Notes under the pieces: generated by a model | What the model was told of the DNA's origin: nothing | Database searches by the model: none | The model's input: only the letters and a program-made list of their open reading frames with translations | In this document: in pieces, positions 1 to 64,000 of the stretch | Position numbering within the stretch: position 1 is the stretch's first letter | How the letters are laid out: every line of letters begins with the position of its first letter | IMG/VR virus record: IMGVR_UViG_3300033149_002975 | Span: 38,812 to 102,811 of that record | Length of the DNA: 64,000 nucleotides | Origin: a virus | Direction: 5' to 3' (one strand) | Program-made: the position numbers and the translations under genes

Positions 1-475
1 ACAGCACACCATTACCGTTTTTTTCCTCAAATTTTTGTGCTTCTATTTCATCATTTATATTCAAAAGTCTCAAATTGACCAGTTTACCACTTGGTAAAAC
101 TTTTTCGTATGGTTGTTTAAAATCAGCGGGGAGCGTTATAACATCCAATTCACCAAAATCAACAACGGCTTCAACTTCCGACAAACAGTATGAACATTTC
201 GTCAGAACCTTAACAATATTCGTATAGGATTTTGCATATTCCCAAACAATTATATATTGCAGGTCACCAATAGTTATATCTCCAGGATTAACACCAATTA
301 TCAAATCTTTTAAAATAGTTAGAAACTTCAATTCGAGATTTGACGGGTTTATTTCAGAAAGATATATTTCGTCTTTGCCTTGGTATGCCCTAATTTTTAC
401 ATCTTCTGGTTTTGTGTCTTTATAAACAAGACATTTCGAAGGAAGACTTATTGGAAGGAAATTTTCTATATTCAT
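1..475 (-). CDS. T4 gp26-like baseplate hub/assembly protein, 3' truncated
   Basis: The frame is open from an ATG at 475 to the window edge (about 158 codons seen, C-terminus missing). The protein begins MNIENFLPISLPSKC, has a CSYC pair around residue 94 and ends at the edge with EEKNGNGVL. The N-terminal pattern (short hydrophobic leader, then PSNLELKFLTILKDLI and CxxC) resembles the T4 baseplate protein family that includes gp26, often annotated as a baseplate hub assembly protein. It lies directly downstream of two tail-tube-fold genes, as expected for a T4-like baseplate cluster. The CAT is followed upstream by a purine-rich AAAGGGG-type ribosome site. The family call comes from pattern memory and is moderate. 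Confidence 0.5.
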   Translation of the reverse strand, partial: MNIENFLPISLPSKCLVYKDTKPEDVKIRAYQGKDEIYLSEINPSNLELKFLTILKDLIIGVNPGDITIGDLQYIIVWEYAKSYTNIVKVLTKCSYCLSEVEAVVDFGELDVITLPADFKQPYEKVLPSGKLVNLRLLNINDEIEAQKFEEKNGNGVL

Positions 476-503
476 TCTATCACCCCTTTAAATATATTAT
501 TAA

Positions 504-1112
504 TTAACCGCCCAACAGATTTTTTGCAGCATTTATCACACCACCAACAGCATTAAATGCAGCCGATCTAATAGATCCTATTAAACTACTCACCTCCACA
601 TAATCAACAAATAGATCAACATTCCATTTTAAAACCGAATTTTCGGAATACGATAAAGATAACGGTGGACAATTTTTGGGAAAACAACCGTGCAATACAA
701 ATTTTGCCGACTGTATACCAGATCTGTCAAATAAAAACACATAGACATCACGTTTGTAATAACTTTTTGGATAAAAATATCCATCATCATCAACAATTAA
801 TCTTCTCCAGTCACGAAAATATTCATATACTGAATTATCCACCGGCATGATAAACGACATCGGAATTTGTTCAATATCTCTTAATCCGGAATAAAATCTT
901 CGTTCAGATCCGTATCTGGTAACAGAAATTTCCGCTATTGAATAATCACCAAATTTGATATCCTGGCAATACTGGGATATCAAAATTCCAGGAACATCAC
1001 TAACACCATCTGGAAGTATTATTTGCCAGTTATATGTACGTTGTAATGTCCATAATTTAGTTATTAGATTTCCTGCCACACCGGGCAAATCAAACCCTAA
1101 TTTCTGAGGCAT
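504..1112 (-). CDS. Tail-tube-fold protein, candidate tube initiator (gp54/gp19 family)
   Basis: A 202-residue protein lying just downstream of the tail tube gene and sharing one base with its end. Features such as NWQIILPDGV near residue 28 and FDRSGIQSAKFVLHGCFP near 130, followed by a Leu/Ser-rich strand pair, match the plan of T4 gp19-like tube proteins. The C-terminal 30 residues (Ala/Gly-rich, ending NLLGG) look like an added helix. In T4-like phages a second tube-fold protein (gp54 or gp48) caps the baseplate and starts tube polymerisation, and a position between tube and gp26-like genes suits that role. It could instead be a second tube or hub subunit. Confidence 0.5.
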   Translation of the reverse strand: MPQKLGFDLPGVAGNLITKLWTLQRTYNWQIILPDGVSDVPGILISQYCQDIKFGDYSIAEISVTRYGSERRFYSGLRDIEQIPMSFIMPVDNSVYEYFRDWRRLIVDDDGYFYPKSYYKRDVYVFLFDRSGIQSAKFVLHGCFPKNCPPLSLSYSENSVLKWNVDLFVDYVEVSSLIGSIRSAAFNAVGGVINAAKNLLGG

Positions 1113-1627
1113 TATTCAACCATCTCCCACCTATCATAACTAAACGTTACCGTATAAATAATACCGGCATCGTTCGCGTAGGTCAATGGAACTTCGTCTA
1201 AAAGTTCAGGGTACGCACCTATTAATTTTATTTTTTTGGTGATTTTACCCTGCATATCCAATAAATTCAAATATATATCAGATTTGATCAGGGCATCCGG
1301 GCCTCCGATATTTAACCTGTCGTGAACTATTGATTGCTTCCACTTGTAAATAGCATCAAAAACTTTTCCATCAGTTCCTTCAACAAATGTGCAAGTCCAC
1401 GTCTGTGGCATCACCAATTTTCCCGGAAATTTAACGCCCGGCCCTTGCTTGTATGGAATTCGTATTGAACCAAAACTTCTTCCAGGCTGTGCAGTTGATT
1501 GACACCTGACATTTAATGCCTCCGAATCACCGCCGCCTATCGGATTGGCGAACAATACATCCCACAAAAAAACTTTTGCAAGGTTCGTTAAATTATTCTT
1601 TAAGTTATCACTGCTCATTTTAGCCAT
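1112..1627 (-). CDS. Tail tube protein (T4 gp19-like)
   Basis: 171 residues, about the usual length for T4 gp19 (163). After a short helical leader the protein reads FLWDVLFANP, then a long stretch of alternating strands with PGRSFGSIRIPYKQG and FPGKLVMPQTWTCTF, a WKQSI helix, then DIYLNLLDMQGK and a closing strand FSYDRWEMVE. This is the typical layout of contractile-tail tube subunits that stack as hexamers inside the sheath. It is encoded immediately after the sheath gene, which is the near-universal order. Start ATG at 1627 follows an AAAAGGGAC-type ribosome site. Confidence 0.85.
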   Translation of the reverse strand: MAKMSSDNLKNNLTNLAKVFLWDVLFANPIGGGDSEALNVRCQSTAQPGRSFGSIRIPYKQGPGVKFPGKLVMPQTWTCTFVEGTDGKVFDAIYKWKQSIVHDRLNIGGPDALIKSDIYLNLLDMQGKITKKIKLIGAYPELLDEVPLTYANDAGIIYTVTFSYDRWEMVE

Positions 1628-1644
1628 AATTTGTCCCTTTTATA

Positions 1645-3294
1645 TTATTTACCAACACCCCTTGAAATTATTTCTTCAAATGAGGCACCACTTGAAGTAA
1701 TAACGGTTTGTAATTGAATGTATTCTGCGGCCCTTGAAGGTTTGACAAAAACATCCACCCTCAATTCATTTTGATCAATAGTTACCCCTGTGTTGTTTGT
1801 CTCATCGCAAACAACGTTGAATCCTTTATCATTACCCTCCGTTTGAAAAGCGCCCTGTGCTGACAAATCATCCAAATAACTGTTCAATAAAGCCTCGACT
1901 CTGAACCTCGTAGTTTCATCATTTGGTTCGAAAACAAATGGTCTAAGAGAAATTGCCATTGCTTTTTCAATAACTATTAACAATCTGCGGACATTTATTC
2001 TGTCAAGAGCGGATGCTTTCTTTTGTAATGTTTTCTGTCCCCAAATGGCAAAACCTTCACCAACAAATGTCTGGAGTGGGTTAATCCCAGCGGCGTATAA
2101 TACGTCCCTTTCACCTTCCGTAAATATCAAATTACCATTTGGTCCGGTAATGGCCAATACATCAAGAAGTCCCCTATTTAATCCAGCCGGAGCCGTCCAC
2201 GGTTTACCAGCAAAATCATTGTACGCCATTTGTGCAGCAACATAACCAGATGAAGGAACATCAACTATTATATCATTGTATACATCATAAATTTGACACC
2301 ACCCGGCGGCCAAACAACCATAACTTGAATTAATGTTCATTGAATTTCTAAATATCACCATATCGGCTACAGTGTTCAATGAAGTCCACGGAATATCCAA
2401 AACCGCAATACAATCGGCTCTTGTTTCCGCAACCGTTTTTATCTTTGATTGAACACCGGCACCCGTTTCTCCACCATTAATCAAAATTCTGACATCAACT
2501 TTGTCCGGATTGATAAATTCATCCCAACCAGCAATCAATTCAGACGGCGATATTTCAGAGCCATCAGAACCCCCATCAAAATCTAATCTTACCGGTGAAT
2601 CTTCTACAACCGCCGATGCCTTCGGTAAAACAGTATCTGCCAAAGCCGAATCGGCGACCGTTATATATTTTGATACACCATTAATTTTATCCTCAAGATA
2701 TAGCTGCTTACCAAAACCATCAATCTTTTTCTTTCGTGAAACTTTCCAAGATTCAACCATTAACCAATTACCGTCGTCATCTTGCCAATAAACATTGATT
2801 TTAAATGTATATTGATCGGTTGGAACTTCGTCGGATCCGTCTTTCACTTCGGTAATCGTTATTCCTATCCTATTATTCCAAATCCCCTGGTTGGCCCCGA
2901 AAATCTGAATAGCAATCTCAGTATCCATCCCTGAATCAGCATTAAAAGCATTGGACAATCTGCCGGTAGCGAATGCTGCGTTGTTTTCCGATGAATCAGA
3001 TTTCATCACATTAACACCACCATACAACGCAGAATTGTGAACCCTTAAGCAATATAATGATTTGCCCTTTGCCAAATACGCCATTGCAGCATAATGAAAA
3101 TAATGACCAGACGATGGATCCGGTTTTCCATATTCATTAATAAAATCCTGAACATTGGTCATTAACATTATATCATTGGTTGACCCTTTAGCTGAATAAC
3201 CAACTAAGGCGGCAGAAGATGTTGCCACATTTGCGACAATATTTGAAACATCAGTTTCTTTTGCATAAACACCTGGCGACAAAAAAATACTCAT
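1645..3294 (-). CDS. Contractile tail sheath protein (T4 gp18-like)
   Basis: 549 residues. The N-terminus MSIFLSPGVYAKETDVS is the classic sheath opening, followed by an early domain with SSAALVGYSAKG and VQDFINEYGKPDP. A variable middle (roughly residues 130-270) is followed by a conserved C-terminal block: RADCIAVLDIPW, SSYGCLAAGWCQIYD, PSGYVAAQMAYND, INPLQTFVGEGFAIWGQKT, RINVRRLLIVIEKA and the final strand swap region with EYIQLQTVIT. Sheath subunits polymerise around the tube and contract to drive the tube through the host envelope. The order sheath-tube-second tube is typical of T4-like phages. Confidence 0.95.
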   Translation of the reverse strand: MSIFLSPGVYAKETDVSNIVANVATSSAALVGYSAKGSTNDIMLMTNVQDFINEYGKPDPSSGHYFHYAAMAYLAKGKSLYCLRVHNSALYGGVNVMKSDSSENNAAFATGRLSNAFNADSGMDTEIAIQIFGANQGIWNNRIGITITEVKDGSDEVPTDQYTFKINVYWQDDDGNWLMVESWKVSRKKKIDGFGKQLYLEDKINGVSKYITVADSALADTVLPKASAVVEDSPVRLDFDGGSDGSEISPSELIAGWDEFINPDKVDVRILINGGETGAGVQSKIKTVAETRADCIAVLDIPWTSLNTVADMVIFRNSMNINSSYGCLAAGWCQIYDVYNDIIVDVPSSGYVAAQMAYNDFAGKPWTAPAGLNRGLLDVLAITGPNGNLIFTEGERDVLYAAGINPLQTFVGEGFAIWGQKTLQKKASALDRINVRRLLIVIEKAMAISLRPFVFEPNDETTRFRVEALLNSYLDDLSAQGAFQTEGNDKGFNVVCDETNNTGVTIDQNELRVDVFVKPSRAAEYIQLQTVITSSGASFEEIISRGVGK

Positions 3295-3331
3295 ATCATT
3301 TCTCCTTTATTTTAGGTTTAAATCTATTTTA

Positions 3332-3676
3332 TCAAACACGAATTTTATAACCTAAGCTTTCAATAAATGCTTCTATAACCATATCCATCAAATTGTCCTC
3401 AATACCCGCTTTTTCATCGTCATCTGCTATTTCTGTAATTTCCGGCAATAATTCATATAAATGCTCGTTTAAAGCGGGCACAACGTGTTCATACCAGTTA
3501 TCTTCGGCTGCCGTCCCAGAAAAGATACTGTCACCCTTTTTATTTAGGATTTTCTTTAGTTTCTTTTTTAATTCATCAATATTATATTTAATTTTTTCTT
3601 CTTTCAATTCTTTTCTTTTAACCAATTCTATTGGTTGATCCCATATAAATTGTAACATTCTTTCAAAAGTATTCAT
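3332..3676 (-). CDS. Hypothetical protein with capsid-type leader
   Basis: 114 residues, very charged. The first nine residues (MNTFERMLQ) nearly match the start of the 271-residue protein at 5356-6171 (MNAFERMLK), so the two share an N-terminal leader. A lysine-rich helix (residues 20-48) is followed by an acidic, possibly helical C-terminal half (NWYEHVVPALNEHLYELLPEITEIADDDEK). No catalytic motif is visible. Located between the tail-terminator-like gene and the sheath gene. Because of the shared leader I suspect it is a packaged head protein, but no clean protease site such as LxE-A is seen here. Confidence 0.6.
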   Translation of the reverse strand: MNTFERMLQFIWDQPIELVKRKELKEEKIKYNIDELKKKLKKILNKKGDSIFSGTAAEDNWYEHVVPALNEHLYELLPEITEIADDDEKAGIEDNLMDMVIEAFIESLGYKIRV

Positions 3677-3680
3677 TATT

Positions 3681-4616
3681 TTATGCCTCCATCTTTTTTA
3701 TATTTCCATCCACAGTATCATCAACCAAATCTTCAATTAATTTTATTTCCGTATCGCCGTCAACAACCGATACTGAAAATATCGTATACGAACCATCATT
3801 ATTGGTCGATCCTTCAATAAATATTGTTTCGCCAACTTCAAAATCGCTGGATCTATCATCCGATATAGTTATCGTATTGTCAATCAAATTAACAGCAGAA
3901 ATTCCGTATAATGAGATTTTTTCCATCCTTAATTTCTGTTCCAATTCCGTGTCTTGTGATGAATCTTCAACCACTATTGATGAATAATCAGTTACGTAAT
4001 CTTTATCATATAATGTCATTCGTATTTTATTGATAATCCCAATATTATCATCACTCTTTAAAACCCACGCGTCCAATTTTATTGGCATTCTATAAACAAA
4101 ATACCTGCCTTTGTTATATTCAACTGGAACTGTAGATTCATCAACAATTTCCCCAAAATGCAACCACGGTTGTAACACGTACAAATCATTATACGTTATT
4201 TCCAAAGCCGGTGTTTCGTGTTGCCATAGTATGTAATTTTCAATTATTTGGTAGGCTTTATCCAAATTTTTTGTCCAAAACCACGCATTATAACGAATAT
4301 CTATTGGTTGTGCTTTTACTCTTCTAGGTAAACCATTATCTCTTGGAACAATCAAACCTTTTCTAGCTAATGGGGTTCTCTGTCTTTCCCAAGACGGTGA
4401 TGCGCCGACTCTATAAAAATTTATAAATTCTAAAGAATCATATCCACGTTTTTCAGAAATTGTTCTCAACGCCACATCTTTATGAATTTGTATAACACTT
4501 TTATTTATTTTATCGGAAACCTCCAATGCGTCACCAAATTCCAACTTGCTGTGCCATTTTGCAAAAAGCAAAGTTTTCATTGCATCATCATAACTTTTTA
4601 TAAAAGAGACCGACAT
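3681..4616 (-). CDS. Tail terminator / sheath-stabiliser-like protein (gp15/gp3 type)
   Basis: 311 residues. The middle contains VKAQPIDIRYNAWFWTKNLD followed by KAYQIIENYILWQHETPALEITY, which matches the recurring pattern in T4 gp3/gp15 proteins (a polypeptide strand, 'TKN-D', then a helix and a strand describing target profiles). These cap the tube and sheath at the head-proximal end. The last 70 residues form a separate small beta module (NTITISDDRSSDFEVGETIF, GSTNNDGSYTIFSV), a domain often appended to phage structural proteins. Position upstream of sheath fits. Without alignment this remains a family-level inference. Confidence 0.5.
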   Translation of the reverse strand: MSVSFIKSYDDAMKTLLFAKWHSKLEFGDALEVSDKINKSVIQIHKDVALRTISEKRGYDSLEFINFYRVGASPSWERQRTPLARKGLIVPRDNGLPRRVKAQPIDIRYNAWFWTKNLDKAYQIIENYILWQHETPALEITYNDLYVLQPWLHFGEIVDESTVPVEYNKGRYFVYRMPIKLDAWVLKSDDNIGIINKIRMTLYDKDYVTDYSSIVVEDSSQDTELEQKLRMEKISLYGISAVNLIDNTITISDDRSSDFEVGETIFIEGSTNNDGSYTIFSVSVVDGDTEIKLIEDLVDDTVDGNIKKMEA

Positions 4617-4874
4617 TTATTTCGCTTTCTTCTTATTATTCTTTTTTCCATTTCCCAAATCATATAACAATTGTGTAAATTTTGATATTACTTCATCCTG
4701 TAATGCTGCTCCATCCAATTTCTTCTTTGTCCACGATTCTGCAAATCCTTCCGGGCCAACAGCAAATATTTTAAATCTGGATAAATTGTTCTTGGCTTTA
4801 CAATAATCTTCAAACAACCGCTTTGCTATTATTGTAGTAGACATATCACGGTAAAAATAATTCTCGTTAATCAT
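4617..4874 (-). CDS. Small hypothetical protein in neck/tail cluster
   Basis: 85 residues, ends in a lysine/asparagine-rich tail (NGKKNNKKKAK). It overlaps the stop of the upstream gene by four bases (ATGA) and abuts the downstream gene start, so it is translated as part of the same operon. No recognisable motif. Probably a small structural or assembly factor, given its position between neck-like and terminator-like genes. Confidence 0.6.
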   Translation of the reverse strand: MINENYFYRDMSTTIIAKRLFEDYCKAKNNLSRFKIFAVGPEGFAESWTKKKLDGAALQDEVISKFTQLLYDLGNGKKNNKKKAK

Positions 4875-5356
4875 AATTTAATCCTTCTAGGTGCAATAGA
4901 AAAACATCTCACAATTTCCATATCCTGCATACCTTTTAATGAAAGGTTTACAATTTCGAATTCTGATGTTTTCTCAATACCTTCTGGAACTGTTTCTATA
5001 TCAATTTTAAAATATGATTGTTTACAAATAGATACGTCAACTTCCGATCCAGCATCCGATCCCTCTAAAGCTATGGCCTTTGTTCCAAACCAAGCAATAA
5101 TCGGTAAATTATCTTCTACGTATAATCCAAGTTTCTTTAAACGATAAGCGGTTGGTTGCCACTCAATAAAAACCAAAGCCTGATAACTTATATATTGAAT
5201 ATCAGATGGTGTTGCAAAAATATCAGATTTTTCAGCTTCATTGTACGATGCCACAGTTGGTATATATAGTATACAATCCTGCCCATAATTCGTCAGTGAA
5301 ACATTTACTTGGGTACGTAAGGCGTCAACTAATTCTTTTGGCAGCATTCTGGACAT
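4871..5356 (-). CDS. Putative head-tail connector/neck protein
   Basis: 161 residues, largely beta-strand by composition. Starts MSRMLPKELVDALRTQ and contains IQYISYQALVFIEWQPTAYR and LPIIAWFGTKAIALEG. No catalytic residues. Size and location (between packaged head proteins and the tail terminator-like gene) suit a connector or head-completion protein such as the small neck proteins of other myoviruses, but I do not recognise a specific family. It shares one base with the gene upstream and four with the gene downstream. Confidence 0.5.
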   Translation of the reverse strand: MSRMLPKELVDALRTQVNVSLTNYGQDCILYIPTVASYNEAEKSDIFATPSDIQYISYQALVFIEWQPTAYRLKKLGLYVEDNLPIIAWFGTKAIALEGSDAGSEVDVSICKQSYFKIDIETVPEGIEKTSEFEIVNLSLKGMQDMEIVRCFSIAPRRIKL

Positions 5357-6171
5357 TATTTTTCATTCTCTTCATATTCAACATTAAACGCTGAATCTTC
5401 GATATCTACTTCACCGGTTGGTTCTGATTCAATCCTCTTAGCTGCATCATTCAATTTGGATACCAAATTTTTTATGGCCTCAGCTTCAGTTTTACCATAT
5501 GCGAACGCCGTATATTTAGCAACTTTTCCAGGAACTTTTTCTGCTAATTCGTTAACTTTTGATTCAAATTGTCTTCCCCTCTTAAATCGCCTGTAAATTC
5601 TTTTTACGTATTCTTCATCAAAAAAATTTCTCAACATGTTTTGTGCTTCTTCATACGATATTGTATCCGTGTCTCCTAATCTATCTTCTCTTTCTTCAGG
5701 GGGTAAAGAATTCCAACCATTCATAAACCATTCAACAAAAGGCTCTTCGTAAGCAACATCCCCTCTAGTATCATCCCACCCGGATTCATTTAATTTTTCG
5801 TTCATCGTATCGTTAACATATTTGGTTAATTGGTTAACAATATCCTCTACCGAATCACCCTCCCAATAATCTTTATCTTCAGTTGACAGATCACCGGCAT
5901 TCCAAATTGCATCCAATTGCTCGATAGTTAATGGTTTATTGGATATAAACATAACTTTTGAATCAACTTCATCTTGATCATAATCATAAATAACTGCGTC
6001 ACCACCAACTTGTTGCGTGATTTTTACTATTTCTCTACCGGAAAAACTGTCCTTCCAGTCACAGGAAATTTGTGCTACCCTTATTTTATCCCCGGATTCA
6101 TTTAATTTTTTATCCGTAGGTTCTTCCAACTTATCCTGTACAAATTTTAACATTCTTTCAAAAGCATTCAT
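5356..6171 (-). CDS. Predicted capsid-packaged internal protein with protease-site motifs
   Basis: 271 residues. N-terminus MNAFERMLKFVQDKLEEP is an amphipathic leader shared with the protein at 3332-3676. It is followed by KKLNES near residue 25, a second KLNES near 128 and FESKVNEL near 205. Each fits the [LIV]-x-E plus small residue pattern of T4-type prohead protease sites, and ESKVNE recurs in other proteins of this arm. Between these motifs are two compact acidic segments of unknown fold (residues 30-120 and 130-200) and a C-terminal segment with AYGKTEAEAIKNLVSKL. Best guess is an internal head protein that is cut into pieces on maturation. No enzymatic motif recognised. Confidence 0.65.
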   Translation of the reverse strand: MNAFERMLKFVQDKLEEPTDKKLNESGDKIRVAQISCDWKDSFSGREIVKITQQVGGDAVIYDYDQDEVDSKVMFISNKPLTIEQLDAIWNAGDLSTEDKDYWEGDSVEDIVNQLTKYVNDTMNEKLNESGWDDTRGDVAYEEPFVEWFMNGWNSLPPEEREDRLGDTDTISYEEAQNMLRNFFDEEYVKRIYRRFKRGRQFESKVNELAEKVPGKVAKYTAFAYGKTEAEAIKNLVSKLNDAAKRIESEPTGEVDIEDSAFNVEYEENEK

Positions 6172-7118
6172 TATTTTATACCTCCTACAATTTTTTTGGT
6201 TTTTTCAACATCTTTCGGGCTTAATTCCCCATCTTCTAATAGATCTTTTAACTCTTTTATAATACGTAAATATTGATAACGAACAATAAATTTAAATGTT
6301 GCGTTTTTATTCTTCCAAATTTTCTTTAAATTTTCATCCCCCATAGCTTGTTCTTTTGATTGTGGTTGTGAAGCCGACCGGCGGGTTTTTATTAAATCTG
6401 ACCTTTTTTTATACAACATTTCTATATCATTTTCTATCTCTTTCAATTTTCCTTCCAATTTGGTAAGAAACGATTTTTTTAAATCTTTGGGCATTTTAGC
6501 TATTGCTTGTTTTATCGTTTCATAATCTATGATGTCACGTTTCAACTCCCCCATTTGCAAATCAACACCCTTTACTTCTTTTCTAATTTCATCAAAAATT
6601 TCTGAATAATCTTCATATGGGTCATAATCCTCCGGAACTATCTTTGGTCCTTTTAACCAATTGTCAGACATTATATTATAACAAGCATCGGCCAAATATT
6701 CCTGGTTTATATTTGATTGTATATAAACTTCAATTGGATATTTTCCAAAATAACCATTGATTTTGTCTCGATTATCAGAAAACCAGTCAAGTACAGCTTT
6801 TGAAAATTGTTCATCCTCATAGTATTTGGAATCCGTTGGTATCACTATATGAACATCAATATCTGAATCCTCACTGTATTGATTGGTACATATTGATCCT
6901 GTAATGTGAATCATTTTTTCTGAATCTTCACCGGTAGCCGCCATATCAATCAAATCAACATCTTTGTATTTTCCCAAAACATTTAAAATTTTACGCCTTA
7001 CCAAAGGCTTAAGTGTATATTTACCATTTTTAAAATCCCAAATGGATTTATTTAGAGTTTCACCCCTTGGAAAATCAATTGAAGATTCGATGATTCTTTT
7101 ATATAATTGTCCAAACAT
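6171..7118 (-). CDS. Pol-beta-type nucleotidyltransferase with a capsid-type leader
   Basis: 315 residues from the ATG at 7118. I prefer this start over the longer frame beginning at 7235, because 7118 lies 7 bases after the upstream stop, has an AGGAAAG ribosome site and gives a leader (MFGQLYKRIIESSID) like its neighbours, with IIE-S as a possible cleavage point. Near residues 70-90 it reads HITGSICTNQYSEDSDIDVH, the GS...DxD signature of the DNA polymerase beta-like nucleotidyltransferase fold. A third acidic residue could lie in the following EVYIQS segment. The rest is a long charged helical region (about residues 170-290). Substrate is unknown; members transfer NMPs to RNA, proteins or antibiotics. 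A packaged NTase would be delivered with the DNA, like the T4 Alt enzyme in concept. Confidence 0.7.
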   Translation of the reverse strand: MFGQLYKRIIESSIDFPRGETLNKSIWDFKNGKYTLKPLVRRKILNVLGKYKDVDLIDMAATGEDSEKMIHITGSICTNQYSEDSDIDVHIVIPTDSKYYEDEQFSKAVLDWFSDNRDKINGYFGKYPIEVYIQSNINQEYLADACYNIMSDNWLKGPKIVPEDYDPYEDYSEIFDEIRKEVKGVDLQMGELKRDIIDYETIKQAIAKMPKDLKKSFLTKLEGKLKEIENDIEMLYKKRSDLIKTRRSASQPQSKEQAMGDENLKKIWKNKNATFKFIVRYQYLRIIKELKDLLEDGELSPKDVEKTKKIVGGIK

Positions 7119-7125
7119 TATTTTT

Positions 7126-9408
7126 CTATTCTTTCCTATCTCCAACTGTCCGCCAAAATAGGTTTTCATCAAATCTTGGGTTGTCCTCTTTAAACATCCT
7201 GACCAAAGCTGAAGCAAAAGCTTTAACATCGTCATTCAATGGTACCAGCTTTTTTAATTCTTTGGCTATCTCTTTATAATGCTTTCTTGAAAAATGGGAT
7301 TCATTAACTTTTGATTCTTTCACAATTACTGCAAATTTTTGGGAATCTTCAGAATCCGGTATAACTACCCCGTTTTTCTCTCTCGCAATTCTGTCAGCTT
7401 CTTCTCTATCAACTATCCCTTTCGCGATAACTGTTCTTGTTTCCTTTTCTTCCTCATTAACTTTGGATTCACCAACTTTTATTGTTCCTTCTCTATTTGT
7501 TTCGTCTACCCTTGCATGCTCATCCAAATAATTTTCCAAAACAATTAACTTGTCACGATCAGATGTTGCATTCCCCGTTTCATATATTGCTTGTAGTGCT
7601 TCTTCAAAAACACATTGTGGCTCTTTAGTCCATACGGGGTCCGAATCAAAATGCACGGTAACTTTGTAATAACTTTCTTTTGGTGAAACATTCCTTGGCA
7701 ATCTGGCTTCATTAACCCCCGACATTTCAGACCCCAAATATTTTACACCATTTTCCTCAGCTAACTCTTCTCCTGTCTGATCTGCAAAATCTTTCAATTC
7801 TTCTATCGACAGTGCGTTTTCTGTTCCAGGTTCAGCTATTTGTTGACTATCAAGTCTATGATTTCCAGCGATATAAATTTCTCTATCGGATTTCGTGTCC
7901 ACTATTCTATATCCATATTTGTCTACTACCCCATAAAGATCACCCATTTTCGCGTCTTCATTGGTTTTTCGTTCCGGGAGAATATAAGTTCCATCCAAAT
8001 CTTTTATTTTTCTAGAACTAATGACACGTTTTTCCGGACTCTTCACTCTTGCCTTATTCATTGCGTCAACACGCGAATTGGCATCCAACTCCACAACTGA
8101 ACCGTCAAAAAATATAACTCTATATGTGCCGGGGTCAACGTGTACCCCAACTTCGTTCAATTCTCCGGTTATTTTCTCAACTCTTTCACTGCCACATTCT
8201 GTACATTTAGATTCATTAGCTCTAAAAGTTTTGCAACATTCATTACAAAGATAAAGGCTTTTCCTTGTTAATGATTCACTGGTTCTAAGACGACGGCCGG
8301 CAGTTCTTCTAGGACGGCCGGCAGTTCTTCTAGGACGGCTGGCAGTTCTTGCCCCACGTTCTGTATAACCACACGAATTACAAACCCACGAACCACGAAC
8401 TGGCGTCATTTTTTTATTGCATTTTGGGCACTTTTTTCCCGCCATTATTCTTTTGCCAACACCAAACTTTTGTCTCTGATATGATCCTCTACGAGGACCA
8501 GTTCCACTTCGTTCACCACTTTTAGTAAAAGATTCACCAACCTTTTTCATGCTACGGGTACCGGTTTCACTGTGAATCTTTTTACCTTTTGTATCTACTT
8601 TTTCTTCCGCCTGGGGGTTTTCCACCATCCCCACATCTTCCGCCTTTAACCCCTTTCCCTCTCCGGGTTTTTGGGTCTGGGGAACATTGGGTTTTGTTTT
8701 ATCCTTAACTTTTGCTTTTTTTGATGCCGGTGCAGCAGGTGTTGATTTGGCCTTTGAACCATCAGTAGCCACTACTCCTTCAGCAACCGTTGATTCACTA
8801 GTATCCCAAACAATATTATAAGCTGTTCCGGTTCCATCGTCATTTCGTTTGATATCTAATTCGCTAACTAGGAACCCATAGCTATCGGACAAATAATCAG
8901 CAACGGCCGTATCATTTCCCGCCTCTTGATCATCCATTATTTCTTTTGGAACATTATCGACCTTTTTTGGTAAATTATTGGCCTCACTTGTCACAGTTTT
9001 ACTACGTTTTCCTCTTAACCACCTTCGTTCGGGACCCCACAGGTGGGCACCAGGTAAAGCTTCTCTGATCTTTTTCTTTTCAGTAACTTCGGTATTGTCA
9101 AACAGTTCTCTAATTTTATTATTAATCTCTTTACTGTATGGCAATTCATTTATATCTTCCGGAACATAAATATTGGTAGTTTCTTTACCGTTGTTAAATT
9201 TTATTTCTTCTTTTATGCTGCCAGTAGCTGTTTCTACATAAACGTCAACATCTGAATCAACATCTTTGTATGCCCCAACGTATTGCCATATTCTATTGGC
9301 TTCTCTGATCTTTTTCTTTTCAGCTTCCCTTATTGCCCTATCGTTTTCAGCATAAGCTTTTTTCAACGATTCAAAGAGATCAAACATTCCTTGGTTCTGC
9401 ATTCTCAT
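7126..9408 (-). CDS. Large multi-module internal head protein with zinc ribbons
   Basis: 760 residues. The N-terminus (MFDLFESLKKAYAEN) leads into DRAIREAEKKKIREA, and TEKKKIREALPGA recurs about 80 residues later: three IRE-A sites of prohead-protease type. Further candidate sites are GVNEARL, ESKVNEEE and ESKVNESHF. Modules between them include a zinc ribbon (CPKCN near residue 327, then CNSCGY), an Arg-rich tandem repeat RPRRTAG, a second ribbon (CNECCKTF...CTECGS) and several small beta domains of unknown fold. Low-complexity Lys/Pro/Ala stretches separate some modules. The layout looks like a polyprotein of small domains. The ATG at 9408 has a GGAG ribosome site eight bases upstream; an internal ATG at 9387 is an alternative. 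Confidence 0.75.
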   Translation of the reverse strand: MRMQNQGMFDLFESLKKAYAENDRAIREAEKKKIREANRIWQYVGAYKDVDSDVDVYVETATGSIKEEIKFNNGKETTNIYVPEDINELPYSKEINNKIRELFDNTEVTEKKKIREALPGAHLWGPERRWLRGKRSKTVTSEANNLPKKVDNVPKEIMDDQEAGNDTAVADYLSDSYGFLVSELDIKRNDDGTGTAYNIVWDTSESTVAEGVVATDGSKAKSTPAAPASKKAKVKDKTKPNVPQTQKPGEGKGLKAEDVGMVENPQAEEKVDTKGKKIHSETGTRSMKKVGESFTKSGERSGTGPRRGSYQRQKFGVGKRIMAGKKCPKCNKKMTPVRGSWVCNSCGYTERGARTASRPRRTAGRPRRTAGRRLRTSESLTRKSLYLCNECCKTFRANESKCTECGSERVEKITGELNEVGVHVDPGTYRVIFFDGSVVELDANSRVDAMNKARVKSPEKRVISSRKIKDLDGTYILPERKTNEDAKMGDLYGVVDKYGYRIVDTKSDREIYIAGNHRLDSQQIAEPGTENALSIEELKDFADQTGEELAEENGVKYLGSEMSGVNEARLPRNVSPKESYYKVTVHFDSDPVWTKEPQCVFEEALQAIYETGNATSDRDKLIVLENYLDEHARVDETNREGTIKVGESKVNEEEKETRTVIAKGIVDREEADRIAREKNGVVIPDSEDSQKFAVIVKESKVNESHFSRKHYKEIAKELKKLVPLNDDVKAFASALVRMFKEDNPRFDENLFWRTVGDRKE
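8292..8354. repeat. Three 21-bp tandem repeats encoding Arg-rich RPRRTAG units
   Basis: Unit GACGGCCGGCAGTTCTTCTA plus G is repeated twice exactly at 8292-8312 and 8313-8333, with a third diverged copy at 8334-8354. On the minus strand they encode seven-residue RPRRTAG units between the two zinc ribbons of the 760-residue protein. Local GC is much higher than the surroundings. Confidence 0.9.
9059..9323. repeat. 25-bp direct repeat pair (9059-9083 and 9299-9323)
   Basis: GCTTCTCTGATCTTTTTCTT and the next five bases occur exactly at both positions, 240 bp apart and in frame. They encode the two [AT]EKKKIREA segments of the 760-residue protein, so a putative protease-site linker was duplicated recently. 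Confidence 0.9.
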
Positions 9409-9413
9409 ATTAT

Positions 9414-9857
9414 TTACTCCTTTATAGAATTTGACATATCTATAATTTTTGCTTTATTGCCATTAATATCCGTCCAATTACCAGCTTGTCCTGTATTTTC
9501 CCAATCAATTAGATCCTTAACTCTGTCATAAATTGTCTTTCCCCGCGTCCACATTGCAACCTCATATTTCCCATTTACATTTATCATCGGTTTATATTCA
9601 ACCGGTAAACGGGCAAAACGTGTATTTAACAATGCATGAACCACAGCCGGTGTATTTTTTTCAGACCCCAAAATCCAATTTAAAATATTGAGGGCCAATT
9701 TATCCTTGGGTAAGATACTAGCACCATTTTTTATCAAAATATCAAACAGTTTATCCACACCGGTACAAGGGGCATTCAATTTGTAATCACCCAGAATTTG
9801 CAACAAGTTTTTATAAACCGTTAAATTTTTAGCTTCAAACAATTTATTGATGTTCAT
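9414..9857 (-). CDS. Small predicted packaged protein (leader with LFE-A site)
   Basis: 147 residues. The N-terminus MNINKLFEAKNLT contains LFE-A, the same tetrapeptide found at the major capsid protein's predicted cleavage point (KLFEATT). Cleavage would remove only eight residues, as in T4 internal proteins. The mature part is mostly helical at first (VYKNLLQILGDYKL, LALNILNWILGS), then shows a strand-rich end with YEVAMWTRGKTIYDRVKDLIDW. No catalytic motif recognised. It sits between two other leader-bearing genes, with 2-5 bp gaps. Confidence 0.65.
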   Translation of the reverse strand: MNINKLFEAKNLTVYKNLLQILGDYKLNAPCTGVDKLFDILIKNGASILPKDKLALNILNWILGSEKNTPAVVHALLNTRFARLPVEYKPMINVNGKYEVAMWTRGKTIYDRVKDLIDWENTGQAGNWTDINGNKAKIIDMSNSIKE

Positions 9858-9859
9858 TT

Positions 9860-11275
9860 TTATTTTTCCTTTTTAATAACTAAATCATCTATTACATTTT
9901 TAATTCTTTGAAAAGTCCCCCGTTTAAACAAACCACCAACGGGCCAAATCGTACTGTACACAATTTTGATTCCCGATGTTATATCTTCCTCAATTGCATC
10001 GAGTAACTCTTTGTCGGCCACATAAATTGTCTGACTTGGGTTGTACATAAAATCTATAAGATATTCAAAACCTAAATGGTATCCTTCGTATAAAGAATTC
10101 ATTCTAGTACCAAATATGTAATCAAAATCCCTAAAAACATCAAAAGTATTCAATTCCGACTTATTGGATAATGCAGCAATTAGCATTTCCAAATTTCCGC
10201 GGTCTTCACCGTATTCACGTAATAGTCGTCCATAGATTCGTTGTATATCACGTTTCATTTTCTCATTAGAAACCGCAATTGATTCCCCGGAAGAAGTTGT
10301 ATATTGCACAACACCAAATACTGAATACCAATTCCACGCCATCTCTTGAAGTTTTATGAATTCCTTATTATGAAATAACGAATATAATTCAGTTTTTAAT
10401 TTTGAACGAAGTTTCTTCATATCCGCTTCATTGGCCTCGAATAAACGACGTTCCTCCAATGATTCCTTCATATTCCCGAGCTTCAACAATTTTCCGTTTA
10501 TCTTGTTGCCAAATATCTTCAAAAAACCATCCCAGTGTTTTTTGGGAACTAAAAACTTGACTTTATTTTTAATTATAAACTGTCGTGGGTCCAAATCATC
10601 TAAAATTTCCAAATCCCAATCAGGTTTTTCTTCAGCTAAAGTTGTAAGCATTGCTTTAACAGCTCCTAGTTGCGTCGGCAAATAAGAAATGTTGGACATA
10701 GTGGTGGATTCATTAATCTTTACTTCATTGGCGGTTATAAGTTCCATTTCCCGCTTACTTGCACCCAACAACCATTCCAATTGTTCTTTCGGATGAAGAC
10801 TTGGAATTGATATAGCCTTCTTAAACCATATAATTCTTCTGAACCCATACCTATCATATAGATTGCATATTGTATTAATTTGTTTGTCAGTTAATTTTTT
10901 CTTATTTTCTATATTAATTTCTTTATTACTAACTGAAACCACAACAGCCCCTGAATCAAGCATACGATATTTATCGTAAATATCACTATCTGTATATTCC
11001 AGGGCCAACTCCCCCAGCCGTCCTTCTCTGTATTTACGTTCCCCTTTTTTATAACCAAAATCTTTGTGTGCAAACGGTACGTGAATTAATGACCCATCAT
11101 TTAACAACCAAAATTTAACGTAATTACCTTCGCGAGGCCACGTGCTATATTTCTTATAATCAGCTTCTTTCGCAACGCCCCATTTCTTTTTTACCAATGA
11201 TTGGATATTGGGCAATCTCGACTCGTCAATCATTACTCCATCAAAGACTTTTGTTGCTAAATTGTATAAAGACAT
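9860..11275 (-). CDS. Predicted packaged head protein with internal cleavage motifs
   Basis: 471 residues. The leader MSLYNLATKVFDGVMIDESR includes MIDE-S. Further candidate sites are VKINESTTM near residue 190 and ERRLFEANEAD near 278, the latter again an LFE-A. These divide the protein into three blocks: an N-terminal domain of about 180 residues (WGVAKEADYKKYSTWPREGN, then IIWFKKAISIPSLHPKEQLEWLLGA), a small 80-residue domain (PDWDLEILDDLDPRQFIIK) and a helical 190-residue C-terminal domain (LRSKLKTELYSLFHNKEF). No enzymatic signature recognised. Confidence 0.65.
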   Translation of the reverse strand: MSLYNLATKVFDGVMIDESRLPNIQSLVKKKWGVAKEADYKKYSTWPREGNYVKFWLLNDGSLIHVPFAHKDFGYKKGERKYREGRLGELALEYTDSDIYDKYRMLDSGAVVVSVSNKEINIENKKKLTDKQINTICNLYDRYGFRRIIWFKKAISIPSLHPKEQLEWLLGASKREMELITANEVKINESTTMSNISYLPTQLGAVKAMLTTLAEEKPDWDLEILDDLDPRQFIIKNKVKFLVPKKHWDGFLKIFGNKINGKLLKLGNMKESLEERRLFEANEADMKKLRSKLKTELYSLFHNKEFIKLQEMAWNWYSVFGVVQYTTSSGESIAVSNEKMKRDIQRIYGRLLREYGEDRGNLEMLIAALSNKSELNTFDVFRDFDYIFGTRMNSLYEGYHLGFEYLIDFMYNPSQTIYVADKELLDAIEEDITSGIKIVYSTIWPVGGLFKRGTFQRIKNVIDDLVIKKEK

Positions 11276-11295
11276 TTTTATCCCTTTAGGAGACC

Positions 11296-13461
11296 TTAGT
11301 ACGGACTTTCTTCCGGTAATCTACCAAGCTTTGTAAGAATCTGCCGCACCTCCTCAAGCCATTTATCTAATTGCAACCCACGTCTAGACTCAGGATCATC
11401 TATATCCATCACCAGATGTCCAAGTGCCGGAAAATCTCTGTGCCACTGATTAACAGCATTATCTAAAGCAACCAACGCCTCACCCGGGTCTTTTCTAATT
11501 ATTGCCGATTGAATTTCTTGTAATCTTTTTCTATACGCTTTATAAATTTCCTCATCTTCAATTTTATCCTGTTCGTATTTATCATACCACTCCAAATATC
11601 CTTTATAATAGCCCTTCATCATATATAAAGCTTCAAACACGTTTTCTGGTGATGGGTCGATACCCCTTTCTATGTCATGATAAACTTTATACAAAGCTTT
11701 GACCCCAGAATAATCAACGGATTCTTTTAACCGATTTTTCCAATATTCATTTTCCGCTTTAATACCATTTTCTGAAGTAAATTTTGATCCACCTTCCTCA
11801 AACCACCATTTAGTGTATTCATCAAAAAGATAAAAATCAGCGTAGTGACCCCAAAATTCTATATCGACCCATAATTTTAATTGTAATTCAGCCTCTAATT
11901 GTGCCTTTTCATTCCTTGATAATTTACCGTAAGCAAATTTATCAACTTTGAAATATTTTTCATAATCGGGTTCCCACCACCCCATCCAATCACCCGCCGG
12001 TACTGGTTTATTGGGTTTTCTATTTAATATATAAATCACCTTATTATTATCAAGAATTTTAACAGTATATTTATCATTCGATGCTTCGGCTATTGATTTT
12101 ATCGTTCCATTCGTGTAACCAGTTATTGTTCTTTTATCATTTTCATATTCATCATAAACGAATTTGGCAAATTTGTCTTCATTTATCGATTCTCTTAAAG
12201 CGTACCCACCACTAAATATACTGTACCCATTTTTATCCCTTGCATCAAACCATTTACTACTTTTTTTCTTTCTAAAAATAATAGCTGGTGAATTCTTATA
12301 CATAATTCCGGCAGGAACATGAACTTCAACCATTTCCCCGCCTTTATCAATAATTTTTACATTATCCAATTCCACAATATCCATTTTTGGGTGTGATCTA
12401 CTTCCGGACCATTCCGCCCATTTAACCTTAACATTTTCATATTCTTTTGGGTAACCAACAACCTTTTTTCTAGATAATTCTTTCATTTGTTTCAAATCTT
12501 CATCCGCTTGCATACGAGTATCTTCATCATAGTCTTGTGGGTTTATATAAACATTTATATCATAATAATCGGTCGGATTATACTTGCAACTTGTATGGTG
12601 CCACTCGGACGGGGAAAGAACTTGTTTTAATGCTTTAGTTGTTACACCCAATTTTTTTGCAGCAATGGAAGCAGGGAATTTTCCAATATGTTCCGCCTCA
12701 ACCGCCCTTTTACTTTTAGAATACCCAACATAACCTCTTTCATTAATTGATTCTTTGGTCTCTTCTTTCTCCGGCTCTTCCTTCTCCGGCTCTTCTTTTT
12801 TTATCTCTTTTCTCTTCCCTAATTCCTCGCCAGCCTTTTTGAATTCTTCGGATTCTTTCTTAGCTTCATCCTCGAATTCTTCAATATCTTTTCCATAAAA
12901 ATCATTCAACCATCGAGCAATCGTCGAATTGTAAAACGGCAAAGCCTTAAATAATGCGTCCAAATGCTTACACACAGCCCCATATTGATGTGGATTTCTA
13001 ATTCTTGGTGCCCTGGTTTCTTTATCCCCATATTTCGCATTATATTTATCTTTGCTTAATATATAATTGAAACCCCAATATTGCTGACAGGGACAATTAC
13101 ACGTGATTTTAACTTCCGCTTGATTACGAAATTCATTAGCCAACAACCTTAAATCAATTTTCGATTTATCACGTGTCCACAATCTTCGATCTTTTACCAG
13201 TTTTTCCAAAGTTGGTGTAATATTTGAAAATTTGATAACCGCGTCATACCATACAGACTTTTTAGTTCCAGAATGAATTTTAAAATGCCAGGATTCGGTT
13301 CCTAATCTATCCAACCTGACACCACCCATATGGCCAACCTTTTCCACACGCCCAGGGTGGGCTGGGAACAAAGAAGTGATGGTACGTTGCTTTCTTGTAA
13401 TATCAGCCACCGTTGCTTCATTTATTCTATCAATAGTTTTTGTTAATAATTTGTATAACAT
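11296..13461 (-). CDS. Large predicted packaged protein with SWIM-like zinc motif
   Basis: 721 residues. The leader MLYKLLTKTIDRINEATVAD contains INE-A. The first domain (to about residue 200) has VKITCNCPCQQYWGFNY, then HQYGAVCKHLDALF: a CxCx(n)CxH arrangement like SWIM zinc fingers, in a form I associate with large phages. A Lys/Glu linker (residues 205-245) ends in ESINERGYVG, then come a domain with KKLGVTTKALKQVLSPSEW and SGSRSHPKMDIVELDNVKI, a further ESINEDKF site, and a helical C-terminal half. Repeated -INE- sites again suggest a cleavable multi-domain protein. SWIM motifs usually bind DNA or protein. Confidence 0.7.
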   Translation of the reverse strand: MLYKLLTKTIDRINEATVADITRKQRTITSLFPAHPGRVEKVGHMGGVRLDRLGTESWHFKIHSGTKKSVWYDAVIKFSNITPTLEKLVKDRRLWTRDKSKIDLRLLANEFRNQAEVKITCNCPCQQYWGFNYILSKDKYNAKYGDKETRAPRIRNPHQYGAVCKHLDALFKALPFYNSTIARWLNDFYGKDIEEFEDEAKKESEEFKKAGEELGKRKEIKKEEPEKEEPEKEETKESINERGYVGYSKSKRAVEAEHIGKFPASIAAKKLGVTTKALKQVLSPSEWHHTSCKYNPTDYYDINVYINPQDYDEDTRMQADEDLKQMKELSRKKVVGYPKEYENVKVKWAEWSGSRSHPKMDIVELDNVKIIDKGGEMVEVHVPAGIMYKNSPAIIFRKKKSSKWFDARDKNGYSIFSGGYALRESINEDKFAKFVYDEYENDKRTITGYTNGTIKSIAEASNDKYTVKILDNNKVIYILNRKPNKPVPAGDWMGWWEPDYEKYFKVDKFAYGKLSRNEKAQLEAELQLKLWVDIEFWGHYADFYLFDEYTKWWFEEGGSKFTSENGIKAENEYWKNRLKESVDYSGVKALYKVYHDIERGIDPSPENVFEALYMMKGYYKGYLEWYDKYEQDKIEDEEIYKAYRKRLQEIQSAIIRKDPGEALVALDNAVNQWHRDFPALGHLVMDIDDPESRRGLQLDKWLEEVRQILTKLGRLPEESPY

Positions 13462-13464
13462 AAA

Positions 13465-14244
13465 TTAGACCGCTACCAAACTCTCGGTATTGTGGGAACA
13501 GATACCATAATGTCCAATAGCAAAATTACAATTTCTGCATAAAATTCTAAAATCACTTGGAAAATTATTATAAATTATCCAATCATATATACCGGACCCA
13601 ACATCTTTTCTGTGTTTACAACCACCACCACAAATATGATCGACGGATAACACATCAAAATTCTCTTCCCCGCAGCATTCACACTTCCCACCATAATAAC
13701 CAATAACTGTACTCCTAATTCGTGCATAACGTCCATTAACACGTTTAATTGAATTAAGATATTTTAACCAATTACAATTATGACATAAAACCTGAAATCC
13801 TGATGGAAAATTATTATTAATTATCCACCGGTAAAACCCATAACCACTAAATGATTTAATTTGTTCTGTTCCGCCGCCATTAATATGATCTACGGTCAAG
13901 AACATTAAATTGGACTCACCACAACAAGCACATTTGCCACCATAATGGGTAATAATTTGTAATTTTATTTTCTGTCCATACTCAAAATGTCTCAATTTCT
14001 CTTCGGTGGCGTGATTATCCCTAAATTTCTTTCCGTACCTCCTTATTTCTTCAATATGTTCTTTTCGATACAAACCCCAATATTCATTAAACCGATCTTT
14101 GTTGTCCTTTCTATATGTACTCTTACATTCTTTACACTTTGAATACAAACCATCCGGTGAATATTTGTTTCTACTAAAATATACTGATGTAGCTGGTAAT
14201 TCTCTTTTACAACCAGAACAAATTTTAATACCATCATTAATCAT
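13465..14244 (-). CDS. HNH-type endonuclease with two tandem zinc/HNH modules
   Basis: 259 residues from ATG 14244, which overlaps the stop of the upstream gene by ATGA. A longer frame to 14268 would overlap by 28 bp. An N-terminal zinc motif (CSGCKREL...CKECKSTYRK) is followed by two copies of an HNH-like module: CACCGESNLMFLTVDHINGG...FQVLCHNCNWLKY and CECCGEENFDVLSVDHICGG...FRILCRNCNFAIG. Each has the four-cysteine zinc site, the DH pair and the N of HNH nucleases. It looks like a free-standing homing or intron-type endonuclease inserted between two virion genes. It has no capsid-type leader, unlike its neighbours. Confidence 0.8.
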   Translation of the reverse strand: MINDGIKICSGCKRELPATSVYFSRNKYSPDGLYSKCKECKSTYRKDNKDRFNEYWGLYRKEHIEEIRRYGKKFRDNHATEEKLRHFEYGQKIKLQIITHYGGKCACCGESNLMFLTVDHINGGGTEQIKSFSGYGFYRWIINNNFPSGFQVLCHNCNWLKYLNSIKRVNGRYARIRSTVIGYYGGKCECCGEENFDVLSVDHICGGGCKHRKDVGSGIYDWIIYNNFPSDFRILCRNCNFAIGHYGICSHNTESLVAV

Positions 14245-14948
14245 ATTTTGCGCGCGAATATGACCCATCTTGAATCTTCAGCCAATCTGTCTTCAAGTTC
14301 CTTGGCCCGTTCTTTTCCATCATTCACCATTGATTGCCCATCATTTGCTATATTAACAATTGATGATTTTCTCAATGTATTGCCTTCTATTTGCTGAAGT
14401 AGCGCTTTACTGTATCGTAACAGCCAATCGTATATCGGCTCAATTTTTACATCTTCAAATTCTGTGATTCTTTTTGTTCCTATGACGTATAACTTATCAG
14501 TTCCCGCCGGAACATTTATTGCATATAAATAACCGCCAACATTCATATCTTCAGATTTTTGCCATATAAATTGAAAATCAGTACCAACGTAAGCTCTATA
14601 CGATCTGAAAGCCTCTGAAAGCATTATCAAATCGCCGGTTACATTATCCAAAACCGTAATACCCATCAAAGTCCACAACGGATGATCATTCCAAATCCAC
14701 GTTGTGGTTTTTGATGGATAACAATCTGCTACTGCCTTAAATTGTGCATTCAATTGAACACGTTTGGTGCCGGGTGGAAAATCAACCATTGTTTCTATAC
14801 GATAAGCGGAATGTGTATTCCAATACCTAATGGCATTTTCTACTATTTGTTTTAACGTAGTATCTGGTGTTGCCAATTGCAGTGGTAGAAATTCTTGTTT
14901 CAACCATTTTATGTATTTATCATAATTTCGCTCACCTGATTCAGCCAT
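14241..14948 (-). CDS. Putative neck/head-completion structural protein
   Basis: 235 residues, directly after the major capsid gene. The N-terminal half is helical (YDKYIKWLKQEFLPLQL, LKQIVENAIRYWNTHSAYR); a central beta portion (TTTWIWNDHPLWTLMG, YLYAINVPAGTDKLYVIGTK) leads to a C-terminal helical hairpin (LLRYSKALLQQIEGNTLRKSS). Conserved phage proteins of this length next to the capsid gene are often neck or connector subunits. I cannot assign a T4 gene number with confidence. An AT-rich leader with hairpins separates it from the capsid gene. Confidence 0.45.
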   Translation of the reverse strand: MAESGERNYDKYIKWLKQEFLPLQLATPDTTLKQIVENAIRYWNTHSAYRIETMVDFPPGTKRVQLNAQFKAVADCYPSKTTTWIWNDHPLWTLMGITVLDNVTGDLIMLSEAFRSYRAYVGTDFQFIWQKSEDMNVGGYLYAINVPAGTDKLYVIGTKRITEFEDVKIEPIYDWLLRYSKALLQQIEGNTLRKSSIVNIANDGQSMVNDGKERAKELEDRLAEDSRWVIFARKI

Positions 14949-14962
14949 TTTTATTATTCCGT

Positions 14963-14994
14963 GGACTGCTGGCGTCCTTTATTGCCAGCAGTCC
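14963..14994. other. 11-bp stem hairpin upstream of the neck-like gene
   Basis: GGACTGCTGGC at 14963-14973 pairs perfectly with GCCAGCAGTCC at 14984-14994 around a 10-base loop. On the minus strand it lies 15 bases before the 14948 start and is followed by AATAATAAAA rather than a clear U-run. It could be a weak terminator, a 5' UTR structure or an RNA processing site. Confidence 0.55.
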
Positions 14995-15018
14995 GTATTA
15001 TATATATTATAATAACAA

Positions 15019-15040
15019 GGGTGGTGAAAAATCACCACCC
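15019..15040 (-). terminator. Hairpin after the major capsid gene
   Basis: GGGTGGTGA (15019-15027) pairs with TCACCACCC (15032-15040) around an AAAA loop, 17 bases past the capsid stop on the minus strand. It is followed by TTGTTATTATAATATA, which is T-rich but not a pure U-run. It probably limits read-through or stabilises the capsid mRNA 3' end. Confidence 0.6.
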
Positions 15041-15056
15041 ATTTTGCCCGCTCGGT

Positions 15057-16601
15057 CTAGGCAGTTGTTCCAATACCAGAAATTTTACCCTTTGTGAATA
15101 ATCCAGGATTTACAACCTTGAATCCCGCAGAACTTAGGAAACCTTTCTGTGACTGTAGATCACTGGTGATCAGCGTCGGAGTTGCAAACAACGGAATATA
15201 AGGTGCATAAATGAACGAAGAATACAAAAAGTTTTCGCCTTTATAGGCTTCAACATAACTGTTCTCGTCCATAAATGGATTCTGAACTACTATCATGTTG
15301 TTAACCGACGTAACATTTCCTATAACTATTGGACCTGTCGGGATATCCTTCTCCCAGTTAAACGAAGGTTTAAACGAACCCTCAAGACCAAACCCAGGAG
15401 TTAATTGGCGAAGCACTCTGGCAACATTATTACCGCAAATGCAAACATTACCAACACCTCTCAAGGTTTTCTTGAAAATAGCATTTGAACCCTGAATCAA
15501 ACGATCCGTAAACTCTCTGCAATGAAGTGTCCACGCCTGACCGGAACGTATTGCAGCGTTCCAAGTGTCATTGGATTCAGCGGCATCATCGTCGTCTGCA
15601 GCAGCAATCATCATATCAAGACCTCTCTGATCAATTGCAAACTTGGCCATACCGCCAACATACTTGATCATTTCATCTTCAAGATTGATGCCGTGCGCTT
15701 TCTGCAAATCGATGGCTGCACCCACCGAATATTGTGCACGTGCCGGAAAATCTTCAGCAGTTACTGTTTCCTGTACAACTTCAACATCAAATCCGGAAAC
15801 ACCAGTTTTCTTGTCGTTATCATCGGTCGGCAAATCATACTGATACCAGTAACTTATCAATACCGTATCATCCGAATCAAGCCCGGAAATTTCGATTGAA
15901 TAAGTACCGGCAGCAGTAATTGTTCCTGCAACCGTAACGCCATCATCATCTACATCAACCAGTGTGCCATCGGAATTACAAGTAGCAATTGTCGAATAAG
16001 TACCGGCAGCAGTTAATCTTTCGATGATTACATTATCAAGATGAATTAGTCCGGGATTGATGTCAGTTGGACCGGGACCATACGTTCCATCACCAACGCC
16101 AAGTGTCTCCCTTGAAACCGCAGCCATAGCGTATTTGCGGCCACCGCGCTTCGTGTTGACACCAGTTTTTGCCGATATCAACGATTCTCCAGCAGCTACC
16201 TCACCCTTCTTATTGGCGGCCAATACATTTAGATAAAACACAGCAGCAATTCTTCTATCCAACGGCTGAATGGTAGCTATTTGGTTGAGAACCAACGAAG
16301 GAAGCAATGCAGCAATTACCGGCAACTGAATGCCCAAAAAGCTAATGCTATCTTCAGTCGTGGCCTCAAACAGCTTGCTATGACGTCTAGACATCGCATC
16401 TTCGCGTGCATTCTGCATACACTGGGCAATGGACATCTTCTCGTACAAACTCATCTCACGTCCTTGCTCCGCCTTGACACCCTCTGCAACCATTTCTATC
16501 AACGGTTTGATCTCTGGATGCTCAAGGAGGCGCATTCGGCGACCCTCCATAAGGGCCATTTCTGATTTCTGTGCCTCTGTTAATGGCAACATGTTCTTCA
16601 C
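15057..16601 (-). CDS. Major capsid protein (T4 gp23-like)
   Basis: 514 residues, close to T4 gp23 (521). An N-terminal helical propeptide ends RRHSKLFEATTEDSI; E79-A80 is a canonical LxE-A prohead-protease site, at nearly the same place as in T4 gp23 (after residue 65). After it come FLGIQLPVIAALLPSLVLNQI and PLDRRIAAVFYLNVL, typical gp23-like HK97-fold segments. The middle holds a beta insertion (about residues 190-260) with two TAAGTYS units. The C-terminal half has WTLHCREFTDRLIQGSNAIF, GNVCICGNNVARVLRQLTP and SFIYAPYIPLFATP, matching gp23 family patterns. It follows the protease-scaffold gene, as in T4. Confidence 0.92.
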   Translation of the reverse strand: MKNMLPLTEAQKSEMALMEGRRMRLLEHPEIKPLIEMVAEGVKAEQGREMSLYEKMSIAQCMQNAREDAMSRRHSKLFEATTEDSISFLGIQLPVIAALLPSLVLNQIATIQPLDRRIAAVFYLNVLAANKKGEVAAGESLISAKTGVNTKRGGRKYAMAAVSRETLGVGDGTYGPGPTDINPGLIHLDNVIIERLTAAGTYSTIATCNSDGTLVDVDDDGVTVAGTITAAGTYSIEISGLDSDDTVLISYWYQYDLPTDDNDKKTGVSGFDVEVVQETVTAEDFPARAQYSVGAAIDLQKAHGINLEDEMIKYVGGMAKFAIDQRGLDMMIAAADDDDAAESNDTWNAAIRSGQAWTLHCREFTDRLIQGSNAIFKKTLRGVGNVCICGNNVARVLRQLTPGFGLEGSFKPSFNWEKDIPTGPIVIGNVTSVNNMIVVQNPFMDENSYVEAYKGENFLYSSFIYAPYIPLFATPTLITSDLQSQKGFLSSAGFKVVNPGLFTKGKISGIGTTA

Positions 16602-16609
16602 CTTTCCTT

Positions 16610-18949
16610 TTAAGATTTTAATCCTAATACATTGTTAATAATTGTTTTCTGACGTTTTCTAACTGGGTCGATTGGTTCTTTTCGCTTTTCAATTAATACC
16701 GTTTGCACCGGATTGGCATGAAGTGCACGCCTACGCGAAACATCGCGGCATTCGTCTAAAGCTTTATCGACCTCTTCAATTGTCTGACAACTTTCAAGAA
16801 GTGCTCGTTGGTTGTCAGAAATTTGTAGCCCATTTGATTCCTTTGTTAAATATTCTTTAATTATTCTTGCTCTAACTTTTTTTTCAGTTTGCTTTATTTT
16901 TTCATCAAATTTTTTGTTGGCCTCCGTCATTTCCCTATCATGCTTTTTCTTTAATCCTGCGGCCTTTTGTTTTAAATATGAAGTTACTTTTTTGATTTCT
17001 GCTTTTGCATTATTAAGTTTCTTCTCCAATATGTTTATCTTTGCTGTTAATTCATTGCTACGTTTCATTAAATCCTGTGCTGATTTTGCCTTCTCTTCAA
17101 GTTTTAACCTTAAAGCCAAAACATCATCAGATTCTGCATTCCTCATTTCTTTAAGCTTTTTGGTAAGAATTCGAAATTCCAAATCTTTATCAGCTATGGT
17201 ATTCAAAAATTCGACTGCCAAATCTCTTTCAGCGCGTGAGGTGGCTTCTTTAATTTGTAATTCCATGATATCTTTACCAATGGGTCTAACTATTTCCGGT
17301 TTCGATACAGACATTACCCCCTCTGGAACTGTTTCACTGAAAGAAGTTTTCAATATTCCGGCAATTACCTTCGCCATTTCAACAGCTTTTTCTTTTGTTG
17401 GAAAACTAAATGTCAAGTAAGCAGCACCATTTGCTGGCTTCCTATAAACACCGTATTTATCATTCAAAAAACCGGTCTCATCAACAAATAATATGTCTTT
17501 ATCCTCATTAATTTTTGACTCTTCAAGAACTATTATTTCATATTGTGATTCATCATACCAGTCATCAATACCGTCAATTTTTACGGCGGTCGTTCCTTCG
17601 GGTTCCGTTGTACTAACATCCACAACTTTTCCAAATGGAACAATTGTCGTGTTACCGTCTTTATCTTTTATTTGTACAATATTCCCAACTTTATAACGTT
17701 CATTTAACATTTCATTGATATAATCAATAATTTGTTCCACCGATTCATTCCTTTGGTGTGCCGGTTTTACGGCACGTTTCTTTCCCAATGCACCCATACA
17801 ACGCTTGTAGGCTTCTTTTTGCGTCATTTCTCCAGATTTGATTTTTGCCGCATAACCTGTAGCACATTTGTGGAAAGCTTTCGTGTGGACCCCTTTACCT
17901 TTTGGGGGTTTCAAACCTTTGCTGGTGTACAATTTTCTAATCTCTTCTGTTTCATTAACTTTTGATTCTTTCATATCTTCCGAATCCAAATCAAATTCCT
18001 CCTCAAAATCTTCGTCCGACAATTCGATATCTTCACCGGACGTATCATCGTCAACGTCCCCAGTTTCCGTTTGCGTCCCATCATCAGGTATAGCTATTTC
18101 ATCAGGTGCTCCTTGTGGGGGCGTTTCCACGGTAATTTCAACCGTTGAATCGGGTTGATCCGGTAACACATTAACCGATTTTACATCCCCGGTAGCAACA
18201 ATTTTTTGTGTATTTGGGTTCACTCCCACCGTTATTTGTTCTTCATTGGTCCTTGATTCAGACGATATTCTAATATTACCTTCAACTATTTTACATTCCC
18301 CTTTATCATTACACTCTATAGATTCCAAAAGTTTCATTGCAAATCGTTTCTCTTCCGGCTTTATTTTCTCGTTCTCAATTTCTTTGCGGACGGCAGACAT
18401 TATGTTTCTTTTTATGTCTATTGGGAAAGCACCAAATGTTGAAGGGTCTGCCGTAAAATCTGTAACTTTAAAATTATACGCTTCAGGAATTACATGATAA
18501 CATTTATTGCCGGACTCATCAATTTCTTCTCTCAAATCACCCTCAGCCCTCGTTGACACACCAATATTACATTTGGCAGCCAACAATGCGTCAATAATTC
18601 TGCCCTGCGGGGTATCCAGAACATCCATCTCAGTATATACTTTACTCTCGTCCATCCACATTTTAACAATTACGTGAGAAATTAATGGAGTTTTGGATTG
18701 AATGCCGTCAGGGTGCTCTGCGTGCCCAAATAACGAACGATTCTTTATTGAATCCATCAATTCTTTGTTTTCAAAGAGCCTTTCCCACACATCGCGTCCG
18801 TATATTCGGTGATTGGCATTAATTTTCCCTATATTACAAATGGGATAGACCACACGGCATAAAACACGATCCGGCAATTTGTCGGTTTTCACCAATCTCC
18901 CGCCTGTGGTAATCGATTCATCCAATTTTTGGTTTTTTAATATTCTCAT
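16610..18949 (-). CDS. Prohead protease fused to a scaffold/core protein
   Basis: 779 residues. Residues 1-185 form a T4 gp21-type serine protease: VYPICNIGKINANHRIYGRD, then RSLFGHAEHPDG (His76 or His79) and CNIGVSTRAEG (Ser132), the catalytic His and Ser of this herpesvirus-like fold. The C-terminal 230 residues are a long coiled coil (LKLEEKAKSAQDLMKRSNEL onwards), ending in basic residues and NNVLGLKS, as expected for a core/scaffold protein like T4 gp22. Between them are ESRTNEEQ, ESKVNETEE and ESKINEDKD motifs and small domains, one with KGVHTKAFHKCATGYAAKI. In T4 these are two separate genes. Encoded immediately before the capsid gene. Confidence 0.85.
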   Translation of the reverse strand: MRILKNQKLDESITTGGRLVKTDKLPDRVLCRVVYPICNIGKINANHRIYGRDVWERLFENKELMDSIKNRSLFGHAEHPDGIQSKTPLISHVIVKMWMDESKVYTEMDVLDTPQGRIIDALLAAKCNIGVSTRAEGDLREEIDESGNKCYHVIPEAYNFKVTDFTADPSTFGAFPIDIKRNIMSAVRKEIENEKIKPEEKRFAMKLLESIECNDKGECKIVEGNIRISSESRTNEEQITVGVNPNTQKIVATGDVKSVNVLPDQPDSTVEITVETPPQGAPDEIAIPDDGTQTETGDVDDDTSGEDIELSDEDFEEEFDLDSEDMKESKVNETEEIRKLYTSKGLKPPKGKGVHTKAFHKCATGYAAKIKSGEMTQKEAYKRCMGALGKKRAVKPAHQRNESVEQIIDYINEMLNERYKVGNIVQIKDKDGNTTIVPFGKVVDVSTTEPEGTTAVKIDGIDDWYDESQYEIIVLEESKINEDKDILFVDETGFLNDKYGVYRKPANGAAYLTFSFPTKEKAVEMAKVIAGILKTSFSETVPEGVMSVSKPEIVRPIGKDIMELQIKEATSRAERDLAVEFLNTIADKDLEFRILTKKLKEMRNAESDDVLALRLKLEEKAKSAQDLMKRSNELTAKINILEKKLNNAKAEIKKVTSYLKQKAAGLKKKHDREMTEANKKFDEKIKQTEKKVRARIIKEYLTKESNGLQISDNQRALLESCQTIEEVDKALDECRDVSRRRALHANPVQTVLIEKRKEPIDPVRKRQKTIINNVLGLKS

Positions 18950-18966
18950 CTTTATCCCTTTTTGAA

Positions 18967-21900
18967 TTATCTCTTTAAAAGCTTTCTAAGCAAATCTACA
19001 CCGCGTGAAGGAACAATAAAATCTTGTGGTTGCCTGGTTTCTTCCAATTTTTTGTCATTTTTCTTGATACGCACCGCTTCCGATATTTTTATTGATGGAT
19101 AAGCAGCGTGCACGGCACGTTTTACTTTATCCTGTAAACTCTTTAAGGACCCAGAATACCAAGGTGGTGACGACTTATAATGCTTACAATACGATAAAGC
19201 GGCCCTTGCTTGCTTGGCGGTATTAATTGGAAAATGATCTTTTTTGTCTTTTGATTTTTCTGCAGGAAATACGACCTTACCTCTATTACGGTTTTCGGCT
19301 TTTGGATTCAATTTCCTACCGGTTTTCTTGGAAACCATTGCTTCTCGTAATTTATTCATTTTTAACCCCTTTTCATTCATTGATTCCTTTAAAATCGGTG
19401 CTTCTACGCCCGGACTACCAAAAATATCTGGGCTTCCATAATACATCAACAAATCTGATACTCTATACGGTAATGGTTTTTTCATCCATTCTTCCTCTGA
19501 TCCTGCACCGGAAAACTTCACTACATCCTTGATATTAAACCGCCCACCATTTTCTATTAATTCTTTAAGATCATCCTCTGAAAATTCAGTAATGGAAAAT
19601 TTAGTATATTCATCAGGGTTTTCTTCACCGCCGTGTTGTGTTCCATAAATAAACAAGAAATTCCCATTACCCAAGTCTTTATGTATCAAACCATAATTGT
19701 AAAGACTTATTTCAACATTCGCATCAACGGAACCTTCAAAACCGTCATCAATGGCCCTAGTTAACGTGTAATCATTTGGAATTTCTTTCATAGTCTCATT
19801 AATTTTTGATTCTTTCAACATACCGGAATAAACATAAAATTTATTATCTATATCTATTACATAATCATAATTATCTGCATCTTCTTTAGCAACCTCGACC
19901 CATTCCGACAATTCGTCATTGTTCACATTAAACAGTATTACATACCCATTGTATTCTTCTATCAATTTATAACCGGAATCTTCAATCAAATCGATATGTT
20001 CGTTAATATTGGATTCATTTCTTGGTTTAAATTGACCCTCCCCACGCCTGGCTTGGTCCTCAGTTCTCTTTAATTCATCGCCGTGCAAAATGTAAGGATT
20101 TTCCTCATCTTCATCAGATTCCTCATCATTATTTTCCTCAGCACTCTGCTTGACCAAATCATCATATTCCTCTTGTTCCATATATGACAAGGCATCCAAT
20201 GCCAATTCCCGCAAACCTTCTTCCGACAATTCACCTTCTGAATTTCTCCACATAGAAGCAAAGTCCGAGTCAAAACGAAATTCACGACCATTTATGCTTA
20301 TCACTGTATCCAGTGTTCCATCATCTTCCAAATAAACATCAAATTCATTCGTTCCATCAGAAACTTTCATTTCAATTAACGGCTTATTCATTTTCGACTC
20401 TTTAAGAGACATGCTTCTCAACCATGCATGAATTTCCGGTTTATTATAATCAGTAAATAATGAAGACCTTATATAATCATTTATTTTGTCAATACTGCTA
20501 TTATTTGGTGTAAGCCCGCCGCTCCAATCCTTGAAATCAGCTATTATTGCATTTTTAGCATCCTCTGACAACAAATCGTTGGGACATTTTTCCCCTCTCA
20601 TTTTTCTTACACCTTTATCCCCATAAATGCTTCTTTGTGCAGAATCTTTGTATGGGCCAGTACCATCCCTTTTACCACGAATATTTTTTCCTTCACTAAT
20701 CTGTTTTAAAATTTTTGATGCCAAATCAATTTTTGATTGCAATTCGTTGATATCATCAAACGTCAACTTATAAGTTTTTATCAAGGTATCTATTACTAAA
20801 CGAGTTGTGTCCAAAGCCATATTTTCTCTTTTTTTAGTTGGATCACTCTTTACTTTAATTATGGCATCTGATACAATTTTTGCAATCTCTTCATCGTTTG
20901 GCAACGCCACTTTTTCAACAATATCTTTCATCATTTTAATCTTAAAACCCCTATCATCACATTGTGGACAAATACCACCTCTTCTTAGTTCAGAGTATTT
21001 AGCTTTATATCCACACATCGGACAAATGTATTCATCGGCTAGCAACCCCGCTTTTTCAACAATTTTCGATTCCTTTTTCTCCCTTTCAATCTCTGCCGGG
21101 TGTGGCGGCGGCTCAACTTTTGATCCTTTTTCCCCCGTATTTTCCTCTTCTTCTGGCTCTTCCTCTTCTTCTGGCTCTTCCTCTTCTTCTGGCTCTTCCT
21201 CCGGTTCTGGTGCTTCTTCTTCAGGCATTATATAATTCATCACTACATCCCTAGTTACTGAATCTATATCAACATCCCTTATTACCGAAGCAACAAACCC
21301 ACGTATATCTTTAACATCCAATAATTTTTCTTTTGCAGAATAAACTTTATTGCCCTCCTGATCAACCAATTGCAAATCCCCATCATCGGTCGTTACCATA
21401 TAATAATGGTTGTCTTCCGATTCCCCTACATATTCCTTCTCAATTGGGGCTTCTTCTGGTTCCGTATCAGTATCGGCCTTTTTCCCTAATTCCTGCTCTG
21501 GTCTAAATTTAGGTTTGTGTTCTGTTTTTGGTTTCAGTTCTTTGGGGATATCTTCATAGTTGGGTTCTTCTACATCCCCTTTTATTTCATCTTCATTAAC
21601 TCTAGACTCATCAACAATCAATGAACTAGATTCCGCGAATTTATCATAAAAAGCAATAAACCTATCTATCGCTTCTTCAACATTTTTTACAAAACGTTTA
21701 CTGTTCCTATCTTTCGTAGTATAGAATTGTGCAAGATTAAACTCTGGAGTATCAACGGAAACGTAAAAACCATCATCACGCTTTTTTACTTTAACATCTT
21801 TTCTCTCTATTCCTTCATTAACTTTGGATTCGGTGGCCTTTGCCAATTTTTTAACTTTTCTAGCAAACCTATTGATCCATCTTTCCTCACCGGTATCTTT

Positions 21901-22263
21901 TATGCGAATTTTTAATGATCTATTATCGGGACTTATATCCAAAATTTCGGCGTCGGACCATTGTTTGCCGCCTTTAGTAACAGCTTGTGATCCACCCACC
22001 GGGACTTTGACTATTTCACCGATTTTATAGGTTAATTTTCTATATATGTCTGGATCCGGAATATTGGATTCACCCACCAATGAATTGCGAATATTCTCTA
22101 CAGTTGTTATTCTCGTCGATTTATTAACCGATCGCAGCTTTCTGCTACCGACAGCAATTCTTTCAAAAAGCGACATATTGGGGTCTTTAAATTTTTTGGA
22201 ACTCGTCAACGAACTGTCTTTTATCCCCCTGCGCCTTTTTGCCAAATCTTCAAATAAGCTCAT
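18967..22263 (-). CDS. Very large modular internal head protein (putative polyprotein)
   Basis: 1098 residues and strongly acidic. It begins MSLFEDLAKRRRG, with a second MSLFERIAVGSRKLR at residue 30, as if a leader had been duplicated. Motifs ESKVNEG, DESRVNED, ESKMNKP, ESNINEH, ESKINETM and ESMNEKG punctuate the chain roughly every 80-250 residues. Modules include a SH3-like segment early on, a Pro/Glu repeat tract (around residue 350), a zinc ribbon (CPMCGYKAKY...CPQCDDRGF), small alpha/beta domains and a basic C-terminal module (DHFPINTAKQARAALSYCKH) resembling small DNA- or protein-binding phage modules. The alternating module-linker plan and location next to protease and capsid suggest a packaged, processed protein. 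Confidence 0.75.
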   Translation of the reverse strand: MSLFEDLAKRRRGIKDSSLTSSKKFKDPNMSLFERIAVGSRKLRSVNKSTRITTVENIRNSLVGESNIPDPDIYRKLTYKIGEIVKVPVGGSQAVTKGGKQWSDAEILDISPDNRSLKIRIKDTGEERWINRFARKVKKLAKATESKVNEGIERKDVKVKKRDDGFYVSVDTPEFNLAQFYTTKDRNSKRFVKNVEEAIDRFIAFYDKFAESSSLIVDESRVNEDEIKGDVEEPNYEDIPKELKPKTEHKPKFRPEQELGKKADTDTEPEEAPIEKEYVGESEDNHYYMVTTDDGDLQLVDQEGNKVYSAKEKLLDVKDIRGFVASVIRDVDIDSVTRDVVMNYIMPEEEAPEPEEEPEEEEEPEEEEEPEEEENTGEKGSKVEPPPHPAEIEREKKESKIVEKAGLLADEYICPMCGYKAKYSELRRGGICPQCDDRGFKIKMMKDIVEKVALPNDEEIAKIVSDAIIKVKSDPTKKRENMALDTTRLVIDTLIKTYKLTFDDINELQSKIDLASKILKQISEGKNIRGKRDGTGPYKDSAQRSIYGDKGVRKMRGEKCPNDLLSEDAKNAIIADFKDWSGGLTPNNSSIDKINDYIRSSLFTDYNKPEIHAWLRSMSLKESKMNKPLIEMKVSDGTNEFDVYLEDDGTLDTVISINGREFRFDSDFASMWRNSEGELSEEGLRELALDALSYMEQEEYDDLVKQSAEENNDEESDEDEENPYILHGDELKRTEDQARRGEGQFKPRNESNINEHIDLIEDSGYKLIEEYNGYVILFNVNNDELSEWVEVAKEDADNYDYVIDIDNKFYVYSGMLKESKINETMKEIPNDYTLTRAIDDGFEGSVDANVEISLYNYGLIHKDLGNGNFLFIYGTQHGGEENPDEYTKFSITEFSEDDLKELIENGGRFNIKDVVKFSGAGSEEEWMKKPLPYRVSDLLMYYGSPDIFGSPGVEAPILKESMNEKGLKMNKLREAMVSKKTGRKLNPKAENRNRGKVVFPAEKSKDKKDHFPINTAKQARAALSYCKHYKSSPPWYSGSLKSLQDKVKRAVHAAYPSIKISEAVRIKKNDKKLEETRQPQDFIVPSRGVDLLRKLLKR

Positions 22264-22285
22264 ATATTTATTCCTTATTTTTTAA

Positions 22286-22606
22286 TTAAAAACCAAAAAT
22301 ATCTCCATTTGTAAAAGTCTTTTGCTTCTTAACGTCATCGGTATTTGCCGGTTCAGACCCATCCATTTTACTAACCACGTAATCATATCTGTGGCCTTTT
22401 GGTAAATCATCCGGAACCACCACCGGAAATTGGCCGTTCGTACCGGTTTCTATTAACATTATTGCCTGATCCCCATAATCCGGCAAATCAGCAAGCTTTT
22501 TATTCGTGTTATCCCATATCTGTCCGGTATCCGCCTCAATAAACCTAACATAATACGAATTTCCAGTATGTCCCTGAACGTCATATAAAGTATCAACAAT
22601 ATACAT
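22286..22606 (-). CDS. Small virion/fibre-associated protein
   Basis: 106 residues from ATG 22606, chosen over an upstream-extended frame because AAAGGG lies just before it and the upstream gene ends at 22618. The pattern SYYVRFIEADTGQIWD, then YGDQAIMLIETGTNGQFPVVVPDDLPKG, recurs in small beta-rich proteins near phage fibre genes, where they act as fibre tips or attachment modules. It lies next to the GLUG fibre and a small membrane protein. Confidence 0.6.
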   Translation of the reverse strand: MYIVDTLYDVQGHTGNSYYVRFIEADTGQIWDNTNKKLADLPDYGDQAIMLIETGTNGQFPVVVPDDLPKGHRYDYVVSKMDGSEPANTDDVKKQKTFTNGDIFGF

Positions 22607-22617
22607 CAATTTACCCT

Positions 22618-22803
22618 TTAATTTAATGAATAAAGTAATATTATACCAACCGCCAATGAAAAAGCTCCGGTTAACGCAGCGCCCAGAGCAGTGATGGTGA
22701 CCATCCAATGATGTTGTAAATGATTTGTAAATTGCTTAGACACTTCGTCCAATTTTACAATAACTTCTATTAATAAGTCGTGATCTGATTTTTTTAACGG
22801 CAT
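22618..22803 (-). CDS. Small membrane protein, XhlA/holin-like
   Basis: 61 residues from ATG 22803; the frame can extend 15 bases to a TTG. The N-terminus is a charged amphipathic helix (SDHDLLIEVIVKLDEVSKQF), and one hydrophobic segment follows (ITALGAALTGAFSLAVGIIL). This two-part layout matches small haemolysin XhlA-like or holin-accessory proteins. Its place between a fibre gene and a small virion gene gives no clear lysis context, so the function is uncertain. Confidence 0.5.
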   Translation of the reverse strand: MPLKKSDHDLLIEVIVKLDEVSKQFTNHLQHHWMVTITALGAALTGAFSLAVGIILLYSLN

Positions 22804-22818
22804 AATACACCCAATCAA

Positions 22819-24351
22819 TTATTCATCTATTACTTTATTATCACTAGTAACTACCAATTCATCAGCAATTGCTGATTCACCGTCTATTAATATATCAATA
22901 CCCAACAACTTATCGCCGGTGGCAACCACGGTTTCAGGTTCTGGCTCAGGTTCGGGTTCCGGGGCCCCACCAAACACCCGCAATAATGGATAAGTTTCTG
23001 ATTCAGTTATCCACCAATCATTGTCAAAATCCCAATTGGTGAATGTTGCTTGCTGTTTCATTTCGGCGGTAGTCTTACCTTCAGCGTCCCCTTCATCCTC
23101 AGCACCACCGTCCACGGCTACCCCTGAAGTTTCAATATTCCAAAAAGAATTCGTTGCATATTGGGCAAATGTTGCGTCGTTAATATCTACTTCAACACCA
23201 GAAGCTATATTACCATTAAATTCCAAATCTATAAGAATGGAATCATCATCACTATCAAGTATGTTATACCACCCATCTGTATATTTGGCGTCATTAAATT
23301 CAACGGCTGCATACATTGAACCGGGAACCGTATTCTTGAATTCACCAGATTTGGTAAGTAAAACCTTGCCCCCTACACCTTCCGTTACCGCACAATGAGG
23401 ACTGGAAGTATAATCCACCAAATTCCAATGTAAATTTCCACAAAAACCACCAATGCGGGTCTTAGAAGATTGATCCCCTATATGGGTAAGTTTTCCCAAT
23501 GAATAACAATTGACACAATCCGTATTTATACTATCGCTACCTACAAAACCACCAAGATAGCACATAGAATCGGAAACAACCGTTACATCCACATCTGTCC
23601 AACAATTTAAGAAATACCCATTATTTGATTGTCCTATAAATCCAGCACCTATTGATGAAGAAACAATGGTCCCAGTAACATAACAATTTTTCACCGGAAA
23701 ACCTTTAGAAATACCAAAACCGAGACAAGCACCAATCATACCGGCACCGGATTTACAAGTAATATCAATATCTACCAACCCCAAATTTTTGATGGGGTTG
23801 TCGGTAAGAGAAGAATCTTGTCCTACGGATACATCTACCCCATTAGGTATAACGTGATTGAAGGGTAAATCAAGCACAATATAATCGTCATTAACCCCAA
23901 TTATATCATATGTACCATTTTCATACCAAATACTAACAAAATCTACAATCGCTTTCATTCCAACTTTTGAATGACCAAATCTGCCGGCCTGCGTTATCCT
24001 AACGTTGCCACCGTCATCCGACACTGCACCATCATCACAACTATCGACATCGGCTCCACTAACCGGATCTACTGCACCAAACAAACCCTGATTAACTTCG
24101 GTCGGACGATTTATTTTCATATTGGATATTATATGTCCTTGGCCGTCAAAAAATCCATTGAAAAAATCGCCGGAATTCCAAGATCCTATAGGCCACCAAC
24201 CCGTACCGTCCCCTTTTGGATCAACGCCTGTTAAATCCAAATCAGTGGTAAGTTTAAATAAATTGTCTTTCCATAATTTTCCGGCAAACTTCCCGGAAAG
24301 CAAGGTAAGATCAATTAAATCTTGAACGGAATCTATTGTGTACTCAGCCAC
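22819..24351 (-). CDS. GLUG-repeat fibre/adhesin
   Basis: 510 residues. It opens like bacterial GLUG proteins: an opening helix (IDSVQDLIDLTLLSGKFAGK), then LTTDLDLTG, WWPIGSWNSGDFFNGFFDGQ and glycine-rich strands such as CYLGGFVGSDS, NCYSLGKLTHIGD and TRIGGFCGNLH, consistent with a right-handed beta-helix. KTTAEMKQQATFTNWDFDND near residue 435 is a hallmark of the end of such repeats. A Pro-Glu linker (PEPEPEPEPE) and a short C-terminal domain follow. Most likely a tail fibre or capsid decoration that binds the host surface. No signal peptide, consistent with a virion protein. Confidence 0.7.
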   Translation of the reverse strand: MAEYTIDSVQDLIDLTLLSGKFAGKLWKDNLFKLTTDLDLTGVDPKGDGTGWWPIGSWNSGDFFNGFFDGQGHIISNMKINRPTEVNQGLFGAVDPVSGADVDSCDDGAVSDDGGNVRITQAGRFGHSKVGMKAIVDFVSIWYENGTYDIIGVNDDYIVLDLPFNHVIPNGVDVSVGQDSSLTDNPIKNLGLVDIDITCKSGAGMIGACLGFGISKGFPVKNCYVTGTIVSSSIGAGFIGQSNNGYFLNCWTDVDVTVVSDSMCYLGGFVGSDSINTDCVNCYSLGKLTHIGDQSSKTRIGGFCGNLHWNLVDYTSSPHCAVTEGVGGKVLLTKSGEFKNTVPGSMYAAVEFNDAKYTDGWYNILDSDDDSILIDLEFNGNIASGVEVDINDATFAQYATNSFWNIETSGVAVDGGAEDEGDAEGKTTAEMKQQATFTNWDFDNDWWITESETYPLLRVFGGAPEPEPEPEPETVVATGDKLLGIDILIDGESAIADELVVTSDNKVIDE

Positions 24352-24359
24352 CTATTAAT

Positions 24360-24572
24360 TTATTCCTTTTTCTCGTTTAAATTTTGTTTTTTTAAAATTT
24401 TCTTTGATTCGTTTGTCCCATCGCCAATATCCGCTGCCGGTATTTCCTTATCTTTTGTCAAACTTAATATTTTGGCTACCGATTGTAGATTCTGTACACC
24501 GCCTTGCTTCAGCGCGATATCACACAACTGAACAATAACTTCACGTCCTTCTTTGTCAACTATTATTTCCAT
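24360..24572 (-). CDS. Small hypothetical protein
   Basis: 70 residues, overlapping the upstream gene by 17 bp and ending 9 bp before the fibre gene. N-terminal strand-helix (MEIIVDKEGREVIVQLCDIA), then a charged tail ending KKILKKQNLNEKKE. No family recognised; retained because its spacing and overlap fit the operon. Confidence 0.5.
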   Translation of the reverse strand: MEIIVDKEGREVIVQLCDIALKQGGVQNLQSVAKILSLTKDKEIPAADIGDGTNESKKILKKQNLNEKKE

Positions 24573-24993
24573 TATTCGCCCCCTTTAATATTGAATTGTA
24601 TATTTCTTCGTTTAAACGTTCCTGAATTGCAGGAATCAACATTCTGAATTCCAAATTACCTTGCTGGCATTCTATAATTACATGCGTCAAAAGACTCGAC
24701 AAACCCTTTGCCACCGTAAATCCGTCAATTTTTTCTTCCACCCCTTCGTGAATCTTTTTCCCACGGCATATTTGAAGAAGCGTTCTATAAATGTGCTTTT
24801 TATCCTTCAATTTTCCAATGATTTCCGCGGATAGATGATCCGGCGTTGGTAATTTTAAAATTTCTTGTTCACATAGTTCATATGAATGGTTAGTAAATAA
24901 TCTCATCGCCTTATCAACGATTTTTTGATACTTGGTCCCCGAAAGATAAATCTCGGCTTCCATTAATTTGGATAAAAGCTCTGCATTAATCAT
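24556..24993 (-). CDS. Hypothetical helical protein
   Basis: 145 residues, almost all helical by composition. It begins MINAELLSKLMEAEIYLSG, where KLMEA looks like a possible protease-type LxE-A site, so it may carry a leader too. Cysteines in LYELCEQEIL-like and LLQICRGKKIHEGV segments are not arranged as a zinc site. No function assigned. It sits between the predicted packaged 286-residue protein and the fibre cluster. Confidence 0.55.
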   Translation of the reverse strand: MINAELLSKLMEAEIYLSGTKYQKIVDKAMRLFTNHSYELCEQEILKLPTPDHLSAEIIGKLKDKKHIYRTLLQICRGKKIHEGVEEKIDGFTVAKGLSSLLTHVIIECQQGNLEFRMLIPAIQERLNEEIYNSILKGANNGNNS

Positions 24994-25007
24994 TTTGTAT
25001 CATTCCA

Positions 25008-25868
25008 TCAGCGTTTTGTAAATCGGCGTTTCCGCAAATCAACGTGCCGCAAACTGGGTGGTGTTTCCAATGAATCATTATTTTCTTCATCAATTCTGGA
25101 TTCAACTGCGGGGGTTGGCTTCGTTAACTTCGCCAATGCTTCATCAGCCCACTTCTCACCTTCAAATTCAGCCAAAACTTTGGGACCAATATTTTCACCA
25201 CGTTTCAATCTCGCCTGTAATATCTCTCGTCGCCTTGCTTTTGCTGCGTCTGCTAATGGTTTTGGCTCCAATTCCGAAGCGTATCTTTTACCGTATTTTC
25301 TATCCCACGCTTGTTGTCTGATAAGTTGCTTATCCTGTTGAATTGCGGTAGCATGTGGGTTTATTAATGGACGAGGCGGTATTTCTGTAACTTTATCGGA
25401 TTCTGTGATATCCGTTTCTTCTGGTTCCACAGCACGTTGTAATATTTTGAGAAATTTTCTGCCCCATTCTCTGTCGTATTCTTTCATTTCTTCCGACAAT
25501 TCTTCATACGGTTTAAAGCATTCATCGTTCCAACGTTTAGCTCGTTCTTCACTTATTGCTTCGGTCTTTAAAATATCTTTAGCCCACGACATCCATTCTT
25601 CATGAACCAATGCCGACACTTTTTCCAATAAATCGCTCGGTTCGTCAGATTCCGCATCAACTTCTTTCAAGTATATATCGGAGACTACGGTTTTTTTGCC
25701 CTTGGTGGTAATTGCATCTATTACATAATCTTCAGCAGCCGCTTCTTCTTTTATACTTGGGTCGGTGGTTTCTATCAATATTTCCACCCGAAACGTTCTC
25801 TTAACGGCCGTGGCTTCCTGAAACCTTCTCAATCTATCGCCATCTATTACTTTATCAAAAATGCTCAT
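25008..25868 (-). CDS. Predicted packaged head protein with conserved leader
   Basis: 286 residues from ATG 25868; four more residues are possible from an upstream GTG. The leader MSIFDKVIDGDRLRRFQEA aligns almost residue for residue with the leader of the next gene upstream (MGIIDKIVDDGKIKRLAES), and each ends in a protease-type xxE-A/S site. Residues 70-145 hold LVHEEWMSWAKDILKTEAI and RWNDECFKPYEELSEEMKEY, a helical module known from many phages (W..W....RW......Y..LSE..K). ESRIDEEN near the C-terminus is another ESK-like site. The module's biochemical role is not known to me. Confidence 0.65.
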   Translation of the reverse strand: MSIFDKVIDGDRLRRFQEATAVKRTFRVEILIETTDPSIKEEAAAEDYVIDAITTKGKKTVVSDIYLKEVDAESDEPSDLLEKVSALVHEEWMSWAKDILKTEAISEERAKRWNDECFKPYEELSEEMKEYDREWGRKFLKILQRAVEPEETDITESDKVTEIPPRPLINPHATAIQQDKQLIRQQAWDRKYGKRYASELEPKPLADAAKARRREILQARLKRGENIGPKVLAEFEGEKWADEALAKLTKPTPAVESRIDEENNDSLETPPSLRHVDLRKRRFTKR

Positions 25869-25896
25869 AAAATTACACACTGGTTGAAAACATTAA

Positions 25897-27270
25897 TTAT
25901 TCTGTTTTGGTCGATTTATCCTCCGGTAATCTGGCACCGCGTAGATCGGCACCGCTCAACATTTCGTTTTTTGGCATCTTTGCACCAGACAAATCAGCAC
26001 CACGTAGATCGGCATCTTGTAAATCAGCCTTCTGTAAATCAGCACCAGGTAAGTCGGCGTTTCGTAAATCGGCGTTTCGCAAATCGGCGCCCCGTAGATC
26101 GGCGTCTTGTAAATTGGCATACGCCAAATCGACTTTTTGCAAATTGGCACCTTGCAAATTGGCACCATATAAATCCACATATGGTAGTCTAGCCCCCTGC
26201 AAATCAACATTCTGTAGATCGGCACTTCGTAGATTGGCACTGTGTAAATCGGCACCATGTAGATCGACACCCTGCAAATCAGCGCCGTGTAGATCTGCGC
26301 CGTGTAGATCTGCGTCTGGTTTTATTTTATATCCACGAACCTCAATTGGACGGGGTGGTATTCCCGTACCCCCTTCCTCATTAACTATTTCCTTCCGAAG
26401 AGATCTAAATATCTTACCAAATTCTTTCCATTTATTGCCTGGTATTTTTGATTCATTTCGATAAGTTGGTATCAAACTACTTAATTTATAATTCTTAATA
26501 AGTCCTAAACTGTTCAATTTATATCCACTAAATCCATGCCTTTTAAGTTCCGAAACCAATTTATCAATAACTTTATCCGCCGCATAATCCCCATCATCCA
26601 TAGAAAAATTGGAAGTAAATTCTATATCAAAAGTTTTTTGACCCAGATTGGGTGTTGCACACGTAACATTGGCTATATAATTATATGGTGCCCCATAAGC
26701 CTTGGCGGATTCTGTAACGGTCGGTTTATCCTTTGGCAATTTGGCGACCAGCAAATTGGCACCATCCATCAATCTGTCGTCTGGCATTTTAGCACCACGT
26801 AAATCAGCGTGATATAAATCAGCGTTTCGCAAATTGGCTCCTTCCAAATTAGCGCCCTGTAGGTTGGCTCCCTGTAGGTTGGCTCCCTGTAGGTTGGCGT
26901 ATTGCAATTTGGCTCCTTTCAAATCGACACCACGTAAATCAGCACCACGTAAATCGACACCACGTAAATCAGCACCACGTAAATTGGTATCCCGCAGGTT
27001 AGCGTTCCGTAAAGTGGCGCCATAAAATTTAACATCGTGTAAATCGGCGCCCGACAAATTGGTGTTTTGTAAATAGGCACCCTGTAAATTGGCGTCGTGT
27101 AGATCAATGCCCGACAAATCGGCGTCTGGGAAATAAACACTGTGTAAATCGGCACCGGGTTTTGCTTCGTATCCATTAATCTTAATGGGTGGTGCAGATT
27201 CCGTTAATGATTTTGATTCAGCTAACCTTTTTATTTTACCATCATCTACTATTTTATCAATAATGCCCAT
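25897..27270 (-). CDS. Pentapeptide-repeat protein with capsid-type leader and two repeat arrays
   Basis: 457 residues. A leader (see the 25008 gene for the match) ends in RLAES and SLTES. Two arrays of A(D/N)LxG pentapeptide repeats follow, each introduced by a near-identical phrase (INGYEAKPGADLHSV and VRGYKIKPDADLHGA). The first array covers about residues 40-165 and the second about 300-450. A unique region (residues 180-290, with ANVTCATPNLGQKTFDIEF) lies between. Pentapeptide proteins form right-handed quadrilateral beta-helices; some mimic DNA and inhibit gyrase or other DNA-binding enzymes. If packaged, it would enter the cell with the genome. Confidence 0.85.
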   Translation of the reverse strand: MGIIDKIVDDGKIKRLAESKSLTESAPPIKINGYEAKPGADLHSVYFPDADLSGIDLHDANLQGAYLQNTNLSGADLHDVKFYGATLRNANLRDTNLRGADLRGVDLRGADLRGVDLKGAKLQYANLQGANLQGANLQGANLEGANLRNADLYHADLRGAKMPDDRLMDGANLLVAKLPKDKPTVTESAKAYGAPYNYIANVTCATPNLGQKTFDIEFTSNFSMDDGDYAADKVIDKLVSELKRHGFSGYKLNSLGLIKNYKLSSLIPTYRNESKIPGNKWKEFGKIFRSLRKEIVNEEGGTGIPPRPIEVRGYKIKPDADLHGADLHGADLQGVDLHGADLHSANLRSADLQNVDLQGARLPYVDLYGANLQGANLQKVDLAYANLQDADLRGADLRNADLRNADLPGADLQKADLQDADLRGADLSGAKMPKNEMLSGADLRGARLPEDKSTKTE

Positions 27271-27280
27271 TACTATTTCC

Positions 27281-27982
27281 TCAATTCAAGGGTATCAACA
27301 CTTTTTGCATTTTATATTTACGTAATACTTTATTAATTTCAGTAGTTGGGACGCTCCACGACACGCCTCTGCCACCCAATACCACGATGCCGACCATTAG
27401 ATTTTTATAATACAAACCGCCACCAGAATCGCCTTGGTGTACTGAATAATTACAAAATATGTACGATGTATCAACCCCTAATACTTTATTGAATACCAAT
27501 CTGCGAAAATTGTTTTTCCAGACTTTCCCATATATGATATCGTTGTCCCATATTCCTAAAGAGTTTCCTATGTTGTATACGTGCATTCCCTTTTTCAAAT
27601 CATTTGAATCCCCAAATTTCACGGCCGGTAAACCTTTTGCCGGAATCTTAATAAGCCCGACATCCGATACCTGACTTTCATAATAAACGGAAGTTTTAAA
27701 ACTTCTTCCATCATTCAAAGTTACTTTTATATAATTGGCATCTTTAACACAATGTCCGGCGGTCAATATTAAACCGTTGGGGTCTATGATTACCCCACTG
27801 CCTATCCACTGTTGTGATATTTGATACCCAGAATATTCAACACCTTCTATTAATACATTGTACGTTATTTGTTCTTTTGCTACGTGTCTTTCAACACATA
27901 AAGTAGTCGTTATATAAGTAGCAAATATTGCGCCAACCATCATTGTAGCAACCAACGAATTTTTAATCAATTTACCAATCAT
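27281..27982 (-). CDS. Trypsin-like serine protease, membrane-anchored
   Basis: 233 residues. I take ATG 27982 as start: it overlaps the preceding stop (TGATG), although a TTG one codon earlier is possible. A hydrophobic segment at about residues 8-28 (signal or anchor) precedes a chymotrypsin-fold domain. LILTAGHCVKDA gives His77, SQVSDVGLIKI gives Asp107, and VHQGDSGGGLYY gives Ser186: a complete catalytic triad in the HtrA/trypsin order. No PDZ domain follows. Located in a block of membrane and lipoprotein genes. It could cleave host envelope or virion proteins; the target is unknown. Confidence 0.85.
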   Translation of the reverse strand: MIGKLIKNSLVATMMVGAIFATYITTTLCVERHVAKEQITYNVLIEGVEYSGYQISQQWIGSGVIIDPNGLILTAGHCVKDANYIKVTLNDGRSFKTSVYYESQVSDVGLIKIPAKGLPAVKFGDSNDLKKGMHVYNIGNSLGIWDNDIIYGKVWKNNFRRLVFNKVLGVDTSYIFCNYSVHQGDSGGGLYYKNLMVGIVVLGGRGVSWSVPTTEINKVLRKYKMQKVLIPLN

Positions 27983-28074
27983 CAACGATATCCCCAGTAT
28001 TTAACAATTTTATACAGTAAATAGCCTATACGTACTAAACAATAACTAATTATTATTTGGAGTAGAATTTTCAT
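27982..28074 (-). CDS. Possible 30-residue membrane peptide
   Basis: The frame opens with MKILLQIIISYCLVRIGYLL and is followed by YKIVKYWGYR, i.e. one transmembrane helix plus a basic tail. Its stop overlaps the start of the protease gene (TGATG), which suggests coupled translation. It overlaps the end of the lipoprotein gene by 29 bp and lacks a clear ribosome site, so it is tentative. Confidence 0.35.
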   Translation of the reverse strand: MKILLQIIISYCLVRIGYLLYKIVKYWGYR

Positions 28075-28660
28075 TTGATGTCTTTGCTTTTGGCGATTGT
28101 ATACTATCAACAATGGCTTTTGTCCCAGGATTTTGTACAGAATCGTGGGCACATATAAAATCATACATAACAGTATCCATAGTTAATTCTTTTCTATCTT
28201 TCAGTGCTTTTTTGAATAAATCGCCGCCTTTTATTATTTCTTTTAGTGCCTGATCCTTGACTTTTAAAGCTTTTACCCGTTTGTAAATGGAAAGTATCAC
28301 CAACAACCCAACACCCACTATAAGAATAAGTGCCAGTATGTCAACATATAATTGTGGGATTAATTTTACACGTTCAACAAACAATGCCAATCCCAATATT
28401 GAACCACAACCCAAAACTCCGGCCATAAAATTTCTCCAACCCATTGCACCGGCAGCAACCGATATTCCTATCCCCAAAATCCCAGCAACATTTAACCAAT
28501 TCATTTCCTTAACGGTTTCTATGACTACTTGTGGAACATGTGGTGCGGGCGGCCCAACTATTGGGCCTTCAACGATTTCCGATTGCTGGCAGCCAACGAT
28601 AAATAGACAAAGAGAAAAAACTATTACTGTTAGAAATTTAATATATTTCACTATAACCAC
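28046..28660 (-). CDS. Membrane lipoprotein of unknown function
   Basis: 204 residues. The N-terminus is a hydrophobic signal with a lipobox-like end (FIVGCQQ), so Cys24 would be lipidated. A Pro-rich spacer (GPPAPHVPQ) is followed by three hydrophobic segments (about residues 56-72, 78-92, 104-124), then a charged cytoplasmic-type tail (YKRVKALKVKDQALKEIIKG). Lipoproteins with several membrane spans are unusual, and in phages can belong to lysis or superinfection functions. It overlaps the gene upstream by ten bases and the small ORF downstream. Confidence 0.6.
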   Translation of the reverse strand: MVIVKYIKFLTVIVFSLCLFIVGCQQSEIVEGPIVGPPAPHVPQVVIETVKEMNWLNVAGILGIGISVAAGAMGWRNFMAGVLGCGSILGLALFVERVKLIPQLYVDILALILIVGVGLLVILSIYKRVKALKVKDQALKEIIKGGDLFKKALKDRKELTMDTVMYDFICAHDSVQNPGTKAIVDSIQSPKAKTSNENSTPNNN

Positions 28661-29103
28661 CGACTTCCCCTTAAACTGGCGGAGATTGATACATAACGGT
28701 ATTCATCGCCCACCGGACCACATTCTTTATATTTTATCCATCGCTTATACCGAGCATTTGTATAAAGCTCAGTTGTCACCCCATAAGTTTTTCCACCAAA
28801 GTACAATCCAAATTTACCAATAGCTATCGATATAAACGGAAGAATAATAACGGGTATTCTGATAACAAACCAATATTCGCCACCTTTCCAGCAATTGTAA
28901 TTTATCCCAGACGTTGATTTTCTAAAAAGCCATTTCCAATAATCCCGTTTATAAAAACAAGGAACCGGCCGTAAAAGTTTTCCACACACTACGTGAAATC
29001 TTATCCCATATCCTTTCGGATGATACACAGTCTTATCGGAATCGTACCAAATACCTTTTTCAAAACTTCCAACAGTCAATGATATGCCATAAACTTTTTT
29101 CAT
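28651..29103 (-). CDS. Conserved phage protein with a membrane-like segment
   Basis: 150 residues. The centre reads GEYWFVIRIPVIILPFISIAI followed by GKFGLYFGGKTYGV. This phrase resembles a conserved uncharacterised protein found in several large phages. One hydrophobic stretch could span or lie on the membrane. The N-terminus (MKKVYGISLTVGSFEKGIWYD) is not a signal peptide. Function unknown. Confidence 0.55.
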   Translation of the reverse strand: MKKVYGISLTVGSFEKGIWYDSDKTVYHPKGYGIRFHVVCGKLLRPVPCFYKRDYWKWLFRKSTSGINYNCWKGGEYWFVIRIPVIILPFISIAIGKFGLYFGGKTYGVTTELYTNARYKRWIKYKECGPVGDEYRYVSISASLRGSRWL

Positions 29104-29104
29104 A

Positions 29105-29365
29105 TTAATTCCGGTCGTACCAAAGTAGGTGCCCTGCCACTACGCCTATTGCCCAAGGAGCAAAAGTTTCTGAACCACCAAATAACCACCAAACTATGAA
29201 TCCAACGATAACCAATATTATCTTGTCGATCCAATTTGGCAGTAAGTCGTGGTATAATCGAGAAATTGTTGGCTGTTTCTTATAAACTCTATATAAATCA
29301 TAAACAGCCAACGCCGCCAACAACACTATAAAAAGCCAAGAAATAATCATCTCTTTTTTCTCCAA
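29105..29365 (-). CDS. Small multi-span membrane protein, holin candidate
   Basis: 86 residues with an N-terminal transmembrane helix (IISWLFIVLLAALAVYDLY), a polar loop (KKQPTISRLYHDLLPNWIDK) and a second, longer hydrophobic stretch (IILVIVGFIVWWLFGG, then APWAIGVVAGHLL). Size and two-to-three spans fit a class II/III holin, but no endolysin is seen nearby. The GGAG ribosome site lies seven bases upstream, and the gene follows a strong hairpin. Confidence 0.45.
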   Translation of the reverse strand: MEKKEMIISWLFIVLLAALAVYDLYRVYKKQPTISRLYHDLLPNWIDKIILVIVGFIVWWLFGGSETFAPWAIGVVAGHLLWYDRN

Positions 29366-29366
29366 A

Positions 29367-29394
29367 ATCCCTGAAAGGGGGGGATTTCAGGGAT
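29367..29394. terminator. 10-bp stem hairpin between small genes
   Basis: ATCCCTGAAA (29367-29376) pairs with TTTCAGGGAT (29385-29394) around a loop of seven G and one A on the plus strand (C-run on the minus strand). On the minus strand it ends just before the TTTTGGAG that contains the ribosome site for the holin-like gene, so it may attenuate or control that gene. Confidence 0.55.
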
Positions 29395-29397
29395 CAT

Positions 29398-29631
29398 TTA
29401 TTGCATTCCGCGACAATCCTTGTAGAAACAACAATTTTTATATGGACAAACATCGCCAGCCTTTAGTTCACCGTAACAAACGGTATTGCCTTCTACTCTC
29501 TGGATTTCACGAATTGCTGAAAATTTGTTCATACCTTCAGTATTTATGCCCAAATATTTTGCCTTATCTTTTATCCAGTCCGGGATTTCCAATGAAAAAT
29601 CCTCTTCCGATAAACAATAAAAACTAAACAT
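29398..29631 (-). CDS. Small Cys-rich hypothetical protein
   Basis: 77 residues. The N-terminal part is acidic (LSEEDFSLEIPDWIKDKAKYL); the C-terminus has AGDVCPYKNCCFYKDCRGMQ, five cysteines that could bind a metal. The segment GINTEGMNKFSAIREIQRVEG resembles a Rho N-terminal-type helix-extended-loop-helix, but this is weak. Function unknown. Confidence 0.55.
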   Translation of the reverse strand: MFSFYCLSEEDFSLEIPDWIKDKAKYLGINTEGMNKFSAIREIQRVEGNTVCYGELKAGDVCPYKNCCFYKDCRGMQ

Positions 29632-29654
29632 CCTGTACCATCATACTATTTCAA

Positions 29655-30026
29655 TTACGTATCTTGGTGTTTTTGATCAAACAACACAGTTCTGGGTTTA
29701 ATTGGTCCTTCAAAAACTTTTGATACCTCATTCTTGTTTTTACGCAATAAATACAAAATATGATTGGCTAAATGCCTGGCAACTTTTGCCTCCAATATTA
29801 CCATATCGGCCCACAACGACCCACCGTTCAATATTCTCCACGCGTATTTTATACGTTCCCACATGGATAATCCGTCCCCATCAAATTTTGGATTACACGC
29901 CCAAAACGATATATCAAAGAATGGTCCCCCTTTGCAGCCCTCAAGTTCCACGTCTTTGGAAATACTAACTGTCAACCCTTCACCGGCACAATCACACGGG
30001 AAAAATTTTGTAACTTTGTCAATCAT
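29655..30026 (-). CDS. Hypothetical protein, conserved phage type
   Basis: 123 residues from ATG 30026, chosen because GAAGGTG lies six bases before it and the frame upstream would overlap the next gene. It contains KFFPCDCAGEGL, GGPFFDISFWACNPK, SMWERIKYAWRILNGGSLWA and AKVARHLANHILYLL. The C.C...F..FW pattern is seen in small phage proteins of unknown function. No catalytic assignment. Confidence 0.6.
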   Translation of the reverse strand: MIDKVTKFFPCDCAGEGLTVSISKDVELEGCKGGPFFDISFWACNPKFDGDGLSMWERIKYAWRILNGGSLWADMVILEAKVARHLANHILYLLRKNKNEVSKVFEGPIKPRTVLFDQKHQDT

Positions 30027-30030
30027 GATT

Positions 30031-30630
30031 TCACCTTCCTTTTCTTGGTTTTGGTTCTTCAAAAACTTTTAACAGTTTATCTATCAATTCAACCTGTTCA
30101 TCGGAGAAATGCCAACGAACGTCTTTTTGTTTATTAAACCATTCTCTTGCAGTGTTTGTTCCAAGTTCTTCAGACATAGCTTGCCAATCCGCCACCATTT
30201 CTGCAATGTCCAAATCCGGCATTGCGGAAGCGTCAACTACGTGCTCCGATTTGTCGCGATCCTCCGCCGACAAATTAACCTGTGATTTATCCAACACGTG
30301 GAACTCAGGGTGGTGGGAATTCGTCATTATATGATGTAACGTCGCTTTTCTTTCCTCTTCCGTCTGGGATTTGTCGCCGTGGGCTTTTTTCCAAATTATT
30401 TCTATATACGGAGTTAATTCCGGTTCTTCAAATTTCGAGGCGTCGTGGACTTTTGCTCTCTGTATTAACTCTTTAAATTCAGGATATGCATCGACTATTT
30501 TTTCACACGCACGTTTCACCAATGCTATGTGCTTTTTCGTTCTATTGACAAAGAATTTATATTTTTCGTCCTTCAAATTCTTCCTGTCGTTGGCTTCAGT
30601 TAGTCTTTTTAGTAATCTATCAAACATCAT
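30031..30630 (-). CDS. DUF5662-like His/Asp protein with capsid-type leader
   Basis: 199 residues. The leader MMFDRLLKRLTEANDRK contains LTE-A, a textbook T4-type prohead-protease site at residue 12. The mature domain has HIALVKRACEK, then RAKVHDASKFEEPELTPYIE, ATLHHIMTNSHHPEFHV and PDLDIAEMVADWQAM: spaced His and Asp residues as in the DUF5662 family, an HD-like presumed metal-dependent fold. The enzymatic activity of the family is not established as far as I know. Lies two genes downstream of the portal. Confidence 0.7.
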   Translation of the reverse strand: MMFDRLLKRLTEANDRKNLKDEKYKFFVNRTKKHIALVKRACEKIVDAYPEFKELIQRAKVHDASKFEEPELTPYIEIIWKKAHGDKSQTEEERKATLHHIMTNSHHPEFHVLDKSQVNLSAEDRDKSEHVVDASAMPDLDIAEMVADWQAMSEELGTNTAREWFNKQKDVRWHFSDEQVELIDKLLKVFEEPKPRKGR

Positions 30631-30842
30631 TCATCCGGTCTTTCACCAAATAAAGATATACGTATAGATTGGCAGGCGTCAATATAATCTTCACTCATAT
30701 GTTTTTCTTGTAAATTATTTGATGAAAATTTGTGTTTTCCACGCCAAAAAGTAATAAAATGATCAAGATATGCTCTCACATTCTTTTTGGTAAATTTCAC
30801 AGTCATTACATTATCAATTTTAACCGTATCATGTGGTTTCAT
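30627..30842 (-). CDS. Conserved small portal-adjacent protein
   Basis: 71 residues from ATG 30842, inside the end of the portal gene by 14 bp. It contains VRAYLDHFITFWRGKHKFSS and HMSEDYIDACQSIRISLFGE. This short helical pattern recurs next to portal genes in several phage groups, where its role is unknown. Its stop overlaps the DUF5662-like start. Confidence 0.65.
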   Translation of the reverse strand: MKPHDTVKIDNVMTVKFTKKNVRAYLDHFITFWRGKHKFSSNNLQEKHMSEDYIDACQSIRISLFGERPDE

Positions 30843-32586
30843 CAGGCTTTGTTTCATTTAACACTTTTTCTTCCACAACTTTTACATTTTCGTATAAAGA
30901 TTTCCAATGAGCCATATGCCGTTCATCAAAAAATTTCCCACCGGCATTCTCATTTAACGGTAAATAAGACATTAAATCAGAATTTGTAATACCACGAGCC
31001 GCAACTCGTCTGGCCTCTTCCAAATCGGCATCTTTTGCTTCAACCAACGACTCATTGGACAATACGTCGGGATTTGCTGGCTGTACTTTATTCAGTAAGA
31101 AATTGTTCAAATCAAAATCTTCCAACTTTAAAATCTTTTTATTTAAATAATCAATAATTTTCTTTCTATCTATTGTGTGGTCGGGATCTGCAGCATCTAT
31201 TGTATCAAGCATTTTTTGTACTACTTCCATTCCTTTATTTAATGAATCACGGGCTTGCTCTTCTTCTGCAGTCGATCCCTCATTCATACACACATCAAAC
31301 AGCGCTGGGTCCGGATCCATGTTCATATACGCAAGATGTATCTGACAAATTCTCTTTATAGCTTCCTTTAACGCCCTCTGCAATCTTCTGGCGGCCCTGG
31401 CAAATCCTATATCCAATTTTTCTATGGCTTCCGAACCCAAAGGTCCCGTTGCCTCTTTCGTATATCCGCCCAACAGTGATAGTGGGACGCGCAATGTACA
31501 GGCTAATTGCTGCCGCAATTCTTCGACGTCAACAATCCATCTAATATCAACATCTCCCCCTATCTTTTCCACGCTCAAATCATTAGTAGAATCGCCCCAT
31601 ACTGGAATTATTAAATCCTCATTGTTTGCCAATACCGAAAATTTGGAATCAAAATTTGGGGAGTTATCCGAAGTGTCCAATGCCCTGGCCTTTTTCAATA
31701 TTCCGGTCATTTGACTCATCAAAGCTTCCGTAGCTTCCGCATTTTGGGAATTAACGCGCAATTTCCATATATAACGAAGAATTCCCCTTGTTAATCGGGC
31801 CATCAATAAGGAATCCTCAGCTAATCTTAATCTCTTATAGGTGGGCAATGCGTCGACCAACAATGACACACCGTATCTTGAAGATATTTGGCGGGTATCA
31901 ATACCCGTCATCATATGCATAGTTCGAAATTCTGCATACATTGGGTCGCCGTATACCGAACGTTTTCTTTTCGCTCCCATAAGACGTGCATGAACCCACT
32001 GCCAGGGGGGAATTATTGCTTGTGGGCTGCTGCTCATTGAATTACCCTGTGGTGTTTTATAAAATCCTATTAGACACCCTTCGTGATCAATTCTTGAAAT
32101 ATTAAGTGGGTGCTCGTCATCGTTTATTGATACAATCCCTAGTTCTGGTTGTCCTTTTACTTCTAGAAATAAATCACCATAACCACCAACTGTCCATCCC
32201 CAATCCAATATTCTCTCTTCAATCCCTATTCGCTCAAGAAGTTTTGTTAGTTCCTTTTGATATTTGGAAGATTTGGAGGTGATCCAAACCGACGCGTTGT
32301 GCAATTGGTTAAAACTTGTTGCGTAGTCTGCGTACAAACCCAAAGCCGGACCCACAAACCAATGTTCCAGAGCTTTAGTAACTTCGGTGTAGAACCTCGA
32401 CCTATCATAATTTATGGTGGTCTCCAGCTCTATCTTCTTTGATAATTCGGAAAGCGTCATTCCCAGCTTGGAGATGATCTTGATTTCTTCCTTTGATAGC
32501 TTGCCTTTTAGTTGGGAAGCCGGGATTGATAAAGGTTTTGGGGTTAACTTCTGGAGTAATTTGAAAGGGTTGCCCGGTATTTTCAT
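30829..32586 (-). CDS. Portal protein (T4 gp20-like)
   Basis: 585 residues, near the usual length for gp20-type portals. Recognisable segments are FYTEVTKALEHWFVGPALGL, SVWITSKSSKYQKELTKLLE, WGWTVGGYGDLFLEVKGQPE and the wing and stem regions with PPWQWVHARLMGAKRKRSVY, YKRLRLAEDSLLMARLTRGI and ELRQQLACTLRVPLSLLGGY. The last 90 residues are helical crown (NFLLNKVQPANPDVL, SYLPLNENAGGKFFDERHMA). The portal forms the dodecameric DNA entry ring at the capsid vertex and is the first gene of the left-arm operon. Start follows AGGAAAAATCA. Confidence 0.88.
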   Translation of the reverse strand: MKIPGNPFKLLQKLTPKPLSIPASQLKGKLSKEEIKIISKLGMTLSELSKKIELETTINYDRSRFYTEVTKALEHWFVGPALGLYADYATSFNQLHNASVWITSKSSKYQKELTKLLERIGIEERILDWGWTVGGYGDLFLEVKGQPELGIVSINDDEHPLNISRIDHEGCLIGFYKTPQGNSMSSSPQAIIPPWQWVHARLMGAKRKRSVYGDPMYAEFRTMHMMTGIDTRQISSRYGVSLLVDALPTYKRLRLAEDSLLMARLTRGILRYIWKLRVNSQNAEATEALMSQMTGILKKARALDTSDNSPNFDSKFSVLANNEDLIIPVWGDSTNDLSVEKIGGDVDIRWIVDVEELRQQLACTLRVPLSLLGGYTKEATGPLGSEAIEKLDIGFARAARRLQRALKEAIKRICQIHLAYMNMDPDPALFDVCMNEGSTAEEEQARDSLNKGMEVVQKMLDTIDAADPDHTIDRKKIIDYLNKKILKLEDFDLNNFLLNKVQPANPDVLSNESLVEAKDADLEEARRVAARGITNSDLMSYLPLNENAGGKFFDERHMAHWKSLYENVKVVEEKVLNETKPDETT

Positions 32587-32687
32587 TGATTTTTCCTATG
32601 AAAGAGGGAATTCTCTATTTAATAAAAAAAGTTCGTGGATAATAATAATAGTCTATTGGAACCCCCAATTAAGAAACAAGATGTCGG

Positions 32688-32713
32688 GAACGTTAGGAAC
32701 GTTACGAACGTTA
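32688..32713. promoter_or_regulatory. Three tandem GAACGTTA operator-like repeats, 9-bp period
   Basis: GAACGTTA begins at 32688, 32697 and 32706, each centred on the palindrome AACGTT, spaced exactly 9 bp. The array lies about 50 bp upstream of the plus-strand -35 and within the divergent region. This is a plausible binding site for a regulator that controls the switch between arms. Confidence 0.55.
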
Positions 32714-32764
32714 CCGCCGGAATATATCAAAGCTTCCGGGAGTACGGGGAATACAGGGGAAGAC

Positions 32765-32793
32765 TTGCAGGAACGCTTCCTGTATATTATAAT
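32765..32793 (+). promoter_or_regulatory. Strong sigma70-type promoter P1
   Basis: TTGCAG at 32765-32770 and TATAAT at 32788-32793 are separated by 17 bp. The -10 is followed by TTATATAGAAAGGGG, a ribosome site, and the ATG at 32815. The same block recurs at 33861 with nearly identical flanks. Confidence 0.85.
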
Positions 32794-32814
32794 TTATATA
32801 GAAAGGGGTGAAAA

Positions 32815-33072
32815 ATGAAACTTCGACAAACATTAGCATATCCAGTCAACGGCTTTTGGTACGATGGTAAAAAACAAGTATTTGATTGGAAAATTGAAGG
32901 TGAACCGCAAACGGACGACAAAGGGAAATTTGTTCGTGTGGGTAGCTGGGAGGCTAATTTTTGGTTTAACGTCGCAATGGGACGTACCGAAAAATTGACC
33001 CTTAGCTATGCAAAACGGCGTTTGCAGTCGGGTACTCAAATCCCAAGTACGTTTGAATATATTGATGATTAA
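32815..33072 (+). CDS. Hypothetical early protein behind promoter P1
   Basis: 85 residues, first gene of the right arm. Contains GFWYDGKKQVFDWKIEGEP and SWEANFWFNVAMGRTEKLTL; basic and aromatic, with no recognised domain. Position right after a strong promoter suggests an immediate-early role such as host takeover. AAAGGGG precedes the ATG. Confidence 0.7.
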   Translation: MKLRQTLAYPVNGFWYDGKKQVFDWKIEGEPQTDDKGKFVRVGSWEANFWFNVAMGRTEKLTLSYAKRRLQSGTQIPSTFEYIDD

Positions 33073-33087
33073 TTGAAAGATGGGACA

Positions 33088-33267
33088 ATGACAGAACAAG
33101 AAGCGTATGAACAGTACGACGAAATGCTCAACGAATTATATCCATTGGACGGGATACATTGCAACCCATTCTCAACGCTACTCAAAGCGGGGGACCAAAT
33201 AGGATATCACGAGGGATTTTTAAATTGGTGTGATTCACAGGGCATCAACACCGATGAACTGGAATGA
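33088..33267 (+). CDS. Small acidic hypothetical protein
   Basis: 59 residues from ATG 33088 (a TTG 15 bases earlier is possible), preceded by AGATGGG. Acidic (MTEQEAYEQYDEMLNELYP), then NPFSTLLKAGDQIGYHEGFL. No family recognised. Follows the previous gene by 15 bp under promoter P1. Confidence 0.6.
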   Translation: MTEQEAYEQYDEMLNELYPLDGIHCNPFSTLLKAGDQIGYHEGFLNWCDSQGINTDELE

Positions 33268-33285
33268 TCCAGGATATACTGTATT

Positions 33286-33467
33286 GAATGAAATGAAGAT
33301 ATATATGGTTGTTGGGGGTTACCCTACCTATTTCCCTCCAAATAAAAATAAAATTTTTATGGTATATTCATTCCGGAATGAAATTATGATAATTCCGGAA
33401 TGAAATATATATATTGTCGTGAATGAAGATATATAGTTGTGTATTTAATACGGGAATGAAATTATGA
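33286..33467. repeat. Iterated GGAATGAAA repeats in a 260-bp non-coding gap
   Basis: The 33268-33526 gap has no gene but several related units: GAATGAAATGAAGATATATA at 33286, GGAATGAAATTATGA at 33375 and 33453, GGAATGAAATATATAT at 33398, and GAATGAAGATATATAG at 33421. Two copies sit in the palindrome ATTCCGGAAT (33370-33379 and 33392-33401), 22 bp apart, i.e. two helical turns. Such phased AT-rich iterons are typical of replication origins or operator arrays. Confidence 0.65.
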
Positions 33468-33509
33468 CGATACGATTTGGAGAAATCATATTTATTGTCA
33501 AAATTGTCT

Positions 33510-33523
33510 AAACGTATAATTAA
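33510..33523 (+). promoter_or_regulatory. Extended -10 promoter motif before the tRNA-like gene
   Basis: AAACGTATAATTAA, with TATAAT at 33515-33520, ends seven bases before the tRNA-like gene, exactly where a transcription start would fall. TTGTCA lies 14 bp upstream, which is short for a -35. The same 14-mer occurs at 35484 and 53920. Confidence 0.65.
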
Positions 33524-33529
33524 TAATGG

Positions 33530-33641
33530 CCAGTGGTATCCAAGTGGTTTAAGGAACTTTAATTGATCGGTTAAGTATGTCTTCGAAGCATACACCGAAA
33601 TGCTATGAAGTTTTTCACTGGTTCGAATCCAGTCCACTGGC
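33530..33641 (+). tRNA. tRNA-like gene with an extra hairpin; anticodon uncertain
   Basis: A clean acceptor stem CCAGTGG/CCACTGG (33530-33536 with 33634-33640), T8-A9, a D arm (TCC with GGA around AAGTGGTTTAA) and a T arm (ACTGG, loop TTCGAAT, CCAGT) are all present. Length is 112 nt, longer than even Ser/Leu tRNAs. A loop CTTCGAA closed by TATGT/GCATA would be a canonical anticodon loop with anticodon TCG (Arg). About 20 nt between the D arm and that stem fold into a further hairpin (CTTTAA with TTAAG). It could be an expanded or decaying tRNA, or a tRNA mimic. No encoded CCA. Confidence 0.55.
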
Positions 33642-33669
33642 CTTTGTTAAAATCAATGGGGGTTTATAG

Positions 33670-33816
33670 ATGAAGCCAGGTAAAGAATCAAAAAATTCAA
33701 TAGTCATCAAGTGCTCAAAATGCGGAAACGTTCAAAGAGTAAGAAAAGGCAGCCAATGCCACATTAAAGAATTATGTGGGAGATGCTGCTCGATGATGCA
33801 AGGGATAAAGCAATGA
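33670..33816 (+). CDS. 48-residue zinc-ribbon protein
   Basis: ATG 33670 follows GGGGG by about ten bases. The peptide has CSKCGNVQRVRK in its first half and CHIKELCGRCC in its second, a probable zinc site in a very basic protein. Small zinc-ribbon proteins of this kind often bind nucleic acid or RNA polymerase. Overlaps nothing and fills the gap between the tRNA-like gene and the next promoter. Confidence 0.6.
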   Translation: MKPGKESKNSIVIKCSKCGNVQRVRKGSQCHIKELCGRCCSMMQGIKQ

Positions 33817-33860
33817 TTACAACGAGACGATTCAGCAGACTATGATTTAAATGAAAAGAC

Positions 33861-33889
33861 TTGCACAGAGACTTTCCGTATATTATAAT
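33861..33889 (+). promoter_or_regulatory. Strong sigma70-type promoter P2
   Basis: TTGCAC (33861-33866), 17-bp spacer, TATAAT (33884-33889). The flanks AAGACTTGCA and GTATATTATAATTTATATAG are shared with promoter P1 at 32765, although the downstream genes are unrelated. AAAGG ribosome site and ATG 33912 follow. Confidence 0.85.
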
Positions 33890-33911
33890 TTATATAGAAA
33901 GGACATTTATT

Positions 33912-34409
33912 ATGAATTTACCACAATTAATTGTTCGTGGATATGAAATAAAACCAGGCGCCGATTTGCAAGGTGCCAATTTACAGGGCGCCAATTTGTC
34001 GGGTGTCAATCTCTGGATCGCTAATTTACACGACGCTGATTTACGGGGTGCCGATTTGTCCGGCGCCAATTTGCAGTATACTGATTTATATCACGCCGAT
34101 TTACACGATGCCAGTTTAAATAACGCCCGTTTGCAGAATGCCATTTTATGGGGCGCCAATCTGTGGAATGCCGATCTGCAAGGTGCCGACCTACGTGGTG
34201 CCAATTTGAAAGGAGCCAATTTACAATACACCGATTTACGGGATGTTGATTTACGAGGTGCCTATTTGCGGGGTGCTGATTTACAGCGTGCCGATTTACA
34301 CGATGCAGATTTGCGAAACGCCGATCTACGAGGTGCTGATTTACGTGGAGCCAAAATGCCAAAAGATGAATTACTGAAAGGCGCCAATTTACAGGGAGCC
34401 AGATTATGA
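33912..34409 (+). CDS. Pentapeptide-repeat protein
   Basis: 165 residues from ATG 33912, which has AAAGG upstream. The longer frame from a TTG at 33861 would start inside promoter P2, so I reject it. After MNLPQLIVRGYEIKPGADL, the same kind of opening phrase as in the 25897 protein, it is nearly all A(D/N)LxG repeats to the end. Leucines are coded mostly by TTG/TTA. No leader or second domain. Likely a free DNA-mimic or decoy made early. ATGA overlap with the next gene. Confidence 0.85.
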   Translation: MNLPQLIVRGYEIKPGADLQGANLQGANLSGVNLWIANLHDADLRGADLSGANLQYTDLYHADLHDASLNNARLQNAILWGANLWNADLQGADLRGANLKGANLQYTDLRDVDLRGAYLRGADLQRADLHDADLRNADLRGADLRGAKMPKDELLKGANLQGARL

Positions 34410-34570
34410 AAGCCAAAACAAACGGAGCAAATTGGATTAAGGTGCCGGTTTGGACCGATTTAATATTGCAGGGTAAACGTCGTCCATTCAGAACTGCATT
34501 TAAAACCAAGAAAATATTTGGTGACAAATATTATGCAACAGTCATTATGCCACCCGATTTGGAAAAGTAA
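34406..34570 (+). CDS. 54-residue basic hypothetical protein
   Basis: ATG overlaps the stop of the pentapeptide gene (ATGA), indicating coupled translation. It is Lys/Arg-rich (LQGKRRPFRTAFKTKKIFG) and ends MPPDLEK. No family recognised. Confidence 0.55.
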   Translation: MKAKTNGANWIKVPVWTDLILQGKRRPFRTAFKTKKIFGDKYYATVIMPPDLEK

Positions 34571-34585
34571 TTGGAGTTAATTATT

Positions 34586-34777
34586 ATGTTTTTGGATGAT
34601 GTTGGCGGCGTTGATTTTTCGTGCAAAAATTTGCCGAACAATAAACCAATAACAGATTTTGATTTGGTATGGGTTGCTGATATTATAACAGAACTTCCTA
34701 TATCAACATTACTTCCAATAGAATTTGTAAGGTTAGTTAATTCTTTATACGATGATTCGTTGTTTACTGGAGAATAA
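34586..34777 (+). CDS. Small paralogous protein, MFLDDVGG family (copy 1)
   Basis: 63 residues. MFLDDVGGVDFSCKNLPNNK is repeated almost exactly at 62771 in this window (copy 2). I start at ATG 34586 with TTGGAG upstream. The second half is variable and helical. Two copies 28 kb apart, with matching ribosome sites, suggest a dispersed gene family; function unknown. Confidence 0.6.
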   Translation: MFLDDVGGVDFSCKNLPNNKPITDFDLVWVADIITELPISTLLPIEFVRLVNSLYDDSLFTGE

Positions 34778-34779
34778 AA

Positions 34780-34974
34780 ATGGGCGTTAAATTGGTTACA
34801 GGTTCAATACCAACCCAACAAACCCAAGGGTTAACATATTGTAGACCGGAGAAAAAAGGTAAAGGTTCTCTTGGGAGAACAAGTGATAAATGGTGCAGTT
34901 GTGGGTTCAAAAGACGTGGACCAAATCACGATTGTGGAAACCACCACAAGGGAATAAAAATGAACCGCCGGTAA
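34780..34974 (+). CDS. Small Cys/His-rich hypothetical protein
   Basis: 64 residues, very basic. C-terminal WCSCGFKRRGPNHDCGNHH has four Cys/His that could bind zinc. Follows the previous gene by two bases. Function unknown; possibly nucleic-acid binding. Confidence 0.5.
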   Translation: MGVKLVTGSIPTQQTQGLTYCRPEKKGKGSLGRTSDKWCSCGFKRRGPNHDCGNHHKGIKMNRR

Positions 34975-35027
34975 AAAAATAATATTGAGAAATGTGGGGG
35001 TGAATTGGTCGAATTGGAGAATAAATT

Positions 35028-35357
35028 ATGAGATGTTTTCAGTTAATGGGGTTAACTCCTGAAGCGGAAAATTTTCTTTCTGTGAATTGTGCCACAGAGC
35101 CAGATATGAATAGTTTATGTCCACACTGCGGCAAGCCAACAAAAGAACAACGCATTGTACTGGGTGTTAAACACGTCGAGTCATTTTATACTGACGGCCC
35201 GGACCTGCATACTTATAAATTAAAGGATGGTCGAATAATTAAAGAAATTATACAGGCAGAACCTTGGTCGTCCGGTCCTGTATCTTTTTTGTGTCTTGAA
35301 TTAGAAGATGGCACAAGAATTGGTGAATGGTCACAGGAAGAAATTGATAATGTATGA
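35028..35357 (+). CDS. Hypothetical protein with CxxC pair
   Basis: 109 residues. N-terminus MRCFQLMGLTPEAENFLSVN, then LCPHCGKPTKEQRI, a CxxC zinc-type knuckle with only one pair visible. Later segments are beta-rich (TYKLKDGRIIKEIIQAEPWS, SFLCLELEDGTRIGEW). Ends before a 150-bp gap that contains a structured element and a promoter-like motif. Confidence 0.55.
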   Translation: MRCFQLMGLTPEAENFLSVNCATEPDMNSLCPHCGKPTKEQRIVLGVKHVESFYTDGPDLHTYKLKDGRIIKEIIQAEPWSSGPVSFLCLELEDGTRIGEWSQEEIDNV

Positions 35358-35383
35358 AATTGGAATATAAATAATTATTATAA

Positions 35384-35456
35384 TGCTGGCGGTGGAATCA
35401 TATTAATATTATTAAATTAAAAATATATATGTAGCCAATGGCTACAGCCGCCAGCA
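35384..35456. other. Structured non-coding element with nested hairpins
   Basis: TGCTGGCGG (35384-35392) pairs with CCGCCAGCA (35448-35456), and inside it GTAGCC (35431-35436) pairs with GGCTAC (35440-35445). The AT-rich interior is 38 nt. No ORF fits. It could be an RNA element, a terminator for the upstream operon or an inverted-repeat site. Confidence 0.55.
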
Positions 35457-35483
35457 GCAATTATTTAATGAAAATTTTAATTC

Positions 35484-35497
35484 AAACGTATAATTAA
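35484..35497 (+). promoter_or_regulatory. AAACGTATAATTAA promoter motif (second copy)
   Basis: TATAAT at 35489-35494 is 17 bp before the ATG of the replication-loader gene at 35511, with AAAGG between. No -35 is recognisable. Identical 14-mers lie at 33510 and 53920, each before a new transcription block. Confidence 0.6.
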
Positions 35498-35510
35498 ATA
35501 AAAGGCAAGT

Positions 35511-36566
35511 ATGAACAGAAGATTTCAAGGCGTCTGGCTTCCACGATGGTTATATCTACATAAAGATTTCACGTGGATTGAAAAAATACTCATTGTGGAA
35601 ATAAATTCATTAGACAAAGACAACAATGGTTGTTTCGCTTCCAACCAACATCTTGCTGAATTTTTGAATTCTACGGCCGGTCACGTAGCAAATGTTATAT
35701 CAAAATTGAGAAAATTAGGATATATAAAAGATATAGAATCAAAAGACAATAAACGACATATAAAATTATCCGATGAATTAAAATTAAAATTAGGTTGTTA
35801 TGAATGTGAAACTAAGAATAACAATCATTCAATAAAAAACCAAACAGAAGATGTAGTTGATGAAATAGAAATTTCACCAATAGCAGACGAAGAGAAACAA
35901 GAATTTGTACTTAAAGGACCAAAGAATAAAGAATCGGTAGAATTAATATTTGATTTCTGGAATCAATACAAAGGACGGTCGCCGTGGAAATCACACAAAA
36001 AAATATCGTATGATATGTCAATAGCCATAAATGAAGCATTAAAGCACTACAGCGTTCAAGAAATTTGTACGGCCATTGATAATTATGCCGAAATTCTATT
36101 AAATGACAAATATTATTGGTCGCACGCTTGGTCATTATCAACATTTCTTTCAGTAAAAAATGGAATAACAAAAGACGCGCCTAAAAAATGGTACCAATTT
36201 TTACAGGAAAATTTCGTAAAAGAAGAATATTTGATAGAAAAACCAACCAAAAATATTAATGACAGTGAATATGATCAAAAATTGGTTAATGATTTGATAA
36301 AAGCTTATGGTTACCTGATAAACAATAAATCGTTTATCCCAAACCAGAGACAAAAACACAAATTTGTTGAATCATCAAAGATGGCAAAAGAATTTTTTGA
36401 AAGGTGTAAAATTCCAAAGGAAAATTGGGTTAAACATATAATGAACTGTCTGAATAATGTTTATGTAAATAAAGGTGAAGTGTTATATCCTGGACATTTT
36501 TCATCAGACAACACGTGGAATGTACTTCTTCCACAGTATATTGCAGAATTAGGAATTGGGGTATAG
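35511..36566 (+). CDS. Replication initiator / helicase-loader-like protein
   Basis: 351 residues. Residues 10-95 look like a winged helix-turn-helix (FTWIEKILIVEINSLDKDN, HLAEFLNSTAGHVANVISKL, RKLGYIKDIESKDNKRHIKL), the usual N-terminal domain of phage replication initiators and DnaD-like proteins. The C-terminal half has FDFWNQYKGRSPWKSHKKIS and LLPQYIAELGIG and may bind the helicase. Located 1.7 kb upstream of the DnaB-like helicase. A plausible origin may lie in the repeats at 33.3 kb. Confidence 0.65.
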   Translation: MNRRFQGVWLPRWLYLHKDFTWIEKILIVEINSLDKDNNGCFASNQHLAEFLNSTAGHVANVISKLRKLGYIKDIESKDNKRHIKLSDELKLKLGCYECETKNNNHSIKNQTEDVVDEIEISPIADEEKQEFVLKGPKNKESVELIFDFWNQYKGRSPWKSHKKISYDMSIAINEALKHYSVQEICTAIDNYAEILLNDKYYWSHAWSLSTFLSVKNGITKDAPKKWYQFLQENFVKEEYLIEKPTKNINDSEYDQKLVNDLIKAYGYLINNKSFIPNQRQKHKFVESSKMAKEFFERCKIPKENWVKHIMNCLNNVYVNKGEVLYPGHFSSDNTWNVLLPQYIAELGIGV

Positions 36567-36593
36567 AAAACATTTAAACGATAAGAAACAATA

Positions 36594-36998
36594 ATGGACG
36601 TATTATTTATAGATGATTCATTGGAAAGATACTACGAAATCAGTACGGCATTGATGGGTACTGATGCCACACTTGATCAGGCCAGAACCGCGAACGAAGC
36701 TTTAGAATATCTGGCCATACACAGATATGATTATATATTTCTTGATTATGATTTAGGAGAAAACGCCGGTTCCGGGAAAAAAGTTGCTAAATACATAGCA
36801 AAAAATATTGGAAAATTTGAAGAGTGTACAATTATTTTTCATTCTGCTAATACCGTTGGCTCCAAATATATGATAGATGAAATTACTAAAGCTATTATTA
36901 ACGTTGAAAGTTTTGGCAACCCAATGCACTTATTGCTTTATTATGTACCCCTTAAACACGCGGATAAATCAACGCTTGAATCAATAGGATTGTTATAA
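36594..36998 (+). CDS. Receiver-like protein, cyclic-phosphate processing type
   Basis: 134 residues. CheY-like layout: acidic pair LFIDDSLERYYEI at the N-terminus, IFLDYDLGENAGSG with the receiver Asp near residue 50, then TIIFHSANTVGSKYM near 80. 'HSAN.VG...M' is the hallmark of a receiver-like family predicted to act on cyclic phosphates in RNA processing and often linked to RNA ligases. No output domain. The DRB0094-type RNA ligase at 43124 fits this proposed role. ATGA overlap with the next ORF. Confidence 0.65.
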   Translation: MDVLFIDDSLERYYEISTALMGTDATLDQARTANEALEYLAIHRYDYIFLDYDLGENAGSGKKVAKYIAKNIGKFEECTIIFHSANTVGSKYMIDEITKAIINVESFGNPMHLLLYYVPLKHADKSTLESIGLL

Positions 36999-37093
36999 TG
37001 AATAAAGATACAGTCGTATCACAATCCATACAGGATTCATTTTTTATCAGACAACACGTGGTTGGGTATAATTCAAACTTTGGGGATAAATAA
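36998..37093 (+). pseudogene. Chimeric 31-codon remnant made from helicase and loader sequence
   Basis: A 31-codon ORF MNKDTVVSQSIQDSFFIRQH and onwards. Bases 37007-37043 equal the 5' end of the DnaB-like gene (38243-38279, 37/37). Bases 37038-37061 match the 3' part of the loader gene around 36494-36518 with one mismatch. It is therefore a recombination scar rather than an ordinary gene, though it may still be translated (stop overlaps next ATG). Confidence 0.75.
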
Positions 37094-37356
37094 TGTATGA
37101 AATACTATTGAAAGTGGCTGTAATTGGTCTTGTTCTTATAACGATCAAGGCCATATTTGTTGGTTCAAGTTTTAATTTTTATTATTGGATAAAATTTGGT
37201 AAAATTTACACCAAATGGTATTTTGATGAAAAGCGGGCATCGTTTACTCGATACCTGTGTGATAATTGGGACACCGTTTGGTCTGAATACTACAGATTAA
37301 AAAATAGTAAAATAAGTAATTCACCAGAAGGGATACAAAAAGATGAAAATAGTTAA
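37093..37356 (+). CDS. Small single-span membrane protein
   Basis: 87 residues. N-terminal hydrophobic helix (ILLKVAVIGLVLITIKAIFV), then a basic, aromatic cytoplasmic-type part (FGKIYTKWYFDEKRASFTRY). No signal cleavage. It overlaps the following pentapeptide gene by 14 bp. Function unknown; possibly an envelope-directed early protein. Confidence 0.55.
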   Translation: MYEILLKVAVIGLVLITIKAIFVGSSFNFYYWIKFGKIYTKWYFDEKRASFTRYLCDNWDTVWSEYYRLKNSKISNSPEGIQKDENS

Positions 37357-38182
37357 TGGCTATAAAATAAAACCACACGCTGACCTGTGTAACGCTAACC
37401 TGTGTAACGCTGACCTGCGGGATGCTGGTCTATTTGGCGCTGATTTATATGGTGCCGACCTATATGGCGCTGACCTGTGTAACGCTATCCTGTGTAACGC
37501 TAACCTGTGTAACGCTGACCTGCGGGATGCTGATCTATATAGCGCTAGCTTGTGGAGCGCTAACCTATATAGCACTAGCCTGCGGGATGCCGACCTGCGG
37601 GATGCTGACCTGCGGGATGCTGACCTGCGGGATGCTGACCTGCGGGATGCTGATCTATATAGCGCTAACCTGCGAAATGCTAACCTGCGAAATGCTAACC
37701 TGCAGGGTGCTGACCTGCGGGGCGCTGACCTGCGGGATGCTAACCTGCGAAATGCTGACCTGCAGGGTGCTGACCTGCGGGGCGCTGACCTGCGGGGCGC
37801 TGACCTGCGGGGCGCTAATTTATCGGATGTTAAAGGTTTACTTATTGCTTCAGATTGGCTGTCTCAGTTCAAAAAAACTTCACGTGGGATTATAGTTTAT
37901 AAAGCATTTGGAGATACATATTTTTCACAAGAAAAATGGGGGAAAATTGAGGCCAAAAAAGTCCTAAAAGAAATTCCAAATCCTCTGCGTACAAATGATT
38001 GTGGTTGTGGAGTAAATTTTGGAACATTAAATTGGGTAAAGAGCGTTTTTGGGCATAAAAATGACACAGTTATACGAGAATGTTTAATCCCATATGAGAA
38101 ACTGGCTGATGTTATTGTGCCATATAATACTAATGGTAAAGCAAGATGTGGGTATTTAATTGTTGGAAAAATAGTAAAATAA
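37343..38182 (+). CDS. Pentapeptide-repeat protein with DUF5758-like C-terminal domain
   Basis: 279 residues. Residues 12-160 are pentapeptide repeats (e.g. CNANLCNADLRDADL). From about 165 a second domain follows: WLSQFKKTSRGIIVYKAFGD, PLRTNDCGCGVNFGTLNWV and YNTNGKARCGYLIVG, matching DUF5758, a domain often fused to pentapeptide repeats. The repeats use CTG/GAC/GCT codons and runs of identical 15-mers, unlike the TTG/TTA-rich paralogue at 33912. This suggests recent repeat expansion or a different origin. Confidence 0.8.
   Translation: MKIVNGYKIKPHADLCNANLCNADLRDAGLFGADLYGADLYGADLCNAILCNANLCNADLRDADLYSASLWSANLYSTSLRDADLRDADLRDADLRDADLRDADLYSANLRNANLRNANLQGADLRGADLRDANLRNADLQGADLRGADLRGADLRGANLSDVKGLLIASDWLSQFKKTSRGIIVYKAFGDTYFSQEKWGKIEAKKVLKEIPNPLRTNDCGCGVNFGTLNWVKSVFGHKNDTVIRECLIPYEKLADVIVPYNTNGKARCGYLIVGKIVK
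37579..37653. repeat. Near-perfect 15-bp tandem repeats GACCTGCGGGATGCT
   Basis: About five successive copies of a 15-bp unit, encoding DLRDA, with one-base variation in the first. Less perfect copies extend on both sides. Such uniformity at DNA level points to recent slippage-driven expansion inside the 37343 pentapeptide gene. Confidence 0.8.
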
Positions 38183-38230
38183 GTAATGCACCAAAAACAA
38201 TAATCATTCTATTACACACGAGAAAATAAT

Positions 38231-39613
38231 ATGGGGATGGCAGATACAGTCGTATCACAATCCATACAGGATTCATTTTGTTATCTGGCAATAACTGATA
38301 CAAAATTTCTGCAGGCAGCTCGTCGGTCGATAAAACCACAATATTTTTCTTCCCAAGTTACTGAAGATATAATATCAATATGTTATTCGTATTTTGACCA
38401 ATTTGGTGTTGCACCGGATGCGCACTTTCACGACGAATTGGCTAGGTTTCTTCAAGATAAAACTGACGAAAAAAAGGATTTATATATAAAATATCTAACA
38501 AAACTCCAGTCAATTAATAAACCAAACCAAGCCTATATAATTAGTAGAATAAATAATTTTGTTCAAGCCAGAGAATTTGAAAAAGCTGCAGTTAATTTTA
38601 TAAAATTGGCAAAAGCTGGGGATTATGAAAAAGCAAAACAAATAATGACTTCCGCCATTCGTTCTGGAATAGCTAAAGAAGAAGTTGGTTTGAAATATTT
38701 AGAATGTAAGACACCGACTTATTATGAATCAGAATCCGGCAATGAATATCTAATGGGCACTGGATTTAAGACTTTGGATAAAAAATTGCCGCGAGGATTA
38801 AGGAGGACCGATTTTCTATTAATTGAAGGTGGGTATAAGGGTAAAAAATCGTGGTCGTGCGTAAGTTTTGGTAGAGAAGGATTAATACACGGATTAAAAG
38901 TTCTTCATATAACACACGAATTATCACTGGAAGAGACGGAGATGAGATACGATAGACAATTGGGTGGAATGACCAGCTACAACAAAGACCCCGTCATAAT
39001 TGAAAATATAGATTCTGAGGGAAATTTGATATCGACTGAAAAAATTATTGCTGATTCAGTATTTGATATTTCAAAAGTTATGCGTGCAAGGAAACGCATC
39101 GCAAGATTTGGTGGTGAATTGATTATCAAAAAATATCCTATGGGCCACTGTACAATGGATGAAATTATAAGATATCTTGATTACCTTGAAGCTTATGAGG
39201 ATTTTATTCCGGATGTGGTGATCAATGATTACATTGAAAAAATGAAATTACCAAAAATGGAAAGACGCGATGCAATAAATGATTATTATATGTTAAGTAA
39301 AGGAATAGCAGATGACAGGAAATTGTTAATGATTACGGTTTCACAAGTCACCAGAGACGCATTACAAAAACGTACATTAGGACAAAAAGATGCAGCAGAA
39401 GATATAAGAAAGATAGGAAATGCTGATATGGTATTGGGTATAAGCCAAACGAAAACACAATCAATCGAAAATCGAATGCAATGTACAGTGATGGCAAACC
39501 GCCACGGCGTGCAAGACATCGGTTGTGTATTTGCAACAAATCTTGACTTAGGACAATTAATAGTTAAAGATTGGGAAATCAAAAACAATATACAAGAAGC
39601 CGCAGGGGATTAA
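38231..39613 (+). CDS. Replicative helicase, DnaB-like with variant Walker A
   Basis: 460 residues. The N-terminal helical domain (to about 150) is followed by a RecA-fold domain: FLLIEGGYKGKKSWSCVSFG near residues 196-215, where the expected GxxxxGKS reads GGYKGKKS, with Lys in place of the Gly before KS. LKVLHITHELSLEETEMRYD follows, typical of DnaB motif 1a. Later parts include PDVVINDYIEKMK (Walker B-like) and MITVSQVTRDALQKR (motif 3 with Gln). It unwinds DNA at the fork. The first 37 bp were duplicated upstream at 37007. Confidence 0.78.
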   Translation: MGMADTVVSQSIQDSFCYLAITDTKFLQAARRSIKPQYFSSQVTEDIISICYSYFDQFGVAPDAHFHDELARFLQDKTDEKKDLYIKYLTKLQSINKPNQAYIISRINNFVQAREFEKAAVNFIKLAKAGDYEKAKQIMTSAIRSGIAKEEVGLKYLECKTPTYYESESGNEYLMGTGFKTLDKKLPRGLRRTDFLLIEGGYKGKKSWSCVSFGREGLIHGLKVLHITHELSLEETEMRYDRQLGGMTSYNKDPVIIENIDSEGNLISTEKIIADSVFDISKVMRARKRIARFGGELIIKKYPMGHCTMDEIIRYLDYLEAYEDFIPDVVINDYIEKMKLPKMERRDAINDYYMLSKGIADDRKLLMITVSQVTRDALQKRTLGQKDAAEDIRKIGNADMVLGISQTKTQSIENRMQCTVMANRHGVQDIGCVFATNLDLGQLIVKDWEIKNNIQEAAGD

Positions 39614-39615
39614 AG

Positions 39616-40113
39616 ATGAAGGTTCTTAAAGCAAAAGTTGAAAACAATGAATTGAGAATTCTCGTAGATAGAATACCATCATTATCCGAACTTGTTTTTG
39701 AGAAAAAATACCCTCTATATTTTGCCGAAAAAGAAGGCTATGTTGCATTTTTCTCATACCGAAACCCAGGCAATGGATACGGGGGGAGAACTTTTAATAT
39801 CAATATTAGGCAAAAAAATGGTAACACAACCAAAGAAGAGTTAATTGGCCCGTGGTCAAGTCGAACTGGAGTAATGAACAAAGTTGGGTTTATTCCGAGT
39901 ATGAGTGTTGCAATCACAGATGACGAGAATACTTTTAACAGAAGTTATACTTTCCACACCGGATATATTACTGTACAACTTGCAAAGGATTGTTTGCCAA
40001 AAGGTTATGTTCTAAAGAAAAAAATTAACGAGGATGGTGAAATTATCTATAAAGTAAATGAAATTAAAAATAATACACAAAGAATTGTAAAAAGTAATGG
40101 TTTTCATAATTAA
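39616..40113 (+). CDS. Hypothetical protein downstream of the helicase
   Basis: 165 residues from ATG 39616, two bases after the helicase stop. Beta-rich: LRILVDRIPSLSELVFEKKY, YVAFFSYRNPGNGYGGRTFN, YTFHTGYITVQLAKDCLPKG. No catalytic motif seen. Co-transcribed with the helicase, but function unknown. Confidence 0.55.
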   Translation: MKVLKAKVENNELRILVDRIPSLSELVFEKKYPLYFAEKEGYVAFFSYRNPGNGYGGRTFNINIRQKNGNTTKEELIGPWSSRTGVMNKVGFIPSMSVAITDDENTFNRSYTFHTGYITVQLAKDCLPKGYVLKKKINEDGEIIYKVNEIKNNTQRIVKSNGFHN

Positions 40114-40124
40114 ACTGGTTACTT

Positions 40125-40571
40125 ATGAAATCAATTTTTCGTGTGATGATTAAAATAATCAGACATTTTTTGCATTTAGATTCATTGATTTATGGGATTA
40201 AAAACCTATATCATTGGTTCCCACTTATATGGCAAGACCGGCAATGGGATCAATCATATTTATTCGAAATTTTACGACTAAAATTATCATTGATGGAAAA
40301 ATATTTTGATTCCGATTTTTTATTGCCTACTGACAATAAAAAACAGGCAAAACGAATGAGAATTTGTCGTTTGTTAATTGAACGAATACTGATAGACGAT
40401 TATACATCACCATTTGATGAATTAAACGAAAACGTTGAAAATTTTGAAGAAACCAAACTAGGAAGAAAAAGGTTTAAATGGGAATGTGAACACAAAGAAA
40501 ATATGATAAAACAAGATTTGAATTTATTGTTTAAATTATTAAATAAACACATAAGGTATTGGTGGGATTAA
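40125..40571 (+). CDS. Conserved phage helical protein
   Basis: 148 residues. The segment NLYHWFPLIWQDRQWDQSYL followed by FEILRLKLSLMEKYF is a pattern seen in many unrelated phages, always uncharacterised. The remainder is charged helix (WECEHKENMIKQDLNLLFKL). Function unknown. Confidence 0.6.
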   Translation: MKSIFRVMIKIIRHFLHLDSLIYGIKNLYHWFPLIWQDRQWDQSYLFEILRLKLSLMEKYFDSDFLLPTDNKKQAKRMRICRLLIERILIDDYTSPFDELNENVENFEETKLGRKRFKWECEHKENMIKQDLNLLFKLLNKHIRYWWD

Positions 40572-40577
40572 TAGCAT

Positions 40578-40748
40578 ATGGAAATAAGACGAATTAAATG
40601 CAGGGCAACCGGTGAACAATTGATTATTACAAAACCGGAAAACATAAGAAGAATCGATGCCGGAGAACAATTATCTATTAGAGATATTACACACGAAAAA
40701 GATTTTCACTATACAGGCAGTGTTGTCGGATTGGATGGTGCACAATGA
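40578..40748 (+). CDS. 56-residue hypothetical protein
   Basis: ATG 40578; stop overlaps the next gene's ATG. Compact and charged: MEIRRIKCRATGEQLIITKP and RRIDAGEQLSIRDITHEKDF. Too short to classify; likely a beta-rich small protein. Confidence 0.5.
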   Translation: MEIRRIKCRATGEQLIITKPENIRRIDAGEQLSIRDITHEKDFHYTGSVVGLDGAQ

Positions 40749-41299
40749 TATTTTTTACCGCCGATGAACATTTTGGTCACGCGAATATAATAAAATATTG
40801 TAATCGCCCATTCAGCAACGTTGAAGAGATGGATGAAATGATAATTGCTGCCCACAATCGTCTTGTGAATAATGACGATGTGGTCTATCATTTAGGGGAT
40901 TTTACATTAAAAAGAAGAAGTAAAGCACAACAAATCATTGAAAGATTAAATGGCAAACAACATATATTTATAAGAGGAAGCCACGATCGGTGGTTGGATG
41001 ACACTGCTCAACATATATTTGCACAGGAAAATGCACAACGAATTATTGAAACAAAAATTGAAGGACAAATAATAGTTTTATGCCATTATTCCATGCGTGT
41101 CTGGCACAAATCTCATTACAACAGTTGGCAATTATTTGGACACTCCCACGGATTATTAAAGCCCATAGGAAAACAATGGGATGTTGGTGTTGATAATAAT
41201 AATTTTGAACCAGTATCATTTGAAAAATTAAAAAAGATTATGGCCAAAAGACCTGACAATTTCAATTTTATACACAAAAATAAAACGTTTAGAGCATGA
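40745..41299 (+). CDS. Calcineurin-like metallophosphoesterase
   Basis: 184 residues. Motifs in order: FTADEHFGHANIIKYCNRPF (DxH-type start), VVYHLGDFTLKRR (GD), FIRGSHDRWLD (GxHD; the usual Asn of GNHD is Ser), VLCHYSMRVW (H) and QLFGHSHGLL (GHxH). This is the complete set of a two-metal phosphoesterase, similar to small phage enzymes of this family. It could act on cyclic phosphates or nucleic acid ends. It overlaps both neighbours by four bases. Confidence 0.82.
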   Translation: MIFFTADEHFGHANIIKYCNRPFSNVEEMDEMIIAAHNRLVNNDDVVYHLGDFTLKRRSKAQQIIERLNGKQHIFIRGSHDRWLDDTAQHIFAQENAQRIIETKIEGQIIVLCHYSMRVWHKSHYNSWQLFGHSHGLLKPIGKQWDVGVDNNNFEPVSFEKLKKIMAKRPDNFNFIHKNKTFRA

Positions 41300-42783
41300 A
41301 TGATTTTTCGTACAAAACGTTAACCAAAGAAGAATTGGCTGAAATTTTTAAAGACCACAAATTTAAGATTCAGCCAAAACACCAAGTACTCATATCTTTG
41401 GCTTTTGTTATGGGCCAAAAATTAGATTCGGTTGCTTATTGGCTCCCAGTCAGATTTGGGAAAACAATCACCGCATTGTTAACTGCACAACTCTGGGGTT
41501 GTCAAAAAATGTTGGCTGTTTGCCCAAGCTCGGCTTTCGAAGCGTGGGATCGAGATATTCCAAAAGCTACCAATTATACATATAAATTTTTAACCGGCAC
41601 TAGATATGATAGAATTTATAAATTGAGACACACAAACAATAATATTTACATTATAAATTATGAAGGATTAAAAAGCATTTATGCCCATTTACACCCTGGT
41701 GATGCAATTAATAAAGGTAAATGGGAGATTTGTAATGATGAATTTGTTGATAACTTTGATTGTATAATATTTGACGAAGTACACAAAGTTACGGATTATA
41801 ATACTATACAATCAAATATTTGCTATGAATTGTCAAAGCGATCAAAATTTTGCATTGGAATGTCAGCCGACCCCATTAATAAACATTATTTGGAATTATT
41901 TAATATTTATAAAGTCATAGATTTGGGAGAAACTTTTGGCAACAATTTTTTTGCTTTTCGTCATAAATATTTCAAGCCGATAAATTTAGTTAATAGTAAA
42001 ACTAAAAAAGGCTTCCAAAAATGGGTATTAAAACATAATGCAGAAAAAGGAATACTGGAAAAAATAAGTAAACGCTCAATAAGTTTTGAAAGGTCTGAGT
42101 GTTCCAAAGTCCCGGACAACAAACCAACAACGATTTACATTAAGCCGTCAGAAGAATTTCTTGAATGGCAAAAGAATGTGATTGAAAATGATGAAATACA
42201 AATTAATGGTACACCGGTAGACGTTTCAAATCCGACCACAAAAGGTCAAAAGATGTTGCAGCTATCTGCTGGTTTTATTTATGACGAACACGGAAATCAC
42301 AATGTTCAAAGACTAAAAACCAACCCAAAATTAGATGCATTAATAAATTTGATAAATTTGTGTATTGGAAAAATCCTTGTATGGCACCATTATACTGAAG
42401 AAGCGTATATAATAGAAGAAGCATTAACAAAGAATGATATAAAATTTGTATCAATGCGTGGTTCGATAAAAGAATCCAAAAAATCAATAATGGCCAAATT
42501 TAATTCGAAGCCGGAAATTAAAGTGTTACTGGTACAGCAATCCATATGTGAGGGTTTTGATGCCAAAATAGCTTCTAATATGATGTTCTATACACCGGTA
42601 GCCGGACCGAGATTGAGAAATCAATGTGAAGGTCGAATTAAGGGTGATGGTCAAATTGATAATTATCAGATTTATGATTTAATAATGAAAAATTCTTTTG
42701 ATGAAAAAGTTATAAGAAATTTGAAGAAGAATACAAGTTTTAAATCAGCAGTTATGGCATATATAAAGGATTTTAATAAATGA
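41296..42783 (+). CDS. SF2 DNA helicase / translocase
   Basis: 495 residues. N-terminal motor: VAYWLPVRFGKTITALLTAQ (motif I, RFGKT), MLAVCPSSAFEAWDRDI (Ia), DCIIFDEVHKVTDY (motif II, DEVH) and CIGMSADPINK (motif III). C-terminal motor: KILVWHHYTEEAYIIEEAL, VLLVQQSICEGFDAKIASNM (motif V) and LRNQCEGRIKGDGQ (motif VI, Q..GR). Layout is like Snf2/UvsW-type phage helicases that remodel forks or recombination intermediates. It overlaps the genes on both sides by four bases. Confidence 0.85.
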   Translation: MNDFSYKTLTKEELAEIFKDHKFKIQPKHQVLISLAFVMGQKLDSVAYWLPVRFGKTITALLTAQLWGCQKMLAVCPSSAFEAWDRDIPKATNYTYKFLTGTRYDRIYKLRHTNNNIYIINYEGLKSIYAHLHPGDAINKGKWEICNDEFVDNFDCIIFDEVHKVTDYNTIQSNICYELSKRSKFCIGMSADPINKHYLELFNIYKVIDLGETFGNNFFAFRHKYFKPINLVNSKTKKGFQKWVLKHNAEKGILEKISKRSISFERSECSKVPDNKPTTIYIKPSEEFLEWQKNVIENDEIQINGTPVDVSNPTTKGQKMLQLSAGFIYDEHGNHNVQRLKTNPKLDALINLINLCIGKILVWHHYTEEAYIIEEALTKNDIKFVSMRGSIKESKKSIMAKFNSKPEIKVLLVQQSICEGFDAKIASNMMFYTPVAGPRLRNQCEGRIKGDGQIDNYQIYDLIMKNSFDEKVIRNLKKNTSFKSAVMAYIKDFNK

Positions 42784-43109
42784 TGAATGATGAAATGTAT
42801 AAAAAAGAATTACAAAAAGTTATTAATAAGTATAAAGTAATTGGGGTTGGAGACAACTATACTCATACTGAATGGTTGTATTCAATGTTTGCTAATCGTT
42901 GTAAAATTGCTGATGATAGATTAATATTAAATCTATATGGTGTATCCACCAAATTGAACACCGCTAATAGACCAAATAAAAAACAAAATTTTGATACCAT
43001 ATTTAAAAAAGCAATAATTCAAGCGATGCAAAATTGTTTGTATATGAATCAAATGCATCTCGAAGATTTACAAAAAGATTGTTTAACATCATTAATGGAT
43101 AAATTATAA
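42780..43109 (+). CDS. Hypothetical helical protein
   Basis: 109 residues; start overlaps the helicase stop. Contains VIGVGDNYTHTEWLYSMFAN and KLNTANRPNKKQNFDTIFKK. No recognised domain. It lies between the helicase and the RNA ligase. Confidence 0.5.
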   Translation: MMNDEMYKKELQKVINKYKVIGVGDNYTHTEWLYSMFANRCKIADDRLILNLYGVSTKLNTANRPNKKQNFDTIFKKAIIQAMQNCLYMNQMHLEDLQKDCLTSLMDKL

Positions 43110-43123
43110 AATGGAGAATTTTC

Positions 43124-44341
43124 ATGAAATTAACTAAGGGTAAAACCAATAATGCAATAATCACAACATTAACAAATGTTCGTGAACACCCGAACGCCGA
43201 CAGACTAAAATTAGCTACGGTTTTGGGCACACAAGTAATTGTAGATTCGGAAGCGAAAAATGGTGATGTTGTTATATATTTTGATTCCAATTTGCGTCTA
43301 TCACAAGAGTATTTATATAACAACAATTTATTTTCAAGTCGAGAAATGAATAAGGATAAAACGAAAAAGGGTTATTTTGGAAAGAACGGAAGAGTAAAAG
43401 CCCAAAAATTTAGAGGAGAAATTTCAAATGGTTATGTGGCACCACTTGATTCATTGAAATTTGTAGCATCCATTGCCCCCGTTGAACCATTCCACGAAAT
43501 ATTAGCGAATATAAGAACTGGCGATGAATTTACCCATATTAATGGTGTGAAAATTTGTAAAAAATACGTAGTTGACAATTCGACATTTAATGTTGGCGTA
43601 AAGAAGAGATTCAAATCCACAATGTTTCACAGACATTGGGAAACCAAGCAATTGATGAGGGAATTATTGAATTCAATACCGGCGGATGCTACGTTTTACG
43701 TGGAAGAGAAGATTCATGGAACGTCTGGCCGTACCGGTAATGTTTTATGCGATAATAACAAAAAATGGTGGCAAATTTGGAAAGAAAAACAAGTATGGAA
43801 AGTTTTAAGTGGGACACGAAGAGTTGATAATATAGATACACATTTATCCAATATTAGAAAAGAAATTGAAGAAAAAGTTGCTCCAAATCTTCATAAAGGT
43901 GAAGAAATTTATTATGAAATATACGGTTATGGGGGGACATCAGAAATTCAAAAAGGTTTTTCATATGGTTGTAGACCAAATCAGTACAAAGTAATGCTAT
44001 ATAGGGTAACCATCACCACACCCGATGGTTGCTCCACAGATTTGAACAGAGAATTGGTTTATAAACGTGCGGAAGAATTGGGATTGGAAAAACCAGTTTT
44101 ATTGAGAAAAATAAACGAAAATTCGCCACTGATTAGTTTAAATGATAAAATTGAAGCAATCATCGGTTTGGCAAAAGGCAAATCGGCATTGGATCCGAAT
44201 ACGTTAAGAGAAGGAATTGTGGTGTGGTTCAAAGATTTAAATGGTGAATGGACGGCATTGAAACATAAATCAGAAGAATTTTTGGTATTTGAATCTGGAC
44301 AAAGGGATAAAAAAATAAATGATATAGAGGATAGTTTATGA
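43124..44341 (+). CDS. RNA ligase, DRB0094 family
   Basis: 405 residues. An N-terminal OB-like tRNA-binding-type domain (NVREHPNADRLKLATVLGTQ, GDVVIYFDSNLRLSQEYL) is followed by a nucleotidyltransferase domain with FYVEEKIHGTSGRTGNVLC; Lys in EKIHG is the probable AMP-accepting lysine (motif I KxHG). Later EIYYEIYGYG (motif IIIa), LREGIVVWFKD (motif IV) and ALKHKSEEF (motif V, K.K) complete the ligase core. This layout matches the bacterial/phage DRB0094 RNA ligases, which seal nicked RNA and repair tRNAs. GGAG ribosome site. Confidence 0.85.
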   Translation: MKLTKGKTNNAIITTLTNVREHPNADRLKLATVLGTQVIVDSEAKNGDVVIYFDSNLRLSQEYLYNNNLFSSREMNKDKTKKGYFGKNGRVKAQKFRGEISNGYVAPLDSLKFVASIAPVEPFHEILANIRTGDEFTHINGVKICKKYVVDNSTFNVGVKKRFKSTMFHRHWETKQLMRELLNSIPADATFYVEEKIHGTSGRTGNVLCDNNKKWWQIWKEKQVWKVLSGTRRVDNIDTHLSNIRKEIEEKVAPNLHKGEEIYYEIYGYGGTSEIQKGFSYGCRPNQYKVMLYRVTITTPDGCSTDLNRELVYKRAEELGLEKPVLLRKINENSPLISLNDKIEAIIGLAKGKSALDPNTLREGIVVWFKDLNGEWTALKHKSEEFLVFESGQRDKKINDIEDSL

Positions 44342-44532
44342 AAAGGTTAATTTACAAAAAAAGAGTTCGACAATTAATTAGGGATAAACTAAAAACAATG
44401 CGCCCCGGTTGGGATTGTAAATTGATTTCTAAATCAGCAATCGATCAATTGGAGGCCAATTTTAGAGCAATGATTGTTCGTGCAATTCAGGCACACCCAA
44501 CAAAAGGCAAAACATTCAAAGAGATACAATAA
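44338..44532 (+). CDS. Small basic protein, possible histone-fold
   Basis: 64 residues. KLISKSAIDQLEANFRAMIV, then RAIQAHPTKGKTFKEIQ, resembles the helix-loop-helix pattern of single histone-fold proteins (ISKSAI..L...F...I..A....GKT.K.I). Very basic N-terminus (MKRLIYKKRVRQLIRDKLK). If correct it would bind DNA. Short and weakly supported. Confidence 0.4.
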   Translation: MKRLIYKKRVRQLIRDKLKTMRPGWDCKLISKSAIDQLEANFRAMIVRAIQAHPTKGKTFKEIQ

Positions 44533-44536
44533 AAAT

Positions 44537-44833
44537 ATGGTGACGAAAATGAAATTGAAATTAGAAGATTTGGATATTCTACTTTTTGATTTTGCCACTG
44601 AATGTTATTTTTCATTTAGGAATTATCCAAAGCATTACGAAGAGGACAAGAAAGCGATTTTAAAGATAGCACACAAAATGATCAGCCCGAATTTTTCTTC
44701 AACTAATCCTGGTATGACCATTCAACGTAAAATACGGGAAGAATTAGGATTAAATATTCCATTGTCAACTTGTAAACAAATAAACGATGGCTGGATAAGA
44801 ATTTCAAAATTAATGACTGCTTGGAATGATTGA
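44537..44833 (+). CDS. Hypothetical protein before the methyltransferase
   Basis: 98 residues from ATG 44537; ATG 44549 (MKLKLEDLDI) is an equal alternative. Helical with LLFDFATECYFSFRNYPKHY and ISPNFSSTNPGMTIQRKIRE. No recognised family. Stop overlaps the next start (TGATG). Confidence 0.5.
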   Translation: MVTKMKLKLEDLDILLFDFATECYFSFRNYPKHYEEDKKAILKIAHKMISPNFSSTNPGMTIQRKIREELGLNIPLSTCKQINDGWIRISKLMTAWND

Positions 44834-45615
44834 TGTCTGTATATTTTGAAAAAGAAAATTTAAAAATCATTCACGACAAATGTAATGAAAACAAATTCAT
44901 TATAGACGCCGAAAGTATTGATTTGGTCCTGACTTCACCACCATATGCTGTGGGTATAGAATACGAAAATTACAACGACGCCACACAATATAATGAATAT
45001 TTAGATTTCAGTAAGCGGTGGCTAAATAATTGTTTTTATTGGCTAAAAGACGGTGGAAGATTGGCCTTAAATTGCCCATTTGAGACTGCAAAATTTGGTA
45101 AACAATCGGTGTACGCTGATTTGTTAAATATTGCAAAAAATTGTGGATTCAAGCATTATACAACGGCCATTTGGACAAAAGGCAATGTTCCAAGAGTTTC
45201 TTGGGGAACTTTTCAATCACCAAAAGCACCTTTATTGATACCGCCTGCTGAGAGTATAATTATTATGTATAAAAATAAATGGAACAAACAAGATTGTGAT
45301 GGAAAAATTACTGATATAACAAAAAGCGAGTTTGTAAAATGGTGTGATGTTGTTTGGCGCATTTGTCCGGAATCGGCTAAAAAAGTTCACCACCCGGCAC
45401 CGTTCCCAGTTGAACTGGCAAGACGTTGTATAAAACTTTTAACGTTTGTTGGTGACACAATACTTGATCCGTTCATGGGGTCCGGAACTTCATTAGTTGC
45501 TGCTTATCGTACGAACAGAAAAGGTATAGGGGTAGAAATATCTGAAAAATATTGTGAATTGGCAAAAAATAGATTAATTAGTGAAATTAAAATTCAAGCG
45601 GGAAAAATATTTTAG
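44833..45615 (+). CDS. DNA methyltransferase, beta-class (N4-cytosine or N6-adenine)
   Basis: 260 residues. The catalytic motif IV comes first: IDLVLTSPPYAVGIEYE. Later FVGDTILDPFMGSGTSLVAA is motif I (SAM binding) with following RKGIGVEISEKYCELAKNRL. Order IV-then-I marks a beta-class enzyme. TSPPY is compatible with either N4-cytosine or N6-adenine methylation. No specificity domain is obvious. Phages use such enzymes to evade restriction or mark DNA. A second methyltransferase is at 46765. Confidence 0.87.
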   Translation: MSVYFEKENLKIIHDKCNENKFIIDAESIDLVLTSPPYAVGIEYENYNDATQYNEYLDFSKRWLNNCFYWLKDGGRLALNCPFETAKFGKQSVYADLLNIAKNCGFKHYTTAIWTKGNVPRVSWGTFQSPKAPLLIPPAESIIIMYKNKWNKQDCDGKITDITKSEFVKWCDVVWRICPESAKKVHHPAPFPVELARRCIKLLTFVGDTILDPFMGSGTSLVAAYRTNRKGIGVEISEKYCELAKNRLISEIKIQAGKIF

Positions 45616-45629
45616 ATGGGAGCATTAAA

Positions 45630-45761
45630 ATGATTAGATTTTTGATAGTATTAATAGTTGGTATAATAATTGGGTATCTATTACAACCATCGTTGGAGCC
45701 AATTGTGAAAATTGTAAAACCAATAGCTATTACGCAGATTCAAAAATTAAGGTATAAATGA
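45630..45761 (+). CDS. 43-residue membrane peptide
   Basis: ATG 45630 with GGGAG upstream. N-terminal helix MIRFLIVLIVGIIIGYLL, then a polar tail (KIVKPIAITQIQKLRYK). One membrane span; function unknown. Confidence 0.45.
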   Translation: MIRFLIVLIVGIIIGYLLQPSLEPIVKIVKPIAITQIQKLRYK

Positions 45762-45812
45762 ACGAGGTGGAAAAATATTTTAAATGGAAATAATACGGAT
45801 TAAAATAAAAAG

Positions 45813-46772
45813 GTGAATGAGCAGCAGATAATAGACATTTTACAAAAGATCAATATGCCATATACGACTGCACCGGCCAAAAATGTATCCGTTGGTTTTA
45901 TAGGCATTAAATGCCCATTCTGTGATGATCCTTCAAATCATTGTGGAATAGCGATTGGTGCCGGTAATTTCTCCTGTTGGAGATGTCGTGAATCGGGCCC
46001 TTTTATTAGATTGTTACGAAAACTTACAGGGGAATCGGAAAAATACTGCCAGGAATTAATAGATGGTATAAATTTACAATTTAAAGAAGATTCATTAGAA
46101 GTTATAAAAAAGATCATTGATTCACAAACAGAAAACCGGAATCCAGACAAGAGAAAATTTGAAGGTTTACCACGATTTTTTGAAGAAATAAAAATTGAGA
46201 TAGATTTTCCGTTACTTTATTCATATCTAAGCAGACGAAAAATTTCATTGGATACCGTTATAAAACATCACTGTGGAGTCTGCAGATTTGGTAAATATAT
46301 GAACAGGATGATAATTCCAATAATGTTCAATGGGAAAATTGTTTCTTATCAGGCGGCAGATTTAACAGGATTTGCGGATATTAAATACAGTACAGCACCA
46401 GGTGATATTAATCAATATTTATATAACTATGATTTGGTAAAAAATTCTGGGCGTATAATAATTACTGAAGGAATATTGGATTGTTGGAGATGCGGAGATG
46501 ATGCAGTGTGCAGCTTTGGAGCACATCTCACGGAAAAACAATTTAAACTTATCCTGGATAAAGAACCAAATGAATTAGTTTTTTGTCGTGATGAAGATTA
46601 TTATACAAAAGAGATAAAATATAATTCAGAAGTGGGACAATTTATGCCTTTTATAAAAAATATTAAAATAGTAAAATTTCCACGGGGAGAAGATCCCGAC
46701 AGTTTTGGTGCAAAATTTGGTGAACAAGCATTACAAAAATTAATAACAAATACGGAATATTGGGATGGGTAG
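45813..46772 (+). CDS. DNA primase, DnaG-like (CHC2 zinc plus Toprim)
   Basis: 319 residues, GTG start preceded by AAAAAGG. The zinc domain has IKCPFCDDPSNHCGIAIGAG and FSCWRCRESGPF (CxxC...CxxC). The Toprim domain has IIITEGILDCWRCGDDAV (conserved Glu) and LVFCRDEDYYTKEI (DxD-like). Shorter than bacterial DnaG (about 580) with no helicase-binding domain. Makes RNA primers for lagging-strand synthesis together with the DnaB-like helicase. Confidence 0.83.
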   Translation: MNEQQIIDILQKINMPYTTAPAKNVSVGFIGIKCPFCDDPSNHCGIAIGAGNFSCWRCRESGPFIRLLRKLTGESEKYCQELIDGINLQFKEDSLEVIKKIIDSQTENRNPDKRKFEGLPRFFEEIKIEIDFPLLYSYLSRRKISLDTVIKHHCGVCRFGKYMNRMIIPIMFNGKIVSYQAADLTGFADIKYSTAPGDINQYLYNYDLVKNSGRIIITEGILDCWRCGDDAVCSFGAHLTEKQFKLILDKEPNELVFCRDEDYYTKEIKYNSEVGQFMPFIKNIKIVKFPRGEDPDSFGAKFGEQALQKLITNTEYWDG

Positions 46773-47607
46773 AATAATTGCACCAATACAGTGGCTTGGT
46801 GGTAAATATAGAATGGCGCCAAAAATTGTAAAATTTATTGAAGAAAGACCACATAAAATATATGTTGAACCGTTTGGTGGCGGTGCATCCGTATTGTTAG
46901 CAAAAACCCCATCACAATTAGAGGTGTACAATGATATCGATGGAGGATTAGTTAACTTTTTTAAAGTTCTAGCGAACAGTAAACTATTTGAAAGCTTTTT
47001 GAGAATTGTTTCTGTATTACCACACAGCAGATCATTGTATAATGAATACAAAAGAACGTGGATTAATGAAGATGACCCAGTAAAAAAGGCGGCTAAATGG
47101 TTTGTAATTGCCAGACAATCCTTCAGTGGAAATTTCGATAATTGGGGATATTCAATAAAAAGCCCGGTTGCCAAGAGATGGTTAAATTGTATTAACGGTT
47201 TACCGGAAGTCCATTATAGATTACAGAATGCAATAATAGAATGTTCTGATTGGTCAAATATTATCAAAAATTTTGATTCAGTTGATACATTATTCTATGT
47301 GGATCCACCATATTTGAAATCAACAAGAACAAAACATAGGTGCTACAGATATGATTTAACCGATGATGATCATATTAGATTAATTGAGATACTATTAACG
47401 TTAAAAGGACAAGTAATACTTAGTGGATATAAGAATGAAATATATAAACCATTAATAGACAACGGTTGGTGTTATCAAGAATTTACATCAATTTGTCAGG
47501 CTGCGAAAAGAACTAAAAATGTAAATTTGAATCACGGCAGAATAGAATGTATATGGGCAACACCTATTATTAAAGATTCAATAGAAACTGACATTAAAAT
47601 ATTCTAA
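46765..47607 (+). CDS. N6-adenine DNA methyltransferase, Dam/D12 class
   Basis: 280 residues. IAPIQWLGGKYRMAPKIVKF and KIYVEPFGGGASVLLAKTP are motifs X and I of D12-class alpha enzymes, QLEVYNDIDGGLVNFFKVL is motif II/III, and TLFYVDPPYLKSTRTK is catalytic motif IV (DPPY). Similar in layout to Dam and T4 Dam. It overlaps the primase by 8 bp. The likely target cannot be read from sequence alone; GATC is a candidate by analogy. Confidence 0.88.
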   Translation: MGRIIAPIQWLGGKYRMAPKIVKFIEERPHKIYVEPFGGGASVLLAKTPSQLEVYNDIDGGLVNFFKVLANSKLFESFLRIVSVLPHSRSLYNEYKRTWINEDDPVKKAAKWFVIARQSFSGNFDNWGYSIKSPVAKRWLNCINGLPEVHYRLQNAIIECSDWSNIIKNFDSVDTLFYVDPPYLKSTRTKHRCYRYDLTDDDHIRLIEILLTLKGQVILSGYKNEIYKPLIDNGWCYQEFTSICQAAKRTKNVNLNHGRIECIWATPIIKDSIETDIKIF

Positions 47608-47937
47608 ATAGGTGGAGGTTAACGTGATAGCCAAAAAGAAACCCGGTGACATATTATGTGGTATGTTTGGTTGTGTTAACGAAGAAACATCAAAACAATC
47701 ACGTAGTTGCAGACAATGTGCTGAAATAAATCCAGAATTGTACAAAGAATGTATGAAACAAAATGCCTTGATGCGCATAAAAATAAATAGGTGGAGGTTA
47801 ACATGATAGCCAAAAAGAAACCCGGTGACAAATCGTGTGTAATGTTTGGGTGTGTTAATGAAGAAACATCAAAACAATCACCTCGTTGCAAACAGTGTGC
47901 CAAAATAAATCCAGAATTGTACAAAGAATGTATGAAA
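47606..47937. repeat. Tandem duplication, 153-bp copies with 179-bp period
   Basis: Copy 1 at 47606-47758 and copy 2 at 47785-47937 share the ribosome site TAGGTGGAGGTTAAC, the start, and most of the following coding sequence, with scattered substitutions. The unit carries the 5' portion of the genes at 47624 and 47803. Confidence 0.9.
47624..47806 (+). CDS. Truncated duplicate of the following gene
   Basis: 60 residues, GTG start 12 bases past GGAGG. The first 45 residues (IAKKKPGDILCGMFGCVNEE...CRQCAEINPELYKECMK) match the next gene; then the frame runs through the duplication junction into QNALMRIKINRWRLT. Cysteines FGC, CRQC and ECM suggest a small zinc site. The stop overlaps the next ATG. 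Confidence 0.6.
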   Translation: MIAKKKPGDILCGMFGCVNEETSKQSRSCRQCAEINPELYKECMKQNALMRIKINRWRLT

Positions 47938-48360
47938 GAAGGTAATATACTTTTGAATACCAATATACGTGTTGATGTAAATGGAAAAACTTTTACAGAA
48001 ATTAAATTGCCAAATAAACGTTCTATTATAAAACCAACAGAAAGGAATGAAAGACATATGGAACCAAAAGTAGAAAAACCGGAACAAATGAAAACAAATG
48101 ATAATATAAACCTTACAAAGAATTTAGAACAAACTGGAGATAAGAAAACGACGGTTGTTCGTGGGGGTCAAACGGTTGGAATTTTGGAAACCGCCAAAAA
48201 GTTGTTGTTGGAAGGAAAATCATACAATGATGTATTGCAATCTCTGATTGCTATCTATATGGGGGTGGGCAGGGATGCTAAAAGAGCAAAGCATAATGCA
48301 CAAAGTACGGTTTTTAATGCTATGAAACGTCTTGGATTGAAAAAACCAACGGAAGAATAA
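47803..48360 (+). CDS. Hypothetical protein with small zinc-type N-terminus
   Basis: 185 residues from ATG 47803 (GGAGG upstream). The N-terminal 45 residues match the 47624 copy (MFGCVNEETSKQSPRCKQCA). A disordered Lys/Asn/Glu-rich middle is followed by a helical C-terminal domain (VRGGQTVGILETAKKLLLEG, KSYNDVLQSLIAIYMGVGRD, AQSTVFNAMKRLGLKKPTEE) that looks like an HTH-type DNA-binding module. Immediately followed by tRNA-Lys. Function unknown. Confidence 0.55.
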   Translation: MIAKKKPGDKSCVMFGCVNEETSKQSPRCKQCAKINPELYKECMKEGNILLNTNIRVDVNGKTFTEIKLPNKRSIIKPTERNERHMEPKVEKPEQMKTNDNINLTKNLEQTGDKKTTVVRGGQTVGILETAKKLLLEGKSYNDVLQSLIAIYMGVGRDAKRAKHNAQSTVFNAMKRLGLKKPTEE

Positions 48361-48367
48361 CCAATAA

Positions 48368-48440
48368 AGGGGTATAGCTCAGTTGGTAGAGCAACGGCCT
48401 TTTAAGCCGTAGGTCCTGGGTTCGAGTCCCAGTGCCCCTA
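48368..48440 (+). tRNA. tRNA-Lys (anticodon TTT)
   Basis: Folds cleanly: acceptor AGGGGTA with TGCCCCT, D arm GCTC...GAGC, anticodon stem ACGGC/GCCGT around loop CTTTTAA (anticodon TTT, Lys), T arm CTGGG-TTCGAGT-CCCAG, discriminator A. 73 nt; CCA is not encoded (followed by CTT). Lies between two plus-strand genes. Confidence 0.95.
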
Positions 48441-48496
48441 CTTTAGAAAAGCAAATAAAAACTGTTTAAAGATTCAAATAATCCAGGGAATGAAAC

Positions 48497-49573
48497 ATGA
48501 AAAATTCGGAGATAAAAATATTACAGGGATTAATTGAAACCCCATCACCGTCCGGATTTGAAGAAAAAATAGCCGAAATGATTAAGAATGAACTGCTTAA
48601 CTATTTACCAAGAACAAAGGTTAAAATAGATGAACAGAAAAATGTAATTGCAATCATTAAGGGAAAATCCAATAAAACAATAATAATCGATGCACACAGT
48701 GACCAAATTGGATTTATAGTTAATAATATAGACAAAGAGGGTTTTATAAGTTTACAATATATAGGGGGCGGTGATAAATCAATACTTAGTGCTAGAAATT
48801 TAATAATATTGACGGATAAAGGAAAAATAAATGCTGTTGTAAATAGAAAACATTCACATCTAATTGATGATGAAGATGATGAATCAATAGTGGAAATGAA
48901 AGATGTCGTAGTAGATATTGGAATAAGAAAAAAGAGAAGCGTTAAATCGAAAGTAAAAATTGGTGACCCGGTAGTTTATAAACCGCATTTTAGCCATTTA
49001 ACGGAAAGTTATTACTCCGGCTGTGGGTTTGATGATAAATCGGGGTGTTTTATATTAATAGAAACAATAAAAAACATTATAAAATCAAAAATCAAGCCAA
49101 TTCCTACATTAATTTTTACTTTCTCAACACAAGAAGAAGTTGGGGGCAAAAAGTTCAAACCGATTGTTAATAAATACAAACCAAATTTGTTTATAGAAGT
49201 TGACGCGACATTTGCAACCGATTGGAATGATGATGGTGTCTTGGAAAGAGAATCAGGAAATTGCAAACTTGGAGGCGGCATAGTTTTATTCCGTGGTGTA
49301 GATATAGATAAAAAGAGCTTAAAATTAATAACATCAATAGCAAGAAAAAATAGAATAAAAATTCAGTACCAGGCATCAACTGGTGACGGTGGAACAATAA
49401 ATTATTGTGTATCGTCGCTTGAAAATGGAATTAAAACTTTACTTATCGGTATTCCACTAAGAAATATGCATACGCCTGTTGAAATAATCAATTTAAGAGA
49501 TTTGAATTATGGTTCCCAACTTTTAACCAATTTCTTATTGAATAAAAGAATTGATATGATTTTTAATAATTAA
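48497..49573 (+). CDS. M42-family metallopeptidase (aminopeptidase-like)
   Basis: 358 residues, normal length for M42 aminopeptidases. Metal-ligand motifs in order: TIIIDAHSDQIGFIV (His67, Asp69), YYSGCGFDDKSGCFILI (bridging Asp), FTFSTQEEVGGKKF (catalytic Glu-Glu), LFIEVDATFATDW (Asp) and LRNMHTPVEIINLRDL (His). This set is complete. M42 enzymes are large cytoplasmic tetrahedral aminopeptidases or glucanases in cells. A phage copy could recycle host peptides or degrade a host defence peptide; this is inference. Confidence 0.83.
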   Translation: MKNSEIKILQGLIETPSPSGFEEKIAEMIKNELLNYLPRTKVKIDEQKNVIAIIKGKSNKTIIIDAHSDQIGFIVNNIDKEGFISLQYIGGGDKSILSARNLIILTDKGKINAVVNRKHSHLIDDEDDESIVEMKDVVVDIGIRKKRSVKSKVKIGDPVVYKPHFSHLTESYYSGCGFDDKSGCFILIETIKNIIKSKIKPIPTLIFTFSTQEEVGGKKFKPIVNKYKPNLFIEVDATFATDWNDDGVLERESGNCKLGGGIVLFRGVDIDKKSLKLITSIARKNRIKIQYQASTGDGGTINYCVSSLENGIKTLLIGIPLRNMHTPVEIINLRDLNYGSQLLTNFLLNKRIDMIFNN

Positions 49574-49590
49574 ATGTGGAGAATTAACAA

Positions 49591-50658
49591 ATGAATATTA
49601 ATAGACAGGAATTGATTGACAGTCTAGAAATAGTTGAACACGCATTGGGTGATAATAATGATCCAAATGAACAATCAAGAATGGAGCGTCAGAGCTTTAG
49701 ATTTAATGGGACCACAATATATGCAACTAATGGAAGAATGGCCGTCGAAACCCTGTTACCATTTGACGTTGGTGCACAATGCTGTGTCCATGGCAAATCT
49801 TTATTGAATTTTTTAAGAAGTTTGGGAAGTGATAGTGTATCCATAGAATTTGGAAAAAAACAATTGACGGTTTCTGCATCCGGTGTTGAGGGGAAATTTG
49901 TAACTTCTCCTTATAAAGAATACGAACATATCATTAACAAATATAAAAAACCAACAGCGTTAAAAAATCAAGTAAACGAAATATTGTCGGGGATGGAAAA
50001 TTGTAAAAAATTTGTATCGAAAGATAAAACATTAGGTTCATTGTGCGGGGTTAAAATCGATAAAAATTTCATAATAGCAAGTGATAGAACTAGAATAATT
50101 AAATATGAAGTACCATCGGTAATTACTGAATGTGTAATACCAACAGCGTTTATTGATGTTCTGTTAAAATATAAAGACGACATACGTGATATACAAATGA
50201 ACGATATGGGGTTATTGGGATTCTTTGGTGATTCAGCGATTGCAACAGCAATTTATGGTGACGGATACCCAGATTTAAATAAATATTTCCCAAAAGACGA
50301 AGCAAATTCTATTCGTATAATATTTGAAAAACCGGATGAATTTAAAAAAGCATTGGGTAGACACATCGCATTGTTGAAAGACGTTGATCTGTCGGAGAAA
50401 GACACTTGCATTGAAATATCAAATAAAATTTGCAAATTGACAACAACCAGTAAATCTATTGGGACAATAAAAGAATCATTCGAAATTGAAAAAACCGCAA
50501 TTAACACCACAGTAAAATTCTACGTGGACCCATTACTGCTAAAACAATCAATCGGCAATTGTTCCGGGTTTGCATTTTATCTGGAAACGAAACTTATACT
50601 ATTTGTTGATGAAAATTTAAAATGTTTACTGCAAACGAGGAGACCCGTCACAACGTAG
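49591..50658 (+). CDS. Sliding clamp, DnaN-like
   Basis: 355 residues, like DnaN (366). MNINRQELIDSLEIVEHALG, then FRFNGTTIYATNGRMAVETL, the characteristic first strands of a beta-clamp domain; a second domain near GVKIDKNFIIASDRTRIIKY and a third near TVKFYVDPLLLKQSIGNCSG. T4-like phages normally use a gp45-type clamp; here it seems bacterial. Tethers the polymerase encoded next. GGAG ribosome site. Confidence 0.72.
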   Translation: MNINRQELIDSLEIVEHALGDNNDPNEQSRMERQSFRFNGTTIYATNGRMAVETLLPFDVGAQCCVHGKSLLNFLRSLGSDSVSIEFGKKQLTVSASGVEGKFVTSPYKEYEHIINKYKKPTALKNQVNEILSGMENCKKFVSKDKTLGSLCGVKIDKNFIIASDRTRIIKYEVPSVITECVIPTAFIDVLLKYKDDIRDIQMNDMGLLGFFGDSAIATAIYGDGYPDLNKYFPKDEANSIRIIFEKPDEFKKALGRHIALLKDVDLSEKDTCIEISNKICKLTTTSKSIGTIKESFEIEKTAINTTVKFYVDPLLLKQSIGNCSGFAFYLETKLILFVDENLKCLLQTRRPVTT

Positions 50659-50667
50659 GAAAATAAT

Positions 50668-50892
50668 ATGCAATTAAGTCCTGGAATTTATCACAAAGTT
50701 AAATGCGTTGATACGTTTAGTCCTGATATGCACATACAACAATTGTCAGATATTGAGATTGCGTGTCAAATAGCAAACAAAAAGGCAAAAAAGGGGGTGA
50801 AAATCATATGTTATTATGAAGATATAAGATGTGGGTTACAATTAATGGGCTTAAAAATCAATTGTAGTGATTGTCCATTTAGGAAATCATAA
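50668..50892 (+). CDS. Small Cys-rich hypothetical protein
   Basis: 74 residues between the clamp and polymerase genes; stop and next ATG share a base. Contains YHKVKCVDTFSPDMHIQQLS and a C-terminal KINCSDCPFRKS. May bind metal. Function unknown; possibly a replication accessory by position. Confidence 0.55.
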   Translation: MQLSPGIYHKVKCVDTFSPDMHIQQLSDIEIACQIANKKAKKGVKIICYYEDIRCGLQLMGLKINCSDCPFRKS

Positions 50893-53459
50893 TGAATGAA
50901 CAAGGTACATTTTTTATTGGGGATATTGCAGAGATAACTGGTTCATCAAAAATCGGAAAACGCAGTCGTACTAGACATTCGACGAAAAAATCCGAACCAA
51001 AAATATTTGATTGCGAAACTTGCGGTCTGTATAAATCTTGCAAATCACCAAAAATCACTAAATTTGGAAAAGGTGAAAGATCCATATTATTTGTGGGTCT
51101 TTGTCCGGGTAGACAGGAAGATAATTCAAGACCCCCTACACCATTTGTTGGTGCTTCCGGTAATTTCTTGAGTAAAAATTGTGAATTGTGTGGTATTGAT
51201 TTATACAACGATTGTTGGAGAACGAATATCGTAGAATGCTATCCTGGAAGAGATGCCAGGGGCAGGGACAAAAAACCAACTAATACACAAATAAAATGCT
51301 GTTCACAAAATATCCAAAGAGAAATTGAGGAATGCAGACCACAATTGATTATTTGTCTTGGGACGGAAGCCACGAAAGCTATATTGAAAACTACTGCGAT
51401 TTCCTCACCAAATGTTACACAACTTCACGGAAAAGTTTTCCCATACCACAAATTGAATTGCTGGGTCGGTGTTTTATATCACCCATCTTATTTTTTACAC
51501 AAAAAGAATAATGATGATGGAGTGTCCAGCGAATTAATATTTACTTACGATTTAGCAAACATTTTGGGGGTCTTGGATTTACCATTACCAAAACCATTTA
51601 CAAATGAGAATAATGAATTTGTTACGAATGTTGACGAAGCATTAAAAATTTTTGATAAATTTTCGAAATCAGAAGATGTAGTAGCATTTGATTATGAATG
51701 CACAAGCTTGTCACCACTAACACCGGGTGCAAGAATTATTAATATATCATTATCTAATGATAAAAATAAAGGTTATTATATACCAATAGACCTAAAAGAT
51801 AACATCACCAACAAATATTTTTGGAATGATATTGATAGGCAAAAAATCAAAGAAGCTCTGAAAAGTTTTATAACAAGTGATTCACCAAAGACAATCCAAA
51901 ATTATCAGATGGAGGAATTGTGGAGCAGGGTAGTTCTTAACGTATCAATAAATCATTTTGTCCACGACACGATGATTTCCAATCACGTAATAAATAATAA
52001 AACCGGTACAAATAATTTAGCATTTCAAGCATATGAATTTAATGGTCAGGAATATAAAAACGAAATTAATATAGAAAAAATTGAAGAATGTGATATAGAA
52101 AAACAAGTTAATTATGCGTGTTTTGACAGCCGTCATACAATAGCTGCTTATCATGATCAACACAAACAATTAAAGTCCGATAAAAAATTAGCGGCTTTTA
52201 ATGAAATGTTTACCCGCAGTTTACCAACATTGGTTAATTTGAAAGAACGTGGAATAAGAGTCTCCGTGGAAGCTTTGGACGACGTTGAATCAAAATTTAC
52301 TAGAAAATTAAATGAAAAATTAGCAGCTATACGGCAAAACGAGCAAGTGCGGAAATTTGAAAAAGATACTGGAACAACATTCAATCCAAATTCACCAAAA
52401 CAATGGAATAAAATATTATACGGTGGGTATAAATTACCACCAATATTAACTGACGCCGGTAATGAATCAACGAGCAATGAAGCATTGGAAATTATATTGA
52501 CAAAAACTGGCAATCCGGAAGTCAAAGAATTGTTGGGGCACTTATTTAGGTATAGAAAATATGTAGATGTTATAAAAAAAGTTGCTTCTAAACCATCTGA
52601 AAATTCAAAGCAAATTGGTTTGTTTAGAAGATTAATATATCCAGATGGGAAAATTCACCCAACGACAAATCTTCATACAGTGCCTACCTATCGCTCATCG
52701 GTGACTAATCCACCAACACAAAATATGTATAAACACGACGCAGAGTGTAGAGAAGTCCGTCGATGTTTTATTCCGGAACCCGGACATGTTTTATTAGAGG
52801 GTGATTATAAAGCCCACGAAGCACGAAATATAGGAATGGCATCTGGTGATGTAGAATTAATTAGACAAACCGTGGCAAAAATTGATATTCATAAAAAATG
52901 GGCGGGAAAAATTTATAATGTACCAATAGATAAAGTATCAAAGGATCAAAAGTGGTTAGGCAAAAACGGGTTTGTATTTCCATCAATTTATGGATCAAAA
53001 CCACCGGCAATTTCTAAACATTTAGGTGTTTCCAAAGATTTAATTAGTAGATTACAGGAAGAATTATGGGCTGAGTTTTCTGGTGTTCACGAATGGCAAA
53101 AACGGCTGATAAAATTCTACAATGAAAACGGATATGTCGAAGGTTTAACAGGTTACAGATGTTATGGACCGTTGACTGCATATCAAATTTTCAATTTTCC
53201 CATACAAGGGGGAAGCTTTCACATATTATTAGATTCAATGGTTGAACTTGATAATTATTTAATAAATAATGGATTTAAAAGTCGAATAATCAATGAATGC
53301 CACGATGCAATAATTATAGACACGGACCCGGAAGAAATAGATGACGTGGTGGCTGCCGGTACTGAAATAATGACAAGGAAACGATGGCCGTGGATGACAG
53401 TCCCTCTCGATGTGTCGTGGGAGTGTGGACCAAATTACTTTGAAATGAAAGAAATATAA
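50892..53459 (+). CDS. Family A DNA polymerase fused to a family-4-like uracil-DNA glycosylase
   Basis: 855 residues. Residues 35-215 resemble an iron-sulfur UDG: CETCGLYKSC near 41, ILFVGLCPGRQEDNS near 66, PFVGASGNFL, ECYPGRDARGRD, PQLIICLGTEA and VGVLYHPSYFL near 190. Residues 240-410 are a 3'-5' exonuclease (VVAFDYECTSLSP with Asp and Glu near 266, ACFDSRHTIAAY as the late Asp). The remainder is PolA: RSSVTNPPTQNM, motif A LLEGDYKAHEARNIG (635), motif B KWLGKNGFVFPSIYG (684-698), motif C NECHDAIIIDTD (801). Motif A departs from DYSQIELR, motif C reads HDA rather than HDE, and motif B lacks a clear O-helix Arg. Confidence 0.85.
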   Translation: MNEQGTFFIGDIAEITGSSKIGKRSRTRHSTKKSEPKIFDCETCGLYKSCKSPKITKFGKGERSILFVGLCPGRQEDNSRPPTPFVGASGNFLSKNCELCGIDLYNDCWRTNIVECYPGRDARGRDKKPTNTQIKCCSQNIQREIEECRPQLIICLGTEATKAILKTTAISSPNVTQLHGKVFPYHKLNCWVGVLYHPSYFLHKKNNDDGVSSELIFTYDLANILGVLDLPLPKPFTNENNEFVTNVDEALKIFDKFSKSEDVVAFDYECTSLSPLTPGARIINISLSNDKNKGYYIPIDLKDNITNKYFWNDIDRQKIKEALKSFITSDSPKTIQNYQMEELWSRVVLNVSINHFVHDTMISNHVINNKTGTNNLAFQAYEFNGQEYKNEINIEKIEECDIEKQVNYACFDSRHTIAAYHDQHKQLKSDKKLAAFNEMFTRSLPTLVNLKERGIRVSVEALDDVESKFTRKLNEKLAAIRQNEQVRKFEKDTGTTFNPNSPKQWNKILYGGYKLPPILTDAGNESTSNEALEIILTKTGNPEVKELLGHLFRYRKYVDVIKKVASKPSENSKQIGLFRRLIYPDGKIHPTTNLHTVPTYRSSVTNPPTQNMYKHDAECREVRRCFIPEPGHVLLEGDYKAHEARNIGMASGDVELIRQTVAKIDIHKKWAGKIYNVPIDKVSKDQKWLGKNGFVFPSIYGSKPPAISKHLGVSKDLISRLQEELWAEFSGVHEWQKRLIKFYNENGYVEGLTGYRCYGPLTAYQIFNFPIQGGSFHILLDSMVELDNYLINNGFKSRIINECHDAIIIDTDPEEIDDVVAAGTEIMTRKRWPWMTVPLDVSWECGPNYFEMKEI

Positions 53460-53492
53460 TTTAAATAAATTTTTACAAAGGAAATCATAGTT

Positions 53493-53903
53493 GTGAAAAA
53501 AATTGTTATATGGGTTTGCGAAGATGATAAATCTCTTTGGGAGTACCAAAGAGAAGTTATAAAGGAAGAATTTCCTAAAGCAAGAGTAAAGTTTTTCCTT
53601 AATGCCGGATACGCTGCAAGAGAAACTGGAAGTCCCGATTTTATACTTATAGATGTTGGTGGCTTAATGAGTTTAGGTTGTGATGTAGTTTTTCTAACAA
53701 GAGCTAATATAGAGGGTTTAGCTGATTTACATCCGGGGACTATTTTTATTATAAATTCGGCAATAGGTATATATGCAAAAGACGTTTATGATGAATTAAA
53801 ACCAGAAATTAAAGCCGTATCAAAGTGGTGTGATGGTTGTAATATGGATGAAAAAATTCTTAATACAATAAAAGAATACTTGGGAGGTGGAACCCACGAA
53901 TAA
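53493..53903 (+). CDS. Receiver-domain-like protein without output domain
   Basis: 136 residues, GTG start 18 bases after AAAGGA. KKIVIWVCEDDKSLWEYQRE opens like a response-regulator receiver (acidic pair), SPDFILIDVGGLMSLGCD gives the phospho-Asp near residue 53, and PGTIFIINSAIGIYAKDVYD is the later strand. C-terminus ends KWCDGCNMDEKILNTIKEYL. Stand-alone receivers in phages may act as decoys or as cyclic-phosphate enzymes; unlike the 36594 protein, no HSAN motif is seen. Confidence 0.5.
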   Translation: MKKIVIWVCEDDKSLWEYQREVIKEEFPKARVKFFLNAGYAARETGSPDFILIDVGGLMSLGCDVVFLTRANIEGLADLHPGTIFIINSAIGIYAKDVYDELKPEIKAVSKWCDGCNMDEKILNTIKEYLGGGTHE

Positions 53904-53919
53904 AGTGTTAGAAATACCC

Positions 53920-53933
53920 AAACGTATAATTAA
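53920..53933 (+). promoter_or_regulatory. AAACGTATAATTAA promoter motif (third copy)
   Basis: TATAAT at 53925-53930, about 40 bp before the clamp-loader ATG at 53971. The same 14-mer is at 33510 and 35484, all on the plus strand in intergenic gaps. No conserved -35 was seen. Confidence 0.6.
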
Positions 53934-53970
53934 AGTAGCGGGGTGGTATTAAGATATATAGGGGTTTAAT

Positions 53971-54918
53971 ATGTTATACCAAAAAGTTCGCCCAAAAAAT
54001 TTGGATGATATAATTGGCAACAACACGACAATGTCCGCCATTAAATCAATGTTGGTATCAAGTGAGAAACCGCACGTTATATTGATAAAAGGACCGACGG
54101 GTTGTGGAAAGACCACTGTTGCAAGAATACTAGCAACGAAATTTGATTGTAAACCAGAAAATATATTAGAATATAACGCTGCCAATACGCGTGGTATAGA
54201 TACAATTAGAGAGATATCAAATGGGTCGTACACGTTTGGTATTGGTGGTGGCAATAAAACTTATCTAATTGATGAATGTCACCAATTAACAAAAGAATCA
54301 CAAGAAGCAATGTTAAAAATTCTTGAGGATTGTTCAGAACACTGTTATTATATATTATTAACAACAAATCCAAACAACATAATAAAAACTGTTCGCAATC
54401 GGTGTACTGAATATGAGTTAAATAAATTAACAGAAAAAGAAATTAAAACTTTATTAAACAATGTTTGTAAATCGGAAAAATTGGAAATTGACCAAGATTT
54501 AATAGAAGCGATAGCTTGTACGTGCGATGGTTCACCAAGGGCGGCGTTAGTTTCTTTGGAACAAATAATTGGCGTGGAAAATATTGATGAAGCTTTGGAA
54601 TTATTGGTTAAAGGGACGATAAAAGACGCAAACATTTTAGATTTATGTAAATTATTAATAATGGATCCAGAATTACGATTCAAAAGGTGGCAAAAAATTA
54701 TTCAAACGTTCAATGAAATAAAAGTTGAACCAGAAGTAATAAGAAAAAGTATTATGACGTTCATATATAACAAATTGGTAAGGTGTAATAAGATTGAAGT
54801 AGCTATGGATTATGAATATTTGTTACATATATTTAATGTCTCTACATTTTATGGAGGTAAACCAGCATTGGGTGCATTAATTGCAAGAGCTTGCCTTAAT
54901 AAATCAAAGAAAATATAA
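53971..54918 (+). CDS. Clamp-loader AAA+ ATPase (DnaX/RFC-like)
   Basis: 315 residues. MLYQKVRPKNLDDIIGNNTT is the usual RFC/DnaX opening. VILIKGPTGCGKTTVARILA is Walker A, KTYLIDECHQLTKESQEAML Walker B (DECH), YYILLTTNPNNIIKTV sensor 1 and KTVRNRCTEYELNKL the SRC-like arginine finger. GSPRAALVSLEQI is the sensor 2 box. The C-terminal collar is short. Loads the DnaN-like clamp (49591) on DNA. No second clamp-loader subunit was found, so it may work as a homomer. Confidence 0.87.
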   Translation: MLYQKVRPKNLDDIIGNNTTMSAIKSMLVSSEKPHVILIKGPTGCGKTTVARILATKFDCKPENILEYNAANTRGIDTIREISNGSYTFGIGGGNKTYLIDECHQLTKESQEAMLKILEDCSEHCYYILLTTNPNNIIKTVRNRCTEYELNKLTEKEIKTLLNNVCKSEKLEIDQDLIEAIACTCDGSPRAALVSLEQIIGVENIDEALELLVKGTIKDANILDLCKLLIMDPELRFKRWQKIIQTFNEIKVEPEVIRKSIMTFIYNKLVRCNKIEVAMDYEYLLHIFNVSTFYGGKPALGALIARACLNKSKKI

Positions 54919-54931
54919 AAAGGGGTTAATT

Positions 54932-55477
54932 ATGCCATACATTAAATCAGAAAAAAGACTTGAGTATGATAAAATAGTTAATAATTTAATTGATTTATGT
55001 GTTAGTCCATTCAAGGTATCACGTCATAATAAATCAATAGACGTGGAGGTAGAAAACGCTGTTAATTTATTGAATAAATACACCATTGTTGCTAATTATA
55101 CAGATAGTTGGAAAGGTGAACTAAATTATTTGATAAGCAAATTTATTCACGAATTAATAAGAGTTAACGGATTGAGATACCATGTATTAAATGATATCAT
55201 TGGGATGTTAGTTGGTTGTCAGTCCAATTTAGGTGCATTGTATTGGCGTGTTCCAAATGGATGGAAAAACGTATTTATATTGTTTATCACTCGTCTAATA
55301 CGTAATATAATTCCACAGGGTGATTTGTTGACAGTTAGTAATGAATTAAGGGGTGTTCTTGAATGTGTAAAATTAGAAATGTATCGTACAGTAGCTGCTA
55401 ATTATGAAGACAAGAAACGTTGGGAAAATGGTTCGGTTTCAAAAATAGACGATATATCAAGGGATAGAATGCGGTAA
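54932..55477 (+). CDS. Conserved phage protein (DUF6899-like)
   Basis: 181 residues from ATG 54932 (AAAAGGGG upstream); the frame extends into the clamp loader but that start is unlikely. MPYIKSEKRLEYDKIVNNLI, ELNYLISKFIHELIRVN, LNDIIGMLVGCQSNLGALYW and ELRGVLECVKLEMYRTVAAN, then YEDKKRWENGSV, match a conserved phage family of unknown function usually found among replication genes. Confidence 0.65.
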   Translation: MPYIKSEKRLEYDKIVNNLIDLCVSPFKVSRHNKSIDVEVENAVNLLNKYTIVANYTDSWKGELNYLISKFIHELIRVNGLRYHVLNDIIGMLVGCQSNLGALYWRVPNGWKNVFILFITRLIRNIIPQGDLLTVSNELRGVLECVKLEMYRTVAANYEDKKRWENGSVSKIDDISRDRMR

Positions 55478-55534
55478 TGAACAACAAGAATGTTGAAAAA
55501 TTAACAAAATAACAAATTTAATAAGGGGTTAAAA

Positions 55535-56446
55535 ATGGGTAGTGAAAGAGCACAAGCAATGGTAAATGAAGCAAAAAATCCTTATGGAAAGCCAAGATGG
55601 TTGTACGTAGATCGGGATGAATTGGAAAGACTGGGCATTACGGAATTTAGAGCTGCGGTTGGTGACAATATAATAAGGATTATTCCACCGTCAGATCCAC
55701 GTACGCCGTGGGCAAAGCGTATATTTATTCATCGAAATATTGGAGCCAACAATTCAACATTTCTTTGCTTGGATAAGATGTTCAATAAGCCGTGTCCAAT
55801 TTGCGAATATGTTCAAAAATTAAAAGACGAAGACACGGATAGAGACACATTGTCGGCACTTTGGCCAAAACTCAGACACCTGATATTTCTCTATGATGTA
55901 ACCAGCCAACAAGAAGAAGAAAAGGGTCTTAGATGGTGGAACGCTCCAGCGTCAAAATCTTGCGCAATAGTTGAAAATATTGTTGCATTATCAAAAGATC
56001 CAAAAACCGGGGCACCATTGGATGTTTCAGATCCTGAGACAGGAATGGACATTAAATTTGTAAGAAAGGGTACTGATAGACAAACCACTTATATGGGTTA
56101 TCAATTAATAGAAAATGGTGCAATACCCAAAGAGTGGTACGAAAGTGTTCCAACATTTGAAAGCGTACTGGATATTCCAACTTATGAAGAAATGTATAAA
56201 GAATTACACGGTGTTTTACCGGAGAATGATGTAAAATCGCCTACTGGTGTTGATGAAAAAGAAACACCAGTTAATATACAACAGGAAACAGAACAACCAA
56301 CAGCACAGGAAACGAGGACAAGGCGATCATATAGAAGTGTTAATCAACAGGTAAACTCATCGGAGGATTCAAATATCGAACAATCAATTAATCAAAGACT
56401 TGAAGAAATAAAGAGAAGGCGTGCAGCAAGGGTTGACGGGGAATAA
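55535..56446 (+). CDS. Single-stranded DNA-binding protein, gp32-like
   Basis: 303 residues. FRAAVGDNIIRIIPPSDPRT, IFIHRNIGANNSTFLCLDKM and NKPCPICEYVQKLKDEDTDR (Cys pair, zinc-type knuckle) followed by HLIFLYDVTSQQEEEKGLRW are typical of the OB core in T4-like gp32 proteins. The C-terminal 80 residues are flexible and glutamine-rich and end KRRRAARVDGE; no strongly acidic tail is present, which differs from most SSBs. Located just before recombination genes. Confidence 0.72.
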   Translation: MGSERAQAMVNEAKNPYGKPRWLYVDRDELERLGITEFRAAVGDNIIRIIPPSDPRTPWAKRIFIHRNIGANNSTFLCLDKMFNKPCPICEYVQKLKDEDTDRDTLSALWPKLRHLIFLYDVTSQQEEEKGLRWWNAPASKSCAIVENIVALSKDPKTGAPLDVSDPETGMDIKFVRKGTDRQTTYMGYQLIENGAIPKEWYESVPTFESVLDIPTYEEMYKELHGVLPENDVKSPTGVDEKETPVNIQQETEQPTAQETRTRRSYRSVNQQVNSSEDSNIEQSINQRLEEIKRRRAARVDGE

Positions 56447-56486
56447 ATTAAATTTAGAATAAAACCAAACATTGGAGATTAAACAA

Positions 56487-57029
56487 ATGGTCGATCAAGG
56501 AATGCTTCAAGAAATAAAAGATAAGTTGGAAACTTTTAGACAGCAATTACCAATAAATCAATTTCAATTGGAACTTGCTTGTATTGATCAGCCGGTATTG
56601 TATGACGAAGTCGGTCAATTGGTAACTGAATGGCGATCTATGGAAAAAATGGCAAATGATAAATTATCATTTATCCACGCAGACCAATCCGCAAGAATTC
56701 GTACTTCACCCGAAAAATATGGGGTGACAAAAATTACTGAAGGTTCTGTAGAATCAGCTATTCTATTGACCAGAGAGTATCAGGAAGCCGTAAAAGATAA
56801 AACAGAGATTGAAAAAATCGTTGGTTATCTGAAAACTTTGCAAACAGCCTTGGATCACAGAAAATCAGAACTAAACAATTTAGTTCAATTGTGGGTTCAT
56901 AATTATTACAGCAAATTGCAAGATATGGATATTGAAAGAAAAACCGTTGGTGAAATAACGGAACAACAAATTGTTCAGGAAAGAATTAAAAATGCTAAAA
57001 GGCGTAATGAAGAGGCAGAAACCAAATAA
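56487..57029 (+). CDS. Helical recombination-accessory-like protein
   Basis: 180 residues from ATG 56487 (GGAG upstream; TTG at 56472 possible). Predicted coiled helices: MLQEIKDKLETFRQQLPINQ, LVTEWRSMEKMANDKLSFIH, SELNNLVQLWVHNYYSKLQD. This architecture and its place directly before RecA suggest a mediator or nuclease-associated partner, comparable to phage proteins seen just before UvsX-like genes. No motif proves it. Confidence 0.45.
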   Translation: MVDQGMLQEIKDKLETFRQQLPINQFQLELACIDQPVLYDEVGQLVTEWRSMEKMANDKLSFIHADQSARIRTSPEKYGVTKITEGSVESAILLTREYQEAVKDKTEIEKIVGYLKTLQTALDHRKSELNNLVQLWVHNYYSKLQDMDIERKTVGEITEQQIVQERIKNAKRRNEEAETK

Positions 57030-57093
57030 AAATATCTGCAAATACTGAAAATCCACGCAAAGACCTGGATAGAATAAAATAAAGGAAAAGATA

Positions 57094-58215
57094 ATGGCAA
57101 AAAAAGATAAAAAAAGAAATAATTCTGATGAATTGGGTGAAATCACCAATGAAATTGCAGATTCTGCTGCAGCCGCGAATGAAGTAACACAATTACCAGC
57201 CGTCAGCGAATTTTGTCCAACGGGTTGTACACTTCTTGATTTAGCAATTGCCAACAAATTACCTGGTGGGATTCCTATTGGAAGAATTGTTCATATATTT
57301 GGTGCCGGGTCAACGTGTAAAACAGTTTTAGGGACTACGGTATTGGGCTATGCACAAAGATCCGGAAAACTTGCTTATATGGCAGATGTTGAACATACAT
57401 TGGATCCGGTGTTTGCTCGTATTTATGGATTGGATTGCTCTGATTCTAAAACCTTTAAATTGACAACAAAATTAGACCCGGATCCTAAAAAAGAAAATTC
57501 CATAGAAGGGATGTTTGAAAAATATTTGGGAGGTATTATATACCCAAATGGTCGTGGAAAAAAGATGAATACCGCACCAAAAGTAATAGTTATAGATTCG
57601 ATTACCGCCCTGCCTTCGGAGGTTGAACTTGAGGAGTCGATGGAAAAATCGTCATACGCCGTTACCAGAGCTAAACAAATGAGTCGTGGTTTCAGAAAAT
57701 ATATATTCCCCATAGCAACGTCCAATACTACACTGTTTTGTATTGACCAAACAAGAACTAACATCAATGCGATGTTTGGTGCCCCAAGAGAAGTAACATC
57801 AGGTGGCCGTGCACTGGAATTTTATTCTTCAGTTCAGGTTCTCCTAAAACACGATTCCAACATAACAAATAGCAAAGGGGTGACAACCGGTATATGGGTT
57901 AAGTTTAAAATAATAAAGAATAAAGTGTCTCCCCCTTTCCGCAGTGGACGTTTCAAAATTACTTGGGAGTATGGATTAGATGATATTTCAAGTAATTTGT
58001 ATTTCCTGGCCGTTGATCAAGTTGGAAAAACTGCAGCGAAAAATCGTTCAACGAAATTATCATTATTTGGTGAGGAACATCAAATACATCATTGGGTTAA
58101 AGTTATCGAAGATAATAATATGGAGGAAGAATTACGACAGGAAGTATGGAAAGTTTGGAAATTAATGTACAGAGAAGAACCCGTTGGTGTTGAGAGAAAA
58201 GCCAGGGTATGGTAG
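57094..58215 (+). CDS. RecA/UvsX-type recombinase with variant Walker A
   Basis: 373 residues. GCTLLDLAIANKLPGGIPIG, then IVHIFGAGSTCKTVLGTTVL: the P-loop reads GAGSTCKT (residues 70-77), with Cys replacing the Gly before KT. LAYMADVEHTLDPVFARIYG carries the Glu of the RecA fold and APKVIVIDSITALPSEVEL Walker B. TLFCIDQTRTNINAMFGAPR corresponds to loop L1 and REVTSGGRALEFYSS to L2. Catalyses strand exchange. AAAGGAAAAG ribosome site. Second enzyme in this window whose Walker A lacks that Gly. Confidence 0.85.
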   Translation: MAKKDKKRNNSDELGEITNEIADSAAAANEVTQLPAVSEFCPTGCTLLDLAIANKLPGGIPIGRIVHIFGAGSTCKTVLGTTVLGYAQRSGKLAYMADVEHTLDPVFARIYGLDCSDSKTFKLTTKLDPDPKKENSIEGMFEKYLGGIIYPNGRGKKMNTAPKVIVIDSITALPSEVELEESMEKSSYAVTRAKQMSRGFRKYIFPIATSNTTLFCIDQTRTNINAMFGAPREVTSGGRALEFYSSVQVLLKHDSNITNSKGVTTGIWVKFKIIKNKVSPPFRSGRFKITWEYGLDDISSNLYFLAVDQVGKTAAKNRSTKLSLFGEEHQIHHWVKVIEDNNMEEELRQEVWKVWKLMYREEPVGVERKARVW

Positions 58216-58755
58216 ATGAAACGTGTTGAATCAACTGTTATTGGTGTTGATCCCGGATTGAAAGGTGCCATAGTTGTAATTTTCCCGGACGGTGTAACAC
58301 TGGCGTTTGATATGCCGGTAATTGTTGTAAAAGAAAAAAAGAAAAAATCCAAAAAGCACGTGTATGATATAGACAAAATTATTAAAATTATAAAGGATAT
58401 AAAATCTGTAACGTCTTTATGTTGGAACAAAAATATTATAGTATTTTTAGAAAAAGTTCAAATATTACCAAGGGGATTTACAATAAAAAGTAATTTGGGA
58501 TTAGCAAGGTGCGAAGCAATATTCGAAACGATACTGCATTTTCTTGATATAAAATATGAATTTGTAAATCCACGCGTATGGCAACGTTTTTATGGGATTT
58601 CCAGCAAAAATGGGGATACTAAAGAACAATCAATCAAAAAAGCTAAAGAATTATATCCGCGAATAATTTTAGAAACCAAAAGAGGCAGGGTACTGGACGG
58701 GAGAGCAGACGCCGTACTGGTGGCCAATTATGGTTTGGATAAGATGAATAAATGA
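58216..58755 (+). CDS. RuvC-like Holliday-junction nuclease
   Basis: 179 residues, abutting the RecA stop. STVIGVDPGLKGAIVVIFPD (Asp in DPG), NIIVFLEKVQILPRGFTIKS (Glu), LDIKYEFVNPRVWQRFYGIS and GRVLDGRADAVLVANYGLDK (Asp) give the acidic triad of RuvC-fold resolvases, in the phage/poxvirus-like short form. Likely resolves recombination or branched DNA before packaging. Overlaps the next gene by four bases. Confidence 0.85.
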   Translation: MKRVESTVIGVDPGLKGAIVVIFPDGVTLAFDMPVIVVKEKKKKSKKHVYDIDKIIKIIKDIKSVTSLCWNKNIIVFLEKVQILPRGFTIKSNLGLARCEAIFETILHFLDIKYEFVNPRVWQRFYGISSKNGDTKEQSIKKAKELYPRIILETKRGRVLDGRADAVLVANYGLDKMNK

Positions 58756-59876
58756 TTAAATCTATAAAACTTAAAAATTTATTCTCCCACGAAGATTCAT
58801 TATTAAATTTTTCCCCTGGTGTAAATATTATATGTGGGAAAAGTAATGATGGTAAATCTGCGATCCGTCGAGCCATATGTTGGGTAGCCGACAATCGCCC
58901 ACTTGGTGTGGGGATGATAAGATATTATTACATAAACGGCGAAAAACATTTAACAGAAGAAGCGTTGGCGGAATTAGTAAAAGATGCAAATGGAAAAATA
59001 ATCACCGTTTCTAGATCAAAAACCAAAAATTCTAATGGTAAATATACGATAGCTGATGGTGAGTCAAAAATTTCATTAAGTTCTTTTGGTCAGGCACCAC
59101 CCCCAGAAGTATTGGATGTAATAAATTTAAATGAAATAAACATTCAACGCCAACTTTCCCCATATTTTCTGGCATTTGATCCACCCGGACAAGTAGCAAC
59201 TTTTCTCCGTTCTATCACGAAATTGAACGAAATCGATTCAGTGTGCAATTTAATTTCCAGCAAATTAAGAAAAGTACAAAAAGAAATTGACAGTAATAAA
59301 TCAGAATTGTGTGATACGAATGCGCGTATCGGGGAATTGGAAAGGATAAATCTTGAATCATTGGAACAAAAAATCAAAGAATCGAAAAAAATAATAGATA
59401 CGAATACGGTTCTTGAGACAAAAATAAAAAAATTATTTACTATTGTGTGTCAAATCGATGACTTGTTAAAAAAATCAATAAATATTCCGGATAATTGTGA
59501 AAAGATATTACAATCATCGTTGTTTTTAAAGAACCAACACAATGAATTAATCAATGATTATCGTAATCTTAAATCAATAATTTTTAATATAAAGTCTATT
59601 AGAAATACAGAAATAAACGTTGTGGACGCCAATGGAATTTTGGAACAAAACGAAAAAATCATTAAAACGTATAATAAATATAAGAATAATTATGACAAAT
59701 TGTTCAAAATAATAGAGAAAATAAATAAAATTAACGCATTAACTAATGATATTAAACACAAATTGGAATTGGAAGAAAGATCTAAAAAGGAAATAGAAGA
59801 ACAATTAGTCGAATGTCCAAAATGTGGGGCGAAATTAACAGAAGAATCAAAACATAGAGTATTAAACGATTATTAA
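58752..59876 (+). CDS. SbcC/Rad50-like N-terminal half with zinc hook
   Basis: 374 residues. MIKSIKLKNLFSHEDSLLNF, then VNIICGKSNDGKSAIRRAIC, the SMC-type Walker A; residues 110-160 carry NLNEINIQRQLSPYFLAFDP (Q-loop region). From 165 on is coiled coil, ending ECPKCGAKLTEES at residue 354, a CPxC zinc-hook motif 20 residues before the stop. There is no Walker B or ABC signature: these are in a separate gene at 63034. Together with SbcD at 60256 this is a gp46/gp47-like nuclease. Confidence 0.83.
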   Translation: MIKSIKLKNLFSHEDSLLNFSPGVNIICGKSNDGKSAIRRAICWVADNRPLGVGMIRYYYINGEKHLTEEALAELVKDANGKIITVSRSKTKNSNGKYTIADGESKISLSSFGQAPPPEVLDVINLNEINIQRQLSPYFLAFDPPGQVATFLRSITKLNEIDSVCNLISSKLRKVQKEIDSNKSELCDTNARIGELERINLESLEQKIKESKKIIDTNTVLETKIKKLFTIVCQIDDLLKKSINIPDNCEKILQSSLFLKNQHNELINDYRNLKSIIFNIKSIRNTEINVVDANGILEQNEKIIKTYNKYKNNYDKLFKIIEKINKINALTNDIKHKLELEERSKKEIEEQLVECPKCGAKLTEESKHRVLNDY

Positions 59877-59887
59877 AAGGAGAATAA

Positions 59888-60256
59888 ATGAGAACCACAA
59901 TTGAAATAACGAGAGAAGAATTTTTGAATTTAAAAGACGGAAGAGAAGAGGGTTATTCTGAATTGGACGGTAGGTATTTCTGCCGCTTTAGAGACAAAGA
60001 ATTTTTACAAAAGCAAGTTGATGCAATTATTGCGGGTAAATCCGAGAATGTTGTATTTTTGATGGAAGTGAGTGTGTCTCCTGCGCTATATCGTTCGGCT
60101 GTAGAAGAGAAACCGTCCCATTACAAACCACCCGAAATAAAAATGACAGTAAGAAAAGCGACTCTTGTCGAAGAACACGCAAAAGAAATCAAATTATCTG
60201 TAACTCCGGAGGATTTTCTACGCGACAAATACATTAAATCTGAAACGGGGATATAA
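59888..60256 (+). CDS. Hypothetical protein between SbcC and SbcD genes
   Basis: 122 residues, AAAAGGAG ribosome site seven bases before ATG. MRTTIEITREEFLNLKDGRE, RYFCRFRDKEFLQKQVDAII and ALYRSAVEEKPSHYKPPEIK; no clear domain. Stop overlaps the SbcD start. Perhaps an accessory of the nuclease by position. Confidence 0.5.
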   Translation: MRTTIEITREEFLNLKDGREEGYSELDGRYFCRFRDKEFLQKQVDAIIAGKSENVVFLMEVSVSPALYRSAVEEKPSHYKPPEIKMTVRKATLVEEHAKEIKLSVTPEDFLRDKYIKSETGI

Positions 60257-61167
60257 TGATTCTTGGTATATTAGGAGATACACAATTCACAACGTCACAA
60301 CCAAAGCGTAGGTTGGATAATTATTGGGAAACTCAGAAATCAAAATTTAATGAAGCGTTGGAAATATTTCGTGATAAAAAATGTGACAGAATTATCCAAC
60401 CTGGGGATTTAGTTAACAGCCCCAATGTATCAAATATTGTGATGTCAGCATTGATTAATATGCTTAAAAAATATCGTGTGCAATTGGATGTGGCGTGGGG
60501 CAATCACGATGTTTCCGGTGTCTCGTCAGCAACATTACCGACTAGCCCGCTTTCTGTATTAAAAGCCGCCAGGGTCATACACGTGTTAAATAATGAACCA
60601 CACCAATTCGGAAACGTGATGATATATGGTGCTGGATTTAATGAAGAACCGCCAATACCCAAAAATCAAAATGATTATAATATACTGGTAATTCACGCTA
60701 TGATAGGCAACCGGCCATTATTCCCAAACCAGGAATTAAAAAACCCAAAAAATTTTCTAAAACAGCATCCACATTATAATTTGGTTGTTTGTGGTCACTA
60801 TCATTACAGGTTTATAGAAACTTATGAAGGACGAACAATTCTTAATGCGGGGGCGTTGGTTCGTGAATCAATAGGTAAATTTGATTTGGAACACAAACCC
60901 GGTGTAATTATATTTGATACCGATACGAATAGAGTAGAAATTGTCGAATTAACAATAGAACCGGCAGAAAGTGTATTTGATCTTTCTCCGATAAAAAAAC
61001 GGGATAATGAAATACTCAATAAATTTATCGAGAGACTGAAAAATAGAGGCAAATCAGCAATTTCCGGTTGGAAGCAAATTTTAGTAAAAATCACAGATGA
61101 AAAAAACACAAGTGATGGTGGGAAATTGGTGATAGACCAATGTCTGGAAGAAATAAACGCGAAATAA
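60256..61167 (+). CDS. SbcD/Mre11-like nuclease subunit (gp47-like)
   Basis: 303 residues. Metallophosphoesterase motifs in order: MILGILGDTQFTTSQPKRRL (GDTQ, where DxH is usual), DRIIQPGDLVNSPN (GD), DVAWGNHDVSGVSS (GNHD), ILVIHAMIGNRPLF (H) and LVVCGHYHYRFIETY (GHxH). NAGALVRESIGKFDLEHKP is typical of Mre11. Ends with a helical capping region. Forms a DNA-end processing complex with SbcC halves at 58752 and 63034. Gln in place of the first conserved His is notable. Confidence 0.87.
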   Translation: MILGILGDTQFTTSQPKRRLDNYWETQKSKFNEALEIFRDKKCDRIIQPGDLVNSPNVSNIVMSALINMLKKYRVQLDVAWGNHDVSGVSSATLPTSPLSVLKAARVIHVLNNEPHQFGNVMIYGAGFNEEPPIPKNQNDYNILVIHAMIGNRPLFPNQELKNPKNFLKQHPHYNLVVCGHYHYRFIETYEGRTILNAGALVRESIGKFDLEHKPGVIIFDTDTNRVEIVELTIEPAESVFDLSPIKKRDNEILNKFIERLKNRGKSAISGWKQILVKITDEKNTSDGGKLVIDQCLEEINAK

Positions 61168-61191
61168 ATATAATGAATAAGGAACATACTA

Positions 61192-61452
61192 ATGTCCAAT
61201 GATATTATAGAGCAATTAAAAAATAAAGAATCAATAATTAATGATCTGATACAGAAAAAATCCAGACAAGATGGACAAAAAGAACAGCTTTTTTCACAAT
61301 TAAAAGCCGAATTTGGTGTTGATTCATTGAAATCTGCTGTTGATTTATTGGATGATTTACAAGAAAAGGTTACTGAAAATGAGAAAAAACTTATTGACTT
61401 GGATTCAGAAATGGCTGAAATCATTGCTTCGGCCGAAAATAAATCTTCGTAA
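61192..61452 (+). CDS. Small coiled-coil protein
   Basis: 86 residues, all predicted helix with heptad-like spacing: IIEQLKNKESIINDLIQKKS, then KSAVDLLDDLQEKVTENEKK. No other motif. Could be a partner bridging the two SbcC pieces given location and coil, but this is speculation. Confidence 0.5.
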   Translation: MSNDIIEQLKNKESIINDLIQKKSRQDGQKEQLFSQLKAEFGVDSLKSAVDLLDDLQEKVTENEKKLIDLDSEMAEIIASAENKSS

Positions 61453-61663
61453 TCCGGAAGTAATTGGTAGAGCTATAATTAAAAAGGATAAGAAATCCGG
61501 TGCTAAATATTGGCTAACCACTGACAGTAATTGGCTTGACCGTGATGAATTACCATTTAATGAACCGCTATCGATTTCTGTTAGATTATTTAAAGCCGGA
61601 ACGACGATAGAGATTGTTGGTGAAATAGAAGAAAATATAAAAATAGAGAAAAAACAGAAATGA
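61379..61663 (+). CDS. Hypothetical protein, start uncertain
   Basis: 94 residues if the ATG at 61379 is used, which overlaps the coiled-coil gene by 74 bp; a TTG near 61424 would give less overlap. The convincing part is NPEVIGRAIIKKDKKSGAKY, LTTDSNWLDRDELPFNEPLS and AGTTIEIVGEIEEN, a small beta-rich domain. The stop overlaps the next ATG (ATGA), supporting that it is expressed. Function unknown. Confidence 0.5.
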   Translation: MRKNLLTWIQKWLKSLLRPKINLRNPEVIGRAIIKKDKKSGAKYWLTTDSNWLDRDELPFNEPLSISVRLFKAGTTIEIVGEIEENIKIEKKQK

Positions 61664-62220
61664 TTGTGAGAAATATATCAATAATTTTTAATATTTTTTT
61701 ATTTGTTTCATTTACAAATACATCTATTCAAGCCAATCTGGTAGATATGTCAATTGAACCAGCAGTAGATACAGTTAGTGTTGGTGATTATTTCAATGTG
61801 GGCATATGGCTACGCGATGATGGGCAGACTGGTATTACTACTGTTGTTGTTAATTTTGGTTGGGATGAAAACTTTTTGCAATTAAATAACGTGAGCCAGG
61901 GAGATTATAAGTGGAACAGTTTTGTTGAAAATAACCTTTCCGGCAATCCGGATTATACAATATCCGCAAAACGACCCAGATCTAACCCAACAACGGATTT
62001 CCTTTTCGCTTCAGTAAATTTAAAAGCTTTGGCCCAAACTCCTAATACTAATATTGTGATATATAATGTGGGTCTTTCCCCGACACAAGTTCTTGTTAAG
62101 AAGAATAATGTAACGGGGTCGTTTATAGATGGAAATATTATAATCGTTCCTGAACCAACAACAATATGCATCCTGGGTCTTGGTTGTCTGCTGTTTTGCA
62201 AAAATGGAAAAATTAAATGA
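61660..62220 (+). CDS. Secreted cohesin-like protein with PEP-CTERM sorting signal
   Basis: 186 residues. N-terminal signal peptide (MIVRNISIIFNIFLFVSFTN, cleavage likely after SIQA). The middle (residues 30-155) is beta-rich, with VDTVSVGDYFNVGIWLRDD, VVVNFGWDENFLQLNNVSQG and FLFASVNLKALAQTPNTNI, like a cohesin or BACON-type sandwich domain. The C-terminus is IIVPEPTTICILGLGCLLF followed by CKNGKIK: Val-Pro-Glu-Pro, a hydrophobic helix and a basic tail, the PEP-CTERM/exosortase signal. Phage-encoded examples appear rare. Overlaps both neighbours by four bases. Would be processed by a host exosortase. Confidence 0.82.
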   Translation: MIVRNISIIFNIFLFVSFTNTSIQANLVDMSIEPAVDTVSVGDYFNVGIWLRDDGQTGITTVVVNFGWDENFLQLNNVSQGDYKWNSFVENNLSGNPDYTISAKRPRSNPTTDFLFASVNLKALAQTPNTNIVIYNVGLSPTQVLVKKNNVTGSFIDGNIIIVPEPTTICILGLGCLLFCKNGKIK

Positions 62221-62744
62221 ATAATTTATATAAAGAAATCATTGGCAATGCGTTGGAACCAGCAATTAATCCAACAGATTTTTATAAAATTGGCAAAGTG
62301 ATAATTACTCCACACGTTTGCAACAACGCCGGGAGATTTGGGGCTGGGTTTGCAAAAACTGTTGCTGAGAAATATCCAGAAGTTAAAGAACGTTATTTAC
62401 AGGAAATTACCCAGGTGCCGACACAACTTTGTCTTGGTGATTGTCAATTCATACCGGTTAATATGCATGATCCACGTATAGTAATGAAAACATTTGTTGT
62501 TAATATGATAGCACAAGATGGTGTACGAGGACCAAATAACCCAATACCGTTAAAATACGAAGCACTAATCAAATGTATGGTATACATTAGAGAATCTATT
62601 TTACCAGAAATGAAATTTAATTCGTCGATACATTGTTGTAAATTTGGATCCGGTTTAGCTGGTGGTAATTGGGATTTCATCAAAATATTAATCAAGGAAA
62701 TTTGGTGTGATCACGGAATACCGGTAACAGTATATAAATTATAA
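62217..62744 (+). CDS. Macrodomain protein (ADP-ribose / Appr-1''-p type)
   Basis: 175 residues. KVIITPHVCNNAGRFGAGFA followed by KTVAEKYPEVKERY is the macrodomain ADP-ribose-binding phrase (NN.G.fGAGfA). KFGSGLAGGNWDFIKILIK near the C-terminus is the second loop (GsGlAGG.W). Members bind ADP-ribose or hydrolyse it from proteins or phosphates, including Appr-1''-phosphate made during tRNA repair. Fits either counter-defence against ADP-ribosylation or RNA repair with the RNA ligase at 43124. Follows the PEP-CTERM gene. Confidence 0.85.
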   Translation: MNNLYKEIIGNALEPAINPTDFYKIGKVIITPHVCNNAGRFGAGFAKTVAEKYPEVKERYLQEITQVPTQLCLGDCQFIPVNMHDPRIVMKTFVVNMIAQDGVRGPNNPIPLKYEALIKCMVYIRESILPEMKFNSSIHCCKFGSGLAGGNWDFIKILIKEIWCDHGIPVTVYKL

Positions 62745-62770
62745 CAATTTGGGGTAATTGGAGACAGATT

Positions 62771-63037
62771 ATGTTTTTAGATGATGTTGGTGGCGTTGAT
62801 TTTTCATGCGCCAATTTGCCAGACAATAAACCAATAACAATTCTCGATCTGTTATGGGTTGACAATATTTTATGGGGAATGACGTCCATTCCTTTTGAAA
62901 AAGCACAATCACTGGTTAATGCTGATACAGGAAAAGTAAAAAACGTACCATTACCAATTTTGATAACCCAAAAGGAATTTACGAATTTGATTAAATCTTT
63001 ATACGGCAAATCGGCTTTTATTGGGAATGGTCAATGA
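62771..63037 (+). CDS. Small paralogous protein, MFLDDVGG family (copy 2)
   Basis: 88 residues. MFLDDVGGVDFSCANLPDNK matches copy 1 at 34586 in 17 or more of 20 positions; the C-terminal part is longer and diverged (ILITQKEFTNLIKSLYGKSA). GGAG lies ten bases before the start, as in copy 1. Stop overlaps the next gene. Function unknown. Confidence 0.6.
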   Translation: MFLDDVGGVDFSCANLPDNKPITILDLLWVDNILWGMTSIPFEKAQSLVNADTGKVKNVPLPILITQKEFTNLIKSLYGKSAFIGNGQ

Positions 63038-63657
63038 ATTTGGATAAATACACAAAATTTTTAAATACCCAAAAAGCAAAGCTTGAGATATTAACTGACA
63101 AACGGTCGAATCTCGAATTCACATTGGCTTCATTAAACAAATCATTATCCGATATAAGAGAAGCTGATGATGTAATGAATGCAGTCTCTATATTGGCACA
63201 AGAAAATTCTAAAAATGTTATTGAAGAATTGGTAACTTTAGCTCTACAATCAGTATACGGTGAAAGTCATTCTTTTGAAATCGACAATAAAATAAATCGT
63301 GGACAGCCGGAGACATTTTTGTATGTAGTAGAAAACGGTGAGCGTTGTTTATTAAAAAATGCCGATGATTATTTTGGTGGTGGGGTAGTTGATGTATGCA
63401 GTTTTGCTTTGCGAGTCGTATCCTGGGCCATTCAGGATGAAAAATCGGATAATGTATTGCTGTTGGACGAGCCAATGAAAAATCTGGATTCGTCCAGATT
63501 AACACTAGCTGGAGAAATGATTAAGGAATTATCTAAAGCTTTAAATCTACAATTCATAATAATAACACATGAAGATGAATTAAAGATGACTGGTGATTCA
63601 ACATTTCTTGTCATAAAAACTAATAATATATCAAATGTGGAGAAAACAGATGTTTAA
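63034..63657 (+). CDS. SbcC/Rad50-like C-terminal half
   Basis: 207 residues. Begins with coiled coil (KLEILTDKRSNLEFTLASLN), then the ATPase C-lobe: DDYFGGGVVDVCSFALRVVS, with GGGVVD where LSGGE is usual, NVLLLDEPMKNLDSSRL (Walker B and D-loop) and NLQFIIITHEDELKM (His switch). It completes the ATPase half at 58752; the sum (581 residues) is about the length of T4 gp46 (560). The pieces are 3.2 kb apart and must assemble as separate chains. It overlaps the previous gene by four bases. Confidence 0.8.
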   Translation: MNLDKYTKFLNTQKAKLEILTDKRSNLEFTLASLNKSLSDIREADDVMNAVSILAQENSKNVIEELVTLALQSVYGESHSFEIDNKINRGQPETFLYVVENGERCLLKNADDYFGGGVVDVCSFALRVVSWAIQDEKSDNVLLLDEPMKNLDSSRLTLAGEMIKELSKALNLQFIIITHEDELKMTGDSTFLVIKTNNISNVEKTDV

Positions 63658-63952
63658 AACAAAAAATTGTATTAACGTTCAAGTAAATGGTGGAGACATA
63701 TGTCAAGTCGCAATTTATAGGGTGTCCAATTTTATCATAAATGAAACAGAAATAGCTAAACCATCGGATTTATATAAACAAGATTGGTTTTTATTCGAGC
63801 CACACCAACCATTCTCCTGTAATATGCAATTATTACAAAAAATTGCCGAATGGTTTGTTATCAATACGCCGTTATGTTATAAAGCCACTGCAATATTAGA
63901 TGGTTGTTGCAAAGCTTCTTATATAGAATCAGATAAACTTCCGGTTTATTGA
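63650..63952 (+). CDS. Hypothetical protein
   Basis: 100 residues from ATG 63650 (GGAG upstream), overlapping the SbcC half by eight bases. Cys-containing and beta-rich: MFKTKNCINVQVNGGDICQV and CYKATAILDGCCKASYIES. No domain recognised. Confidence 0.5.
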   Translation: MFKTKNCINVQVNGGDICQVAIYRVSNFIINETEIAKPSDLYKQDWFLFEPHQPFSCNMQLLQKIAEWFVINTPLCYKATAILDGCCKASYIESDKLPVY

Positions 63953-63966
63953 AAGGGAAAAAGAAA

Positions 63967-64000
63967 ATGACAAAGACTCCATTTCACGACAAAAAGGGAA
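63967..64000 (+). CDS. Start of a further gene, cut off by the window edge
   Basis: ATG 63967 has GGGAAAAAG upstream and reads MTKTPFHDKKG to the window end. Too little is visible to classify. Confidence 0.35.
   Translation, partial: MTKTPFHDKKG

What the first reader, a model, noticed from the sequence alone, without database searches (positions are those of the whole stretch)
5356..30630. A large set of proteins share capsid-targeting-like leaders ending in prohead-protease sites
In order the N-termini include KLNES (5356), IIE-S (6171), IRE-A (7126), LFE-A (9414), IDE-S (9860), INE-A (11296), FQE-A (25008), LAE-S (25897) and LTE-A (30031). Each follows a short amphipathic helix. T4 internal proteins use the same logic: the gp21 protease cuts at LxE/IxE before a small residue. 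The capsid protein here carries the same LFE-A. I infer that these proteins are carried inside the head and injected or act in maturation. Their number and variety (nucleotidyltransferase, DUF5662-like, pentapeptide, SWIM-like) would make an unusually rich packaged cargo.
Basis: partly seen in the sequence, partly recalled or inferred. Interest (0 to 1): 0.9.

Follow-up and report, generated by a model that had tools for sequence, protein, structure and literature searches.

The report
Phage head cargo cut from polyproteins
This T4-related phage and its uncultured relatives appear to load their heads with many small proteins by tagging them, or stringing them together, with cut sites for the head-maturation protease, so an arsenal that includes likely anti-immunity domains could be released in the particle and delivered with the DNA.

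Summary
In the window, 13 of 25 minus-strand genes between 5356 and 30857 carry an N-terminal hxE|S/A/G site, against 2.0±1.3 expected from shuffles and 6 of 103 elsewhere (Fisher 3.6e-7). The phage encodes a gp21-type protease with the H/S/D triad conserved and a gp23-type capsid protein. Relatives keep the site directly before the mature body: SWIM family 15/15, NTase 9/9, W9860-second-domain 13/13. The strong form occurs 47 times in head-region proteins of seven contigs, against 1 for the reversed pattern. The same modules occur as free leader-tagged genes in some phages and between two sites inside longer proteins in others. One relative has an anti-Thoeris Tad3 domain starting at the residue after such a site; the window has a leader-tagged RyR-domain protein. 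Packaging and cleavage are inferred; nothing has been measured. Leaders are known from T4. The modular polyprotein is a new variant.

The parts
16610..18949 (-). gp21-type prohead protease fused to a long C-terminal region with coiled coil and modules; N-terminal site QKLDE|S
   Evidence: PF03420 8e-8, phrog_207 5e-28; H79, S132, D164 invariant with T4 gp21; 12 hxE|[SAG] vs 3.6 expected
15057..16601 (-). gp23-type major capsid protein (longest ORF; the start may lie further in)
   Evidence: PF07068 7.5e-31
16365..16376 (-). KLFE| propeptide site of the capsid protein, residue E79
   Evidence: L77, F78 and E79 invariant among relatives; T4 gp23 has FLTE|A at residue 65
18967..22263 (-). 1098-aa scaffold-like multi-module protein with acidic stretches and internal sites
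   Evidence: 12 sites vs 5.7 expected; five strong linkers; modules shared with relatives in other contexts; DUF6582-like C-terminal module 1.1e-4, below the curated cut-off
6097..6171 (-). leader MNAFERMLKFVQDKLEEPTDKKLNE|S of gene 5356-6171
5548..5565 (-). internal linker ESKVNE| in gene 5356-6171; the 75-aa module before it is also bounded by sites inside the protease gene of L075
7086..7118 (-). leader MFGQLYKRIIE|S of the nucleotidyltransferase gene 6171-7118
   Evidence: PF01909 4e-5; site in 9/9 orthologues
9370..9408 (-). leader MRMQNQGMFDLFE|S of multi-module gene 7126-9408
   Evidence: 11 sites vs 3.5 expected
7453..7470 (-). internal linker VGE|SKVNE| in gene 7126-9408
   Evidence: the module that follows recurs in G015, L066, L069 and L072
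7300..7317 (-). internal linker VKE|SKVNE|S in gene 7126-9408
9834..9857 (-). leader MNINKLFE|A of gene 9414-9857
   Evidence: site in 11/13 orthologues, two of them internal in a longer protein
11222..11275 (-). leader MSLYNLATKVFDGVMIDE|S of gene 9860-11275 (module X + second module)
   Evidence: AF2 low confidence exactly at residues 1-18
10709..10720 (-). internal site KINE|STTMS between the two modules of gene 9860-11275; N-terminal leader site in relatives
   Evidence: site in 13/13 homologues; AF2 low confidence at residues 172-196 around E189
13417..13461 (-). leader MLYKLLTKTIDRINE|A of gene 11296-13461 (SWIM-like CxC..CxH, 12964-13101)
   Evidence: site in 15/15 orthologues, one internal; motif
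12739..12753 (-). internal linker ESINE| in gene 11296-13461
12178..12192 (-). internal linker RE|SINE| in gene 11296-13461
11722..11733 (-). internal site RLKE|S before the YHD module; that module is a free leader-tagged gene in relative G001
17951..17968 (-). internal linker MKE|SKVNE|T in the protease gene
17504..17521 (-). internal linker LEE|SKINE|D in the protease gene
21814..21831 (-). internal linker ESKVNE|G in gene 18967-22263
21592..21609 (-). internal linker VDE|SRVNE| in gene 18967-22263
19999..20016 (-). internal linker ESNINE| in gene 18967-22263
19795..19812 (-). internal linker LKE|SKINE| in gene 18967-22263
19372..19386 (-). internal linker LKE|SMNE| in gene 18967-22263
   Evidence: site in 6/8 orthologues
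25815..25868 (-). leader MSIFDKVIDGDRLRRFQE|A of the RyR-domain gene
25440..25634 (-). RyR domain (H89, W92, D132), candidate anti-Thoeris cargo
   Evidence: PF02026 3.7e-6 at the cut-off; PDB 6uhi 3.8e-8; 81-aa leader-tagged homologue in L066
27217..27270 (-). leader MGIIDKIVDDGKIKRLAE|S of the pentapeptide-repeat gene
   Evidence: PF00805 4e-83
30595..30627 (-). leader MFDRLLKRLTE|A of the DUF5662 gene
   Evidence: PF18907 1e-27; the same domain is an internal module after ITE|S in G009

Best explanation
The region encodes head cargo of a gp23/gp21-type myophage. Free cargo proteins carry a short N-terminal leader that ends in hxE|S/A. The leader would bind the prohead core and then be cut off by the phage's gp21-like protease. 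Longer cargo proteins, the scaffold-like protein and the protease's C-terminal region carry further sites of the same kind between folded modules, so cleavage in trans would release a set of small mature proteins inside the head. Modules move between genes with the site retained, so a domain can ride on its own leader or inside a protein that already enters the prohead. The released modules would then be injected with the DNA; at least some resemble counter-defence proteins (RyR domain here, Tad3 in a relative). Shown by sequence: sites, enrichment, conservation, module shuffling, conserved triad. Inferred: packaging, cleavage, injection, function.
For: Enrichment at N-termini and inside proteins only in the head region. 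The same count picks out known T4 substrates. Strong linkers 47 against 1 reversed in head regions, 2 against 0 elsewhere; linker DNA 7 against 0.01 expected; codons differ among relatives, so the amino acids are kept. hxE sits directly before the homologous body in nearly all orthologues of the four deepest families, whether N-terminal or internal. A 75-aa module with sites on both sides lies in a cargo protein in the window and in the protease gene in L075. The domain after KINE|STTMS in the window follows an N-terminal RLLE|ATTMS leader in G015 and L066. Three tandem copies of module X are separated by sites in G001 and G007. Ends of shared blocks fall near sites: 101/320 against 66±7. Tad3 (2.8e-34) spans residues 457-563, right after ESINE| at E456. 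AF2 of the two-module protein loses confidence at the leader (1-18) and the linker (172-196). Protease triad conserved.
Against: No particle proteomics and no cultured member. hxE|S/A is a weak motif and some sites lie inside domains or are absent in orthologues (W9414 11/13, W24556 6/8; G009 NTase has LND in place of hxE at the position). Several strong linkers are followed by E, D, R or H, whose fitness as P1' is unknown. The scaffold-like protein and protease tail could be cut only to clear the head, as for T4 gp22. The test that strong linkers lie near block ends is only about 2 sd above random (52% vs 37±7%). Low AF2 confidence at the linker also reflects thin alignment there. Start codons were chosen by a simple rule.
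Confidence: 0.68

Rival explanations
1. Core-clearing only. The multi-site proteins are scaffold or core proteins shredded to peptides that leave the head, as T4 gp22, gp67 and gp68 are; only the single-leader proteins, if any, are cargo.
For: T4 gp22 shows the same site density (10 vs 3.0). Gene 18967-22263 is acidic and lies just upstream of the protease and capsid genes, where T4 has its core genes. The protease C-terminal region contains coiled-coil-like sequence. Distant gp23 phages have sites on core-like genes too.
Against: Sites separate recognisable folded domains (Tad3, transglycosylase, GNAT, DUF5662, SWIM-like, module X), which a mere scaffold would not need, and the same domains are free leader-tagged genes elsewhere. 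Module order and content vary among relatives, unlike a conserved scaffold.
Confidence: 0.2
2. Uncut multi-domain proteins. ESKVNE-type stretches are flexible linkers or recombination seams; the proteins act whole, like polyvalent proteins, and the match to the protease motif is secondary.
For: The linkers are a little longer and more stereotyped than the protease motif needs. Phage N4 virion RNA polymerase, which belongs to this kind, is packaged unprocessed (PMC5512222).
Against: The internal linkers end in the same h-x-E as the leaders, and the same boundary is an N-terminal leader site in relatives. Codons differ among copies and relatives, which argues against DNA recombination seams. The motif is concentrated in the head region next to a matching protease.
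Confidence: 0.1
3. Chance: hxE[SAG] is common and the reader picked favourable cases.
For: The motif is short; 6 of 103 other genes in the genome also have an N-terminal match.
Against: Shuffle and neighbour controls, structural-gene controls 1/35, reversed-pattern control, orthologue conservation.
Confidence: 0.02

Closest known systems
T4 internal proteins IPI, IPII, IPIII and Alt with capsid targeting sequences
   Same: Short N-terminal leader ending in hxE before A/S (MKTYQEFIAE|A in IPII and IPIII), variable bodies, gp21-type protease, counter-defence roles known for Ip1-3 (PMC12373910).
   Different: About ten leader-tagged non-shell genes here, many on multi-domain proteins; repeated internal sites between modules; leaders diverged in sequence. 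In T4 the cargo is processed at the N-terminus, and for Alt also at the C-terminus (PMC9026906).
T4 gp22, gp67, gp68 core proteins
   Same: Several hxE sites in one protein, same genomic neighbourhood, same protease type.
   Different: In T4 the fragments are mostly removed; here the sites bound folded, exchangeable domains.
Polyvalent proteins (Iyer et al. 2017, PMC5512222)
   Same: Multi-domain phage proteins with shuffled effector domains (ART, GNAT, NTase, lysozyme), thought to be delivered with DNA and likened to polyproteins.
   Different: There the release is proposed to be by peptidase domains embedded in the same protein; here the sites fit the phage's own prohead protease acting in trans, and free leader-tagged versions of the modules exist.
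SPN3US and phiKZ ejection proteins
   Same: Many head proteins with propeptides removed by a gp21-like protease; propeptides can hold several sites (PMC9026906, PMC10052503).
   Different: Motif there is S/A-x-E for phiKZ; apart from the protease's own self-cleavage, the SPN3US cleavages identified give N-terminal propeptides, not modules between sites.

Membership tests
T4-type prohead protease (peptidase S77, gp21) | family profile match | tested here: met
   PF03420 8e-8, cut-off passed; phrog_207 5e-28
T4-type prohead protease (peptidase S77, gp21) | His/Ser/Asp triad | tested here: met
   H79, S132, D164 invariant in the alignment with T4 gp21; H/S/D order as given for SPN3US gp245 (PMC5694885)
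T4-type prohead protease (peptidase S77, gp21) | cleaves after (L/I)xE | not testable with these tools
   needs biochemistry
Capsid-targeted internal proteins (T4 IP type) | short N-terminal leader ending in hxE before a small residue | tested here: met
Capsid-targeted internal proteins (T4 IP type) | leader shared by non-homologous bodies, also in relatives | tested here: met
Capsid-targeted internal proteins (T4 IP type) | leader recognisably similar in sequence among paralogues | tested here: inconclusive
   common trend M-x-[FL]-[DNE]..L[KR].[IL].E but much divergence
Capsid-targeted internal proteins (T4 IP type) | presence in the head and injection | not testable with these tools
   needs virion proteomics
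Polyvalent proteins | many effector domains in one polypeptide, shuffled among elements | tested here: met
Polyvalent proteins | embedded peptidase domain for release (frequent, not universal) | tested here: inconclusive
   no metallopeptidase domain in the Pfam scans of the cargo proteins tested; the S77 domain sits only in the protease gene
RyDEP-type anti-Thoeris RyR proteins | PF02026 domain | tested here: met
   27.5 bits against cut-off 27.4; PDB RyR chimera 3.8e-8
RyDEP-type anti-Thoeris RyR proteins | ligand residues H75, W78, H100, D117 | tested here: inconclusive
   H89, W92, D132 lie at matching spacing; no His in the stretch where H100 should align

The most novel reading that the evidence does not exclude
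A clade of T4-superfamily phages uses true cargo polyproteins: counter-defence and host-takeover modules are strung between prohead-protease sites in cargo proteins, in the scaffold and in the protease itself, cut apart in trans inside the prohead and injected as a mixed, easily reshuffled set, with each module able to switch between a free leader-tagged gene and an internal segment.
Probability: 0.5. Interest if true: 0.87.

Novelty: new variant of a known kind. Interest (0 to 1): 0.76.

Why it matters
If true, it gives a simple sequence rule (hxE| leaders and linkers next to a gp21-type protease) for finding packaged phage proteins in uncultured genomes, and shows polyprotein logic for delivering many proteins at infection. 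It also turns a set of unannotated domains (module X, DUF5661, DUF5662, the SWIM-like domain) into testable candidates for injected counter-defence proteins, supported by a Tad3 and RyR domains in the same cargo set.

Tried and rejected
Chance as the explanation: rejected by shuffles, reversed patterns and gene controls. DNA recombination seam for the linkers: codons differ among copies and relatives. Capsid protein alone as single query found no viral contigs and an alignment with distant phages had no usable stretch; portal, sheath and a clade-level capsid alignment worked. The 1098-aa protein has no match in annotated phages. Fold of module X: confident model (pLDDT 81.8) but no PDB match better than E 0.26 and no convincing sequence match. 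A collection scan with the degenerate linker was not possible. No paper combining Tad3, Thoeris and capsid was found. An ART-like reading of domains in G001 and G007 rests on eye only: no Pfam hit, one PHROG of unknown function.
Full report
What the window is. It is the last 64 kb of a 102,811-base IMG/VR virus record, a linear fragment. The minus strand from 32586 down to 504 holds a T4-type head and tail region: portal, several small genes, a 1098-aa protein, a gp21-type protease, a gp23-type capsid protein, a neck-like protein, further large genes, sheath and tube (portal, neck, sheath and tube named by homology and position). Nearest annotated capsid relatives are at 20-30% identity.

The observation. 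The nine N-termini are present, with two start corrections. Between 5356 and 30857, 13 of 25 minus-strand genes have hxE|[SAG] with the Glu at residue 6-30; shuffled N-termini give 2.0±1.3 and the other 103 genes have 6. Sites are also in excess along whole proteins in this region (71 vs 31.6) and not elsewhere (76 vs 73.7). Homologues of structural neighbours have an N-terminal site in 1 of 35 cases. As a yardstick, the same count in T4 separates gp22, gp67 and gp21 (substrates) from gp17, gp18, gp19 and gp20.

Relatives. Portal and sheath searches gave related contigs, and a capsid alignment gave more. In seven contigs with the head region, 67 of 203 region proteins have an N-terminal site against 18.4±4.4 expected, and 25 of 385 others against 29.1. 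Leaders sit on unrelated bodies in all of them. For four families present in most relatives, hxE lies right before the homologous body in 15/15, 9/9, 13/13 and 11/13 members, while the leader residues before it differ widely.

The internal sites. Large proteins carry stereotyped linkers that end in the same way: ES[KR][VI]NE|, ESINE|, ESIQE|, and in relatives a second type, DPEDKKIxKLTE|. The strong forms number 47 in head-region proteins against 1 for the reversed pattern, and 2 against 0 in the other proteins. At DNA level the window has 7 copies of the degenerate linker against 0.01 expected, and relatives use other codons. In a wider set the clade has 44 and distant gp23 phages 2. N-terminal sites, in contrast, are also frequent near the capsid gene of distant gp23 phages (149/540 vs 50), mostly on core-like genes; what sets this clade apart is the linker-bounded modules.

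Modules move. Shared blocks occur in different contexts. Clear cases: the domain after KINE|STTMS in gene 9860 follows an N-terminal RLLE|ATTMS leader in G015 and L066. The domain after RLKE|S in gene 11296 is a free gene with leader MNELLGKLLHVNE| in G001. The DUF5662 protein with leader MFDRLLKRLTE|A in the window is an internal module after RITE|S in G009. A 75-aa module with sites on both sides lies in gene 5356-6171 here and within the protease gene of L075. Module X occurs in three tandem copies separated by sites in G001 and in G007. Ends of shared blocks lie near sites more often than random positions (101/320 vs 66±7); for the strong linkers alone the effect is weaker (52% vs 37±7%). 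AlphaFold of the two-module 9860 protein gives low confidence at residues 1-18, which is the leader, and at 172-196 around the linker Glu189.

What the modules are. In the window: nucleotidyltransferase (4e-5), RyR (3.7e-6), pentapeptide repeats, DUF5662 (1e-27), SWIM-like Cys/His motif, zinc-ribbon-like segments. In relatives: one protein with a transglycosylase domain, module X, Tad3 (2.8e-34, residues 457-563, directly after Glu456 of ESINE|) and a GNAT domain; rubrerythrin-like, GNAT and DUF5661 domains elsewhere. Tad3 is named in Pfam as a type I Thoeris inhibitor. [quoted passage not shown] The window protein keeps His and Trp in HxxW and the Asp of EYDR at the expected spacing but has no His where the third should be. 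L066 has an 81-aa protein that is little more than a seven-residue leader and an RyR domain.

Mechanism. The protease is of the gp21 family with the triad conserved, and the capsid protein has a site at the place of the T4 gp23 propeptide site. T4 gp21 cuts after L/I-x-E, and T4 leaders suffice to bring foreign proteins into the head (PMC9026906). The most economical reading is that free proteins enter the core by their leaders, modules inside scaffold or protease enter with their carrier, and the protease cuts all of them at maturation. The sequence facts are shown; packaging, cutting, injection and function are inferred.

Rivals. The main rival is that multi-site proteins are scaffold that is destroyed. 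It may hold in part, especially for 18967-22263 and the protease tail, but it does not explain folded effector-like domains between sites or their free leader-tagged versions. Uncut multi-domain proteins are possible but leave the h-x-E endings and the shared boundaries unexplained.

Known and new. Leader-tagged variable head proteins are known in T4-like phages, and multi-domain injected proteins are known as polyvalent proteins, for which release by embedded peptidases has been proposed (PMC5512222). I found no description of exchangeable cargo modules bounded by prohead-protease sites; the paper searches cover open-access papers only. Hence a new variant of a known kind.

Noticed in passing
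window 61660-62220 +: Secreted-looking protein whose C-terminus (VPEPTTICILGLGCLLF) resembles a PEP-CTERM sorting signal; it may hint at a planctomycete-like or similar host. Judged by eye.
   Followed up: no
L045 (G010) capsid gene 15321-18453; L053 (G015) capsid gene 3844-5660: The capsid gene of two relatives is interrupted: homology falls into several separate ORFs, as expected for introns or inteins.
   Followed up: no
L043 1009-3909 (G016); portal genes in L044 and L059, terminase gene in L059: Intein-like insertion (CLTGDTKIYLLDGRILTIEE...VHNC) inside the SWIM-like domain of G016; portal and terminase genes of relatives match in two pieces with large insertions.
   Followed up: no
window 25897-27270, 33861-34409, 37343-38182: Three pentapeptide-repeat proteins in one phage, only the first in the head region and leader-tagged.
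   Followed up: no
L041, L040, L046, L051 linkers: A second, longer linker type, KVPDDxDPEDKKIxKLTE|, recurs in relatives and looks like a leader kept inside a fused protein.
   Followed up: partly
window 9860-11275 residues 19-170 and copies in G001, G007, G016: Module X: a widely shuffled domain of about 150 aa with a confident predicted fold and no PDB match.
   Followed up: partly
L002/L003, record positions 14828-21748: Run of glycosyltransferase-like genes on the minus strand between the early genes and the tail genes, judged by eye.
   Followed up: no
window 27281-27985 -: Trypsin-like serine protease with an N-terminal hydrophobic segment amid small head-region genes; related proteins in G016 and G010.
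   Followed up: no

Follow-up and report, generated by a model that had tools for sequence, protein, structure and literature searches.

The gene at positions 61660–62220 of the window (the whole 64,000-nucleotide stretch analysed here, positions 38,812 to 102,811 of the IMG/VR virus record IMGVR_UViG_3300033149_002975) encodes a 186-residue protein that, judged from its sequence, has the full architecture of a PEP-CTERM exosortase substrate, and we put the probability that this phage protein is displayed on the host surface by way of the host exosortase at roughly 60%. Tagged proteins also occur on three further phage-type contigs, and phages of this kind probably use the sorting enzyme of their Planctomycetota-type hosts to decorate the host surface. 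The phage origin of the gene, the three-part architecture of its product, the homology to host-type proteins and the recurrence in related phages are supported by the sequence, and we infer the host class, the timing of expression, and the cleavage, location, binding and effect of the protein.

The open reading frame runs from an ATG at 61660 to a TGA ending at 62220 (186 codons plus stop, + strand). A signal peptide is predicted at the N-terminus (residues 1–25, MIVRNISIIFNIFLFVSFTNTSIQA; 61660–61734, + strand), called from hydropathy alone; the hydrophobic core is clear (hydropathy 2.74 over 11 residues), the homologues share a signal peptide, and the cleavage point was placed by eye. It is followed by a cohesin-like domain (residues 36–146; 61765–62097, + strand), which scores 25.3 bits against PF00963 (E 1.9e-5), above the curated cut-off of 24.1. 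The C-terminus reads IIVPEPTTICILGLGCLLFCKNGKIK, with VPEP at residue 163 of 186 opening the sorting tail (residues 163–186, VPEPTTICILGLGCLLFCKNGKIK; 62146–62217, + strand), the basic end of which, KNGKIK, is modest. By itself the tail motif is borderline, since PF07589 scores it at 17.2 bits in the protein and 19.2 bits in a six-frame search (E 2.4e-4 for the record), both below the cut-off of 20.7, and TIGR02595 exceeds its cut-off of 16 only when the tail is scored alone (19.0 bits, compared to 14.4 bits in the whole protein). A chance motif was rejected because the tail stands directly before the stop codon, follows a signal peptide and a cohesin domain, and recurs in homologues that share the three-part build over their full length. 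Hydropathy, PF00963, TIGR02595 and the homologues therefore agree with the original prediction, which had read the signal peptide, cohesin-like domain and VPEP-hydrophobic-basic tail as a full exosortase substrate. Bacterial substrates of the PEP-CTERM/exosortase system (TIGR02595/PF07589; EpsH family PF09721) are likewise built of a signal peptide, a variable extracellular body and a tail of PEP, hydrophobic stretch and basic end. A single-sequence AlphaFold2 model had a mean pLDDT of 36 and was not used for fold searching, and weak matches to designed trefoils in a sequence search of the PDB were rejected.

That the gene is phage-encoded, as had been proposed, is borne out by its surroundings. 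The virus record is 102,811 bp long with a 114-bp terminal direct repeat, which indicates a circular, complete genome of about 102.7 kb; it encodes a head protease, major capsid protein, portal and DNA polymerase, and cultured phages are distant from it (portal 27% identical to that of Bacillus phage SP-15, terminase 30% to those of Rhizobium phages). The PEP-CTERM gene sits among replication and recombination genes, on the strand opposite to the head and tail genes, in a rightward (+ strand) run consisting of RecA (57094–58215; PF00154, 1.6e-42), a DUF3882-type protein (58216–58755), the N-terminal half of SbcC/Rad50 (58752–59876; PF13476, 5.4e-9), a baeRF-like ORF, an SbcD-like nuclease (a metallophosphoesterase, 60256–61167; PF12850, 1.1e-9), two small ORFs, the PEP-CTERM gene, a macro-domain-like protein (62217–62744; phrog_335 'phosphatase'), a small ORF and the C-terminal half of SbcC/Rad50 (63034–63657; PF02463, 1.7e-8). 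The reading frame overlaps each neighbour by the four bases ATGA: its ATG lies across the stop codon of the preceding small ORF (61457–61663, with a related sequence in the related phage G003, described below), and its stop codon across the ATG of the macro-domain-like gene. Codon composition lies at the edge of the neighbours' range, but close to it. Host-gene contamination of the contig was rejected on the strength of these overlaps, and a chimeric assembly was rejected because a second contig (IMGVR_UViG_3300033150_000694; G001, locus L002) carries the unchanged PEP-CTERM gene and is collinear with the present genome, at 100% identity, along 12.3 kb and a further 2.2 kb spanning the circular join.

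Other features of this genome were noted alongside. The N-terminal half of the split SbcC/Rad50 ends at a CPKCG zinc-hook-like motif, with the C-terminal half about 3 kb downstream, and G003 has the same split (L012:4722–5999 and 7557–8225). One ORF (window 50892–53459) fuses a family-4 uracil-DNA glycosylase domain (residues 41–210) to a PolA-type DNA polymerase. An adenylosuccinate synthetase homologue outside the window (L003 4455–5504) has PurZ as its best NCBIfam match (208.9 bits, below the cut-off of 300) and the polymerase of the same genome has a DpoZ-like score, which together make a 2-aminoadenine genome possible. A trypsin-like protease with an N-terminal hydrophobic stretch (27281–27985) adjoins a likely lipoprotein (LFIVGC; 28046–28660), both further phage proteins with predicted export. 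The phage also encodes an M42 family aminopeptidase (48497–49573; PF05343, 9e-63), two pentapeptide-repeat proteins (25897–27270 and 37343–38182) and a gene block resembling, by sequence, glycosyltransferases and an FkbM-type methyltransferase (L003 14828 to L004 1748).

When a one-genome-per-species collection was scanned with the tail, a single locus was confirmed (L057); it lies in an uncultured planctomycete MAG, many genes of which close with tails like VPEPTTICLLGLGALSLIRRKK. Within the Planctomycetota class of this genome, homologues of the phage protein were found in 26 of 397 genomes at E ≤ 1e-3, several matching mainly the tail; about six of the 26 align over most of the protein, with signal peptide, cohesin-like body and PEP-CTERM, the best at E 5.5e-10 over residues 21–179. 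Planctomycetota proteins that combine a cohesin domain with PEP-CTERM (L060, L061, L063, L064 and L069) share the three parts, with 23–28% identity in a multiple alignment and 33–34% in the best local alignments; they differ in being cellular genes of higher GC, and in its tail the phage protein comes closer to the VPEPTTICLLGLG type seen in other planctomycetes. In a phylum-wide sample, small at 324 genomes and searched at a stricter threshold (E ≤ 1e-5), one genome matched, itself inside the class set, and no homologue was found outside it. The exosortase profile PF09721 scored above its cut-off in all 26 genomes with matching proteins, candidate hosts drawn entirely from the class set, and a profile search found it absent from both the present phage (G000) and G003; because the phage has no exosortase, it would have to depend on that of its host. 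The kinship with bacterial exosortase substrates thus extends to the protein body, homologues of which lie in exosortase-bearing Planctomycetota, the difference being that here the substrate is encoded by a phage without an exosortase of its own.

The tails closest to that of the phage are also planctomycete (VPEPTTICLLGLGALSLIRRKK, TPEPTTICLLGLGGLALLKKRRA), in a comparison biased by the fetching of host loci through similarity to the query. The original prediction had called the tail Phycisphaerae-type and read the host from it. Comparison of tail and domain with planctomycete families, by finding full-length homologues in one Planctomycetota class and the nearest tails in planctomycetes, upholds this as far as the resemblance to exosortase-bearing Planctomycetota goes, and suggests hosts of Planctomycetota type; Phycisphaerae itself is the probable class, as read from tail style. 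CRISPR-spacer matches, from which the host was also to be identified, gave no direct link: when 20 kb of the phage sequence was compared with the 397 class genomes in a spacer-type search, no CRISPR spacer was found, the matches being set aside since they concentrate in an acidic repeat (21142), in pentapeptide repeats (26834) and in a GLUG-type motif (23000–23080). The last of these (window 22819–24351) shows 75–88% nucleotide identity to several class genomes over 50–80 bases, possibly a sign of exchange with hosts. A terminase profile run over the same 397 genomes found one prophage-like region (G348:C445:100000–139999; L093, L094), with terminase, portal and capsid 24%, 28% and 24% identical and a protease relative too, which is too distant to assign a host.

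Relatives of the phage were gathered with its SbcD and terminase. A PF07589 search of 35 related viral records found PEP-CTERM genes only in G000, its twin G001 and G003 (IMGVR_UViG_3300035158_000812), with no match at E ≤ 1 in 31 other records; since most related contigs, mostly fragments, have no such gene, it is not essential. G003, which is 48% identical to G000 in terminase, 57% in portal, 54% in RecA and 46% in SbcD, has two tandem PEP-CTERM genes between RecA and a RuvC-like gene. One encodes a C39-like peptidase, matched by PF13529 at 3.4e-8; the product of the other is a choice-of-anchor-R protein that reaches 22.9 bits against NF041539, short of the cut-off of 30. The same two-gene set is found in L176 (IMGVR_UViG_3300001751_000012; portal 52% identical to G000), which came from the pattern survey described below, at a different genome position, beside a DNA methyltransferase gene instead. 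The C39 proteins of G003 and L176 share 55% identity; one has a large insertion, and both have the WWYGCSPT, GHSM-GYGY and V-DTW motifs expected of a Cys-His-Asp peptidase. On another viral contig (L228) a C39-PEP gene stands with no partner gene beside it. The same Planctomycetota class also has C39 homologues, up to 55% identical, several of which end in a PEP-CTERM tail.

The premise that phage PEP-CTERM genes are exceptional proved too narrow. At least 120 IMG/VR contigs, some of them likely prophage flanks or host DNA, matched in a pattern survey, and 78 of the 88 fetched have the tail at an ORF end, so that PEP-CTERM genes on viral contigs are not rare. A 228-kb viral contig (that behind L104, IMGVR_UViG_3300035698_010479) encodes two PEP-CTERM proteins (L104 2509–3171 and 4179–4835). 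Among cultured phages, tblastn found no close relative of the protein, and two tail-only searches of their records, both insensitive, found no PEP-CTERM genes. The different tagged genes of related phages, together with the survey counts, suggest that phage cargo using the host exosortase is recurrent.

In the mechanism we propose, a gene of host origin encodes a surface protein that would be made by the phage during infection, co-expressed with the replication and recombination genes of its operon. Export would be by Sec, the C-terminal helix would hold the protein in the inner membrane, and the host exosortase would process it at VPEP, passing it to the cell surface or extracellular matrix, where the cohesin-like domain could bind host surface partners and so alter the infected cell's surface. 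The domain may make contact with dockerins of host surface proteins, given 14–71 dockerin matches per genome in six candidate-host genomes and none in the phages by profile search; a cohesin fold need not mean dockerin binding.

The most likely effect of display would be to hinder the adsorption of competing phages, and we propose superinfection exclusion as the specific outcome tentatively. The main alternative is that surface or matrix is changed for another end, with cell-cell or cell-EPS contact strengthened or loosened, and infected cells kept in or freed from aggregates. In other bacteria, flocs and biofilms form with the participation of PEP-CTERM proteins and exosortases (PMC12188702, PMC9850573), and exosortase systems affect surface and EPS; a Nostoc strain from which an exosortase was deleted lost motility and biofilm formation and had less PEP-CTERM protein in its exoproteome (PMC12188702). 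A secreted C39 peptidase of the kind found in the related phages (WWYGCSPT, GHSM-GYGY) could also cut matrix proteins, whereas the cohesin protein has no enzymatic domain, and we consider this alternative rather unlikely. That the gene is a passenger from a host, retained by chance with no role for the phage, would fit its sporadic distribution among relatives and the host-type protein body; the intact reading frame, the start and stop codon overlaps in a compact operon, a codon composition near that of the phage, and the repeated carriage of PEP-CTERM genes by relatives, including the two-gene set at two positions, make it improbable. The choice-of-anchor-R domain of the G003 PEP-CTERM protein recurs in a tail-region protein of G000 and cohesin-like beta-sandwiches would suit virion decoration, but a role as virion structural or decoration protein, in which the sorting tail is no more than a membrane anchor, is highly improbable, as a signal peptide and sorting tail are unexpected on virion proteins and the gene lies away from the head and tail genes, among replication genes on the other strand.

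Returning to display through the host exosortase, it is conceivable, if doubtful as a generalisation, that phages of exosortase-bearing Planctomycetota carry interchangeable cargo (the cohesin protein, or the pair of C39 and choice-of-anchor-R proteins) that the host exosortase addresses to the infected-cell surface, a general and overlooked takeover route. The anchor-R domain displayed in G003 and L176, being related to a domain of a phage tail-region protein, might on this reading cover the receptor and keep competing phages away.

Phage surface proteins of lysogenic conversion and superinfection exclusion are comparable in being products of phage genes that alter the host envelope; the known factors are lipoproteins, membrane proteins and O-antigen enzymes, and none is known to use exosortase sorting, itself a widespread, poorly understood surface system. 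The open-access papers that the searches listed mention PEP-CTERM and phage together only incidentally, save for TIGR03118 proteins, which PMC11003980 places among the horizontally acquired genes of Yellowstone hot-spring viral contigs. These resemble the present protein in having a putative exosortase-interaction C-terminus on viral contigs, and differ in coming from a transfer survey that, in the passage concerned, calls their function unknown and does not discuss phage gene context or host exosortase (PMC11003980). The substrates described here are of a known kind, and the supply of exosortase substrates by phages as exchangeable cargo within one phage group appears undescribed in the open-access literature searched, save for that mention (PMC11003980).

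If display through the host exosortase is correct, phages exploit exosortase sorting, and the proteins would be candidate superinfection or biofilm factors of a new class, with a sequence tag by which to find them in viral data. The tail type, set against the exosortase type of the host, would offer a host-range clue for uncultivated phages, and the proteins would provide small natural substrates for the study of exosortases.
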